From Tribonema minus (taxonomy: Eukaryota > Sar > Xanthophyceae > Tribonematales > Tribonemataceae): a stretch of DNA of 64,000 nt. The notes under the pieces are model-generated. The model was not told the DNA's origin, did not search any database, and saw nothing but the letters and a program-made list of their open reading frames with translations. Location: positions 558,001-622,000 of the forward strand of contig JAFCMP010000519.1 in NCBI GenBank assembly GCA_017506865.1. The letters run 5' to 3'. The translations under genes were made by a program, and so were the position numbers. Positions 1 through 64,000 of the stretch are shown in pieces (within the stretch, counting starts at the first letter, position 1; each line of letters begins with the position of its first letter).

Positions 1-229
1 CAATTACAAGCCGGGCATCTCATTAAACCTAACCCAACCCTTACCCCCAAATTGGGGCTTCATAGAGGCAAGCCCATGAGGGCCGTACATGTATCCGTAC
101 TGGCACAGGCATTGAAGCTCCTGCGTCCCATGCGTAATCGACGTGGGCGGAAGTTACGGGGGCGCTGCAACTGGAGATGAACACGGGGGCCATAGAGGAC
201 TGAGGTACATTCCATGACTGCACTGCGTC

Positions 230-720
230 AAGTCCATGAGTACAGGCCAGTTCACGCTTGAACACTGTCACTACTTCAACAGCGCTCCAGGTCCGTCTCC
301 TCCCTCCCTCCTTTCCGCCCCCCGGCTAAGCCAGATTCCGAATGATCGTTGCCCGCCCCATTTCACCACGCACAGTCCGCGAGCACAGACCAGTCCACCG
401 TTGAACACTGTTGCTCTGCAACAGCGCCCCCGCCCCCCCGTTCCCCCCCCCCCTGCCATCGCCGGCCAAGCTGAAGGCCGTATGATCGCTGTCCCCCCCC
501 CATTTCACCACGCAAAGTCCACGAGTACAGGCATGTTCACCCTTGAACACTGTCACTACTTCAATAGCGCTCCACGCTCATCCCCCCCCCTCGCCCCCTC
601 CCGCCGCAGCCGTGCTGGATGCCTTATGATCGCCGCCCTTCCCAATTTACCACGCGATGTCCACGAGTACAGGCCAATTCACCCGGCAAACACTGTCAGT
701 AATCTAACAGCGCTCCACAC
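230..720 (+). repeat. Tandem ~142-bp units upstream of LZTFL1 exon 751-896
   Basis: Four imperfect units start near 233, 375, 517 and 658. Each has an 'acgagtacaggccagttca...gaacactgtcac..cttcaacagcgctcc' block, a C-rich tract, and a block resembling the start of the exon at 751. The third unit keeps 'gccgcagccgtgctggatgcc' at about 602-624, almost the same as the true acceptor and exon start (745-766). The array is therefore a set of decayed copies of the acceptor-side edge of the next exon. I see no gene in 1-750. Confidence 0.75.
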
Positions 721-750
721 TCATGCCCCCTTATCCCCCCCCCTGCGCAG

Positions 751-3319
751 CCGTGCTGGATGCCATAGAGAAGATGCGCACCGACGGGCCCGTGGTGCCG
801 CGCGCCAACGCGGGCAGGCTGGTCAGCATCAAGGACGAGCACGCACGCCTCATGGAGGAGAGGGACAAGGCAGACGCGGCGTGCAAGGCGGCACAGGTAG
901 GGCTGCATGTGCAGTGTATGCACATTGAAGTGCAACTTCAACCTGTGGTTTACATGAGAACTCAGTCATGTACAGCGACGTCTTGTCAAGGACGAGCATG
1001 CACGCCTCATGGAGGGGGGGGACAGGGCGGATGCGGCGTGTAAGGCGGCACAGGTAAGGCTACATGCGCAATACATGCTTACTGGAAGTACAACTTCAAC
1101 ATGTGCTCCACAAGAGAGAACTCATCGAAGTCTTTGTCAAGGACGAGCACGCACGTCTCATGGAGGCGAGGGACAACACAGACGCGGCACAGGTATATGC
1201 CCACCACATGCACATTGAAGTGCAGCTTCAATCCATAGTTGCTGGTTGTTGGTTTACGAGAGAGAAACTCACATGTCGTACACAGCGAAATCCCTGTAAA
1301 GGACGAGCACGCACGTCTCATGGAGGAGAAGGACTGGGCTGACGCAGCGTGCAAGGCGGCACAGGTAACACCATATGCAATTGAGCGCATTGTTGATGTG
1401 CAACTTCAACATGCAGTTGGCGGTTGTTTCGGATTTACGAGAGAGAAACTCACATGTCATACGCAACAAAGTCTCTGTCAAGGACGAGCACGCACACCTC
1501 ACGGAGGAGAGGCAGCACACCTGCGGTGCAAAGCGGCCTGATCCACCGCAACTGCAGGTAGTAGTCAGTGCAGTCACATTTGGCAGATTACGCAGGACAC
1601 CACGATGCGGAACAGTATCTCGGCAATCAGTCAAGAAACGTCATGCGCTGCGTCATTGCCGTCTAGTCTCAAGTACCTAGCCGTCAATGCTACTACTTAT
1701 AACAAGCATAGCATAGCATTCTGATGCTCTGTTCATGACCTGAGGCACGCCAGCTGCCATGTCATCAGCTCAGCAATCACCACGTGATTCACCATCATAC
1801 CCTGCTTGCCCTAGCGCTGATCCGCATGCCCTGCTTACGGTCTGCGTTCATTGCGTCAGGAGCGGTGTCACAGCAATCTCACGTGATTAACCATCATAAC
1901 CTGCTAGCCGTATCGCTGATCCGTGTGTCCTCACAGCCTGCGTTCCTTGCACCAGGAGCGGTGTCAGCAGCTGCAGGCACAGCATATTTTGCTTGCCCTA
2001 GCGCTGACCTGCATGCCCTGCTTGCGGTCTGCGTTCCTTGCACCAGGAGCGGTGTCAGCAGCTGCAGGCAGAGCATATTTTGCTTGCCCTAGCGCTGACC
2101 TGCATGCCCTGCCTGCGGTCTGCGTCTGTTGCACCAGGAGCGGTGTCAGCGGTTGCAGGCAGAGCGCATTTTGCTTGCCCTAGCGCTGATCAGCATGTCT
2201 TACGGTCTGCGTTCGTTGCACCAGGAGCGGTGTCAGCGGTTGCAGGCAGAGGCGACGGCAGCGCTCCGCGAGAAGACCGAGCTGCAGGCCCAGTTCAAGG
2301 CCCTGCAGCTGGAGGCAGGGGGAAAGGGGGGAGGGGGCGGCGGCGCGGGGGCTAAGGGGGAGGCTGAGGAGGAGACAGAAGACTTGAGAAGGCAACTCGT
2401 GCAGGTCCAAGTGAGTCTGGGTCGGAGTCTTGCTGCCGGGTGTGTGCTGGACGAGAGCCAGCATGGGCTTCAGTCTGACCGGAGAACGCTCAAGGCATGG
2501 GGCTCAGTGAATGCTGCAACTCGAGCGTGGCCGTAAACCTTTCTACCTCTTACCACTATAATCACAGCAATCGGCAGCAGATGCGCACTGATCATACCAG
2601 TAAAATCCACTAGATCCGAACATCGAGCCCATGTGATCGCATGATGCGGCAGTGTGCCAACTTTCAAGGCACGGTACACGTAGGCGCAGATGATGTTCTC
2701 CTAATTTGCAACTACTGTATTCTATACGAACAGTCACAAGAGCGGTGTTCGTGTGGACCACCAACTTGCAGGCTCGATTTTCCACGCAGTGCTCAGCAAC
2801 AGCATGGCTTCAGCGACGCTTCTTGACGCCTGGAGATTTACCTCGTAGAAATACGCATGCGTCAACATTCATTCGCCTTCGATGTGCGCGTCGGCAGCGG
2901 CGGCTGGAGGAGGAGGATGAGGAAGCGCGCAAGCGCCTGGCCGCCTCCAAGCAGTTCCACCAGCTCAAGGCGCTGCTCAGCAGCACTTCTTGACGTCTTG
3001 AGATTTACAGTACCTCGCATTCCTCATGAAATACGCACGCGCGTCAGTCAACATGTGCCATTGTCACGCGCGCCTGCGATGTGCGCACCGGCAGCGGCGG
3101 CTGGACGAGGAGGAGGAGGAAGCGCGCAAGCGCCTCGCCGACTCGAAGCAGTTCCACCAGCTCAAAGCGCTACTCAGCAGCAAGAGCGACCAGGTGGTGG
3201 CGCTGCGGCGCAGGCTGGCGCGCTACGATCCCAACGACGGCGACGGCGGCGACGATGACGGCGGCGCTGACGGCAAGTCCGCAGACATCGAGGATGCCTA
3301 CGGCTACGGGCACACATGA
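751..3319 (+). CDS. LZTFL1: LZTFL1/BBS17-like ciliary trafficking protein (3' part)
   Basis: Three exons join in frame: 751-896, 2225-2410 and 3095-3319 (stop TGA at 3317). The product is an Arg/Glu/Gln-rich coiled coil. What I see: exon 1 has a KDEHARLMEERDKAD heptad stretch; exon 2 has EATAALREKTELQAQFKALQ, then a Gly-rich linker; exon 3 has KRLADSKQFHQLKALLSSK followed by DQVVALRRRLARYDPND. These match, in order, the C-terminal half of leucine zipper transcription factor-like 1 as I know it (its C-terminus ends in a DQIKxLRKRLAQYEP-type motif). Known role of the family: LZTFL1/BBS17 binds the BBSome and controls its traffic into cilia and flagella, so the organism is probably flagellated. 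A 23-residue acidic/Gly tail follows the conserved end. N-terminal exons lie left of the window or are hidden in the repeats before 750. The Gly-rich linker is shorter than the animal counterpart. Confidence 0.85.
985..1545 (+). repeat. Four decayed copies of LZTFL1 exon 1 donor-side edge
   Basis: Copies lie at about 987-1053, 1137-1192, 1293-1363 and 1475-1540. Each begins near 'gtcaaggacgagcacgcac' and most run through '..gcgtgcaaggcggcacag' into a GT. Spacing is 150-180 bp, and intron filler with a 'gaagtgcaacttcaac' motif lies between them. The third copy still encodes KDEHARLMEEKDWADAACKA followed by a GT donor; the fourth has lost it. All lie downstream of the genuine exon in the intron that follows it. 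Confidence 0.85.
1747..2224 (+). repeat. Tandem ~91-bp copies of LZTFL1 exon 2 acceptor edge
   Basis: Before the genuine acceptor (exon from 2225) the motif 'caccaggagcggtgtcagc', with its polypyrimidine lead, recurs at about 1855, 1950, 2040 and 2131. The spacing is about 91 bp and the copies grow more similar towards the real exon. Three keep the cag|GAGCGGTGTCAG acceptor exactly. Only the last copy continues into the coiled-coil coding sequence. Confidence 0.85.
2898..2993 (+). other. Alternative, truncating last exon of LZTFL1
   Basis: This is a near copy of the start of the genuine last exon (3095-3319), with its own 'gtcggcag' acceptor at 2891-2897. It encodes RRLEEEDEEARKRLAASKQF and then QLKALLSSTS and a TGA. 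Phase matches exon 2225-2410. If used, it would remove the conserved C-terminal RRRLARYDPND segment. It may equally be a decaying duplicate that is skipped. Confidence 0.6.
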
Positions 3320-3640
3320 CTGCGAGTTGACTCGGTGATTCGGAGACAAGTCACTTGAGTTGCTGGCGGCGCCGCTGACGGCTATGGACACAGATGACTG
3401 CGAGTCGACTTGGTGACTCGGAGACAAGTCACTTGTGTTGCTGGCGGCGCCGCTGACGGCAAGTCCGCCGACATTGAGGGTACCTACGGCTACGGACACA
3501 CATGACTGCCTCAGCCCGCAGTCGACATGGTGACTCAGAGACAAGTCGCGTGTGATGGCGGCGCGGTGATGAAGTTGGCGATGGCGGCGGTGGCGCTCGC
3601 TGACGACCATGAGGCTGCCGTTTTCGAGGAAGCCTACGGC
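3320..3640 (+). repeat. Tandem copies of the LZTFL1 3' end
   Basis: After the stop codon, the block 'gacggcaagtccgc.gacat.gagg.tacggctacg' and the following 'atgactgcgagt.gac..ggtgactcggagacaagtcac' recur with a spacing of roughly 115 bp at about 3395, 3455-3540 and, more weakly, 3590-3640. These are decayed duplicates of the coding tail and its 3' flank. I see no separate gene here. Confidence 0.7.
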
Positions 3641-3902
3641 GATGTGCGCGCTCAAAGTTCGGGCTGTAGAGGTCGCAGTTCAAGTTGTGTGCGAGGGGCG
3701 TGGCCTTGTTGAACTTTTCCCAGTGTCAGTGGTCCGTAGTAGCCCGACTGTTGTTATCGACCGCCGTGTGAACTTAAGGGTGTGTCATGAGGTGTGTGTG
3801 ATCACATAGATTTCATAGCGCCACAACTATGTCAATGAAGCGCACAACTAGGGTCTAGAAGGTGAACCTTGTCTCAGTGGACCTTATGCTCATGCTGTTG
3901 CT

Positions 3903-4745
3903 GATACTGCATGAAACCTCAGTGCGGTCGGTATGGCCACAAACACGCCACAGGCAGGTGGCACTGGAAAATTTGCCGCCATTATGAGTTTGGTCATGCT
4001 TATGGACACCAGCAACGATGCTGTGACTCAAAGTGTTTGATATTGCCAGCTCGTTCTTTTCCATAGCAATGGCAGTGGTGCACTCTTCATGTGAACCGTA
4101 TTGACAGCAGTGCACATGCGTCACGTTTCGGACACTGTGCAGTGCCGTGCATCAATGGATCATTGCATGCGCACGGCGACAGCAGTTTCTGTCAGATTCA
4201 GAGTCTGAGTCAAGTTCTGGCTATGTCTTCATGAGCTACCAGGTGCAAAAATCACGATGCCCAAGCAGCAGCGGCACACAGATCAAGCATCAATAGTAAA
4301 CGCGGCCGAACTGCCACGGTGATACTGCATGAATTCCTCAGTGCGGTCTGTATGGCCACAAACACGCCACAGGCAGGTGGCACTGGAAAATCTGCCGCCA
4401 TTATGAGTTTGGTCATGCTTATGGACACCAGCAACGATGCTGTGACTCAAAAGTGTTTGATGTTGCCAGCTCGTCCTTTTCCATAGCAATGGCAGTGGTG
4501 CACTCTTCATGTGAAGCGGGTCCGTATTGACAGCAGTGCACATGCGTCACGTTTCGGACACTGTGCAGTGCCGTGCATCAATGGATCATTGCATGCGCAC
4601 AGCGACAGCAGTTTCTGTCAGATTCAGAGTCTGAGTCAAGTCCTGGCTATGTCCTCATGAGCTACCAGGTGCAAAAATCACGATGCCCAAGCAGCAGCGG
4701 CACACAGATCAAGCATCAATAGTAAACGCGGCCGAACTGCCACGG
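3903..4745 (+). repeat. Two-unit ~420-bp tandem duplication
   Basis: Unit one (about 3903-4320) and unit two (about 4321-4745) are nearly identical. Both begin 'gatactgcatgaa.cctcagtgcgg' and end with 'gtaaacgcggccgaactgccacggt'. They differ by small indels such as a 5-6 base insertion near 4517. The high identity suggests a recent event. No coding potential is recognised. It lies between the 3' end of LZTFL1 (+) and the 3' end of the light-harvesting gene (-). Confidence 0.9.
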
Positions 4746-5045
4746 TGCACTGGTTCTCAGCGTGTTGACATTTATCCACACTCACAGCTCCATGTAAATC
4801 GGGCTTTAATAGGCCTCTTCTTCTATCTACACGCCAGCCGGCGAGCGCGCGCGGGCCCCCCCTCTCTCTGCACACTTTCTCTACCTCCGCCGGGGCCCCT
4901 GCTTTCCCCCTCTCACTGCCCGCGCGCGCCCCGTTGGAACACGAAAATGGATGATTATGATGTTGGTTGGGTGGGGTGACGGTAATGTTTGCGCTCTTGC
5001 TTAGGAGCGGTGCTGCCGCGTAGATGGCGCGCATTCGCGGTCAGC
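4746..5045. other. Intergenic, convergent 3' ends; no gene seen
   Basis: This stretch contains a pyrimidine-rich segment (4855-4935, CT/CCCC-rich) and the 3' flank of the light-harvesting gene on the minus strand. I see no recognisable gene. Confidence 0.5.
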
Positions 5046-5112
5046 TTAGAAGACGTTCTGGCCGTTGACCATCTCCTGCGCGCACGCGCCGAAGACGGCA
5101 ATCATGGCCAGC
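5046..5112 (-). other. Second intact copy of light-harvesting last exon
   Basis: This copy is 225 bp downstream of exon 5271-5337. It has a cag acceptor at 5113-5115, the same phase, the same encoded peptide (LAMIAVFGACAQEMVNGQN, then VF and stop) and only synonymous differences in the coding part. In the primary transcript it lies after the first copy's stop, so it is either an alternative last exon or a duplicate sitting in the 3' UTR. The flanks are also duplicated ('ggtaaagagcatgaacggtgtgag' versus 'ggtaaagaacatgagtggtgcgag'). Confidence 0.85.
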
Positions 5113-5270
5113 CTGCGTGCGGCGCGGCAAATGGTAAAGAGCATGAACGGTGTGAGCACAGCGACGCTGCAGCAACACGGTGATCGCAATTCATGGTCGT
5201 GCTGGTGTGGGGGCATGAATTTATAAAAGCAAGGCCGGAGGGCACAACAACGCTAGAAATATGATGTGCC

Positions 5271-8200
5271 TTAAAAGACGTTCTGGCCGTTGACCATCTC
5301 CTGCGCGCACGCGCCAAAGACGGCGATCATGGCCAGCCTGCGTGCGGCGCGACAAATGGTAAAGAACATGAGTGGTGCGAGCAAAGCGACGCTGCAGCAA
5401 CACGGTGATCGCAAGTCATGTTCATGCTAGTCTAAGGTTGTGAGGCTGAGGAAGAGCAAGGACGGTGAGCAAAAGGACTAGGGATCTGATGTACAGTGGA
5501 ATGTAGGGGTCGTTGCATAAGTCAAGCAATGTCAGATGGACGGCCGTGTGCCACTCGTGCGAAGACCGTCGATGTGATACAGGCCACCAGGAGGCGGGCG
5601 CGCACCAAAGACCTCCAAGTTCAAGTACTTCAGCAGTACACGAGGTTTGCAAGCAGGTTCGTCTACTGAGCTCGCACGTTGCACAGCAGCATGGCGTTCG
5701 TCAGCTGTTGGGGATGCCAGCATTTTCTCTGTCTTGAATATGACCCTCACTTTTAGAGTGAGATGCTGAGTGGCTGCAGCTGATTCATCTCAGTGGCGCC
5801 TTTGCACTTCAAACAGCAGCGTCAATCTGGTATGTCTCATTGTGCTTGCACTCGCACAGTACATACACATATGGCTTGGTCTCAGGTCCGGTCTCACCCG
5901 CACAAGCCCTAACCTTACAAAAAGAGTTTAGTGCCCCTGGTGGAATGAATGCCGCAAGACTCGCCAGTGTAGGTACCGCCGGTCTACAGCCCTGCTGGCG
6001 CTGGCTCAACCCTAAGACAGGGGCTTCGCAACTGGACACTCACCGTCCGTTGTTGATCTCCTTCAGGCGCATGGAGTTGTAGTATTCGGAGTCCTCCTTG
6101 TGGCCCAGCTCCAGGGGGTCAAAGCCGAGGTCGCCGGGGACGCGGCCGTCCTGCAGTTCAAGTTCAACAATCAGGCATGAACTTCAACGTTTTGAATGGA
6201 GGGTATTTGCACAATTGCATGGAGCAAACTTCAACATCTCGTGTGTTTGTTACATCAATGGCTGGCTTGTTCCCCTTTGTTCCCCTGACACTCAATCATT
6301 GGCAAGCCATATGTGCTCACAACAGGATCGCGTTTGCAAAAAGGGATTGTGTTCCAATGAAGCGCTCTCTGGCACTGTCTATGCATGTTCATGACAGTTT
6401 TACAAAAGGTGGCCAACAATTTGTCATGCTTCCAAAAGCGCAAGGCGAGATGTTAGCAAGGACAAAACTCCCAGATTCTACACGGCAGCAAATCAAAGCC
6501 GCTACTCCAAGTTGAAATTTGGAAAACATCACGGAACAGTGCCAGAACCTGGATGCAAGTGCATTGTAGCAATGAGACGCTACATAATGATAAGTTGAAA
6601 GTCAAGCGGTGACGCACCAGGATCTCAGAGTAGGGCTTGACCGTTGATGACTCGGGCTTGTAGGTGTGCTTCACGTTGTCGTACTCGTGCACGGCTGCAA
6701 CAAGGCAATCACACAGGTGTTGAAGTTGAGACATGAGGTTCAACAAATTGGCGGTGAGCATTAGCATCAGCACTACTTGTGTTACAAAGAGGGGCGAATG
6801 GGTAAGGCTGTGTTACTCATGTCGCCACGCTCGATCGATTGATTTTAAGAAATGCATTGGCACACACAACCCGTGTGCCAGCAAGTCAGCGGCAAGCGGG
6901 TCATGAAGCCCTGTTGAACCACTGCTGTGGCATTCCATCAACCTTGGAGGGGCAAGCTTAGAAGGCCAAATGTTGGAATCACAACATAAAAAGCAAGCAT
7001 CCATCGCGAAGGATTGCTCTGAGGGAGTTGACATCAGTGGCTGAAGCCAGGTTTAAACCACCGCTTGCGCATGTATGCTGCGACGCGGGAGCACCAGCGG
7101 TAATTTTACAACATAAAAAACAGCAGCACCAATCCTCGTTGCACCGACATTGGCCGCCAGGCTTTCCGTCGTTTGCATGCAGTACATGTGCCTATTGCCA
7201 AGTCAGCAACGAGGCGGTGTGTGGTGCAGATCCCACCCAGAACGGTGCAAATCTGAAGCGTAAGCGCACGTTTCCTGCCGGACGTAAAAAGCACATAACC
7301 AGTCGTCAACTGTTGTATGTGGGATCTGAAGTGGGGTGGACGATTGAGTGCACCCTGGCCAGCATGCGAAATGCGGGTGCTACAGCTGCCATGCTTTCAA
7401 TGCCCTTCTTGTTGCCGCTTGCCCCTCGCCAAGGAACACAGGGGTGGAGCCTCGCAGTGCACTTGGGTTCTGCTTGTCCATACGTGCCTTACTGAACTAC
7501 AACTGGCTCTGGTGCGCGGGAAAAAGTGAAAGACGCGTGTGCTTGTAGCATAAGGCCAAGTCCCACAGGTCGGTCGACATGTTGCGACTGCTCAGTTTTC
7601 CTCAAAAATGTCCCGAGCATGCTCGCCGGGGGGTTTAAGGTGTCAAAAGACTTACAGACACCCCAAAGCGCCAGGAGCCAGAACCACCCGTAGTCCTGCA
7701 GGACCATACGGGGCGCGTCCACTGAGTTCGCGATCTCTGCCGAGGTGGGGAAGAAGGGGTGGAACCGCTCCTGGACAGCCATGCCCAGGATCGCCAGCAT
7801 AGCAATGCGTCCGTGCTTGATCTCCGACTGCGAGCGGAAGAGGCCAGCACGAGATGGCTCGTGAGTTATCGAATAACTCCATCGTGAGGCATATCGACAG
7901 CTGTGTCCGACCCTCGCATGGGTGTCGGAAATTAGAAAATTTTCAACACACAACGCTGATGATTGCTGCCGAATGCTGCGTAGCCAAGCATGCTGAACAA
8001 CGATGATGATGCGCTTTCGCTGCTTCAGCCAGAGTATGGGCGCCGGCTCAACGGGGCCATGTACAGCAAGCACACGAACAGGTACCGCCAACCCAAGTTT
8101 TTCATTTGCTAGGACTTCACCATTTACCTCCTGGTGGCGGAGGAGCTCCGCGTCGGACGCCTTCGTTGCCAGTCCCAGGGGGTCAAACACTGAGCTGCCG

Positions 8201-8361
8201 GCGCCGAATGGCTTGCCGACAAGCCCTGATGCATCCGCCATTTGCAATGCGCTCGTGCTCTTCACTGTTGCGCTAAGGGCCTTGCCAGTGAAGGCATTGG
8301 GAGCGAAGGCGGACACGCTGCCCACAGCGGCGAGCGCGGCGACGGTGGCAGCAACCTTCAT
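5271..8361 (-). CDS. Chlorophyll a/c light-harvesting (FCP/LHC) protein
   Basis: Five exons: 8128-8361, 7656-7827, 6618-6694, 6044-6150 and 5271-5337. All introns are GT-AG and the sum is 657 nt, giving 218 aa. The ATG at 8361 starts a hydrophobic signal peptide ending in the AFAP motif at residues 19-22. That is the cleavage signature of plastid import through the ER in algae with secondary red plastids; a transit-like segment follows. The mature protein has three predicted thylakoid helices. Helix 1 carries EIKHGRIAMLAILG and helix 3 carries EINNGRLAMIAVFG, the E-x-x-H/N-x-R chlorophyll-binding motifs that pair across the membrane. FDPLGLA and LGFDPLEL motifs precede helices 1 and 3. Length fits fucoxanthin chlorophyll a/c proteins. 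The role is light harvesting and energy transfer to the photosystems. The gene points away from the histidine gene downstream, and no promoter element was identified with confidence. Confidence 0.95.
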
Positions 8362-10371
8362 CTTGCTGTGGGGAGCGTGGCGTAGAGCTGTGTCTGCAGT
8401 GCAGTATTCCCAGCATCTAAAACAGCTTCAAGTAGAAAAGGTGCGCGAGAACCCCCGAAACCCCCCTGCGGGTTTGCGCACTGTCACATGTGAACCGCCG
8501 TGAGGCTGGGTCATGGAGGGGTTCCGCAATACGATTCCCTATCGCTGCAAAGTGTGCCCATCATCCACCGCCGGAACCTTACGGTGTGGCATGGCTCATG
8601 GACGTGACTACTCGTGCTCCTTGACTGCTGCAGGTGCTACCAGCCGGAGTGCAACGCATAATCATTCCTGGCTGGTGGCACCTCGCTCCCGTGATGCTGC
8701 CCTTGTGCATGTATCTAACCGGCCAACAACTGAGCATGCATCAGGCTCAATCACCTACGGCATCTACTCGAGTTTGCAAGCGTTCATCAGCCGCTGCGGC
8801 AGATGCAGCTGCAGAGGCAAGCTGCTGTAGCATCCTCATGCGCTGGTCTGAGCGACCGTAAACGATCACCTCCTGTGCGTTCGTGCAACGGCAATGATGG
8901 GCTTTGCAGCGAGTTGTGAGGTTGCAAGCATTGCTTTTTTGACTCAAAGCTTGCGCAAGACATGATTGTTCTCAGGAGACGAGCAAGATAATTTCACTAC
9001 AGTTTGACATGTTCAGCGAATACTGCGGTTTGCTAGGCCGACGACGCTAGTATGCAGGTCACCATAATGGCATACCGGAATGCATTAATGGCACTGGCAT
9101 CAGCGACTGCAATTTAGTCCACTGCACTGTTACAGTGCCCGTGCGCGTCTTGGAGCAACAAAATACTACTTCAACGTATCAAATATTGTGATGTGATGCC
9201 AGTGACTTCAAGTTAGCCTGCCCGTAGTACTGCTTGTCAGCCGTTGGCTATTTCATCAAGTTCAGTTCGCAACTCAGGATGGCCTGGGTGCAACTGAGAT
9301 CACTAGTAGCTGCCGGTGACACTGTTGGCATGCAAAACCACTCTTTCAGAACAGGACATGATGATTAAATCTGGGAAAACGGGACTTGAGTTCGGAAAAC
9401 AGGACCCCAGCAAACCATGTTGGCCAGGTCCTACTGCTTGCCATGCTGTCAATGAACCCTGCCAGAGTTTGCTGCTGCTTTTCAGCATGGCATTGAGGTT
9501 ATGAGGTGCAGTCAATGGCATTGAAGTCAGTTAAGGTTCCGTGATGAGCACGGATAACTTTCCAAACTTCACTTTGAAATTGAACTTCCCTACCTTCTCA
9601 GTTCACAATTTTTATTCAACATTGCAAGGGGCGAAGTCACTAGGTCTTCGTTTAAACATCATGGCAAACACCTTAATCACAATGACTTCCAAACTGACAA
9701 AACTGACACCCTGGTTCTCATTCTTTTGGTGCATGGTACATATGTCATTCTGTTGGGCATAATGATCATGCAACATATCTGCAGCAGCCCAACTGTGTGC
9801 TCTGGGGTAGTTGAGAAGTCTGAAAATACATTCATTGAATCATGAATAAGCATCATGCACACTTCTAAACAGCAAGGCAGGGTTTGGCAGCAACAGGCGG
9901 CAACATTGCACTTGCACCTGCAATTGCGCACTACATCTTGACCCAATGATCCATGGGCTCAGCCTGATATTGCTCAATGATGTCAAGACAAGCTGCATGC
10001 ACCTTACCATATTGCAGAATTGATGATATACACCTTGAACCACTGCGCAACATATCAAGGACTTCACTGCATGCACACACTCGACACAAGCAAAATCTGG
10101 ATGAACATGATGACGCAAAAGACTAGTGTCGATTTGCTTGCGCTCTGTGTCCGTACAGCAGCTACCCACTTGAAATTGTATGTAGCCAATGAGGAAGCAT
10201 GCCAGCAGAGCATATGCCCCAATGCAAAGCCATAGCCTTGTGTGGGTTGCATACCTAGCCTGGTAGCCCCAGTAGCCAAGCTTCTGGTAGTCCTCAGAGA
10301 AAGCATGTGAAACATCGGAAGCTTCAAAGATTGTGCGCCAGCAACCCAACCTGTTGAACGAATTGCCAGGA
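8362..10371. other. Intergenic ~2 kb: LHC 5' flank and histidine gene 3' flank
   Basis: Base composition is markedly more AT-rich than the exons. It holds the upstream region of the light-harvesting gene (from 8362) and the 3' region of the histidine gene (ending at 10372). The long reading frames here have no recognisable motifs. I see no gene. Confidence 0.5.
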
Positions 10372-13300
10372 TCATGCAAGGACGCCTTTAGTGGACGGGA
10401 CGCCCGCGGTGGCATCAGCGCTAATAGCCTGGCGCAATGCCACGCCGACCGCCTTGAAAGCGCTCTCCGCCTGGCATCAATACAGCAATGGTAGCACGCG
10501 AGGCCGCATGTGCAACATCCCATCAACCACTGGAGGTCAAGCCGAGCATCAATCAGGCTGATGAAGTACATGATTGAATGATTGTTTGGCATAGGATGGC
10601 AGATATTGAGACATGTCATTGAGTCAGTCAGCATGAACAAAGTGGCGAGAAAGGACAATGCAGTGACACGGCGGTTCAGCTGATTCGGCTGCAACCTCCC
10701 ACCTCAATAGAAGAAGACGAACATGCGATGCAGATGGCCTGCAATGAGAAAAAGCAGCGTGCATCGCGTATTGATCGACACTTGCTAGCAAGACAGACGC
10801 CTCTGCAGCAGAGCCTTGCGTGGTTGCAGCTTAAGGGAGAAGCAGGCGGTCAGGTGCCGGAAGGTGATGATGCCTTGACACCTGCATGAACTGCAAGCAT
10901 TGACGAACTGCTCCGCCATCGCTGCATCAGCAGCTCACCTCATGCGCCGTCGCAGTGATTGATGTGCTCACCGCACAGCTATAGATACTTAGCAGCACTG
11001 ATTGTGTCCAGACACATACCTTGTGGTGGCAGTTGAAGCCTTTGAGCATGTCGACGTGTAGCGTAATGCGTGCCGCTTGTGCAAAGGACTCCAGCACGTG
11101 CGGCAGCATTTCCGTGGACATTGTTCCCAGCATCTGCAACACGGCAATTCAACAAAATTGACATGAACCATATCTGTGTTGAGCTACAGCAATGGCATTG
11201 CTCAAGTTGTATTGACTGCTTATTTCGGACTTGTGTCTGGCAAAATGTTCCCATCTCAGATGATGCACTCCCACATATCTGGCATTTTACTCTTACAGTG
11301 GACATGCGCATGCTGCCGCAATTGATGCAATGCTGTACCTGTATGTGCAACAAAAACATACAGTAGCCTTCGGTTCTGTTCAAAGCACTGCATGGCACCT
11401 TTGCACGCTCAGTACTATGTCTTGCTCCAGTTCAACTCTTCAGCCATTTGACAAAGCCTTGCAATATAGTGTGGCTAGTCAGCAATGCTGCCAGAACATT
11501 GCCATTACCTCGCGTGTCAGGTCCAGATTGATGTCGGCGTAAGGGCGACTGGAGATGTCCACGACGGCACATGACAGTGACTGCAACATCAGCAAGCCGA
11601 ATGGAAAACCAGTGAGAATAGTGGCAGCCCACACACATCAATATGCCACTCTGCACGTGATCTGAAGAAGAAGCAGACACGGGTGCAACTCAGTTCAGTG
11701 GAATGCAGAGCAAACTTGCAGTGTAGTTTGCTGCACAGCGCGGAGCAACTTGCTGCATCCATCACATACTCCCTGACGGCACTTCTGTCAGAGACTTAAC
11801 AGGGCGAAAGGAGATGCCACTCACACCCAAGTATTCATTTGCCACTGACAACTAACAGACACAGACAAGCACCCACCTAGTGCCAACCCAAGAGAAGTTT
11901 TATAGAATCCGCAGGTAAGGCCAGTGCCTGAGTAAATGGCCCTCAACATTTCAACGGCACTCGAAGCACGCCCTGTTTTAAGCGGTGGTTTCAAATCCAG
12001 CCTGAGCCGCAAGCGTTTGCTCATACGCGATTGTGAGCACTTATTACGGGTGCCAGTCTAACATGTCACTTGAGAAAGTGACTCAAGAGAGTGAGCCAAG
12101 AGAGTCTGAGACAGTGAGTCAAGAACCTTGAGCGAATGGTATTCAGCAGCAAAGACTCTGTGTGAGACCCGCAATCACGCATCAGGCCCAGTACCTTGTT
12201 GTATTTTCGCTTAGGGTTAACCCTAACCCTAACCCTAACCCTAACCCTAACCCTAACCCTAACCCTCCCCCTAAGGACGCTCACCTCATCCAGAGAGCAA
12301 AATGCACTCCCAAATCGTCTAATGCCAGCACGGGTAACGAGTGCCTGTGATCAGCAAATGTGGTGGTGCAGCATGACAAAATGCTCAGCTGTTAGTTGGC
12401 CAGTGCAGCAGTGCATGTAAAGGAAAAGCATTCCTTACTTCAGAGATACACATGCAACTGGAGCGGTGGTTTCAAGCTTACAGCTTGTGACGAGCCAGTC
12501 ACATTCTGATGCAAGGACAAGTGGTGCACAGGATGACCGCTGGATGATCAATGCAGAAAGGACGCCCATCACACAGCCATCTGTGCAAATTCTTCAAAAC
12601 CTCCATGACCATCATCAAGTAACCCATGGCTAAGCTGCTGCTATCAAGCTCGCGTGAGCCGGCATTGCGCACACACACTCAGACAACACCCTCCCACAAT
12701 GATTGCTGCAACAGCAGCTACAAATGCGGTGCCTGATATTATACAGTTCACCACAACGGCAGTGCCGGATATCGCTCAGACAGCCTCGTCGTCAGCATTC
12801 ACAGCAAAATGCCAACTGGAGCTTGCAGTGCCAACAACTTGAGCTTGCCGATCATGCCAACTCTTAATGGCGTTAAGAACCCCGCTGGTGTAATGTCCCT
12901 GAGTCACAGGCGCTTGCACACATGCAGCCAGTTGTTTAAAGCTGTACCTTGTCAAATGCCTCTCCCAGCGCAAGCGCACAGTCTTCCGCAGTGTGGTGGT
13001 CGTCAATGTGCAGGTCGCCCTTGCACTGCAGTAGAGTTGTCCAAAAAGGCAAGGGCCAGAATGTGTAAGGCCATCAGTTGAAGTTGTGTTGTGCACTGCG
13101 CATTGGGATGGTGCTCTGAAGAGTTTTGCGATGGGTCTTTTTGTATGGTTTCGTTGCTAAGTGTTGGCTGCCTGTAGTGCCCAGCCCTCTATGAGACACA
13201 ACATTGGCTGACGTCAGTGAGTGGCATACGCGGGTAAATTGGTTTGCGATATGCATCATTAAATTACAGCCACGTGCACGCATCAATAACTCATACACAG

Positions 13301-16300
13301 TCTGGTCTACATGGACATACAACACTGTGTCCCCATGCCACAAGGTCTTGCTTACAATTCATGTTTGAGCTTCAGTTGGCAATCGCTCATTCGCCATTGA
13401 GCCTTAGTTGGCAATCTGCATGAAGTACAATATGCAATACCAAGCAAGAGGGTGGAAGTAATGTGCAACTTACTGCACAACGCGGGCTGACATTTCTCGA
13501 TACCCCTTAATCAGCTTCTGCTCAACACGTCAGCACGTCAATGGCCACAACAATTCACTGCAGGCCTACAGTCTGCCTGTCGTGTGCCAGCTTACAGCGC
13601 ACAGGCACACTAAGTTCGTGGAATGGTGCGACCATACCATTAACGGCAAAAGTTCACACTGGCCTACTGTGTGGACTAGATATTGTCAATGCGTGGATGC
13701 ACATGCTCGCAGGACACATTCAGATGCTGGTAGCAAGCTGCACATCCACCATCTGGGCATTTTTGCGCCCCTAACCAACCATTATTAAAGGGATACATGC
13801 TTAATGTACGTCAGCATGTGATTATGGCACTTTGATCATCAGGTCCAGCCGTCCGTGCATAGCCATGGCTTTCAACATGTGATCCAGGAAGGGCAGCCCA
13901 GTATCAACAGATGCCTGAAAACAAGTAAGGCCAAGGCAGGAAGAATCAGATTCGAGACCAACCGCTTTGTGCTCATGCGAAGCAGCCAGTGTCGGTTATC
14001 CGGACACAAGGCAACATTGAACTGCCTGTGTTGCCTGTACACATTCAAGCACAATCAACATCAACAGCACCCCGCTCTGGCATCGCCAGCGCTACAACCG
14101 TGGGAGGCAGACCTCAAAGTAGAAATTCTGCACAACTTCAACTTCAACCGCGTGCTTGAGACTGCAGTCTGACACATGCTAGACTCCTGCACGCTTTGAA
14201 CGGCAACACCAACCGCGCCAGAGAGCCAGTGGCAGACTAAGCTCGCAGCCCCCTGGGTGTACCCGCTACCCCTAACCCTAGGAGCACCAACTAAACCCAT
14301 CACTGCTGACTGGTGATCGGCTAGTGATGCGCACAGATGCACATTCACTCTTTACAATCGGCATACCCAGATGCATCAGCACTGCGAAGAATTGCACGCG
14401 CCAAGACTTCAGTAACATACCATGTGTATGATTCGTGTAAAGTCTAGATGAATTCAATCTGCATTGCTATTCAACAAGCAACCTCTCAAACCAGTAATAC
14501 CAGACTGAAACAGTGTGCACTGACAAGAACAGGTTTTGGGCTTGACTTCTGCAACAAAAGGAATGCATACCTCGCCAGTCCCATCAAGGCCGATGCTCGC
14601 GGTTATGCTGGTTTCCTTGGTTGTCCTATTCACAACGCCCACGCGCGCGCCTGGACAAGCACCGCATCAGCAAGAGGCGATTAAAGCTGTCATCATGGCC
14701 ATGTCGATATATTGCAGTGTAGTGGCTGCTGTGGCCTCTTACTCGACACAACAGTCCATGCAACGTTGTGCTGAGGTGCGTAGCGCAGTGTACTACTTTG
14801 GCGCCATGGCGGCACGGGACACAAGAGCGTCAACTTCACGTTGGCCTAGCAGGAGAAGCCCCATCAGCCTGAGCCCCAGCTGTACACGAAGCACGACAGC
14901 GGTCAAGACAGTTACATCAACAGAAAGCACTAGGCAGACATGGTTAAGGGGGAGCATCCACCTACAACACCGGCATGGCAGCGGAGTATACAGAAGCAAC
15001 GAGCTGCAACTGGGGCGGCTGCGCTGGCAGGCACGGGACCTAAGAGGGTCAACTTGGTATAGTTGCACGACAAGCACATGCCAATTGTGCTGGGACTCTT
15101 GGTCATTGAGCTGGTAGCATCATGTGCTGAATCAGCCGTGTTGTCTTGCACACACGAGTCGTAGCTTCCACAGCGAAGTATTGAAAGTGTGTTTTGCTAG
15201 TCTTGGGCCATTAGCCATAATGGGCATGGATTGCACATGCCTATCATGTAGCAGAAGCGTAATTGCAGTTGCCAATTACTGCATAGTACAGTTGCCGGCA
15301 AACCGGTCCACGGGCAAATGAATTGCGTCAGACTTTTCTAACCGGCAAGTTTAGCTGCCAGAACCATCAAGTGCGCAACAGCAATGGGCATGCAACTGCA
15401 TTTGCGCTCCGATACAGCTAAGCTGCACATGACGGACGACAACATGCTTCAGGGTACAAGCTGCTGAGTCATGTCATCAATGATTGTCTTATGTCCTGCT
15501 GTTGGTTTTGCCTGAATTGCAACAAGCAGATGAAAGTGTTGTCAGCCCTTATTCTAGATCATCTACTGTGCATCGAAGAAACAAGGTGATGGATTCTGAA
15601 TTGGGTAATTGAGCATTGGTTGACCGCAGTTCGCCCAATCCAATGCGGTGATTGCAGCCGTGTTGATCAGGGCCAGGAAGGATCTCCCATTGGCAAGTAC
15701 ATCAGGCCGAACCAATGAATATTGCAAGCAATATCTCTCCCAAAAATGACACAACCGCTCACATACTACCTGTGAGGATACCATCTACACAACTGAGCTG
15801 AGCCGCTCAACATTGTTGACCATTTTCTGCTGCCAAGCACCAGATGTTTCACTTTGACTGATTGAAAAATCCTGCACCTCAATCGCGCTGGGGCATAACC
15901 CCCCCCTTGATGAGGAGACTCACAGCATGGCATGTGCAGATGGGAAGCACAAGCAACAAGCAGTCAGAGTAGCAACATCAGTGAAGCAACCAACTTGAGG
16001 CCGCAGCATCCTGCAAACCTCTATGGAGGTCTTGCAGCAAGACGTGACAGTGCTGGCAAGGCGACTGCGGCAGTACATCGATGAAGCGGACCTGCAGTAC
16101 ACCTCAGGTGCTCGGGTTCACATGCAAACAGAAGCTCACCGGAGCTGCCCTCGCTGTTGCTCTCTGAGCACTCGCGCTTGACTGTAGTCGGATCGTGTAT
16201 GACGGCCATGGGCGCAATGATGTCTAGCAGCGCTGCGCAGCCTGTACAGGAAGCGGCATGGGGTGTGACACGCACAGGCCGTCAAGCGGATGTACCCATG

Positions 16301-19300
16301 CGTCAAGTGCAAAAGTGCCGTTCTGAGCTCTACGTACGCAGGCGGCGCAAGCACTTGCATGTGTGCTCGATAGGTACAGGTTCAGCACAGGTTTTTTCAC
16401 TTTGCAGACACTATGTACTTCAGACCATGTAGCTTACCAGATTGAATCTCATCGCTGTGATGACATGCCACCCCAGAAGGGGGGGGGGGGGGGTGGTACC
16501 CTGCTAAGTGCGCACGAGCTTCAACTTGAAGTTGTCGGCGCACCGGTGAAGCGAGCGTCGCCGCATGTCAAGGTCAAATACTTGAGACGCCACATGGCAA
16601 GGTCAAACACTTGACAAGTAGAAAAAAATGATGTGCTCGCCTGGCTCGATGATTGCGATGGCGCCAGCCTGCCGCATGCTCTCCTCCAGCACACTCGGTT
16701 TGCCGTCCAGCCATGCCTGACTCATGATGTTACAATGAAGCAGTGCCGTATCAGCGATATGCTATCATGTTGTTTAGTTGAGGCAACGCAGGGGGAGGGG
16801 GGCCTGTGGACAGCCTGACTCAAAGGCGCGGCGCATTAGTATCAGCCCTGATTGATACGCCAAAGCCACTGGTGGCACCCTTCACTGCCAGGCATGGCAC
16901 CAAAAGCTCCAAGAGTCTCAAGCTGATCTGCACACGTATGTACACCATGGAGCACTGTTGAGTGTTGAAATGCTCCCCCTCGAAGTTGGGTGCGGCAAAG
17001 GCGTTAAGAAGAGCAGCATGGCATGCGATGGCGTCCGGGCGCTGGCAGTAAGCTCTGAAGTTGTGGCGTGAGGCGCAGGCAGCAAGTAACACGCAGTCTG
17101 GTGCCACTTTCTGCACTGCAGTGGAAGGCCACTGAAGGATTTTGCAGCCAGCACCAGCGGATGGTCGGATCAAGCGTGGATGCTGCTGTGCAGGTGTGAA
17201 AAACTCAAGTTGTCGTCATAGATCATGCAGGTGCAAGAGGGCACGCTGCCTTGCAATAAAGGGGGGGGGGGGGGGGGGGGGCATTGATGGTAAGCACCGA
17301 AGAGGGTGGGGGCTACATTTGGTGAGCAACCCATGGGCTTGATTCATTATCAACAACACAGAGCCTGAAGCACAGCGTACTGCATGCTGGTTATTTCATC
17401 CACGTGTCATCACACAGTAGCTTGTGTAGACGACCTGAATCATAGGGCAGGGGCTTCTCAGCTGTACCTTGCCACACCCTACACATACTACACGCACCCA
17501 CATGAACTCATGGTAATCCAATTTTGCTGAATGCGCGAATTGTTTTGATGAACCTCGTGGCAAACAGAAAGCATCCCTACACTACCACTAGCGCATAAAG
17601 TTCAGTCATAGCAGGCTTGTGCAAGTGATTTGCCCCCATGTGATCACTCAGCACATGTTATGGCTATCATGGGTGATGTTGTATGCATCCTGTATTGAGC
17701 TTGTCAACACATAGCTGGGCCTTCCAAGCCCAGAGTGCCAAGTATCATGGTTTGAAGATGATCATAGTGCGATACTTGGATGGTAGACAGAAAAACACAA
17801 CTCTGCACCTTTATGGAAAGTCAGTTTGCGCAGTAGTTGGGGCCCTACAAGTCCAAGTTGAAGTTTTCCGAGTATCATTGTTTGTACAGTTGCACCATGC
17901 CATTCACGCTGCACAGGCATGAACTAACCTGGGCTTGATCCAGCCTCGTTCTCACGCCCACGCCACATGCGCCCGCTGCCACTGCTGCCTTGATGTCATC
18001 TGGCGTATCGCCAATGAGAATGGTGTCCTGACAAGAAGGTAAATTGCATAAAGTTAGAGATACAACTCAAGCGCTGCGCTGGGCGCAGTGCAGTTGTGGC
18101 GCCAATGCACAACATCAATGGCCATCATGCACTGCAGCGGAATTTTGGCGCCAGTGCACAACACCAATGCCCACGGCGCCACGGAAAAAATGTACTGCTG
18201 AGTGACAAGAGAGCCAGCACGAGGCGTCAGTTACATTGGCAACGGCAAGGTTGAAGTTAGCCCTGTTTAAGTTGCATTGCGCCTGGTTTGCACTTCGAAG
18301 CGTGGGATGCGTCTTGCATGGCAAGAGTGAAGCTTGGTCGACGTTCATGGCAGGACTGCAGGCTTGTGTCTCAGGACTCATTTCATACTTTATGTGTGTT
18401 TCCACGTGGTTCGTCCAAAAAAGTGCATCATCATGGTGAATCATTGGTGATATACAAGCCTGTACCACTGCACCGTACGTCATGTGCACAGTCACCGGCG
18501 CACGATTTTTGCAGCTCCAAATGATATGGCGGTGGGAAGAGGTGTACAGTGAGTTTGTACGACAGCAATGATGGGGATAACACACACCTCATGTCATACT
18601 TGAAGTAATACAATTGGCAAATTTTTTTCCATGTGGGAGGCGCCCATGGGCAGAGAAGCACGCGAATCCACGCAAAAGCCCACGGTTACCTTAGGTTCCA
18701 CGCCCAGAAGCTCCGCGCATCGCTTCACTGGGAATGGGTCCGGCTTGGCGGGGCCTGCAACACAGGTGCAACGTGCAAAGAGGACGGTTTGTACATGCTT
18801 AAACCCTGCACACGGGGCAGAAACGATAACGGACGCGCCTAGTGCGCACTACTGCAATTGCTGAATGATGACTCGCGCAAGTCACTTCCTTGCGCACCGT
18901 GCTTGCTATGTCGCTGATATGATATCAATATTTATGGAGGTAGGCACAGATTTACTCTCGTGAGCCGTCCTCAGTGCTACACACATACGGTAGAAGCCTG
19001 AGCAGCCCACTTGAGGGTAGCCCGCACGAGTTTTATTGCTGGCGGGGGTGATATTTGACTCGGCAAACAACTGACTCACATGGCGACAATGGCGCCACAT
19101 CTACTGTGGCAGTACATGCAGGCGCACTAACTTGAAGATACTGGTGCACGCCTTGCAGGCAGCTGCCAGGTAGATGAAAACGGTTCGCAAATGTGGAATT
19201 CACTCACCATCGTCCATACATACGGCAGCACGAAACAGATCCTGAAGACCATGAGCCCGCATGCGAACCGGCAGACACCATGGAAGTGTCCTGTGATTCC

Positions 19301-22300
19301 TCTCTCAATGAAGGCGTTTGAATCAGATGTCAGCATCGGCAAATGAATGGTGACAGTCTGGGCCAAGAGCGAAACACGATAACATACCACACTGAATGAG
19401 GCTCTCAAAAAGGTACAACATGGTATCCATCGACGCCTCAACTGAACGTCTCCAGAAAGTCAGCACTAGAATGTCAGGGGCACGCCTGCTAAAAGGTCAC
19501 TCGTTGAAGTTGACGTTGAACAGTCACTTATTGAAGTTGACCTGGCCCTTGGTGTGAAGCGTTACTGTTCAATTGTACTGCTTAAAGTTGACCTGGCCCT
19601 TAGTGTGAAGCAGTATGCTGTTCAATTGTACTTGTTTGAAGAATAAAACCTGTGCTTACTTAAAGGACCAGTCCAGTGCTTTACCCCATATGGCTATGAG
19701 CATTGCTGCAGCATGATGTACGCTGCATGTACTTTACTTACTTCCGCTTAAGGGCAGAACCCCTAGAAAAAGCAAAATATGCAAAATCGTGTACACATGT
19801 GCTGTGTACGTACCTTGAGGAAAATGTCGCAGTCCTTCCGAGAACGCCCCGTGACTATGCCCATGCCCTGAGGCAGACGTCGGTTGAGCTCCTCCAGCAA
19901 CCCCTGCACGGAGTTAGCACAGGCACAGTCACTTGGTCTGAACTGGATGAGCAGAAAACAGTGCACTCATTGCTTGCACATTCAATTTGTTTAAACTATC
20001 AAGTCAACATGCCTGACTTTGAGTAGGGAATGCCGCCGGTTGAGCTCCTCCAGCAACCCCTGCACGGAGTCAGTACAGGCAAATACACCCCTAGGCTGCC
20101 TGAACTCGAGGAGCAGAAAACGAAGCACACATTGCTTGCAGAGTCCACTGTACAAACTTAAGTCAAACTGTCTGAACATGGGTAGGAAAGGGTTGTGCAG
20201 GGCACTCGTTGCTCGCAAAGTCAACCTGTGCGAACTGAAGTTGCACTGTCTGAACTTGAGTAAGAAAATGATCATGTTTTCCACAATTTGTTGTCCACAA
20301 CGCAAGGAGACCAAAATGAGACCTTCCTGTACGGATCACCACGCCTTGAAGCTCGCTACGGCTTGTGACAGACCCCCCATGGTTCATGTTAGCACCAAAA
20401 ATATGGCCGACTCCGAGTACAATTGTTTGCTCCCTGATTTCACCTGAAGTACTTCAAGTATGTTTTTTCACAAGTGGTATTTGAATGGCTCAATGCGCAC
20501 ATGGCATTGAGTATCAAGCGCAGTTATGAGCACTGCCTAGATATGCAAACAAGCACATTCACATACCGTACAAATTACATCATGATGAGCAGCCCAACAA
20601 CGTCCTGCTTGAACCATAACACTGAATCTCGTACTCATCACGTACCTTTGCCGGAATCAAAGTCTCTAGCGACGACAGTCCCGGTTTCTCAGGTGTCCCT
20701 GCCATGCACGCCCATTACCACACAACAGCGAAGAATTGTGTAAAGATGCTCGCAACGCAGTAGCGGCACGCATCCAATGTATGTGCCAACATCATCTCAT
20801 CCCCGTATGTAATAGCAACAAAGGATGGGCTGATGGCATCTACCAAGCATGGCCGTGCAGTCAAACAGCATTGTGCAGGTATTTCACCACCCTTGTTGGG
20901 GGGGCATCATTTCAACAATAAAGCTGGCAAACACGTGAACGTTTAAATCATGCATACAACGCCTCTTGCTACTTGGCGAAAACGATGCAAACAAGAGCTA
21001 AGACTTGCGGTTTGGAACACCGAGTTGACGTTTGATGATCAAGTCAGCCCATGAAAAGGAGTAGAAGTACATCAGCACAGATTCTCTTTGAATCATCATC
21101 AATAGTGTTGTAGTTGAAGACGCCAGCACCGTAATGGCAATAAGCCACTGCCACATGGACCCAGATACATGCCCATTGTCGATGCGCGGCATGACCCCGG
21201 GTGCCAACACTTGTAATGGGAGAGGATAGTGAGGGCTCTCATATATTGAGGGCTCTCTCAATTGCTGCTGATGCTGCAAGTAGGGCAGGTGGCCTGCACA
21301 TGTATGGTCATGAGGAGGCATCGACTATCAAGACAGCCTACAGAGGGAATGACATATGGACCTATGCGAAGCAATGGGCCAGTAGCAATTCGACACATAT
21401 TGAAGAAAAGATGTGGTATGCCAGTGTAAAGTGGTGACTTCTGCAAAGCCTCATGCTGGATGACCGAGGCGCACACTTACCCTGGTGAAGCTCCTCAAAT
21501 TTGTCGGTCACCTGCTGCAGCGACACTTCAAGTTGACTTTCCTGGCTAGCATCAGCATCCGTGATAAACTTCCATGTCAGCACCTAATTCAGAAGTGGCG
21601 GCATGCAGGAATGGCAAACTCATTTCACTACCGCATCAGAGATCACCGCTGTTGACATGTTACACAATATACCCTGGTGCAACGAAGTGATGCAAAGTTT
21701 GCAGTTGCTTGGTCTCTGAGTTTCATGCAGTCCTGTGTATCTCATGTGTGGCAAGGGGAACTATGAGTATGCGTGCCTCACTTTCACATCGGTTCAAGCA
21801 TTTGGAACACAGCGTGTAAGATGCCAATAGTTCAAGGTCGTCCCTCATGCAAAGTGGCCTCCTTGACGGCAACACTAAGGGATACGCGCGCACGTCGATC
21901 AACATGGAGTCACAGAAGACCCTGCTCATGTTTGGCCCGCATGTCTTAGCTACTGCAGCATCTCGACGACGAGGACACCTCACGTCAAAATATCACAAGC
22001 ACAGCACAGGTCAGCGCGCAAGTGTGGGGCACACACATCGGCGAGCGTGTGCATGTTTACGCTTTTGAGGAGTTGCTGATTGCAAATGGCATGCAGCATA
22101 CAAGTGAGCCTGATAGCTGACGAGTTTAGGGGAAAAGCGTGCCACGTGCATGTCGACGATAGAGGATGTGAAGGGTAAGACAATTCCACTACTGGGAATG
22201 AGTGCATGCCAGAACAGCAAGGTTGCTCTGCATTAATTGTGTAGATGTTTTGCGTACGAAGGGAGATCGCAGTGACAGGAGCTCCTGTGACGAGGCCTTG

Positions 22301-23388
22301 GATGATCGCTGCAGCACCGAGCTGCTTGTGCTGGACTGCCAAACATGTGATTGTATTCCTTCAATTCAAGTGTCGTCCTGACAAAGCCAAGTACACACTT
22401 GATCTTGGCTACCTGTCTGCTCAGTCCCAATATATGTGCACGTGCAACATGTACATCAAAGCTGAGCGAGTATGCTATGGTGACATCGAATTGCACTCAA
22501 GCAGGGCCTTGAGCAGCACCTAGCTACTTGTGCTGGACTTACAGCACATGTGAGAGTGACTTTTTCTTCACTACAAGTCCTGTCCTGACAAAGCCACTAC
22601 ACAGTTGATCTTGACCACTTGTCTACTCAACCACAACACATGTACATGAGAGCTGAGTCTGCATGCTGTGAGGGCATGGTATTGCAGTGAAGCAGGTCAG
22701 GTTGCCTCTTCTTTCACCTGGCCATGCTGTTCATTGCAGCAGCTGTCTTTACCCAATGCCGCCGTTGCGCATGCAGTGCCGCTGGGTGCGATCGCATTTA
22801 CATGCTGGTGCTGATGAAGTCATCGCCTGTGTAGTCTGCGCTGCCTGGTGGAATGCTCGTGTGTTTGGCACCTCGGTACGTCAAATAAAATCAGATATAA
22901 GTGGCCCAGGGGTGGATACTAGTAGGGGGCTAGCAGAGGGGTCCCTCTGTCCAGTCAATTTTCATTGAACCGCTTCTTTTGCATCTGCAATGGACCATGG
23001 TTGAGCAGCCATGTTTGTGGTTCGTGCTAGTCTAAAAGCAGTAAGGTTACCATGATTAGAGCTCACCCAGTCATTATTGGCATTCCCGCGCGCCTTGGCG
23101 GCCTCAATTTGCTCCGGTGTCACCACCACGCCATACGCTGCCGCGGTGTCGATAATAGCTCTCCTGCAAACCGTGACAGCGACGGTCCCAGTTGAGTGCT
23201 GAACGGCGCGGGGGGGCAGCTCTCACGATGTCACATGCGATAGTTGCCGCAAACTTTGTTTCGCAGATCTGGATTGTTTGGCGACCATCACCCACAAGGT
23301 GCAAGATTCACGGTTCTGTCTGTACCTGTATGAGCCGCTGACCTCTGCCAGCACGCCATCCATGTCCCAGAGGACGCATCTGATCGCA
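10372..23388 (-). CDS. Fused HAD phosphatase - imidazoleglycerol-phosphate dehydratase (5' incomplete)
   Basis: Sixteen exons share one phase-consistent frame. HAD half: 23326-23388, 23067-23163, 21481-21583, 20646-20698, 19814-19903, 19208-19241, 18690-18754, 17929-18027, 16641-16716. IGPD half: 14571-14650, 13831-13914, 12948-13025, 12285-12344, 11509-11580, 11020-11133, 10372-10470. HAD motifs: [11 protein letters not shown] (I), IVTGRSRKD (II), PAKPDPFPV (Lys, III), ILIGDTPDD (IV), with a helical cap between I and II, hence subfamily IA. IGPD (HisB) motifs: [58 protein letters not shown] and the terminal PSTKGVL. IGPD removes water from imidazoleglycerol phosphate in histidine synthesis; the HAD part is a candidate histidinol-phosphate phosphatase (inference). 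The exon with the start codon and any plastid leader was not found. The intron after 16641 would use a GC donor. About 6-8 residues expected before DLFRAAVC may sit in a missed small exon. Confidence 0.92.
12217..12266. repeat. Interstitial telomere-like repeat (CCCTAA)n
   Basis: About eight perfect CCCTAA units lie in the intron after exon 12285-12344, only 18 bp beyond the exon edge. At its left end the array turns round: ttagggttaaccctaa at 12211-12226 is an inverted TTAGGG/CCCTAA junction. Shorter degenerate CCCTAA-like tracts occur at 27-50, 14269-14282, 29598-29635, 32690-32745, 43190-43345, 53283-53312 and 53429-53446. Confidence 0.95.
17261..17281 (+). repeat. Poly-G run inside histidine gene intron
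   Basis: This is an uninterrupted run of 21 G in the intron between exons 17929-18027 and 16641-16716. A similar run lies at about 16481-16493, and a run of 19 C at 31121-31139. Confidence 0.95.
18090..18180. repeat. Short tandem duplication beside HAD motif IV exon
   Basis: The block 'ttgtggcgccaatgcacaacatcaatg' and its near copy 'ttttggcgccagtgcacaacaccaatg' lie 45-50 bp apart in the intron upstream of exon 17929-18027. It is not derived from the exon. Confidence 0.6.
19500..19630. repeat. Intronic tandem repeat with 'aagttgac' core
   Basis: Three units of about 45-60 bp carry 'ttgaagttgac.tggcccttggtgtgaagc.gt.ctgttcaattgtac'. It lies in the intron between HAD exons 19814-19903 and 19208-19241. 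It has no resemblance to an exon. Confidence 0.7.
20025..20115 (-). repeat. Decayed copy of HAD exon 19814-19903 acceptor edge
   Basis: At about 20027-20073 the sequence 'atgccgccggttgagctcctccagcaacccctgcacgga' repeats the start of exon 19814-19903 with its acceptor and flank. It lies upstream of the exon in transcript order. The copied part breaks off after about 35 nt of exon. Confidence 0.8.
22316..22695. repeat. Intronic ~190-bp tandem duplication
   Basis: Two diverged units start at about 22316 and 22511. Both share 'agctgcttgtgctggact..cacatgtga', 'gtcctgacaaagcca', 'gatcttg', 'catgtacat.a.agctgag'. It lies in the long intron between HAD exons 23067-23163 and 21481-21583, with no coding signal. 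Confidence 0.7.
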
Positions 23389-24385
23389 CTGCGTGAAGGT
23401 CGGAGGAGGCAGTAGCAAACAGCAGCGGCGCATCAGCAGGGCAGCAGCCACAGGAATAAAACCTTCATGCACACCACGAATGGCGACACGCACACGCACA
23501 CACACGGCAGTGAAGCGACGTTCGCGTGAGCTGTTCTGACCCGTGAGGCATTGCGTGTCGTGGCTCCTCCATTACCACGATCTTTCTCTCGTTCACTGCC
23601 TGTGAGGGAGACCCTGGGGGTAGTGACAGTGCTCCGCTGTCAGAATAAACATGGCGATGGCGATGCCGCAGGACAGCGCGGTCGACGTCAACAGCTCAGC
23701 GGCCGCCTCACAAAGAGGTGTATGGAGCAAGCTGAGCAGGAGCATCATGGCAGTGTTGTCTGCCTATAGTCAGCAGTGTTGTCTTTAGTTATGGGATACA
23801 TATAGAGCATAGAGTTTTCCGAGATTTTCCCTCAGGTCGGAAAATCCGTGAACGGCCTTGGTGGTGCCTCAACAACGGTAATACCTCTTATCATCAGTGC
23901 GAGCATGGATGCTTCATCACAGATTCACTTTCACTTCCGCTGCATCCGGCCTTGCACCCTTCTCGGACGCACTGCTTCAACCGAAGCCCACAAAGGTGCG
24001 TGAGATGCTGCATCTGATCCCCCCAAGCGTGCGTGCGTCGCTTGCCCAAGTATATGCAACCCCAGCAAGTATGTAAGTAGTCACGCCATGGCATGCATGG
24101 CCGGCGTGCAAGTAACGACTGTCAGCAATGCGCGCGACCCCGGTCCGCTTTCACAGTGCAGGCAGCAGCTCCCGGATAACGACGCAACGGCTTGCGGCGT
24201 GCATGAAGGTGTTGAAGCGATGTACATTTGTAACTCGACCACGAATCACAGTCCCGCAACGAGTGAAGCGAAGCAATGTGATCCTTGCATTGTCACCGTG
24301 ACGAAGCTGCTACATCATACTAACGCCAGGCCCTGTTGCTGCTGCCCCTCTGCCCCTCCCGCTATGCAGAATCTAACTCGAGGCA
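23389..24385. other. Region between histidine and Cys-rich genes
   Basis: The missing first exon of the histidine gene is probably on the minus strand here, but I could not identify it. A perfect hairpin sits at 23823-23846: gattttcc, an 8-nt loop, ggaaaatc. A pyrimidine tract ending in an acceptor-like 'gctatgcag' (about 24350-24369) lies just before the secreted-protein reading frame. Confidence 0.45.
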
Positions 24386-25007
24386 ATGATGCACACTCTG
24401 AGCACCAGCACCCAAGCCATGGTCACCTGCCTCGTCATGGCGCTGCTGGCGCTGGCCCTGTCTCGCACATGGGCACGTGGACGGCGCCCTCATCTGCGAG
24501 GGCCGCAACCACAGGACCTACACGGGCGCCGGGTCGCCGTACGTGATCCCCTGCTCCCCTTACAACAGCGCCAACAAGTACTGCAGCTTTGAATGGATCG
24601 GCAACGGCTACGCTTTTCAGGACTGGGACGGCGTCATCACCTACGCCGCCGTCAAGGCGACGTGCCCCACGGGCGCCACGGCGGGCATCTGCACCTACAT
24701 CTGCGACGCCGGCGGCTCCTGCAAGACCACCACACTCAAGACCTGCCCCGTCAATGAGGAGGCGCTCATCTCCTTCATCGTCGACAAGAACGCGCGCCGC
24801 GCCACCGACGTGTTCGGCACCGCACGCAACGGCGCCGGCGACGTAGAGCTCGATGATGCTCAGGCTACGCCAGGCAAGCGTGAGCTGCCCGAGACTGACT
24901 CGAAAGCGTGCGTGCTCGAGCACGGCTGCTGCGACATTGTCGACGGCACTCTGCTCTTCGACACGCGCTGCGGCCCCGCCTGCACCCACCCTTGCGGCAG
25001 CCCTTAG
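24386..25007 (+). CDS. Secreted Cys-rich protein of unknown function, apparent frameshift
   Basis: An ATG at 24386 (second Met at 24389) opens a frame with a convincing signal peptide: a short polar start, then CLVMALLALALSRTWA. Near 24460-24480 coding appears to switch by one base into the frame that is open from 24477 to the TAG ending at 25007. That frame encodes about 176 residues with 16 or more cysteines, aromatic-rich YCSFEWIGNGYAFQDWDGV, a CTYICDAGGSC segment and a C-terminal CGPACTHPCGSP. The main frame has an upstream stop and no ATG of its own. So there is either a real one-base indel (pseudogene or sequencing error) or an undetected splice. The Cys pattern suggests an extracellular or cell-surface protein. 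I recognise no family and assign no function. GC content is high, like the other real exons. Confidence 0.5.
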
Positions 25008-26944
25008 ATCGCAGGATGGCGATCATCAACTCGTCGCCGCGCCGCGATGATGAGTGATCTGTCGGCTCAGGCATTTGATGTTTTCTTCACATCACCATAG
25101 AGGGAGAAGGTGATATGACGCACATACTAGAATTGCAAACATCGTTGCATGTGTGTGACTACAGTAGATGTACTCAGCATTGCGCAGTGCCTGTGGCGCT
25201 CTCAAGCTGGTCCAGGAGCTTCAAGTTGCAGAGTTGTGTCCGCCAACTCAACGCTCACCGACAGCCTGGTGGCGCTGCATCGCTGATGTGCATCAGCTGC
25301 GCTATGCGTTGTCGTTTTCCACTCGGCAGCCCGCTGCAAAGTACAGCGCAGCCGCAGTGCATGTGATTCGTGCACGCGTAGGTTAGCATGCTCGCTATAC
25401 TTGTACTGCACGCTGTGAGCGGTGCGACACATGAAAAATTTCAATGCAATACAATCTTTTTCTGCTCCTTGAGGTGCTGTACACACGTGGCCTGCACAGC
25501 TTCTCGTTGCATGTTTGTTGCTGCAAATTTGTGATGCTCGAGGATCCTTCCGTCCCTGCTGTCGCTGCTACTGTAACAACGATCGCTGCACATTCAGTGA
25601 GAATATTGCTTGCTAGCGCGCTCAATTGAAGTCACTCCGGCACATACCATCAGGGATATCATGCGCTTGCCCTCTTGGTTGATATGGTATCGCTTGCAGT
25701 GCACTGCCCCTTCCGCTCATTATGAGACTGTACGGATGTCCCCAAGTCCACGTACTGTGAACCATGTGCAAAGGTGCACTGTGACACCTGCTGTCAGGCT
25801 CAGGCTGGTATAAAAATTGAATTGAATGTTTGCAGGTGCACAATTACGACAATTGCACTGGACACCTGTGTATGCGATAGATTGGGGAAGGGACGAAGGG
25901 GCTCCAGCTCCTTCGGTGTTCAGATTCTCTAATCAGTACTCCCTTTGGTACGGATATTTGAGACTGTCTTGCAACATTTTGTCGTTTAAAAAGCTGTCTG
26001 CATATGACATGATTGCACGTTATGTGGTAGAGCAGTGGCAGGACCGACTGTTTCAGCCCTTGCGTCCAACAGCTTTGTTAAACATTTGCCACCATGACAT
26101 TGCGCTGCGTACAGCCAATAGGGCAACGATTGCAGTGGCCTCGGGGCCGTCATCAATACCTTTACAGCATTCAACGACCGTCACAACTACGCAGCAACAG
26201 TGAAGCACTGATGTTGATAATATGCGCATTTGGCCCTGGCGGACATGACAGCCGAGCAGCTGAACCTTTCGCTAAACCTGGTGACTATGGGGCGCTGCCG
26301 ATGCACAAGGCAACTGGGAGCCACAGATTTCTTTTAGGCTGTATACGTATTGAAGTCTAAGTATATAAGTTGTAGCAAATACCATGCAGTCAATCATGCC
26401 TCGTTCAGCGTTATACTGTATACATTCCTCATACAATATGTGCCATACTGCACCCGCGTGACTGACTCCTATTGGTGATCGCGTTGTGTGCAGGCTACTA
26501 CAATGTGATGCTGTCACTAAGCTCAGTAGTGAGCTCAGTGGTGACGTAGCTGCAGTAAAAGAGGCTGTAAAGCATGACAGTGTGGCACCTGCACGCTTCT
26601 TAAAAGAGCAAATTTGATTTGCAGAAGGCTCATCGGTCCTCTTGATGCTTTGGCATTCCCCAGGAGTACAGTACATGCTGACAATTTTATCCATTACTAC
26701 AGTGCAGCATCAAATGCAGCGGTGATCAGTCATCATGGTAACCATTTAATGACCGAAAGTAAGGCAAGCAGGTACCAACAATTACAACCACACGCCGGAA
26801 ATGGAAGTGTGAGCTAGCTATGCCCTTGCATTGACGGTAGATAGCCGGCAACTACATGTGTATTGAGTCTGAAGAATACTGTACTACTACTGTATAAACG
26901 TCCCACGAGGAAGCCGCATCAGCCTCTTGTGCTGTCCGACAGAG
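25008..26944. other. Intergenic ~1.9 kb between convergent genes; no gene seen
   Basis: AT-richer sequence lies between the 3' ends of the Cys-rich gene (+) and the AP endonuclease (-). A 125-codon open frame at 25826-26203 (+) has no recognisable motif, no exon-like composition and no signal. I see no supported gene. Confidence 0.5.
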
Positions 26945-29900
26945 TCAGCTCACCACTGGCAGACGCAGAATCAGGCCGACAGGGCAGTGGTCGCTGAGGC
27001 CGACCGTGGTGATGTCATCGTGGAACACGTCATGAACAATCGGTACAGTGTCAGATGAACTCTCGCTGGAGTCAGGTAATTCTGCGGGCGCCGCCTCTGC
27101 ACTGGGCTGGCCCTCTTTTGGCAGGAGCGACGGCGTGCAGAGGAAGTAGTCGAGGCGCAGGCCCTTGTTGGTGTCACGCTGAGCGGTGCCACAGGAAGAA
27201 GGCGCAAGAGAGCACGTGTGTTTTATTAGAAGCGTGACACCCTCTACTTCATCTGGTGTCATCTGGTGTCATCTGGTGTGTGGGTGTTCATACCCAGGCG
27301 TTTCATGGCACGTATCGGGCGCGTTTCCAGAAAGCATGCGTTACATGGCGGGTGCTTCCACTATATGGCGGTTAAATTGTACTGTATGACAATTCTGTCT
27401 GTTTGGTCATTGACTCTTGGATTATTATGTGTAGTTGTTCGATCCGAGGTGACGTGGAGTCCTGGTAAACCGGCAGTGCTATAGACTATGACACCACGTG
27501 GGGCAATCAATTTCCTCGCACGTGACGTCGCCTGCCCTAATCCTAAACCTAAATCTGAACCTAGAGCCACCTCGCGGACGCGACCAAGGCAGAGTCACAT
27601 CAAGCACAAACCACATTCTTCAACTACCATCAAGCAAGACACATGCAAGTCATGACTAAAATCACTTTCTGAGCGTGCTGCTAGTTTCTCCCCACTCTTG
27701 CATATGCTCCGGTTTGCAAAGCACCTCATTGTGAATGGATATCGCTGGCGTCCCCCGCGCAGAGTCTGCCGAACACTGCGCCGGCTAATGCCTCTGCCGA
27801 CAAGAATTGATAGTACATTATGAATCAGTGCACCGCGTGAAGTACTCAAGATAACACATGATCTCATCCCCGCTTTGTGCATTTTTGTACAGGTGGTGTA
27901 CTACTTGAAGTTTTACTTTGTGTGTATCACTACAGCGCTGCACAGCACCATGGTAGAGTGCATAATGACCCCCGCCTTGCGCGTGCCACAGTGCGTGCAG
28001 CACCCCCTCAGGTGGTATTGTGAGCTTTAAACCCCTGTAGTCTATACCAAAGTAATACTGCAAAGCATTTTACGTCAACTTCATCATGGCAAAGCAATAT
28101 AATAATATACATATCTCACCCCCGCCTTGCGCGCGCTCCAGTACGTGTAGCATCCCCTCGCGGCGGGGTAGAGGTGTCGAAACGCGTCCCTCACGTGAGG
28201 CGCGCCCGGCGCAGCCTCTGCCGCAGCGGGATTGACCCAGGCATCGAACGACGCGCGCTCCGCTGGCGTGCAGCCCGCCTGCTTCTTGAGGTGCGGCGCG
28301 CCGGCGTTGTAGATGTCCAGGTCCCTGTCAGTGATGCGAGGGTAGGGGAGTAGAAGACATCAGGGTAGGTAGGTGAATGTTGAGGTAGGTAGGTAGGTGT
28401 CAGATTAGGTAGGTAGGTAGGCATCAGGGTAGGTAGTCAGATGTCAAGGTAGGTAGGTACATACCAGGGTAGGTAGGTAGATGACAGGGTAGGTAAGTGG
28501 ACGTGATGCGAGGGTAGGTAGGTAGAAGATGTCAGAAATAGGTAGAAGTCAGGGTATGTAAGGCAATGTCAGGTAGGTAGATGTCAGGGTATGTAGGTAG
28601 GTAGATGCCAGGGTACGGTATGTAGACGTCAGGGTAGGTATGGCGGGCATCAAAGCACATCACAGCTACTTCAAACTCACAAGTGTGCCATGCTGCGTTC
28701 GCCGGTGACAACAAGGCTTGCGTTCCGCATCACAGTCTTCAGCTTTACTCATCGATGGCATCAACATACTTGTTGATATTGTATGTTGTACTTTCAAACT
28801 ATACTTGTCCCCCGCCCCCCACTGCCCCCCCGCCCGCAAGAAATATCACGTATATCAGAGCTACAGTGCTTCAACTCACAGGTGCGCCACGTTGAGATCG
28901 CCGGTGACGATGACGGGCTTGCCCTCCGCCTCCAGCGCAGCCACAAACGCGCGCAGCGCAGGGTCCCACGACGTCGTGCGGTATTCCAGGCGCTCCAGGC
29001 TCTGGCCGGAGTTGGGCACGTAGAGGCAAACCACAAAGAACTGCGCAGGCGCGAGCGCAACGACGCAGCAGCAGCAGCAGCGGTGCTCAGCAACTGAAGC
29101 TCAGCAACTAGGGCTCAGCCACTCAAGCTCAGTGACTGAAGCTCGGCGACTGAAGCGAAACAACAGAAATGTACCAATTTTGAGCCGAACCAACAGCGTT
29201 GTGCAAGGCTTCACATGCTATTGCTTTTTGCATGTTGCACTTAGGCCAAATTGCAAGGTCGTTCACAAGAGGTCGATGATGGTGCGGAAGAGACATATTT
29301 TGGGCCGATCCAACGGCGTTGCAACGCTGTAGCTGCTAGCACTACCTGCCTGTTGCCCTATTAGGCAGAAATGCAAGGTTATTTGCCAGCAATTGAGGAC
29401 GGTGCAACAGCGATCAGCAAGAATGAAGTGCAGCATGGCTCAACATGTTCACTTTTGGCCCAGGCTCAGCGCAGGCGTTGATTCTCAAAATCGCTGTCAC
29501 TGCCAATAGCAGCAACTGCCAATCCACCATTCAGCGTAGGTTCAAATCATTAAAATCCGTTGTTGTGGCTCTAGGATGAGGGACAGGTTTGACCTAACCC
29601 TGACCCTGCCCCTAATCGTACAGTACCCCTAACCCTCTCACGGCGCGCGTCCGGAGGTCTTGCCTTTTTGAGTGACCATCAGGGAAAATAACTCATGCCC
29701 ATGTTACAGGGGCAAAGCCTTCACAGCATGATAAACCCTTCACAGCATCAGTGTAAACTGGCTGTAAACATTGTACAGATTTTGAAAAAAACGCTTGGGC
29801 AGGCACATGCACACCTGAAAAGTGCACTTGGTGCAAGTAAATGGCTGAAGCCGCTCGCCTTCTCACACCCAATCATGGCAGCGCGCCCCTCCCCCCCGTG

Positions 29901-32900
29901 ATCCGCGCCAGCGCACGCCAACTACCTTTGGAGTGCTGCCCCTATTGCTTCAGCATTGTATATTCTTCGAGTGTATGATATGAATACGCAAACATGAAAA
30001 CACAAACTTCCAAGTACATACAAACTGGTAAGCAAAACCGCTCACCTTCTCATACTCAATCGTGACCGCGCGCCCCTGCCCCTCCATGATTCGCGTCAGC
30101 GCCAATGCCGTGCCGCACGCCGACCACCTTCGGAGAGCTGCCTCTGCTGCTTTAACCTTAAAGATAAACATTCTTGAGCACCAATAACAAACAAACTTCA
30201 AGGGCATATACTTCTTGAAGTGCTTTTGAAAACAACTGACTGGCGAAAACTGCTCACCTTCTCATACTCGATCGTTATCGCGCGCCCCTCCCCCCCATGA
30301 TCCGCGTCCGCACCAATGCCATGCCGCACGCCGACCACCTTCGGAGCGCTGCCCCCAGTGACAATGGGTCACCTTCGGAGCACTGCCTCTGTTGCTTTAC
30401 TGTCACACATACATTACCATACTCATTGGCGAAACCCCTCACCTTCTCATACTCGATCGTGATCGCGCGCCCCTCCCCGCCGTGATCCGCGTCCGCGCCG
30501 ATGCCGTGCCGCACGCCGACCACCTTCGGAGCGCTGCCCCCAGTGACAATGGGCCCCGCCTCCGGAGCGACATCATCTTTAGCGGCTGCAGCCACAGCAT
30601 CACTGGCGCTCTTGCCAAAAAAAGCCGTGAGCTTGGCCTGCTTGCGGCTGCCGTTTTCGGCTGCCGCTCTGGCGGTTTCAGCGGGCGGTTTCGCGGTGAA
30701 GACAACCGTTCCGGAGTAGCCCTGCGGTGGGGAGATGTCACACGCACGCATTGGTGTGGAGGGGTGGTATGTACGGTGACGTGACCATTACCCAATGGTG
30801 AGGAGTGATTGCGGTTGAACATGTGGCAGCTTACGTCAACGGGCCATGCGGGTCTAATGCAAGGCCCTAGTGGAGACAGCTGATCATCCTACAAAAGTAT
30901 CATGAGTTGGAGCTCCACAATAAATCCCTCAAACGCACTGTACAGCAGCTGACCAGCGCCTTCGCGTGGTCAGACGTCCCACGCATGACCCTTCGAACGA
31001 ATAAGAAGACTCCTTAGGTAAGCATAGTCTAAGTGCTTGCAAATCGATCTACTGAGCAAAACGCATGCGGCTGACATTGCTATTGAAGGAACAGACCCAG
31101 TGGGCGTCGTAGCCCCCTCTCCCCCCCCCCCCCCCCCCCGTAAAATGCATGTGCCCCCGCCTTCGCAAGATGTACATGCATTATAACCATGATGATGACG
31201 CATGACAGGAGACGCGTTCTGCTAACCTTCTTCTTTGTGAAGCAGCTCCAGCGCACATCATAGCAAAAATATATACTTCGCGAAGTACATGACTCGTGGC
31301 CAATGGCTGCAGCAGCGGCGACGACGGTTATTGGCGGAGGGCACTTGTCGCTAACCACACCTTGTCACCTAGAGCTCTACAATCTTTTGAATTGTTTCCA
31401 TATAATATTTGAAGTATAAAATACAAAGCAGCAATGCATGCGGCTGACCTTCTTCTTTGTGGAGCAGCTCCAGTGCGCTTTGTAGCACAAATCATAATAT
31501 ATACCTGTTTATTAGAAATATATATTATAACACGCCTTGTCACCAGAGCTTTTAAAACATGGTGCACCATTTCCATATAATCAAAGTACAAACCAGCAAA
31601 ACATGCGGCTGATCTTCTTCTCTGGGGAGCAGCTCCAGTCCATGTCGTAGCCCATGCATTTCTTACTGCATACTACAACCATATATAGCACTACACTTAC
31701 TAGCCTGCTTCATCTGAAAGTAAGGACCAGCAACGCATGCGGCTGACCTTCTTCTTGTATGCAGCTCCAGTAGACACCACAGCCCCCCCCCCCCCCTCCC
31801 CCCCTTTTGTGAAGTGCACATGCATCGTATCTACTGCTGAAGACGCGAAACGCGTTCAGCTGACCTTCTTCTTTGTGGAGCAGCGCCAGTGCGCATCATA
31901 GCAATACATAAATATATATGAAAACGAATCTATATATATATATATACATAATTACATAAACCAACAATGCATGCGGCTTACCTTTTTCTTTGTGGAGCAG
32001 CTCCAGTGTGCATCGTAGCCCGGCAGCAGCGCCGCAAAGTCCGCCACGTGCATCTCCTGCAGCTTGGTCTCCTGCAGGCACAGCAGGTCCGGGCGCTCGC
32101 GCGCCGCTAGTGCAGAAAGCGCCTCAGGCGCGTTCCTCAGGGTTCCGCGCAGGCCTATACGGGCAGATATTGGAAAAGGGGTGTCGGATTGCGGCATCAG
32201 GAGGGGGGGGGCTTTCCTAGGAAAATTACCTGCTCGGGACTTCAAGTTGGCATGCAGTAAATTCAACTTCTTCAAGTTGGCGTGAAGTACAGCGCTCGCG
32301 CGCCGCGAGCGCGGAGAGCGCCTCAGGCGCGTTCCTCAGGGTCCCGCGCAGGCCTATATACGGGCAGAATTTGAGGAATTTTGAGGAATGGTGTGAGATT
32401 GCGGCGTCAGGAAGGAGGGGAAAATTACCTGTTGGGGACTTCAAGTTGGCATGAAGTAAACTCAACTTCAACTCAGCATGAAGCAAATTCAACATGAAGG
32501 TTTCAGCTGTTGCCGTCTCAGTGGGAGAAGCAATCCGTGCCACAGCTCACCTTCCGCATTCATGACGCTACCTGCAGTGTTATTGCCACGCATTGCCGGT
32601 CAGGTCCTGAATCCCTGCCTAGTGGTGCTGGCCTATAGCAGCATGTCAGCGCTCAGCAGCTCGCACACCATGCGCATGTATTAGAGTTAGGTTTAGGGCT
32701 AACCCAAACCTAGCCCTAATCTTAACCTTAACCCTAAACCCAACTCTGCTGCGTTCAACGACACTGCCGCGGTTGCAGTCACCGTCTTACACAATCCGTG
32801 CCGCCAACCTCAACTTGCAGCAAACGAGCCTGCGCTGCGGCTCACCATTGACGTTCCACCAGACCGCAATCAAGCTCACCGTCTTGCGGACTCCGTGCTG

Positions 32901-35559
32901 CCAACCTCAACGTACACCAAGAAACCCTGCGCTGTGACTCACCGTTGACGTTCCACGAGAGCGCCTTGAAGTAGCGCGGTCCCGGGAAACCGGGTGTGGG
33001 GCGCCGGGGAGTGGGGTCCCGTTCCGTAACTTCAACAATGACCTTCTTCTTGCGCGGCGCCTTGGGCTTTGCTGCTGTTGCCGCTGCTTCTGCGCCTGCT
33101 GCTGCTGCTTGTGGGTGGTCAGCGTCAGCAGCGTCGGCATCTGCTGCGGCAGTCACTGGCTGCGGCTCTGGTGGCGGAAGCGGAACAGCGGTGCGGAGTT
33201 GGTTGTGAGTGCGCAGAGGGGGGAGTTTCAGAGGGGGGAGGTTTCAGTGACCAATCACCGCTGTCAAACGTAGCAGCTGCGATGGATATTTAAAATGCCA
33301 TAGATGACGCCTGATATACGCTGTGATACGGAGCTGAGTACGAGCGCAGTGCGACAACAAAGCGCAACAACATATCTCCTGCCAATGCTCTTGCTGATGG
33401 GATGCCAAAATTCTGTTTCCTATCATATCACTATTCAATAAGCGCTGACAACTGTCAAACACAACACGACTGTCGTGCAGAAAACACACCACATGAATGT
33501 CCATCAGGGACATGTTCGTGAATGTACCCTGAGGTTTATGTACAATTATTGTACTTCGCAGAAAAATGTTTGTTGTTTCTTCATTGTTCATGTGTTCACT
33601 CAAGATTTGTAATTCTCAACTGGGTCCGGGGTTCTGCTCTTCCCTTCTCTCGGACTTCCAATTACTGCAATTGCGTTGATGACATTTCCTGCACTTCAAA
33701 AGTTTGTGAATTCATAAGAGGGCATGCCTACCAGCATCGCGCTTGCAACCACTCTCGCAATACCCTGGAACCCTGACCCTGATGAAACTTGACTCTAAGG
33801 TTGCAAGCAACCGCTGCAAAGCGCATGATCGGAACCCTGATGAGTTTTGACTCAAAGGTTGCAAGCAACCGCTGCAAAGCGCATGATCGGAAGCCTCAAA
33901 GTCAGTGCCGGGCGCGCGCTGCTGCCAATCAGCATGAAACAAACACTCGGCGAGTGCCTTTGTCATGCCTATCTGCACTGCGCAAATACTTTTGGTGCGG
34001 CCCCGGGGGCAAGCCCGCCGCATTCAGAAGTGATGCAGCAGTGGCGGTGCGCTGTTGGTGCTGCTGCTACTCACCCCTGGCACATCAGCGCAACATTGTA
34101 TATGCAGGCATCGCTGTCTAGACCGCATAGCAACCTCGGCAACGAGCTGCAGGGGACGTTGTTCATGAAAGAAATGCGAGATGACGACTCTCCCTTTTAA
34201 AAAGTCGCCATCTTAAGTTCACAAAAGAGGGGGCTGCCAAAGCTTGAACCCCAGCCATGAGTAAATCTTGCTTTATGATTGCAAGCACACGCTGCAAAGC
34301 GAAGGGTCGGAAGCCTCAAAGTCAGTGCCATCAGCGCACTGCAAGCACTCTCAGCGAGTGCCTTCGTGCGTGGCTACCTGCAGTGTACGCGCGCATTTTT
34401 GGCATGGCTGGGCAAGCCCGCGTCATGTGACCATGGTGTGGCAGTGGCGGTGCGCTTTGGTGCTGCTGCTGCTTACCCCTGGTGCATCAGCACAACATCA
34501 CACATGCAGGCATTGCTCTCGACACCACATAAATAGCAAGCTCGACAACGAGCTGCCGGGCCATTTTCATGAAAAATGTGAGGCAATGACTCTCCTTTGG
34601 AGTCGCCATTAGTTACTCGCCATACTACGTATATCGAATCTCCAAACGAAAAAACGCGGTGTTTCTTGGTGTTCATAGAGCTGCTGAAAAGCACCCGGGT
34701 TTCAAGGATGAAGCCGGCTGTGTATGACCAGCATTTCTATTTACGGCGTGCTGATCATTCCACAGTATCCATGATTCTAATCGTAACTTTGTAATGCACA
34801 CTATCTGTAGTTCTCGGGCACATAGCTGCCATCCTGTCCTCAAGCACACTAGCTGCTACACAGTACTGGAGACAATTACCAACGTTGTGATGTCCTGAGT
34901 AAAATCACACTTACTGGTACAGCAGCAATTCAGAAACCCTCAGTCACCCCTTGGCGATCATGGCTTATGGTCTTGAGATTATCACCGTGGCGGCGGTCCA
35001 ATTTTGCCAGCGCACGATCTGCAAGGAGATGAGCCCAAGCCGACACTGTCAGTCGTACTGATTTATTAAATGCCAAGATGTAAGCTAAAATTATGAGCAA
35101 CAATTTCTCACCTGAAGAAGCAGCAGACTTCGCAGCAGCTTTCCTCCTACCCTTGGCCTTGGGTGTGCCAGCTTCCGCTGCCTCCACTGCCTCATCAACA
35201 GGCGCATCGGCTGCTGCCTTGGGCTTGCGGCCGCGCTTAGCCTTAGCGGGCGTGCTTACATCAGCATCAGGAGCTGCTGCTGCAGCGGCAGCCTCATCCT
35301 CCTCAGGCTTGCTTGGCTTGACACGCTTGCGAGCGGGCGACCGTCCAGGCTTGGGCGAGGACACTGTGTCCTGTGCAGCTTCGTCAGCTACCGCCGCTGT
35401 TGAGCGGCCTCGACGAGGACTCATGACAGGCGAGATCGGAACAAATGTCCTGTGCTGTTGCGACTGGAGCGATCTGGTAATGCTGATTGCAGCAGCGGGC
35501 CACAGAAACGCAGCAGCTGGTCTTAGGACGGCGGCCTGTGCCACTGCGCGCCACAGCAT
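26945..35559 (-). CDS. APEX1: AP endonuclease, APE1/ExoIII type, with N-terminal extension
   Basis: Seven exons: 35112-35559, 32943-33167, 31982-32154, 30443-30721, 28880-29040, 28120-28324, 26945-27178. The total is 1725 nt, 574 aa, all phases consistent. It cuts the DNA backbone 5' to abasic sites in base excision repair. Catalytic signatures in order: LSWNVNGLRG (Asn), LLCLQETKL (metal-binding Glu), CLYVPNSG (Tyr), IVTGDLNVAH (Asp and Asn), HLYPAARGCYTYWS, GLRLDYFLC (Asp), GLSDHCPVG (Asp-His). The Asp of the human NVDG motif is Asn here, as in bacterial exonuclease III. The first ~220 residues are extra. They comprise a basic, hydrophobic organelle-type leader (35559 onwards), an AT-hook-like KRGRKPK, and Lys/Ala/Pro-rich linkers, suggesting dual nuclear and organelle targeting. 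An insert rich in Ala/Lys with AKLTAFFGKSASD sits in exon 30443-30721. The start is the first in-frame ATG. Confidence 0.95.
27820..28020 (-). repeat. Decayed copies of AP endonuclease exon 28120-28324 donor edge
   Basis: Two copies lie at about 27965-28015 ('cccccgccttgcgcgtgccacagtgcgtg..') and 27868-27895 ('catccccgctttgtgcat..tgtacaggtggta'). They match the exon end and donor at 28115-28160, and the more distant one is more decayed. Confidence 0.7.
28340..28640. repeat. GGTA minisatellite next to splice acceptor
   Basis: About 300 bp are built from 'aggtaggtaggtag' separated by 'atgtcagggt'-like spacers, at least 12 units. On the transcribed minus strand it reads CTACCTACC and ends about 15 bp from the acceptor of exon 28120-28324, so it replaces or extends the polypyrimidine tract. 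Confidence 0.95.
29860..30400 (-). repeat. Decayed copies of AP endonuclease exon 30443-30721 donor edge
   Basis: The genuine edge (30437-30540: 'ctcaccttctcatactcgatcgtgatcgcgcgcccctcc...gcacgccgaccaccttcggagcgctgcc') is repeated at about 30255-30360, 30043-30147 and 29862-29940, plus a fragment at 30367-30390. Each keeps part of the donor and about 95 nt of exon. Similarity falls with distance from the exon, and the spacing is about 190-210 bp. Confidence 0.9.
31205..31910 (-). repeat. Five decayed copies of AP endonuclease exon 31982-32154 donor edge
   Basis: The exon end 'gcggcttacctttttctttgtggagcagctccagtg' (31974-32010) recurs at about 31218-31255, 31440-31480, 31602-31640, 31740-31775 and 31855-31892. 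Most keep a GT next to the 'aagaaaaag' exon end. AT-rich filler ('atatatata', 'tacttcgcgaagtac') and a C-run (31121-31139) lie nearby. The copies lie downstream of the exon in transcript order. Confidence 0.9.
32280..32375 (-). repeat. Copy of AP endonuclease exon 31982-32154 acceptor edge
   Basis: 'gcgctcgcgcgccgcgagcgcggagagcgcctcaggcgcgttcctcaggg.cccgcgcaggcctata' at 32291-32356 repeats 32091-32156, the exon start with its acceptor. It is in the preceding intron. A 'cttcaagttggca.g.agtaaa' filler repeats beside each copy. A smaller copy of the exon 32943-33167 donor edge is at 32842-32873. Confidence 0.85.
33775..34610. repeat. ~430-bp tandem duplication in AP endonuclease intron 1
   Basis: Two diverged units (about 33775-34200 and 34245-34610) share 'cgctgcaaagcg', 'atcggaagcctcaaagtcagtgcc', 'gcgagtgcctt', 'cagtggcggtgcgct', 'cacccctgg..catcagc.caac', and 'aacgagctgc.ggg'. 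A shorter internal duplication ('aaggttgcaagcaaccgctgcaaagcgcatgatcgg') starts at 33797 and 33855. No exon resemblance. Confidence 0.85.
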
Positions 35560-35609
35560 GCACACGTGCGGTATTCAGCTGTGTCAGGCTGCAACATTTT
35601 GCCGCGCAC

Positions 35610-35848
35610 ACAAAGTTTGAAGTTGGCAGTGAACTTGAACTTTGGCGTTGGGATCATCATGTCATGACAGCGGCAGCAGCAGCGGCAGTGGCGAAGCGGC
35701 AATGTCAGCTGCAGCCAGATGCCGGCGGTGTCGGCTGCAGCGGTTTGGCGGCCGCAGCGGCAGCGGCGGCGGCAGTGCTGCGGCAGCGGCGGCGGCGTCG
35801 GCAGCAACGGCGGCGGCGGCGGCGGCGGCGGCAGTGGCGGAGGCGGTG

Positions 35849-35881
<33 letters not shown>

Positions 35882-36600
35882 GCGGCGGCAGTGGCGGCAG
35901 TAGCGGCGGTGGTGGTGGCAGCAGCGACGGCGGCGGCCGACAGTGGCGATGGCGGCGGCGGCAGCGGCATGCCAGGTGCGCGTCCAAGCATCGACAAAAC
36001 TAAATGCCTGAGCTGATCGCGGCCTCACGAAGTGCGAGAGCAGCTTGTATTAATTGCTTCATGAAGAAAAGCAGATCTATCAGCACAAGACGTACACGCA
36101 AGGCGAACAGATAGTGTGGAGCCCATGTTTGTGCACAGTGCACCAGTGGTGCACGCAACCTGCCCACTTTGCCAGTAGGTGGACAACAATGCGGCTGCGA
36201 TGGAGGCAGTGGGGTGGGCGCTGAGCCTGCGTTACATGCTGCATAGCTGCAATGACATGGGAAGTGACAAACAGGTGCGGAGAAGCGGAAAATGATTGCA
36301 AGACATATGCTTGCTGTTCATTCAGCTGTTGTGTGTTGACGTGCAAGCCGCCATGGTGGTCTTCTGTGCCTTGCACTCCCTGGCGCTGCATGTATGTACA
36401 CGCTACTTACATAGGCACATCAACTACATACGGGCACTTTGCAACAGATGCTGCTGCACCGTAATTCCCCGCTTACATCCTGTACCAGAACGTACCCACT
36501 TGTCGACACGCGAACACCAGCCACCTCACATCGTGCCAGCCATCAACCCCTTCTTCCCTACTGTAGTCTGCTTGTGCACCACGATTATGATTGGGCGATT
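35610..36600. repeat. Copy 1 of a ~0.9-kb duplicated segment with GGC triplet tract
   Basis: Starts with a (GGC)n-rich, wholly low-complexity tract (35660-35970) and continues with a unique part (36060-36560). A diverged copy in the same orientation lies at 38950-39880. Shared landmarks: 'tatcagcacaagac.tac', 'ccagtggtgcacgcaacctgcccac', 'gctgcaatgacatggga.gtgacaaac', 'tgttgacgtgcaagc.gcc'. All six frames are open across the triplet tract, so the long Ala/Gly/Pro/Arg reading frames there are not evidence of genes. Confidence 0.85.
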
Positions 36601-37862
36601 CCATTTCTGTGCTGCGAGAGATTGAATGTGTACTCTAGACCTTTTGGAACCCAACAGTGTCGTGTATGCGTGTTCCTATACCAACAAATGCTGCATCAAA
36701 GCAAATTGGGTGGGTGTACGCTCTGGCCGTCATGTAGTGCATTGCTGTCATGCTACTCAGAGCCACCTCAAGACTTGCATGGCTTCAGAGGGGAGTCGTC
36801 GTCTGAGAGGGAGAAAAGGCAGAGAGCCTGATGTCTGTGCATTTGTGCAGTACACATGCAATGCGCATTGATACACTGTCAATGTGTTTACAAGCCACAT
36901 GTGGATTATGGCTGCAAGCTGGATACCCACCATCTGGGCTTTTTCGCGCCCTAAGCTGGAATAAATAAAAAGTATACACAATGTATTACACATGCCACCG
37001 GACAGTTCCAGCTACAGGAGCACTTCAAGCCTTTGCAAGGAGCACTTCAAGCCTTTGCAATTGCAACTGCAGTTGTTAATTCCAGCGCCAGTCTGAGCAG
37101 CACTGCTAACATCGCCATCCCTGAAATTACACGCAGCAGCATGTGCATTGAAACATACATGTACCATCAATCAACATTCACCGAGGAGCTGCCAGTGCGC
37201 GTGTTGAAACCTAATCGGGAAGCATAATCGTAGGAAACGCAGCTCCGAGTCAATCTGTACCCAATGCAATGATGTCAGCACAATGAGTGTGTGCACGAAG
37301 ATATGTCCTGGGTACGAGCTACGGTCGTCACCAAGTGCAGTTCGAAATGACTGTGAACATTTTGCACGACATGAACCCATACAGCATGCATCGATACAAA
37401 GACGGCCTAAGACGGCTCAGCAACGGTGCGCATCCACATTGGTAATTGGCATCTGCTGCGGACAAGCAAGAGCCACAAGGCTAGCGCAAACGTGGACTGT
37501 TTTACAGCTCCAGACTAGCTGCCGCGTGGCCATCGGCACACCAACGATTTGCTGAACTGATATGCACCTCCTGCACATGTGCACGCTGCGCGACGCGACG
37601 CCATTGTATCCGGCGCACCATGCGCATGCAGCACTGCAGCACTGAGGCCTGCGGCCAGTGTGCGCAAGTGCAGATTTTCACCTACAGCTGTTGCCCAAGC
37701 GCAAACTGCAGTAGCGTACGCCAGCCGCAGCAGCACTGAGCGTAGTACTCTGTTCGTTGACGCCCACTTGTCTACAGACCCTCCGAAACGACAGACAAGC
37801 ACTCGACAGGCAGAGTGATCTTGCCCTGTCACGTGCAGTGTAAGGTCCCCCACCGCCCGAGT
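36600..37862. other. Intergenic; no gene seen
   Basis: It contains a partial copy of the terminal sequence of the MITE-like element at 36925-36970 ('catctgggctttttcgcgcccta') and a small tandem duplication 'gagcacttcaagcctttgca' (37019-37058). I see no supported gene. Confidence 0.5.
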
Positions 37863-38889
37863 TCACGCCCCGCTCCCTGTGCTGCTCGCCTCTCCTTCTT
37901 CACCGATGCGCACCCAGAAACCACGGTAGGCGTGGCGGAACCCTGGCAGCTGCAGCTCCGGATCGTCGTAGAGCGATGACCACACGGAGTGCAGGCTTGC
38001 TGGCAGCACAGGGGGGAATTGAACAGTGCAGTCGCGCACCCAAGCTGTTTCAGCGTCGACGGCAGCTCTGGTAGCGGCCCGCGGTAGTGTTCCAGCGACA
38101 GGTGTTCGAGCGCTGGCGGCAGGTCAGGCAGGCTGAGCTTGTAGCCGAGGCATCCCATGCTAAACTCTCGCAAGCTCTGTGGCAGTGGCGGCAGCTGCTT
38201 GCTTCCGGGAAGAGTCTAGCTCCAGCACCTGCAGGTGGGGTGGCAGCGCCACATGCTTTGTCGGGGGACATGCCCTCTTTGATGCGCAGCACTCGAAGCG
38301 ACTCTGGCAGACCCTGGAGGTCCACCACCCCCCAGCAGTCCGAGGCGCGTATGCTGACCTTAAGGCGCTGCAGGGAGGGGGGGCAGCGCGCCCAGCTTCA
38401 GCATCGCGCACGTGTCAGACATGTAGCTGAAGGCAACAGTAAGGGGCTGAAGTCCAGGGGGCAGAGCCGGCAGGCTTGCATAGATGTCGTCTAGGAATTC
38501 GCTGTCGGCGTCGCGCAGCTCGTAAATGCTCCACTCCTTGATGCGAAGAGAAATCAGTCCCTTGGGCAGCACTAGGTCCGCGGGCATATGAATATGGTGG
38601 AAAGTCAGATGCTGCAGGCCAGGAGGCAGCAGCTGCTGAAGGGGAAATCCGTCCGGGGTCAGCCTACTCGAGAAGGTGCTGGCCAGCTCCAAAGACACGA
38701 GCTGATCGAGTGCCAGCAAGGGCAGCATCAGCGCCTGAGGCACAGCTTCAGACAGACGCAAGCGGCAACGGCTGCGCACTCGGACAAGCTCCTTGTTGAT
38801 AGCCCAACCGGCTCTGCATTGGTGCTGCCGCTGCCGGCGCGTGCTCGCTTAGCCGCATCTCCTGCTCCTGCTTCCTTGTGGGATGCCAT
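37863..38889 (-). pseudogene. Leucine-rich-repeat protein, frameshifted
   Basis: A gene-like stretch reads from an ATG at 38889 (MASHKEAGAGDAAKRARAGS) to a stop at 37863 (end VRIGEEGEASSTGSGA). It moves between frames about five times: near 38775, 38375, 38240, 38200 and 38030. Pieces carry repeats of the type LPPGLQHLTF, LPKGLISLRI, LPESLRVLRI, LPPHLQVLEL, LPPALEHLSLEHY and LPSTLKQLG, spaced ~20-25 residues, i.e. an LPxxLxxLxL leucine-rich repeat (FNIP-like). The intact protein would be about 340 residues. At least one break is in a C/G run (38375), where sequencing error is possible, but five breaks favour real decay. It lies between two copies of a duplicated segment. No active-site or membrane signal is seen. 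Confidence 0.65.
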
Positions 38890-38949
38890 GGCGTCTGTCT
38901 TTGGTGATCCTTGTGCGAAGCAAGTGTCGGTTGCAGATCCATAACTTCA

Positions 38950-39880
38950 AACTTGAAGATTGGAGAGATCGAGTTCAACTAAAAACGTTGTGTTTATGAC
39001 AGCAGCAGCGGCAGCAGCGGCGGCAGCGGCGGTGGTAAGGCGGCGGTGACGGCAGCCAGCTGTCGGCGGTGTCAAATGCAGCTAATTGGCGGCGGCGGCG
39101 GTGGCAGCGACAATGGCGGCGCCGGCACGGCGGTGCCGGTGCCGGCGGTGGCGGCAGCGGCGGCAGTGGCGGTGGCAGCGGCGGTGGCGACAGCAGCTTG
39201 CCGGCATAGCAGCAACGCCAAGGCAGCAGTTGACAGCCGTCTGGTCCAGTGGCAGTGTGGTGACCGGACATGATCACGAGTTTGCGGGCGCCAAGTGAGC
39301 GCACAAGCATTGTCCACTCCTAAGCGTTCCAGCCTTGCAAAATGCTGGAGCAGCTCGTGGTGCTTCATGAAGAGGAGCAGGTCTATCAGCACAAGACATA
39401 CGCAGCAAGGCGAATAGGTACATCGTGTGGACCCATATCTGCGCACGGTGCGCCAGTGGTGCACGCAACCTGCCCACATTGCGAGTACTTTGGGTGGACA
39501 ACCATGCGGCTGCAATGGGGCAAGTGGGGTGGGCACTGTGCCTGCGTTGAATGCTGCATGGCTGCAATGACATGGGAGGTGACAAACAGTTGCGGAAAGC
39601 GGGAAATGATGCGCAACATTTGAGGCTGTTTATTTAGCTGCTGTGTGTTGACGTGCAAGCAGCCGTGGTGGGCTTCTGTACATTGCATTCTCCTTGCGCT
39701 GCATGTATGTACATGCTACTTACATCGGCATGTCGTATAAATACAAGCTCTTGCAACAGATGCTGCTGCGCCGCGATCCCCCCCTTACATCCCGTCTGCC
39801 CCCTTACGTGCACACCAGCGATTCCACATCGTTCCAGCCATCAGCACTGCCAATCCCTCCCCCCTAATCTCTAGCTCGGC
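38950..39880. repeat. Copy 2 of the ~0.9-kb duplicated segment
   Basis: This is the partner of 35610-36600. It has a GGC triplet tract (39000-39200), then the shared unique part (39360-39740), ending about 50 bp before the REV3 stop codon. The two copies flank the LRR pseudogene as ~3.3-kb-spaced direct repeats. One frame of the unique part encodes a Cys/His/Trp-rich peptide (CPHCEYFGW..CACVECC), but it is broken in copy 1, so I do not call a gene. Confidence 0.85.
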
Positions 39881-39930
39881 GATTCACCCACACTACAACC
39901 ATGCCAGGACGCGGGTCCGACCGGCACGCG

Positions 39931-42900
39931 CTACATCAACTTGAGGTCGCAGCACAGCTCGCGCGCCGCGGTCGCCTCAATGTCCGCCTCCCTGCGCTCA
40001 AACAGCACGGCGCAGTCCAGCGCCTGGCAGCGCAGCCCCTGCGTGGGGTGCCCCGTGCAGTGCGCGCACAGCGCCGCCGTGTGCGCCTGCGCCCGCTCCG
40101 CCGCCGCCAGTCGCGACAGCGCCACCTATGCGCGGCGCGGTACGCGCAGCGATGACGAGAATCACCAATTAGATTCATGACAAGAATCACCAATGATGAG
40201 GCCCTGTGCTTGATGACTGTAGCAGGGACGCCTTCGGGGTGTGCGCACGCTGCAGTCAGGCATGTCAAAATGCAGTACATGACGGCGCTACTTGCATTGC
40301 GGACTGACAGTACGCTCAGCTTCAAACAAAGATGTACTTCATGAAGTACATGCATTTAAAAACTCGGAAAGGCCACTGTTTTTTTTATCAATTCTCGCTC
40401 AGGGCGCGAAAAAGCCCAGTTGAATGGCATCTAAGCTTGCTGTACGGAATCTACATGTTATGTGACTACTTGGTACATTCTGAAACGTGTACAAACGGAG
40501 GACCCCGAGATGCCATTTGGCGGCGGCGGCGTTTGAGTGGTTGTCGTTGCGACACTTTCAGACTGTCATACGACATGTAGATTCCTTACAGCTAGATGCC
40601 AATCATCTGGGCTTTTTCGCGCCCTGAGCGAGAATTAACAAAAAGTACAAACGGCCGAGCATGCATACCTCCGCTGCCACCAGCCCCTGACGATGCTCGC
40701 GGCACAGGTTGCCGGCGGTGGCGGCGCCGCACACCTCGCAGTGCCCAGCACTCCTGAAGAAGGAAGTGATGACGCGGCTGTTGCCCTTGTTGCTGCCGCT
40801 GCCTTCATCGTGGCCGATCGCCGCCGCCATGTGCCTGTGTGGAGCAGTAAATTTGATGAGCAACTTTAATAATCGACATCACGAGTAGTGTTGGCGTGCT
40901 GTCTTTGTTGTGTTCGTTGGTACGCAAACGTGTGAAAATACCTGAGTGAGCAGGCTCGTGAGGCAGCGAGACGTAACCCTACAGCAGCTAGTAATAGTAC
41001 CGCATGCTCCGAGATGTTTCCAGGTAGCATGTTGTTGATCAGACTAAACGCGTCGTGCTTGAGCACGTGATGACGCTGCCACATTAAGAGCACGAGCGCA
41101 CCGACCATGAACAACTGCGTGTGCAGCCGGACAGCAGGGCACAGCGATCTCATCGGATGCACTGCATTAGACCACCAGTACAACTGCCGCAGCGCCACCG
41201 CAGCGCTCAACTATGGCGTGGCTGCCACAGTGCTCAGCAAGGTTGCCACAGCGCTCATATGCGGTGCGCGGCTGCCACGATGCGTACTTACTCTCGTGGC
41301 ACCGCTGCCCCGGCGCTCAGCGAGACTGCCACAGCGTGCTCACCTGCCGCGACAGCCCTCAGCCTGACCGTTGCAGCGCTCACCTGCGGCTGCAAAACCG
41401 CTGCAGTGCTTGCCAAGCCTACTGCAATAAAAGCGCTCATACTTCTACCTACGTGACACACACGGCTCCCACACACACAGTGCTTAACACGACAGTCGCA
41501 GCAGCGCTCACCTGTGGCGCGGCCGCGGCATCTCCGCGTACCAGCGCTTCACGTTGACGCCCGCGAGCGACAGCAGCAGCGCTCATACATTTAAACCGAC
41601 ACACTTTTGTGTGACACACGGCTCCCGCACGCAGTGCTCGGCGCGACAGTCGCTGCAGCAGCGCTCACCTGTGGCGCGGCCGCGGCATCTCCGCGTACCA
41701 GCGCTTCACGTCGACGCCCGCGAGCGACAGCAGCCGGTCCAGCGCGGGCAACGCCACCTTAGAAATATAATACTGAGCGTTGACGCGCGGCACACCAGCC
41801 CCCCCTTGCGCCCCCTCCCCCACGAGCGCCTCTGGGCCGACCACCAGGTCCATGAGGCGCGCGCCGGGGGGGCCGTGCACGACGACGTACGGCACGCGCT
41901 CGCCGCGCTTCGGCTTGGACGCGGGGTCGCGCACCATGCGCTTGGTCGCGACGATCGCCGCGAGCGGCATGTAGGTCTCGGACGCGTATGTGCCGAGCTT
42001 CACTTCTTTTTGGAAGATGAAGTCTTGGATGCCGGCGCGCCCCGCGAGCGCGCGCGTCCACTGGCGTATGCAGTACGCCTTGACGGCGCTGAGGTCGCGC
42101 GTAGTGAACAGCACGCGGATGCACTTCTCCTGCGCAGACAGGGCGGCAGCGGCGGCGGCAGCAGGAGGATGCGTCAGCGCGTAATGGGGCGGATATCGAT
42201 ACCTACCTATGGGGAATGATGGGTGTGTTTGATAATATACATGTAGTATCCCAGACAGCACGCGGATGCACTTCTCCTGCGCAGAAGGGGCGGGGGCGGC
42301 GGCGGCAGCAAGCGGAGGATGCGTCAGTGCGTACTGAGGCGGGTGGTGATACCTACGTACCTATGGGCATTGCTGGGCATGTATGATTCTATATGTACGG
42401 TGTCACAGGACAGCACCCGGAACGCACTGCTCCTGCGCATTGGGGAGCGCGAACGGCGGTAGCGGCGGTGCCAATTCAGTACTGGTCCCGTGTGCCCTGA
42501 GTCAGGGTTGTTTCTTGGCTTGCACGATCATGACCTCTTCTGAGACCAGTCTGTGCTGGGACAAGTGTGGTGTCTGTACTTCTGCATTGGGTCCGCCTGA
42601 CACCCCTGTTCTGCCGAGGTGATCGCTACTCGAGGAGGCATGCTACAGTGCGTGTCGGTGCGGGTGGCCGTGCCTACTCTGCAGGTGTGTACAGGGCTGC
42701 AAGGCTGGCTTACACAAACAATAACTGCATTTGATTTGAGGCTGCTGCGCATCTACCACATTGCCTTGGAATGGGCACCTTAAACATGACATGACTATGA
42801 CTGGTGCATTTTTTTCTGCATCTCAAACCTGCATCTTGTTGACAGACGGGGGCACTGATCAGACGGGGGCACTGATCCCTTTTGACCAGCTTGACGCTCC

Positions 42901-45900
42901 TGGCAACTAGCCTACCTACACACAAAAAAAGTGTATACTTCAAGTGCTTTATAAATCAAAGTACTTTGAAGTACGTAGAATCGGGGGATGTTTTAGTAGG
43001 TAAAGTAACCCCTAAAGGAGAATCTGATCAGCTTCTCGAATGGTGAAAAAACAGCGGATGTTAAGGATAACACTTGTAACCAAAGTACTGCTGTACGCCT
43101 ACCCACAACGTCTGCGAACCCGCACCACGCAATAATGGCGCATGCATGCCATCAAGCTCTGCATTGTGCGCCTGCATTTTGTTGACGAACTTAACCCTAG
43201 CCATCACCATAACCCTAAAAACTAGCCCTGACAGCGCAATGTCGCATGCCTGCCATTGTGCTCTGCATTGCGCAACTAACTGCTTTTTACCTTTTGTTCA
43301 ACAACCCTAAACCTACCCATAAGCATAACCCCAAACGTAGCCCTAAGTGAGCAATGGCGCGTGCAGGCCACCGTGCTCCGCATTGCGCACCTGCATTTTA
43401 GAATTCACTTGGTTTGACAAACCTCCCTAGCCACAAGCATAACCCAAGAGCTCTAGGTGACAAGGGATGGTTAGCCGCAAGTGCCTTCCACCAATAACCG
43501 TGGTCGCGGCTGCTGCACTCATTGGCTTCATGTTGCGCACCTGCATCTTGTTGACGAACGGGCACTGGTCCCTCCTCACAAGCTCAATGCCCTTGGCATC
43601 TAGCCTAGGGTTGTAGGGCGGGCGCGGGTCCTCTATGGAATGGCCTACATAGCGCTTCTTGGACACCAGCAGCGACGACGTGTACACCTGAGGGGGGGGG
43701 GTCGCCGAGGCACCGGTTGAGCGCTGCTGTCAGTGTGTACGTTATACATATTATAACTTTTCGTGAAAATGTAATATATATCGTTATGATCGCATATCTT
43801 CAACATGGCGCTTCTTCGACACCAGCAGCAACGAAGTGTACACCTGAGGGGGGGGGGGTCGCCGAGGCACCGGGTGAGTGCTGCTGTCAGTGTGTACGTT
43901 GTACATATTATAACTTTTCGTGAAAATGGTATATATATCGTTATGATCGCATATCTTCAACATAGCGCTTCTTCGACACCAGCAGCAACGACGTGTACAC
44001 CTGAGGGGGGGGGGTCGCCGAGGCACCAGGTGAGCGCTGCTGTCAGTGTGTACTGTACACGCTGCACTACTTTCATTGCTATTTCTTCCATCATCGTTAT
44101 ATCATCATGTACCTCAAATATGCACGTGTACATATCCTGATGTCCGCATGATATCATTGACATGTTGTGCATGCTAGCCTGTGTGTGGCTACAGTGTCAA
44201 GCACAGGCTGAGCGCGGCTGCCACGGATTGGGCGCCTGGCTTTTTGGCAAGGACATGGCTGTGAGATCCTGTCAAAAAGACTTGAAGATTGAGATTCCTG
44301 AGTGTCACAACTGCTGCACTTGGCACATTCACAACTGCTGCACTCTTGCACATTTGCCATTGTAGCATGCGCCAGGGCTCTCTGGACGCAACGTGAGTTG
44401 GGGTGACCAGTGAAGATGGCGGCAGGCGCTTGTACGAACAGGCTACAGGTGGTCTCGAGCATAACAAGGAGTCTCTGCACAGGCGCGCAATGTAGCATGT
44501 AGCATCAAAATTCAACACTTGGACCCCAAAATGAGAACACGAGACTAAAACCTACCCCTATAATTGAACCAATGGGTTTTATCGAGCAGTACCTTCTCAA
44601 GCTTGAGCACCACGGTCGGCGGATTGGACCTCGTGACGGCGGCAACAATCTCCTTGCCCACTCTGGATGCCTCCCATCAATGATAAATCGATGACGAGGT
44701 GAAAACCTAACCTCCACCCTACCGTTGTGGCAATGTGCCCTCCAAAGCAGTAGTTGTACCTTCTCAAGCTTGAGCACAACGGCCGGCGGGTTGGACCGCG
44801 TGACCGCGGCGGCAATCTCCTTGCCCACTCTGAAAGCCTCCTCTGTGGACCGGCCTTCCAGGAGCACAAAGAGTGAGTCGGTGTCGCCGTAGACCACGCG
44901 GGCGCCCCACGGAGGGTGACTCTCCACCATTCTGCCATGCGGAATGGTGCAGATAGCGGGAGAATAATGGCGGGGGCCCAGTCAGTACCCAAAAAGGAAA
45001 ATGCACGACGCTTGTGACAGGAGGGCGTGATTCCTCGACACCATGCGGGCGCCCCCATGGAGGGTGCCTCTCCGCCTTTCTGCCGTGCAGAATAATGCAA
45101 AGAGTGGGGCAGCACCAACCAAAAATCGAGAACGTGTGCAGTACTCCGAAGTATGTGCTATAACCGTGTGGCGGGCTGATTGATGCTGTGAAGTCCGCTG
45201 GCATACCCTCTGCAGCGCGGCTCCGGTGTCGCAGGTACGACAACATGAACCACTTCCCACAGTGTCCTCAGATTATGCAAGCAATGATTCACAACTAGAC
45301 TGTACAGAGGAGCATTTCCTACAGCAAGATCACCGCATCCACGCACGCAATTATTCACTGGTGAACAATTCCTTACCCTCTGAGCGCTGCCCCTACGCTA
45401 CCTGATCGCCCGCTCGGCCGCATCATGCAAGCAGCAATTGCACAAGTATCAAACGACTAAGACAATTTATTTTCTTAGGTTGTTTAAGCTAGTTGTTTTG
45501 TACTGTTCACATTGTGCTTCCCGTAGGAATTGAACTCGCGTTCAAGGCCTTAGCAGCCCCACAAGTGCGTAGCTTACACCACGCAGCGCTGCCTCCGCAC
45601 TACCTGATCGCTGCCGTCAGCACTGCATGGCGCACCCCAGATATTGACCTAGAGTACTGTCTACAAACTTTCAAGCTGCCTCCAGCATCGCGCGGCCGCA
45701 CTCCACGGTGGCCCCAACAACCACTACACGATTGGTTCAAGTCACACGGTGGCCCCAACAATCACACGAGCGGAGTGAGCGCTGCCGCCACACTACCTGA
45801 TCGCTGCCTCCAGCGTCGCGCGGCCGCACTCCACGATGGCGTCCGCGAGCTCCGCCATGGGCATGCGGCCGCTGTAGCCCGCCGCAGTGTAGCCGTAGGT

Positions 45901-48900
45901 GACGTTGGAGATCATCTTGAGCGCAAACTGGCGCGCGTCGAGCGTGCGCTCGAGGACGCGCTCGCCGCGGTCGCGCGCGCGCTTCATCGCGCCCTGGCAC
46001 AGCGTAGGCAGCAGCGATCAGCGAGTGCGTGAGGCAGTGTTCTGCAAACAAGACAGGACGCGCGCTCACCGCGGTCGCGCATAGGCAGCAGCGATCAGCA
46101 AGTGTGCGAGGCAGTGCTCAGCAAAGAGGGCAGGACGCGCTCGCCGCCGCGGTCGCGCGCGCGCTTCATGGCGCCCTGGAAGGCAGCGTAGGCAGCAGCG
46201 ATCAGGGAGTGTGTAAGGCAGTGCTCAGCAAAGAGGGCAGGATGCGCGCTCGCCGCAGTCGCGCACGCGCTTCATGGCGCCCTGGCACAGCATAGGCAGC
46301 AGCGATCAGCAAGTGTGTGAGGCAACGCTCAGTCTGTAAGGCAATGCTCAGCACACAGGCAGGACATGCTTGCGGCGGTCGCGCGCGCGCTTCAGGGTGC
46401 CCTGAAACGCAGCGATCAGCAGGTGTGTGGGGCAACGCTCAGTGTGAGGCAGTGCTCAGCAAACAGGAGAGGACGCGCGCTCGCCGCGGTCGCGCGCGCG
46501 CTTCATGGCGCCCTGGGAGGCAATGATCAGCAAGGGTGTGAGGCAACACTCAGCGCAATCGTATGCGCATGCAGCCGCGCGGTAGCTGCTCAAAGGTGCT
46601 CACAGACGGTAAAGCGCGCGCTTGGCACGTACTTGGCCTGCGCACGCACATCACCAGATAATATCGCCATACATGCATAAAAAGCCCTTCAGCGTACGCT
46701 GATAAACGTTGAGGTATATATGGTGTACTTCGAAGTACACCGTATGTATATACTTCCTTCAAAGTGAAAAAACGCATGTGAATGCTTATAAATGGTGATA
46801 GATCTACATATATGGTGTACGTCAAAGTGTATCACAGCGACATCGATACAGTACATCATATGTACTTCACAATGTATATGGTGTGATTTAAAAAAAAAAC
46901 ATAATGGTGTAATTCAAATTACATCATATGTACTCCACAACGTATATGAATGTAGCATACGCTGAAGCACACATATAAATGCATACCTTGACCATGATGC
47001 GCGTCTCGTGCAGCATGCTTCATGGCAAAAACACGTATACATACATACATACCTTGACCGTGATGCGCATCTCCAGCAGCTCGCGCAACATGCTTCATGG
47101 CGAAAACATGTACACATATATACCTTGACCATGATGTACACATGCATACATACCTTGACCATGATGCGCGTCTCCAGCAGCTCGCGCAGCATGCGCGGCA
47201 GCACGCCCACCCTCTGATCGGTGGAGCAGAACACGGCGCCATTCGGCGACACGTAGGGTCCCCCCTCCGAAGTGCCCTCCGACGAGGGCGGCGATGTGCC
47301 AGCTGGGTCCACACCTGCCCGCCTGGGGGTACATGTGAGAAGTGAGTTGGGCTCGTCAGTCAGATGCGCCGTCTAGGCGAATGCATATTTGGCGATATTG
47401 CGCGCGGTGCAAAGCACGTAGTCGTACTTGCGCGCTCGTCAAGTCAGATGCACTGTCTCGGCAGGGTCGTTGATGTATTCAGAGCGGACTACATAATGCA
47501 AGAAAGGTATGGGGGTAGTTGGAGATAGTGCAAGTGGCGCAAGGTGCTGTTTCGTCGTACACTCGCGGAGCTTATGAGGGGCGCGGTGCGACCTGCTGAA
47601 CACTGTATACTTACAGACAAAGGGGTGAGATGCAAGCGGCATTGTACGCCGCAGCGCCCCCGCCATGCACTTGTACATGTTAAGTATATGCATGGGGTAT
47701 GTGCAAGCCGGCTTCGAGCTCACACCACTGTTTACCACAGTTTGGTGCCAGGCACGGCCTGACTGTGAAAATGAAGATGGTATGACATCAATTTGACGCT
47801 AGTCAGGGAGACGTTGTGATAACATACATATATATACAAGCACAGTGTCACAACATTCATGATTAAAATACCTGGAAGTACAAACAATAATAATCTAAAT
47901 ACATGTACTTTGAAGTCGTCATGTTGTGAAGTGACGTCGCACGTTTTTCAGAAGCGGCCCATGCTGACCAAAGTAACGATGACCCACAGCACCAATTATC
48001 ATCGACGCGACGAAATTCATCACCGTCACATGTACCTGAAGCCATCCGCCGCCTGCGCCTCTGGGTAGGGTATCACGCTCACGCTGCCGATACCAGCCCT
48101 GTCGGTTGTGGTGTGGCTCCCATCATAGCAATAATGTCAGCGATGCAACTAAAGTACTTCTAATTAGCGTCATACCTGAAGCCATCCGCCGCCTGCGCCT
48201 CCGGGTAGGGTATCGCGCCAACGCGGCCGATACCTACCCTGTCGGACGTGGTGTGGCCCCCATCATAGCAATAATGTTAGCGATGCAACTAGATTCATTA
48301 GCGCCATACCTGAAGCCATCCGCCGCCTGCGCCTCAGGGTAGGGTATGATGCCAACGCGCCCGATACCTGCCCTGTCGGTTGTGGTGTGGCCTGCATCAG
48401 ACAGGTCCAGGCGCCCCATGATGGTGGAGAAGCAGAGGTTGTATGCGATCACCATAGAGGGGTAGAGGCTCTGCACGCATGCAAGTGCGAAGGGGATTGT
48501 GAGCATTTTCAGTGACATGTAGGGCTGCGGGTGCTCTGAGCATCACCGTCAATTCTGTAAGAACAAGGCACCTCAGCGGCATGAAGAGGCTCAATTTGCG
48601 AGCAGGTATTGCCATGCAGTGGTGCGGGATACTACACACTAGATACTACTTCAACCTACACACTACACGCGATCACCATGGAGGGGTACAGGCTCTGCAC
48701 CGGTGCAAGGGCAAAGGGGGTTATGAGGTAAAAAGGGTGGTTTGAACATCACCAACTCTTTCTGTAAGAACAAGGCACCTTGGCGTCATGAAGAGGCTCA
48801 ATTTGTGAGCAGGTATCGCCATGCAGGCGTTATACGCCATCATTATGCAGGGTACAGGCTCTGCATAAGTGCAAGGGCGATGGGGGTTCATGAGCATAAT

Positions 48901-51900
48901 TCATGAACTATAGGGCTGTGGGTGGCTTGAGCATTGCCATCTATCCTTGCGGATCTGTCTGACCTAAAAGAGGCGGACAGCTCGGCACCACAAAGAGGCT
49001 CGTGAGCAGCATCGCCGTGGAGGTGTACAGGCGCTGCGCGTGCGCACAGAAAGGGCGTCAGGGGGCTGCATACCCTTACGAGTCAATGTGTCAATTTTGT
49101 GGGCTGCTTCTCAATGACCTGAGCGCCCCAGCACTACCGAGAAAGTTTGTGGATGTGAGTGCAGGCGCTGCAGGTGCGCACGAAAAGGGCGTCATAGGGT
49201 TGCATGCCGGTACAAGTCAATGTTTCATGTCAAGGGCTTCTTCTCAAAGCCCTGAGCGAACCAGCACGATAAAATTTGTGGATGTAATCGCGGCGGATCA
49301 CAGGCTCAGCGCAAGCGCCAAGGCCAGCTGTTCACACGCACCATCAGCGGACTGCAAAAATACGCACTGTTGAAGCACAACATCATCAGTTGCACAGCTA
49401 CGCAGTGCTGAAGCATCGACATGACCGTTTGCAGAGTATTCGGTGGGCACTAAGTAGGCACGCAGCCCCTGACGGTTGTGTAACGCGCTGCGCATGCATG
49501 CACGCACACATACACATATGCCTACATACCTGAAAGTCCAAGACCACCACGGGGTCCGCATAAAACTTGCTGCGAGGCTCCATCACGAGAGGTATGCACT
49601 CCATGGCGGCCTGCCTTGCCACCTGAAGTGACAAAGTTGTATGGCCCCACAGCGTCGACCCAGGTTTAGTGTAGTGTACAATGTCACACATGGTTGCACA
49701 GCGTCGATCTGTAATCACCGTAGTGCACGCACAATAATGCATGCGCACACATCGTGTGCAGAGCAATGACACAGAGCGAGCATCGTTGAATTCAAGGAGT
49801 GCCAGAGTGATAAATGGTTGCACAGCGTACACCCGGGCTCAGTGTATTGCACACAACATGTGATGGTGTCAGGTGACACACAGGCTGTGCGCATGATTCG
49901 GTTTGTGTTCAAGACTTGAGTACTTTGAGGTGGTACGGTCTACTCTGCTAGTATCATTGGCAGCATGTGCACGCGCGGCGCCAGCATGGCACTCGGGGGT
50001 CCGCAACGAATTCAGTCCGACGCACACAATGATGACATCAGGCACAAGCGGGCGTGTGCAGAGAAACTTTATTGGTTACAAGAAGTAATGCTGTAAGATA
50101 ATGCCATTTTCATTTTGTGTGGAAATGAATCAAAAGACTGTAGAGCTCTACTTAGGTATACTTTAATTGAGTACAATTTTTAATTCCGCTGGCCGCGGCA
50201 GCGCGCTTGCGCAGCGTGGCGAAGGCGAAATGAGAAAGTGAACAGGCTATCGAGCGAGCAGCGTCGGCAGTGAACCCAAGGAATGTCAGGAAGTGCACAC
50301 AACACCAGTGTGGAAGCACTCGGCTCCTGTGAGAAAATGCGCAGGCCGTGAGGAAATGCGCCGCGGCTGGCGTAAGCCTGGCAACATTCATGTCAACTTG
50401 AAGTACACAGTGCGCTCCAAGCCTGTGCCTCGTCGTTTTGAAAGTCAAGCCTGCAGCGCCCAGACCATTTGCACTTTTGAAACGTTGTGGTTCAGCTTCA
50501 GTGTGATATTTAAGTTTGGCCCACCTGCTGCCTGCTGGCGCTGACCGCCAGGTACCCCAGCGGCTTGAGCACCTTGAGCATCACGGCCTCCACTCTGAAC
50601 TGAGAGCCGCGGCTGCGCAGGTTCAACAACAGAACGCAAGTTCAACATAATAAAGCAAGTTCAAAAGTGGCAGTGAACGAGCAGCGCGTCAGAAGAACGC
50701 TCTCAGCACCGCAGCTGTCATAAATGGGAATTTGAGAACTGCCAGCCGCAGCTGCAAGAGTTCAACAGTAGAACGCAAGCTCACCATTGATATCATGGAC
50801 GGACAGCAAGTCAGACAAGGAGACTGCCAAGAACCAGGATCGGCAACATTGTGCCCCCTCTCTCGCTACTGAAGCTGGCCCGAGGTTGTAGGGTGAAGAC
50901 ACCCTCGCAGATGTACTTGGTGCAAGCGACAGCAGGCGCAACCGGTAATGCACTCGCAAGCAGGCAGCGCCAGCCACTGTGACAGCGTTTCGGGCGCCTT
51001 TCAGTCTTTGCACCCTTAAACCTCGCACACAAATTCACTGATAACATTATGAAGTATGAGTCTTTGTTCGCTTGTAAATAAGGTTGTGCGAACTTGTCGC
51101 CAGAAAAAAGACAGAAGCGTCTTTCGATGGCAGTACATGCAAAAAAAAACACGTGCATTTGCGCTCGTGACGCACCTGAGCACATCGAAGAAGCTGATGC
51201 CAAACAGCCGCGCCATCTCCGCGGTGCGCTGCACGAGGCCGAGGCGCCCAAGCAGGTCCAGGTTGACGCGCGCGCGCTCGAGAACGTGCGACAGCACCGC
51301 TCCGCGCGCCGGCCCTGTATACCTGCAATGACGGCGACGCGGTGGTGTAGCTCAATGATGCGATGATTGGGAGCAGCAGTCCTCCCGTATTATGAACAGA
51401 CGTGCTTCGAAGTTGACTTGATTGTGGTATACGCATATGGCGCTTTGACGAGTAGAGGGTTCAAGCGTACGACAGAGGACGTGCAACAGCACCGCTCCGC
51501 GCGCAGGTTTCGCATACCTGCAATGGCAGCAAGCCTCCTTTGAAGTATAATTCTGAACAGGGCCACGGCCATCCTACGCTCAGGGCCCTTCTCACCACTC
51601 TGCCAGCGCTGCGTACGCGGCGAGCTGGTGCCGCACCACGCGCGCCGCCGCCAATAATCCATAAAGAGTGTTTTATGCTTCCAGCAGGAACTGAAGTACA
51701 AAACTGCGCAACGCCGCGGCCATGCGTCACGGTGCTCACCACTCTGCCAGCGCGACGCGTGGGTACCGGCTAGCCGCCGCCGCAGCACGCGCGCTGTAAA
51801 CAGTATGGAAGTTAGTGAAATTTCGAAGTTTGTTGTTCAAGCAAAACCTTTTTGAAGTATGGTACTGAGCAATGCCACGGCTGTCGCAGACCCCACGCGT

Positions 51901-54900
51901 CAGTTCTCTCACCGCTCCGCCAGCGCGGCGTGCGGGTACGCGGCGAGGCGGCGCCGCAGCACGCGCGCCGCAACAATACACCATAGATATTACTTCTACT
52001 TTGACGTAATATATATTCTTCAAGTATATGACACTGAGCAATTCCAATTCCACAGCCCTCGCAGACGCTACGCTCAGGGCGCTCACCACTCCGCCAGCGC
52101 GGCGTGCGGGTACGCGGCGAGCCGGCGCCGCAGCACGCGTGCCGCGACCGCCGGCTGCGCGTACGACTGCAGCTTGAGCTCTGAGCGCAGGACGCGCCAC
52201 AGGTTGAGCACTGTGCGCCCCCACAGCCACAGCCCCGAGGCGTGGTCGTCGCCGTAGCTGTCGCGGCCGTTACGAGGGTCCGCATCTAGGCGCGGCGCGC
52301 GCGACAGCAGCCGCAGCAGCGCTCCCCCGCTGCCGCTGCTGCCGCTGCTGTTGTTGGTGGAGAAGGAGGGGTTGGCAGCGGCGGCGGCGTCGCTGCTGCG
52401 CGCTGCCGCGGCGTCGAGGATTGCTGAGCGCTGTAGCAGGTAGCCCACGGAGCCGCCCTGTCGCAATGCATGGAGATGAACGTGTTGGTCATGCGGCTGG
52501 CACACATCGCCATCATATCACCGACACATTTCAAATTGGCGTTGCACGGTTGATGGGCGGACAGAGCCAGCGCCTGGGCCAAGCTCCATGCACTTCGTCA
52601 CACTCCTGTAGGTTACCTGACCCCAACCTTAATCCTAATTCGCGGTACAAACATGCTTGAAGGTGCGACCGCCTACAAGAGAAACTAGCACACGTGCACG
52701 ACGCATGTGCCGCGGTGGACATAGATGACACTGCGACTCGCTGTGCGCTCACCCTCACCTTGACTCTGACCTTAAATCCAAAATCTATCACTGACCCATT
52801 GACTCACTTACTTGGACATCCCACCCCACAGGTCGAAGCGGCGGCAGAGCACTGCCACGGCGCCTCGCAAATCCTGCTGACACGGCAACTTTTCACTTCT
52901 AAATCATAGTTCTCATGGTTGTTCTGCCCAGCGGCTCCTGTGCCATCACCCCCCGTGTCTGCACAACAGCCCCTTGGTTGAAACGTCCGCAACATCTACG
53001 GCAGCGCCTGCTGCACTTGCATCGGTGGGCATCGGTCACCTGGGCACCTCAGCCCACAACGATGTCGTGCGCACATGCAGGACTGTCTCGTTGTGCCGTT
53101 TTTAAGATGAATGCGCGAGCGCTGCGCCTGAGTGGGCGCCTACCCCAATCCTACTGCTAGCCCAAACCCCAGAATCAATCACTCCCCTTGAATTGAACTT
53201 TCACGTACATATCTGGACGTCCCAGCCCCCGACAACATCGGCTCGAAGCGTCAAACGAGCACTGTCAACGCGCCCAGCAGGTCCTAACCCTAACCCTAAC
53301 CCTAACCCTAACGTAACTACCCAATTCTATCGCTGACCCTTAGCCGTACTTACTTGGACATCCCAGCCCACAATGATGTCCGGGTCGAATCGGCGGACAA
53401 GCACTGTCACACAGCGCTCAGCAGGCCCCAACCCTAACCCTAACATGAATCGCCCAGTAGCCCTAAACCTAACCCTAACATAGATCAAAAATCAACGACT
53501 GACTGGTTTAAAAGTCACTCCTTACATACCTGTACGTCCCAGCCCACGACGATGTCCGGGTCGAATCGGCGGAAGAGCACTGTCACGGCGCCCAGCAGGT
53601 CCTGCTCGCACGACACGACCACCGCCTCGATGTGCGGGCCCAGCCCGAGGCCGGAGGCGCGGCGGCCGGGCATCTCGGGGTCCAGCTGCTGATTGGCCTG
53701 CGGTATGGCACGTAGGTACAAGAGATGTACTTCAAGTAGTAAGTTAAGTAAACGAGAGATGCATACTTGGTATTTATATGCAACTGCAAAGGAGGCGCGG
53801 CGGCCGGGCATCTCGAGGTCCAGCTGCTGATCGGCCTGCGGTACGGCACGTAGGTACAAGAGATATGTAAATCTCGAGGTAGTAGTTTCAAGTTCAAAGG
53901 GCACACCTGCGACGGGCTGCAGCTGACCTTTGCGCCGCGCACGAGCCCCTTGCCCGTGTCGCTGCACAGGCACAGCCGCCATAAAAACTTGAAGTATTAC
54001 TTCAATTGTGAAGTTCAAAGTCGAACGCCACTGCATCGGGCTGCAGCTGAACTTTGTGCCGCGCACAAACCCCGCACCCGTGTCGCTGCACGGGCAGAAC
54101 ATTCTAACATATATGTTATATACTGAAGTAGTACTTCAAGTTTGCAGTTCAGATCACACGCACCTGCGACGACGGGCTGCAGCTGAACTTGGCGCCGCGC
54201 ACGAACCCCGCGCCCGTGTCGCTGCACAGGCAGAAACGGCCGCCGTAGCGCGTGCCGCATGCTTCGCACCACGACGCCGTCTCCGGCGGGCGCGATGGCG
54301 GCACACTCGCACCTGCAGCCAGGGCGCGCAGCAAAGCAATTGGGCATTTGCGTCGTCTCATAGGCCCAGGCCGGCACCGTCGGAATGCAGATGCATAGAT
54401 GTCGCGTGCTGATGTACAGATGTTCTTCAAGGCAACCTGGACTGTTCTGTTAAAATGGATGCTGGGGAGGTTCCTACATTGAATTGCAAATGAAGAGAGG
54501 AGCGGGGCGGGGCGGGGAAATGAATGCGGACCTTGCGCTCCCAGGGCTGCCGTGCCTGCTGTACATGATTGAAGTCTGGGGCTGGAGTCCATAGCAGCAC
54601 AGCAGTGGTGCGAAACGTGCCACGTCTGCGTGTCACAAACATCTCTTGCGCACCGCCGCCGCAGCCGCCGCCGCCGCCGCCGCCGCCGCGGATACCACGA
54701 CCACGACGACCTCCGTGCGTCACCGTCATTTGTTCAAATACATGTTGAAATATCATGCAACGCGCGCGCCGCGTAACGCGACCGCCTCTGTCGCGCACCT
54801 GCTGCCACCGCGGCACACACATACACACACACACACACACACGCACACACACACTCACACACGCCGTGCCGCAACGGCACCGCCGCAGCATTGCGCGCCA

Positions 54901-54967
54901 GCCGCGGCTGCGGCCACGTCCGCCATTAAGACGACGCCCGCCGTCTCCACGACCCTCTCGCTGTCGG

Positions 54968-55005
<38 letters not shown>

Positions 55006-55063
55006 ATATACCAACACACACACCCGTGCCGCAATGACACACACCGCCGTTGCGCGCACCTGC

Positions 55064-55094
<31 letters not shown>

Positions 55095-58000
55095 GCGGCG
55101 TCCGCCACAAAGACGACGCCCGCCGCCTCCACGACCCTCTCGCTGTCGGCCGTGCCCCACTCGTCGCGCGCGCTCCAGGCGACGGCGAGCGCGGCGTCGC
55201 GGCGCGGATCCGGCGTGAGGCCGTTGCGCGATGCGCCAAAGACCTCGAGGGAGAGGTACGAGACGCGGTGCTCTGCGTGGTGCTGAGCGCTGCTGCTGGT
55301 GGTGGTGTGGTTGTTGGGGGGGTTTGCGGGGGGGGGCTTCAAGGGGGTGGCGGCGGAGGCGGGGGTCTGCGTGGGGGGCGTGAAGTGCGCGTGCTGCTGC
55401 TGGCGGCGGTGCTGCAATGGGCAGGGGGGCGGCGTAGCGGCGGCGGCGCGGTGTTGACGTGGCGCTGCAGCGTGTGAGGATCACTGTGCGAGTAGGCACA
55501 GCAGCACAGGCGGCATGCACTGAGCCGTAGCGTGACAAGCGCGTGCTGCTGCTGGCGGCGGTGCTGCTGCGATTGGGTGGGGGGCACGGTCAGGGGGATG
55601 CACACGCGGCGCAGCAGCGTGTCGTGGAAGAGCAATGAGGCTCTGCAGCGCATGATCATGATTAACGCTCAGATGTGACGTGCGCGTGGCGGTGGTGGCA
55701 GTGCTGCAGTGGGCGGGGGGGGGCGCGGGCCGCGCGGCGTGGTGTCGATCAGGCGCTGCAGTGCGTGAGGATCGCTACGCGCTTCAATATAACATCACAG
55801 CACCATGCACTGAGCCGTAGCGTGATGTGCGCGTGTTGCTGCTGGCGTCAGTGCTGCAATGGGGGGGGGGGGGGCACAGGCAGGGGGATGCATACGCGGT
55901 GCAGCAGCATGTCGTGGATGAGCGATGAGGCTCTGCAGTGCATGAGGGTGACTATCGCTCAGATGTGAAGTGCGCGTGCTGCTGGCGGTGGTGCTGCGGT
56001 GGGCGGGGGGGGGGGGGGTGCGGGCGGCGCAGCAGCGGCGGCGGCGCGGGGTTGATGAGGCTCTGGCAGGGTGTGAGGATCGTTACGCGCTTCGACGCAG
56101 CATCACAGCAGCAGCATGCACTGAGCTGTAGCGTGACGTACGCGTGCTGGTGGCGGCGGCGCTGCTGCGAACGGGGGGCAAGGTCTGGGGGATGCGCACG
56201 TGGGGCAGCGGCGTTGTTGCGATGTTGACGACGCGTTGGGCCTGCATATTATCAGTTGCAGGAGTGTGCGAGCGGCGATGGGCGTGCAGGCAGTGAGGGG
56301 TTGGGGGGAGATGTTCAGGCGGAAGGCGGTGACATGGTGCGGCGCACATGCGCGCAACGGCAAATTAGGGTTCCACTTGCCCCAACTCCTACTCCGAGGG
56401 TTAGCATGAACGCATGACCGGTGACACGTCTGCCATGCACAGGCCAAGCCCCAGCAGAGAAGGGAAGGGGCGTTACGCAGTCGAGGTTGTACACTTGCGC
56501 ACGCCCCATGGCACACAGCGGCAGCACACTGCTTTTAAGATGGTGTGCTGATTGACCATGTGTGTCAAAACAGCATGAACCGCGCAACAAGCGCGCATCA
56601 CCAACGCGCAGTGCCACTGGACAGCATTCACCTTCTTTGCGAGCGGCGGCGCTGGCGGTGGCAGCGGCTCGGCAGGCAGCAGCGCTCCGGTGTTGGCGTC
56701 CATCGCCAACACCTCGTCAACAGCCTCCGAGCGCGCCATGTTGACGTGCCGCTGCAGCGCCTGCGGCTCGCACGCCGCCTCCGCCGCTGCCGCCGCCGCT
56801 GCTGCTGCCGTGTGCGACGCCTCCTCCGCCAGCCACGCGCGCGCCGCCTGCAGGCTCGGTGGATTGCGCGCCGGCTCCAGCCACAACAGCCCTTTTGTCT
56901 GAGGAGGCACTGCTGCGGAGGCTGCGCCCGCCGCCGCCGCCGCTGCCGCAGCGCGCTGCCGCCAGTATACGAGCCCCCTGCAGAGCGGCGCCGGCGGCGG
57001 CAGCGGTGCGGGCGATGGCACCGTCGGCAGCGACGGCGACGTGAGGCTCGAGCCGGACCCCGTGGACTGCGGCGGGTGCTTCTGAGCGCTGCTGCTGCTG
57101 CCGCCGCCGCCGCCCGCGCCCCCCCTGCCGCCGCCCCTCGCAGGGGGGGATGCGGGGCTGAGCACCTGCAGCCCAAGCCCCCGCCCCGCTGACCCCCCCG
57201 ACAGCTGCTCGGAAGGGGGGTCGACTTGCTGCGAATCCCACATGGGCGCCATGGCAGGCTCCTGCCCCCCAGAAGAGGGGGCCCAGTCCAGGGGGCTGCT
57301 GCCGCCGCCGCCGCCGCCGCCATCGGGGTCGCTGTCGCCGAGCGACGGTGGCGCCGAGCGCTGCTGCTGCCGCTGCTGCAGCAGCGCCGCACGCAGCAGC
57401 CGCCGCGACGGCAGCGTGTCGAACGGCGGCGGCGCCGTGGAGCACGGAAGGCGCACGGCGGCGCCAGCGAACTCGTGCGCGCGGCGCGGCGCGTCGGCGG
57501 CATTGGACCAGTGCGCCGGCGTGTTGACGACCTCGGGGACGCCGCAGCGGCGCAGCGCGGCGCGCCACTCGCGCGGCGGCGGCGCCGCGAGGCGCGGGCG
57601 CAGCAGCACCTCGGCGGCGGCAGCGGCTGCGGCGGCGGGAGCCGGCGATGCCAAGCGCTGCGCATGCGGCGGCGGTTCCTCGTGGCTCCGGTGCGTATCG
57701 TCGACGTCCATGGGGCTTGGATCCGCGAGCGGAGTATTGTGCAGCGGGAACGCTTCGCGATATTGCGCTGCAGCAGCGCTGGCATCAGGCGCCGCCGAAG
57801 CGCCGCGACTCCGTGCCGCGGCTGCAGCGGCGGCGGCGGCGGCGGAGTCAGCGCCCGCGGTACGCTGAGAAGCGCTGCTAGCGCTGGCTGCTGAGTCGGG
57901 CGCGGCGTCACATGTAGGTATGTATGTGTTCACAAAAGGACTGTCGCCCTTCCTGCCATGCGGCCCGTCGACAACAGCAGCGACATCCGCGACAGCGCGC

Positions 58001-61000
58001 GGCGGCAGCGATGGTGGCGGCGACAGCGGCGGCGGCGACAGTGGCGGCGGCAACAGTGGCGGCGGCGGCAGTGGCGGCGGCGGCAGTGGCGGCGGCGACG
58101 GGGGTGCTGAGCCGCTGCTCGCGCGCAGCGCTGCGGACGCCGCTGACGGAACACCGCTGCTGCGCGCATGGCTGTCCTGATGCCGCTGCTTCGCAGTCTC
58201 AGTTGCAGGCGTGCTGTCGCTGCTCTGCACCTGCATCCAGGCTGCTGGCGTCGCAGTGCCAGCACCTCGCGCCGGCGCCGCTGCCGTAGTGGCCGCCGCC
58301 GCCGCCGCCGCCGCCGCTGCTGCTGCGTCCGCAGACAGCGCAGCTGCCGCCGCTGCTTCTGCAGGAGCCATGTCGTGCACAGACGCGGCGCGAGCATCTG
58401 CAGCAGCGGTGACGCTGTTTGCAAGTGCCGTAGCACCTGCAGCGCGCTGCGCCGCGGCCAACACACCTCCGTGCGCGGCCTGCAGCTGGCCGTCACCGCT
58501 GTGACCGAGAGGCGCTGCCGGCGCATCGTGCGCTGCCGTCCCGCCCGCCGCCGCCGCGCGTGGCAATGGCGCGGTCCAGCCGCTGCGTTCCTGCTGCGGC
58601 GGCGATCGCTCGAACAGCCGACGCGCTGGTGCGGTGGCGCGTGAATCGCCAGAGGCAAGGTGTGATGACGATGACCCAGGGTCGGGTGTTGCCGCATGGT
58701 CAACATGGACCCGCAGGGCCGCGTTCTCCGTCGGCGGCGAAAGCAGCGGCGGCGACAGCGGCGACAACGGCGACCCGCCAGTGCCGCCGCCGGCGCACAG
58801 CGCGGTGCCTCTGCGCGGCCCCGCATCAGCGCTGTCATGCGTGCCGAGCGGCGTGTGCGCGCGCTCACGCGGCGGCGCCGCCGCCTCAGCGCGCAGCACC
58901 TGCGGCGGCGGCGGCTGCTGCGGAGAGAACGGCAGCCGGTGCGCCGGCGCGCTCGCGCTGGCGCACGCCGCCGCGCTGCCGTGCTTGGGCGTCGCGTCGG
59001 CGGCGGTGGGGGTCGGCGGTGGCGGCGTGGTGGTGGCGGGCGGCGTGCTGCTGTGGAGAGCGCTCAGCACACCGTCAGACGGCGCCGGCGATGGCAGATG
59101 CGCTTGCGCGCCGCCTGCTGCTGCTGGTGCTGCTGCGGCGGCGGCGGCTGCAGCGCGCTGCGATGGCGACGGCTCCGTGTCTGCGCTGGCGGCGGCGTTG
59201 TATGGCGACGCTTGCTGCATTGGCGACACGTGCTCGTGCTGCGGGGAGCCGCTGCCATGCTGCGTGCGCGCGCCATGAGCGCCTGGCAGCAGCTGTTGCG
59301 CTCCGTAGCACCCAACTTCAAGGGGTGACGCATCTGCTGCGCTGGCATGCTGCTGGGGACGCTCCTCCGTGTCCATTGGCGACGCAGCCGCTGCGGCCCA
59401 GGGGGCGTGCGGCCGGGGCAGCAGCAGCAGCAGCGGCGGCTGCGGTGGCGCAGCGCTGTCCGGCGCAGGCGTGGCGGCAGCAGCAGCGTGAGCGCTGCCG
59501 CTGGCTTTTATTCGCTTGGTGTTGCGCGCCACTTCATCTGCAGTGGCAGTGTCACTGGCTTTGTGTGCGTTTTCGATGTCCATGCCAGTGGTGTCTGTTG
59601 CGGGTGCGTTTGCATCGCCAGTGCCCAAACTGCCGCTGTCGCCGTTCGCTGGCACATTGCTGGCAGCAGCGGCAGTAGCGCTGTCCGTGCTGGCAGCAGC
59701 AGTGGCAGCGCTGTGGCCATTGCCACTGGCGCGCGGGCGTTTGCGCATCCCCTGCTGCCGCCGTTGGCAGCGCTCGTGCTGCTGCTGCTGCTGCTGCAGC
59801 AAGTGCTGCTGCTGCTGCTGCTTCTGCTTCACCAGTTGCTCCTGCTGATGCTGCTGCTGCTGCCGCATCAGCTCCGCCTCCTCCTCCTCCCGCCGCCGCC
59901 GCTGCCGCCGCTGCTCCTGCAGCCACTCGCCGTGCGCCGCCGCCAGCGTCGGCATGTGCGCCACCTCCACGTCCTCCTCATCGCCGTCCGTGTAGCGCAC
60001 GCGCCGCAGCTCCTCTCGCGCGCCGCCGCTGGTGCACGTCCAGCACGCTATAACTTCACCATTGAAGTAGCCCGCCCCCGGGAAGTGGCGCCGGACGCTG
60101 GCCCCCACGGGGAAGGACGCGTCCGCCCCCTGCATTGCGTCATTGGCAGCTTGCGAAGCGCCGGCGTGAACTGCAGTAGTGCCCGCAGCAGCAGCCGTGC
60201 AGCGCGCTGCAGGAGCTGAGGCGCATCGCATAAACGCGTCCTCGGAGTTCAGCTCAAGCGGCAGCGGCGAGGGCACGCGTGCTGCCTCTGTGGTCTGCGT
60301 TACTCCACCGCCGCTGCTGCTGCTGCTGCCGCTGCTGCCATGGCTGCCGCTGCCGCGGCCGCCGCAGCGCAGCGCGCGCGCAGCGGTCGCTCCAATGCCC
60401 CCGCTGTCCTCGCCTCCAATGCTGTCAGCATCGCTGAAACCGTCGTCGCTGCGGCCGCCGCCGGCGTGCGATGCGCCGGCACCTGAGCGCATACGCGCTG
60501 CTGCGACGCTGTTGCGCTGTCCGTGCTCTGAGCAGCTGTCACTGGCTGAAGTAACGCTAGCGCTCGCAGCGGCTGGGCGCGGCGGCCGAAACCGCCCGCC
60601 GCCGCGCAGCCTGAGGATATGATCGCTGCTGCTGTCAGCGCTGCCGCCGCCCGCGCCGCCGCTGCCGCCATCGCCGCCGTCATCGCCGCCACTGTCGCCG
60701 CCACCGTCCGCATACGCATCTTCTTCTTCTTCGTCGTACTGCAGGCGGACAGGCTGTGAGTAAAAGATGTTCTCCTCTTCCTCCTCCCCATCGTCTGGGC
60801 CCTCCCCGGCCCCCGCAGCCCCCCTGCCCCCTGCATCAGCGCTCCACCCTGCGCGCTGCTGCTGCTTCTGCCGCTGCGGCAACGGCGACGGCGGCAGCGC
60901 CTGCGACGCCGACCACGCCAGCTCCTGCTCCCGCTGCGAGCTCAGCACGTCGGCGCCCTCGCTGCGCCGCCGCCGCAGGCCGCCGCCGCCGCTGCTGCGC

Positions 61001-64000
61001 TGGCTGCTGCTGCCGCCGCCGCTGCGCTGCCGCCGCGCCGCAAATGACAAGGCGGGAGCTCCTCTTGCGACAGCAGGCCAAAGCTGTCGCCGCCCGCGCT
61101 ATCACGGCCTTGCTGCCTGCCGCCGCCACCCAATTCGACGCCAGCGTCGCTGCCGCCGTCGCTGCCGCGGCCGTCGCTGCCGCCGCCGTCGCCCGCCTCC
61201 TCCGCGCCGCTGCCCCCTGACTCCGACTCCGACTCTGCGCCGCCGTCGTCCGAGTAGAGTCGCGAGCGCTCGGCTTCGCGCGCCTCTGCCGCCTCCTGCT
61301 CGCGCGTGTCCGCTGCGAGCTGCGCCTGCGTCGCGGCGATGCGGTCGAGCTCAATTGTCGTTTCGGCGGCGTCTTGCCACGAGGGCGGCGGCGGCGGCGG
61401 GAAGGGCGAGGACGGTGCCTGGGGGCGACAATGCGGTGCGGCAGAGAGGAGAATCACTGCTGGAAAGTGTGTATGTTTGCACTCGTGCGTAGGCTCGAGT
61501 CCTTGCACCAACAGGCATGGGTGCATGTAGAACACAGGTTTGTGCTGTCATGACAAGCACGCAGTACATGCAGTATGTCACACACTATGTGGCAAGCGCA
61601 TGCGCTGAAGCTGATGCGCCATGATGCACTCGCGTTACCTACGCTTTCGTGATTGCTCGATGTGTCTCAATGAAGTTGAAGTTTGAATTGAAGTTGAAAT
61701 CTCATTCAATCCAGCTGCTCAGCGCAGTTCATTCAAGCCTGATCCACATGGCAGCAGCAGCGGTCGCGTCAACGGCCAGACTGCTGTTGAAACGCACATT
61801 CCATGTGCATGCATGCATTCAGATCACGATGTGCATTCGCAGTCGTTATATTGAAGTTGAAGTTTCTTTGAAGGCAGCTTGAAGTGCGCGCATACCTGGT
61901 CTCTTGCGGCAGCGCCTGTGTCCACGGCCAGACTGCGCAGGTCCTCCAGCACAGTGTTTCAAAACCTTGCAGTTCACGCGTGCACACATTAAAGCTGAAG
62001 TTTTCTGAAGGCAACTTGAAGTGCGCACATACCTGGTCTCTTGCGGCAGCGCCTGTGTCCACGGCCAGACTGCGCAGGTCCTCCAGCGCCTCCCTGTCGC
62101 CGGGCGTGAGCGAGTCGCTGAGCTGGCTCCACCCAGTGCCGAGCGCTGCCTCACGCTGCGACCCCATCGGCTGAGCCAGCAGCTCGCCCGGTATCTGCCA
62201 GTAAACACACCGTGCATGGTACATACAGGGGTTGGCCTGGGCACAATACTGATGATGAGCCTGCCTGGAGTTCACCAATGCGACTGTCAGCGTACTGCGG
62301 CACTGTGCTGAGCTGCGACCCCACAGGCTGAGCCAGCAGCTCGCCAGGTATCCGTTCATGAAAGAGCGTACATGACGAATACGGGGGTTGGTTTGGGCAC
62401 GACACTGAGACTGCGCCTGCCTGAAAGTCACTGACGTAATCAGCGCCTTACTGCGGCACTGCTGCGGCGTGAGTGAGTCGCTGAGCTGGCTCCACCCAGA
62501 GCTGAGCGCTGCCTCGCGCTGCGACCCCACCGACTGAGCCAGCAGCTCGCCCGGTATCTGCCAGTAAACACACTATGCATGGTACATACAGGGGTTGGCC
62601 TGGGCACAATACTGAGAAAGCGCCTGCCTGATATTTACCAATGCAATTGTCAGCGTACTGCGGCACTGCTGCGCTGCGCTGTGACCCCACCGGTAGAGCC
62701 AACAGCTCGCCCGGTATCTGCCAATGAACAACGTGCATGACAAATATGTGGGTCGGCCTGAGCCCGACACTGAGAACGCGCCTGTTCGAAGTTCATCAAC
62801 GCAATTGCGGCACTGCTGGAAGTCTGCTGGTTGAGGCAGCAGCTGGCCCGGTGCCTGCCAGAGTGACACTGCATGCAAGAAACATGTGTACATGCCTGAC
62901 CCTTGGCTATGGATGAGCTGCAAGTCGGCATGCGTGGGCCATGCCTAAAGTTGAACAGTGGGCCTCCTTGCCGGTGTTGCCGTATTGTATGAAGACTTCA
63001 CCGGCTGAGTCAGCAGCTCACCCGAAAGCTGCCAGTGAAACAGTGTCGATGCTAGAAAAAGGTTTGCTTCATGAGGCCACTGAGGATTGCCTGCCAGGAG
63101 AGGCCAGCACAATAGCATTGCTGTGGCTCTGGCATAACCTTCAACATCAACTACTTCCACATCAACTAAGCATCACAAGCAGACTCTGCCACCGCGCACA
63201 GCAACGCACATCCGCGACGACATACCTCAATCTCCAGCGGTGCGAAACCGTCCTCCCCCTCCGCTTCTTCCCCCCCGCCGCCTCCGCCCCCCGCTCCCCC
63301 TCACCCCCCTCCCCCCGCCGCTGCGCGCCGCCGCCGCAGTGCCGCGCCACGATCGCCGCCATGCTGCGCTCCCACTTCGCCTGCAGCTCCGGCCTCACCA
63401 ACCTCCCCCTCAGTGGCCCCGGGGGGGACCCCCTCAGCGCCAGCCCGGGGGCGGGGGCGAGCTGCGACCCCTCCCCCATCCCCCTCTGGCGCGTGCGCTC
63501 CTCCTCCCAGATGGCGGCGAGGCTCGGCACGCACACGGCGGGGGCGCGCGCGGGGGAGGGGGGGAGGGGGTCGTCTGGGGGGGGGGCGGTCGCGCGCAGC
63601 CGCAGCGAGTTGAGCAGGTCGGCGACGTGCGCGTCGAGCTCCAGCTCGCACACCGTGTGGCGCTGCCAGTGGGGGAGCGCGGAGGGGGGGCGGCGCTGCG
63701 CGGCGGCGGCGGCGCCGCTGCCGCCAGTGGCGCTGCTGCCGTCGTTGCGCGGCTGCAGCGCAAAGTACCGCTTCTGCGGCTCCTGCTGCTGCTGCGCGTG
63801 CTGCTGCTGCTGCTGCGGAGCTTTCGCCGGCTTGAGGTACGGATTGACAACGGCTGGGTTGGGGGATGGTCGTGGCGCTGCGGGTGGCGGCGGCAGCGGC
63901 GGTGGCGGCAGCAGCGGCGGCGGCGGCATAGGCTGTGCTGGCGGCGAGGGATGGCGGCGCGGTGGCGGCGGCGGCGGCGGCACTGGGTCGCTACGGCGAT
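39931..64000 (-). CDS. REV3: DNA polymerase zeta catalytic subunit REV3 (5' end outside window)
   Basis: B-family polymerase for translesion synthesis, working with REV7. Core exons in order: 55060-55411, 54164-54312, 53530-53697, 52087-52457, 51176-51322, 50525-50612, 49530-49622, 48310-48470, 47154-47322, 45797-45993, 44760-44931, 43541-43687, 41669-42129, 40669-40834, 39931-40125. They sum to 3036 nt (1012 codons with stop), every phase fitting. Motif A is DFQ/SLYPSMVIAYN, motif B KMISNVTYGYTAA, motif C VVYGDTDSLF. REV3-specific marks are KWERSM near the N-terminus, IQDFIFQKE, RGERVPYVVVHG and two C-terminal Cys modules. The exonuclease-like domain has YLSLEVFG instead of a catalytic D-x-E, as expected for proofreading-deficient REV3. 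Upstream are exons 56632-61418 (large), 62033-62194 and 63226 to the window edge. Two frame breaks (near 61060 and in the G-run near 63270) remain unexplained; no start codon is in the window. Confidence 0.95.
40390..40636. mobile_element. MITE-like element with long terminal inverted repeats
   Basis: About 247 bp. The left arm (40390-40459, aattctcgctcagggcgcga...) and right arm (40573-40636, ending ...tcgcgccctgagcgagaatt) are near-perfect inverted repeats of about 63-70 bp with a few mismatches. The centre is short and non-coding. It lies in the REV3 intron between exons 40669-40834 and 39931-40125. Solo arms of the same family ('catctgggc.tttttcgcgccc') occur at 36925-36970 and 13745-13790. 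No clear target-site duplication is visible. Confidence 0.8.
41180..41580 (-). repeat. Copies of REV3 exon 41669-42129 donor edge
   Basis: A nearly exact copy of the exon end and donor lies at 41511-41574 ('gctcacctgtggcgcggccgcggcatctccgcgtaccagcgcttcacgt.gacgcccgcgagcgacagcagc'). Further out (41180-41430) a degenerate array of 'gctgccacagcgctcac' units may be older copies. Confidence 0.8.
42250..42450 (-). repeat. Copies of REV3 exon 41669-42129 acceptor edge
   Basis: 'cagcacgcggatgcacttctcctgcgcag' from 42107-42136 recurs at 42257-42285 and, decayed, at about 42411-42443 ('cagcacccggaacgcactgctcctgcgca'), with the following GGCGGCGGCAGCA and 'gatacctac.tacctatggg' flanks. The spacing is about 150 bp. 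Confidence 0.85.
42820..43440 (-). repeat. Decayed copies of REV3 exon 43541-43687 donor edge
   Basis: 'gcacctgcat.ttgttgac' fragments lie at about 42822-42845, 43168-43185 and 43385-43400, mixed with CCCTAA-like tracts ('accctaaacctacccataagcataacccc'). Copies also share 'cattgtgctctgcattgcgca'. Similarity is limited. Confidence 0.6.
43735..44040 (-). repeat. Two tandem copies of REV3 exon 43541-43687 acceptor edge
   Basis: The genuine edge at 43655-43730 ('gcgcttcttggacaccagcagcgacgacgtgtacacctgagggggg...') is repeated at about 43806-43880 and 43968-44042, spacing about 155-165 bp, with the 'ttataacttttcgtgaaaatg.tatatatcgttatgatcgcatatcttcaacat' filler also repeated. About 40 nt of exon is copied. 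Both copies keep the acceptor and the G/C run next to it. Confidence 0.95.
44585..45095 (-). repeat. Copies of both edges of REV3 exon 44760-44931
   Basis: The donor-edge copy at 44589-44690 ('accttctcaagcttgagcaccacggtcggcggattggac.tcgtgac..cggc') lies downstream in transcript order. The acceptor-edge copy at 45045-45095 ('gcgggcgcccccatggagggtgcctctccgcctttctgccgtgcagaat') lies upstream. One exon thus shows both kinds of copy. Confidence 0.9.
46000..46545 (-). repeat. Array of decayed copies of REV3 exon 45797-45993 acceptor edge
   Basis: At least four copies of 'cgcgctcgccgcggtcgcgcgcgcgcttcatggcgccctgg' plus 'gcagcgatcagcaagtgtgtgaggca' lie at about 46060-46100, 46135-46190, 46235-46290 and 46370-46410, with another at 46470-46540. 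The units are ~90-130 bp. Many keep an intact ccag acceptor, so the true acceptor at 45994 is one of several candidates. Confidence 0.9.
46980..47150 (-). repeat. Copies of REV3 exon 47154-47322 donor edge
   Basis: 'cataccttgaccatgatgcgcgtctc.agcagc' is repeated at 46983-47015 and 47049-47080 (with 'gtgatgcgcatctccagcagctcgcgca'), and a stub lies at 47119-47136. Flanking 'catgcttcatgg.aaaaacacgtatacatac' is repeated too. Confidence 0.9.
47995..48305 (-). repeat. Two copies of REV3 motif-A exon donor edge
   Basis: 'cctgaagccatccgccgcctgcgcctc.gggtagggtat..cgc.cacgc..ccgatacc..ccctgtcgg.tgtggtgtgg' of exon 48310-48470 recurs at 48035-48115 and 48173-48260, each followed by 'cccatcatagcaataatgt.agcgatgcaact'. 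The spacing is about 135 bp. Donor GT is kept. Confidence 0.95.
48630..48900 (-). repeat. Copies of REV3 motif-A exon acceptor edge
   Basis: 'cgatcaccatggaggggtacaggctctgcac' at 48668-48698 and 'cgccatcattatgcagggtacaggctctgcataagtgc' at 48834-48871 resemble 48446-48482. 'aagaacaaggcacct..gcg.catgaagaggctcaatttg' filler is repeated. Confidence 0.85.
50735..50790 (-). repeat. Copy of REV3 exon 50525-50612 acceptor edge
   Basis: 'ccgcagctgcaagagttcaacagtagaacgcaag' at 50746-50780 resembles 50607-50641 ('ccgcggctgcgcaggttcaacaacagaacgcaag'). Confidence 0.65.
51470..52000 (-). repeat. Mixed array of copies of two REV3 exon edges
   Basis: The acceptor edge of exon 51176-51322 is copied at 51478-51530 ('gtgcaacagcaccgctccgcgcgcagg...atacctgcaatg'). 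The donor edge of exon 52087-52457 is copied at about 51590-51645, 51735-51790 and 51905-51970 ('ctcacc.ctccgccagcgcggcgtgcgggtacgcggcgag.cggcgccgcagcacgcg'). One intron thus carries copies from both neighbouring exons, each on its own side. Confidence 0.9.
52800..53450 (-). repeat. Copies of REV3 exon 53530-53697 donor edge, with telomere-like tracts
   Basis: 'ctggacgtcccagcccacgacgatgtccgggtcgaatcggcggaagagcactgtcac.gcgcccagcaggtcc' is copied at about 53352-53425, 53210-53286, 53030-53075 (fragment) and 52810-52880, increasingly decayed. Two of the copies run directly into (CCCTAA)n at 53283-53312 and 53424-53446. 'aatc.atcactgacc' filler also recurs. Confidence 0.9.
53780..53880 (-). repeat. 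Copy of REV3 exon 53530-53697 acceptor edge
   Basis: 'ggaggcgcggcggccgggcatctcgaggtccagctgctgatcggcctgcggtacggcacgtaggtacaagagat' at 53791-53863 repeats 53653-53728 with few changes, in the upstream intron. Confidence 0.95.
53890..54110 (-). repeat. Two copies of REV3 exon 54164-54312 donor edge
   Basis: 'acctgcgac.gggctgcagctgaactt.gcgccgcgcacgaaccccgc.cccgtgtcgctgcacaggcag' is copied at 53905-53978 and 54030-54100, spacing about 125 bp. 'acttgaagta.tacttcaa.t.tg..agttcaaa' filler is repeated between them. Confidence 0.95.
54814..55027. repeat. (CA)n microsatellites and a copy of REV3 exon 55060-55411 donor edge
   Basis: CA tracts at 54814-54863 and 54969-55025 flank a decayed copy (54890-54968) of the exon end 'gccgcggc..cg.ccgccattaagacgacgcccgccgtctccacgaccctctcgctgtcggcc'. 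The copy still encodes ADSERVVETAGVVLMAD on the minus strand. Confidence 0.85.
55540..56195 (-). repeat. Five-copy array of REV3 exon 55060-55411 acceptor edge
   Basis: The edge 'gaagtgcgcgtgctgctgctggcggcggtgctgcaatgggc' (55382-55422) is repeated at about 55540-55580, 55675-55715, 55818-55858, 55965-56005 and 56132-56172, spacing about 140-165 bp, with 'gcgtgaggatc.ctacgcgcttc', 'gcactgagccgtagcgtga' and G-run filler. Several keep a usable ag acceptor in the same phase. Confidence 0.9.
56632..61418 (-). other. REV3 giant low-complexity exon
   Basis: About 1,590 codons of REV3. Acceptor at 61419-61420; the first ~120 codons (Glu/Ser/Asp/Gly-rich) are in one frame and the remaining 1,470 or so in another, which is open from 61050. 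Homopolymeric Ala, Gly, Ser, Pro and Gln tracts dominate. Conserved islands: a Tudor-like segment (59946-60111), a Gln/Glu/Arg coiled coil (59775-59940), and a REV3 motif PPPREWRAALRRCGVPEVVN..HWSN..DAPRRAHEFAG (about 57450-57600), which matches the PPSREEI..L...GL.E..YQEP..SNPSDVP.KPREI.G block of animal REV3. The donor at 56631 leaves phase 0. Confidence 0.8.
59946..60111 (-). other. Tudor/PTM-like domain inside REV3
   Basis: About 55 residues: VGASVRRHFPGAGYFNGEVI followed by ~15 residues and RRVRYTDGDEEDVEVAHM. The pattern (Val-Gly, basic, F-x-G-x-G-x-F-x-G-x-V, then R-V-x-Y-x-DGDxED) is typical of small Tudor/Agenet-like folds found in plant and algal chromatin proteins. I know of no such domain in animal or yeast REV3. 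Confidence 0.65.
61745..61950 (-). repeat. Copies of REV3 exon 62033-62194 donor edge
   Basis: 'gtgcgcacatacctggtctcttgcggcagcgcctgtgtccacggccagactgcgcaggtcctccagc' (62022-62085) is copied nearly exactly at 61886-61950 and, decayed, at about 61748-61790. 'ttgaagttgaagttt.ctgaaggca' filler is repeated. Confidence 0.95.
62300..63040 (-). repeat. Array of copies of REV3 exon 62033-62194 acceptor edge
   Basis: The exon start 'gctgagccagcagctcgcccggtatctgccagt' is copied at about 62325-62352, 62530-62567, 62693-62727, 62835-62862 and 63005-63035. The 62465-62567 copy extends ~100 nt into the exon ('gtgagtgagtcgctgagctggctccacccagagctgagcgctgcctcgcgctgcgaccccaccg'). A 'tacataca.ggggttggcctgggcacaatactga' filler is repeated beside each. 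Confidence 0.9.
63226..64000 (-). other. REV3 N-terminal conserved exon (partial)
   Basis: Part of REV3. After a poly-Pro/Gln stretch, HTVCELELDAHVADLLNSL and VPSLAAIWEEERTRQRG match the conserved REV3 N-terminal-domain end (animal REV3 has a CELEVDAVAADILNRL..LQAIWEDEK-type sequence). KWERSMAAIVARH follows. The donor after LEIE (63226) fits exon 62033-62194 in phase 0 only if the frame changes by one within a G-run near 63270. Confidence 0.8.

Follow-up and report, generated by a model that had tools for sequence, protein, structure and literature searches.

Tandem copies of exon edges and the growth of introns in Tribonema minus

Results

Direct repeats and coding segments in a 64-kb window

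The window, the whole stretch of 64,000 nt analysed on contig JAFCMP010000519.1 of Tribonema minus, contains a polymerase B gene, a light-harvesting gene and many clusters of direct repeats. Self-comparison gave 80 direct repeats against 3 inverted ones, and 70 of the 80 direct repeats were at most 500 nt apart. With a second search setting, 106 direct matches fell into 40 clusters, 32 of which (counted from the cluster list) are no more than 60 nt away from a predicted coding segment. Because the coding predictor calls about 0.9 segments falsely in every kb of intron (range 0.6 to 2), ab initio prediction was limited to the map of the window, in which all edges other than six in the polymerase B gene were placed by coding potential alone.

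Four regions on the left arm carry clusters on the (+) strand. At 230..767, a direct-repeat array with a unit of about 142 nt precedes an exon predicted from coding potential (coding segment 750-896); it can be taken for an acceptor-edge array whose units include little of the exon. It is followed at 829..1537 by a donor-edge array assigned by coding potential, in which the tail of the exon and the head of the intron are repeated with a unit of about 157 nt; CAG/GTA was recognised by eye in several copies. A further array at 1771..2251 (unit 91 nt, around 3.5 copies), also assigned by coding potential, would belong to the acceptor edge of a predicted coiled-coil exon downstream. Two neighbouring clusters at 2810..3564 lie on or at the predicted coding segments 2901-2981, 3098-3310, 3443-3493 and 3554-3649.

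The other clusters were assigned to the (-) strand. One overlaps predicted coding segments at 29834..30568, and another (31060..32021, 14 matches) adjoins the predicted coding segment 32015-32107. Two neighbouring clusters at 48003..48947, the first with a unit of about 140 nt, are near weak coding segments. A cluster at 51539..52148 overlaps the coding segments 51915-51977 and 52089-52421, and two clusters within 52748..54235 occupy the two ends of the coding segment 53545-53706. The cluster at 55378..56234 (7 matches) is near predicted coding segments; its strand was taken from the surrounding gene, and two nearby segments are on the opposite strand. Finally, two clusters lie at the coding segment 62060-62197 (61850..63042), the second one extending to the right end of the range of the original prediction.

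A region of about 16 kb (8400-24400) is almost devoid of coding signal and holds only two of the 40 clusters, an indication that the tandem duplications still visible in this DNA are mostly those in genes. Two random 6-kb stretches gave three direct matches and none, respectively, numbers too small for an intergenic rate. The light-harvesting gene (PF00504, 7489-8427, (-) strand) had no detectable direct-repeat cluster, unlike several of its neighbours. Its best protein match is from Tribonema minus, with a few residue differences in the exon parts as judged by eye. Pfam scans of other stretches of the window returned weak matches only, all below the cut-off.

Copies at the verified edges of a polymerase B gene

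Three exons on the (-) strand were verified by homology to PF00136, and their splice sites were set by position matrix: E1 (45797..45993, profile positions 138-197, with a weak donor score of 1.7), E2 (44760..44931, positions 217-271, containing YGDTDS) and E3 (43541..43687, positions 270-321). From its motifs, we take the gene to be zeta/REV3-like. Copies were present at five of the six edges (4+2+1+1+2 = 10 copies). All ten were on the predicted side and all had retained the AG or GT; among these six edges, the donor edge of E3 gave no copy.

The acceptor edge of E1 is preceded by an array of four copies (45953..46553, (-) strand; junctions at 46175, 46281, 46401 and 46512), each with 37-42 nt of exon and the CAG. 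Downstream of its donor, two copies at 45381..45840 (-) have junctions at 45604 and 45402 and carry 18 and 8 nt of exon. Exon E2 has a single copy on either side: the acceptor edge and its upstream copy span 44893..45108 (-) (junction 45079, 39 nt of exon, 81% identity), and the donor edge with its downstream copy spans 44589..44841 (-) (junction 44593, 82 nt of exon, 90% identity, GT retained). The two copies of the E3 acceptor edge (43647..44059, (-) strand; junctions 43843 and 44000) contain 41 nt of exon at 93-96% identity, with CAG in both. An additional two-copy repeat at 42108..42459 (-) spans the upstream edge, defined by coding potential, of the coding segment 41812-42135, which by its position and motifs is presumably the C-terminal part of the polymerase-like gene.

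The original prediction had counted more than twenty copied exon edges in at least five genes. Five of these edges are borne out by homology; the rest are plausible, as judged from coding potential only.

A 4.6-kb open frame at 56473-61098 (-) contains many low-complexity codon repeats and is free of direct-repeat clusters of the kind studied here. Judging by its position, it probably corresponds to the disordered central region of the zeta-like polymerase gene. A protein search with the long open frame of the polymerase gene scored 8000 candidates and found none with E<=0.001, and PF03104 had no match in the window.

The copies are found in conserved genes across the genome

Loci outside the window were sampled in the same genome (158 Mb, 554 contigs) by conserved gene family, namely CCT/Cpn60, kinesin, MCM and proteasome, in order to avoid circularity. 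Every CCT and MCM locus that had been detected was included, together with 10 loci for kinesin and 5 for the proteasome, the last two groups chosen for having several exon matches each. Eight profile matches in seven loci were judged to be copies and removed before modelling. Continuity of the profile, reading frame and GT/AG served to place the junctions, and 76 of 80 were kept, some of them loose (profile mismatch of up to 5 residues). Of the 31 loci modelled, 29 had a usable junction (166.5 kb); L036, which has two visible acceptor copies, and L061 were not counted. The modelled introns have a mean length of 830 nt and a median of 698 nt.

The 29 loci yielded 253 direct matches against 9 inverted ones and 11 in a reversed-sequence control, and all 253 direct matches were separated by less than 900 nt. 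Edge-crossing copies occurred at 51 of the 152 modelled edges (23/76 donors and 28/76 acceptors). The core observation is confirmed as real, and it extends beyond the window. Every edge-crossing match obeyed the same side rule: donor copies were downstream (42/42) and acceptor copies upstream (59/59), so that all 101 lie in the adjoining intron, as had been predicted from the window and as the ten copies of the polymerase B gene also do. In total, 98 copies were mapped on 50 edges. One copy was found at 25 edges and two to seven at the other 25.

For the 85 copies with at least 24 nt of exon, to which the following statistics are restricted, the exon part had quartiles of 41, 54 and 65 nt and exceeded 90 nt in 5%. 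The claim of a unit always containing about 30-100 nt of exon mostly fits these lengths, except for the word always. Copies are spaced by a median of 153 nt, the units are mostly 90-200 nt long, and the sequence between copies is itself part of the repeated unit, as in tandem duplication. Homology of the intron spacer was present in 59 of the 85 copies, and the spacer alone sufficed to detect 30 of them. The spacer decays faster than the exon-derived parts. This runs counter to the reading favoured below, and may reflect unequal detection, gene conversion or a higher rate of turnover in simple sequence of the intron.

Several sources of the copies were discarded. Tandem duplication of whole exons is contradicted by the confinement of all 101 edge-crossing matches to the adjoining intron, and by an exon part rarely longer than 90 nt as compared with a median exon of 154 nt (43 modelled exons). 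Retrocopies of transcripts do not account for copies that mostly carry intron flank and splice dinucleotides. Gain of introns of the AGGT type does not apply to units that cross one existing junction and to copies that sit inside an existing intron. A model with an exact boundary, in which only exon and splice signal are copied, was suggested by the many flanks that look unrelated right next to the junction; the spacer homology in 59/85 copies speaks against its general validity. The recurrence in many introns is all that would favour insertion of mobile elements, introners or retrocopies more broadly. However, the copies are direct, most have intron flank, none of the edge-crossing matches is on the wrong side, and the one array that was compared with the whole genome gave two matches, both at its own locus. 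We consider such insertions hardly credible as the source.

Introns grow with the number of copies

Each visible copy was associated with an increase of 162 +/- 24 nt in intron length (intercept 620 nt, p=2e-9), a value close to the median spacing of 153 nt, and each copy lengthens its intron by about its own length. Introns with copies have a median length of 915 nt against 601 nt for those without, and arrays cover 24% of the modelled intron bases. The proposal that recurrent local duplication has lengthened introns is supported by these data. A second proposal, that the copies nearer to the exon are better preserved, did not hold up: 15 families followed it and 6 opposed it (p=0.08), and the rank correlation was -0.10 (p=0.37), a weak trend that is not significant.

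The side rule, the exon part and uniform placement

The side-specific pattern had originally been taken as the mark of a special process. It does not call for one, because a duplicate that crosses an edge is tolerated only if its outermost copy stays in use; selection for an unchanged mRNA gives the same sides with random duplications. This is the basis of a reading without any edge bias, in which duplications are uniform, mRNAs are kept intact by selection, and the edge-crossing copies remain visible for longer since the functional exon barely changes, so that the pattern would result from geometry and ascertainment. We evaluated it by forward simulations of uniformly placed duplications of about 150 nt under purifying selection, in which the side rule is built in. 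Simulations without selection on the copies also gave a high identity of the exon part and a drop beyond the splice signal. The sharp fall of identity at the junction was for this reason discarded as a sign of selection on the exon parts. Uniform placement left about 40% of the exon parts above 90 nt, against 5% observed, but a 60-nt minimum for the intron part lowered this to 13-17%, with a median of 54 nt equal to the observed one (two uniform runs). Since this minimum roughly reproduces the lengths, a filter for splicing viability explains most of the shortness of the exon part.

The abundance of edge families is less readily reproduced. There are 52 edge families to 21 intron-only clusters, a ratio of 2.48 (50:22 under whole-locus search). 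Uniform placement gave ratios of only 0.55-1.25 with introns starting at 400-800 nt, 1.25 with a 300-nt start and 0.77 with a 200-nt start followed by growth through unrelated DNA. With a 200-nt start and introns ending at 551-574 nt, it gave 1.98-2.77. Starting introns of about 200 nt would therefore produce a similar ratio without bias, and they are the main escape from the edge-bias reading; they are less favoured because copy-free introns have a median of 601 nt. No single simulation fits every measure.

When the exon-derived sequence was masked for a like-for-like comparison, 30 of the 50 families were still detectable by their intron spacer, against 21 intron-only clusters. On the assumption of 90 nt of opportunity per edge, this corresponds to an enrichment of 5.4-, 3.9- or 2.8-fold for introns at 100, 78 or 60% of their present length. 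Planted duplications were recovered near edges and in interiors with about the same efficiency, and the two places resemble each other in base composition and complexity. Moreover, 12 of the 21 intron-only clusters begin at most 60 nt from an edge; in simulations this share was 15-26% in most runs, but 22/44 with the 200-nt start. Under these assumptions the enrichment holds, and duplications are about 3-5-fold more frequent near edges, less if introns were much shorter at the time of the events. In view of this enrichment and of the near-edge clusters, we regard uniform placement as somewhat unlikely to be the full account. The process had been described as anchored at exon boundaries. The over-representation of edge units goes in that direction, but anchored is too strong a word, with 9 of the 21 intron-only clusters lying more than 60 nt from any edge. 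The original prediction had suggested slippage at GC-rich exon starts and ends as a possible cause; the GC content is 0.625 in exons and 0.55 in introns.

Decay and splice signals of the copies

Indels in the copies break the frame in 25 of 30 cases. The offsets are multiples of three in 33 of 85 copies, and read-through is open in 17 of 85. A coding function was rejected on the basis of these indels and of offsets without clear frame bias, and the copies appear to be noncoding and to decay roughly neutrally. Some features would nevertheless be expected if copies were kept by selection as alternative splice sites, alternative exon ends or splicing regulators. The pN/pS between copies and functional exon is 0.28, with 2 stops where a neutral simulation at 9% divergence gave 9.5, but so low a pN/pS is for the most part to be expected, given that changes in the functional exon are themselves mainly synonymous. 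GT/AG was retained in 73 of 85 copies, above the later simulations (65-83%) and within the range of the earlier ones (69-94%). In the 29 loci, about 64% of donor and 63% of acceptor copies have splice scores no lower than the 10th percentile of those of functional sites. Set against the frame-breaking indels and the closed read-through, these features leave maintenance by selection very improbable. Since most copies keep good splice scores, the affected introns offer decoy splice sites.

Gene conversion from the functional exon could refresh the exon parts and make edge families look younger and more numerous, an effect compatible with the other readings. The identity between copies is indeed 0.854 in exon-derived sequence and 0.775 in intron-derived sequence (0.737 after shuffling). 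However, a copy-to-copy divergence of about 15% is near that expected from independent decay of 7-10% each from a common source, and detection favours copies with intact exon parts. A substantial part for conversion seems improbable to us.

Discussion

A recurrent duplication filtered by splicing

Tandem direct repeats with a side rule, their unit length, the growth of introns with copy number, the noncoding decay and, under the assumptions given above, the enrichment at edges are best read as the outcome of recurrent local head-to-tail duplication with an exon-proximal bias, filtered by splicing (probability about 0.68). Local duplications would hit genes several-fold more often near exons than deep in introns. 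Where the unit crosses an acceptor or a donor, the protein would stay unchanged only if the outermost copy, attached to the exon, remains the splice site; the continuity of the protein points to this outermost site as the one spliced in vivo. The inner copy would then become intron, decay roughly neutrally and add its own length, and further rounds would build the arrays. The DNA event may be replication slippage, short-range template switching or mis-processing of lagging-strand ends. Little microhomology was found at the breakpoints of the ten cleanest of 46 pairs, a measurement limited by divergence. A unit of about 150 nt might, speculatively, reflect the scale of nucleosomes or of lagging-strand synthesis. 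The interpretation that accompanied the original prediction is in this sense partly supported.

A stronger version can be proposed tentatively, at rather less than even odds: the edges would be true hotspots of duplication of about 150 nt, introns would ratchet longer everywhere, and the spliceosome would ignore one to seven near-intact decoys and pick the outermost site, so that information at the level of the exon decides.

Relation to known systems

To our knowledge, the lengthening of introns without transposons is poorly resolved. Intronic minisatellites and other tandem-repeat arrays are head-to-tail, as are the arrays described here, with units of roughly 90-200 nt; unlike them, the present units regularly take in 20-90 nt of the exon next to them, and the arrays terminate within the exon and cluster at edges. 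Introner elements are dispersed related elements that create introns. They share with our copies the recurrent growth of intronic sequence over many genes of one genome, but the copies described here adjoin their edge of origin. No creation of a new intron was seen in the modelled loci of this genome.

A close precedent is the potato RdRp gene, for which the passages of Ma, Lan and Niu 2016 (PMC4974935) on this case describe a tandem genomic duplication over an intron-exon boundary that made a new intron. The duplicate there takes in the 3′ splice site, the intron tail and part of the exon, and the splice signals are inherited, as in our arrays. In contrast to that single case with its new intron, the duplications reported here are widespread, affect donors and acceptors, and lengthen existing introns. 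In the exonic AGGT duplication (Hellsten et al. 2011, as presented in PMC4974935 and PMC3443670), the spliceosome likewise removes one copy and neutralises the duplication. As summarised in those sources, the classic AGGT unit is exonic and provides both splice sites of a new intron, whereas the units described here contain one pre-existing splice site. The review PMC3443670 deals with tandem duplication as one way in which introns are gained, and intron growth is absent from its passages on the subject. In Ectocarpus, of the sister brown-algal lineage, tandem repeats are relatively evenly spread over the genome according to the part of PMC12477816 that concerns them. A single boundary-crossing duplication is thus already known from potato, as far as these passages go; for genome-wide duplication of exon edges as a route of intron growth, with widespread arrays, we found no report in the open-access literature among the matches listed.

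Intron growth can be read event by event in these loci. The arrays are also, in effect, experiments on splicing set up by nature: nearly identical sites occur at known distances, and just one of them, the outermost, is compatible with the protein. Should the edge bias prove to be genome-wide, it would indicate a process of mutation that depends on the structure of genes.

Other repeats

A unit of about 426 nt is tandemly duplicated at 3902-4747 of the window with 96% identity, and coding signal is absent nearby; it is the longest duplicated unit in the window and among the least diverged. At 28355-28640, an array of AGGTAGGTAGG units presents the AG/GT motif many times over and adjoins a predicted coding segment. 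Interstitial telomere-type repeats occur at 12218-12274 (TAACCC, 9.5 times) and at 53283-53312 (CCTAAC, 5 times), and strings resembling CCCTAA/GGGTTAG were noticed by eye within introns of the surveyed loci L043, L049 and L064.
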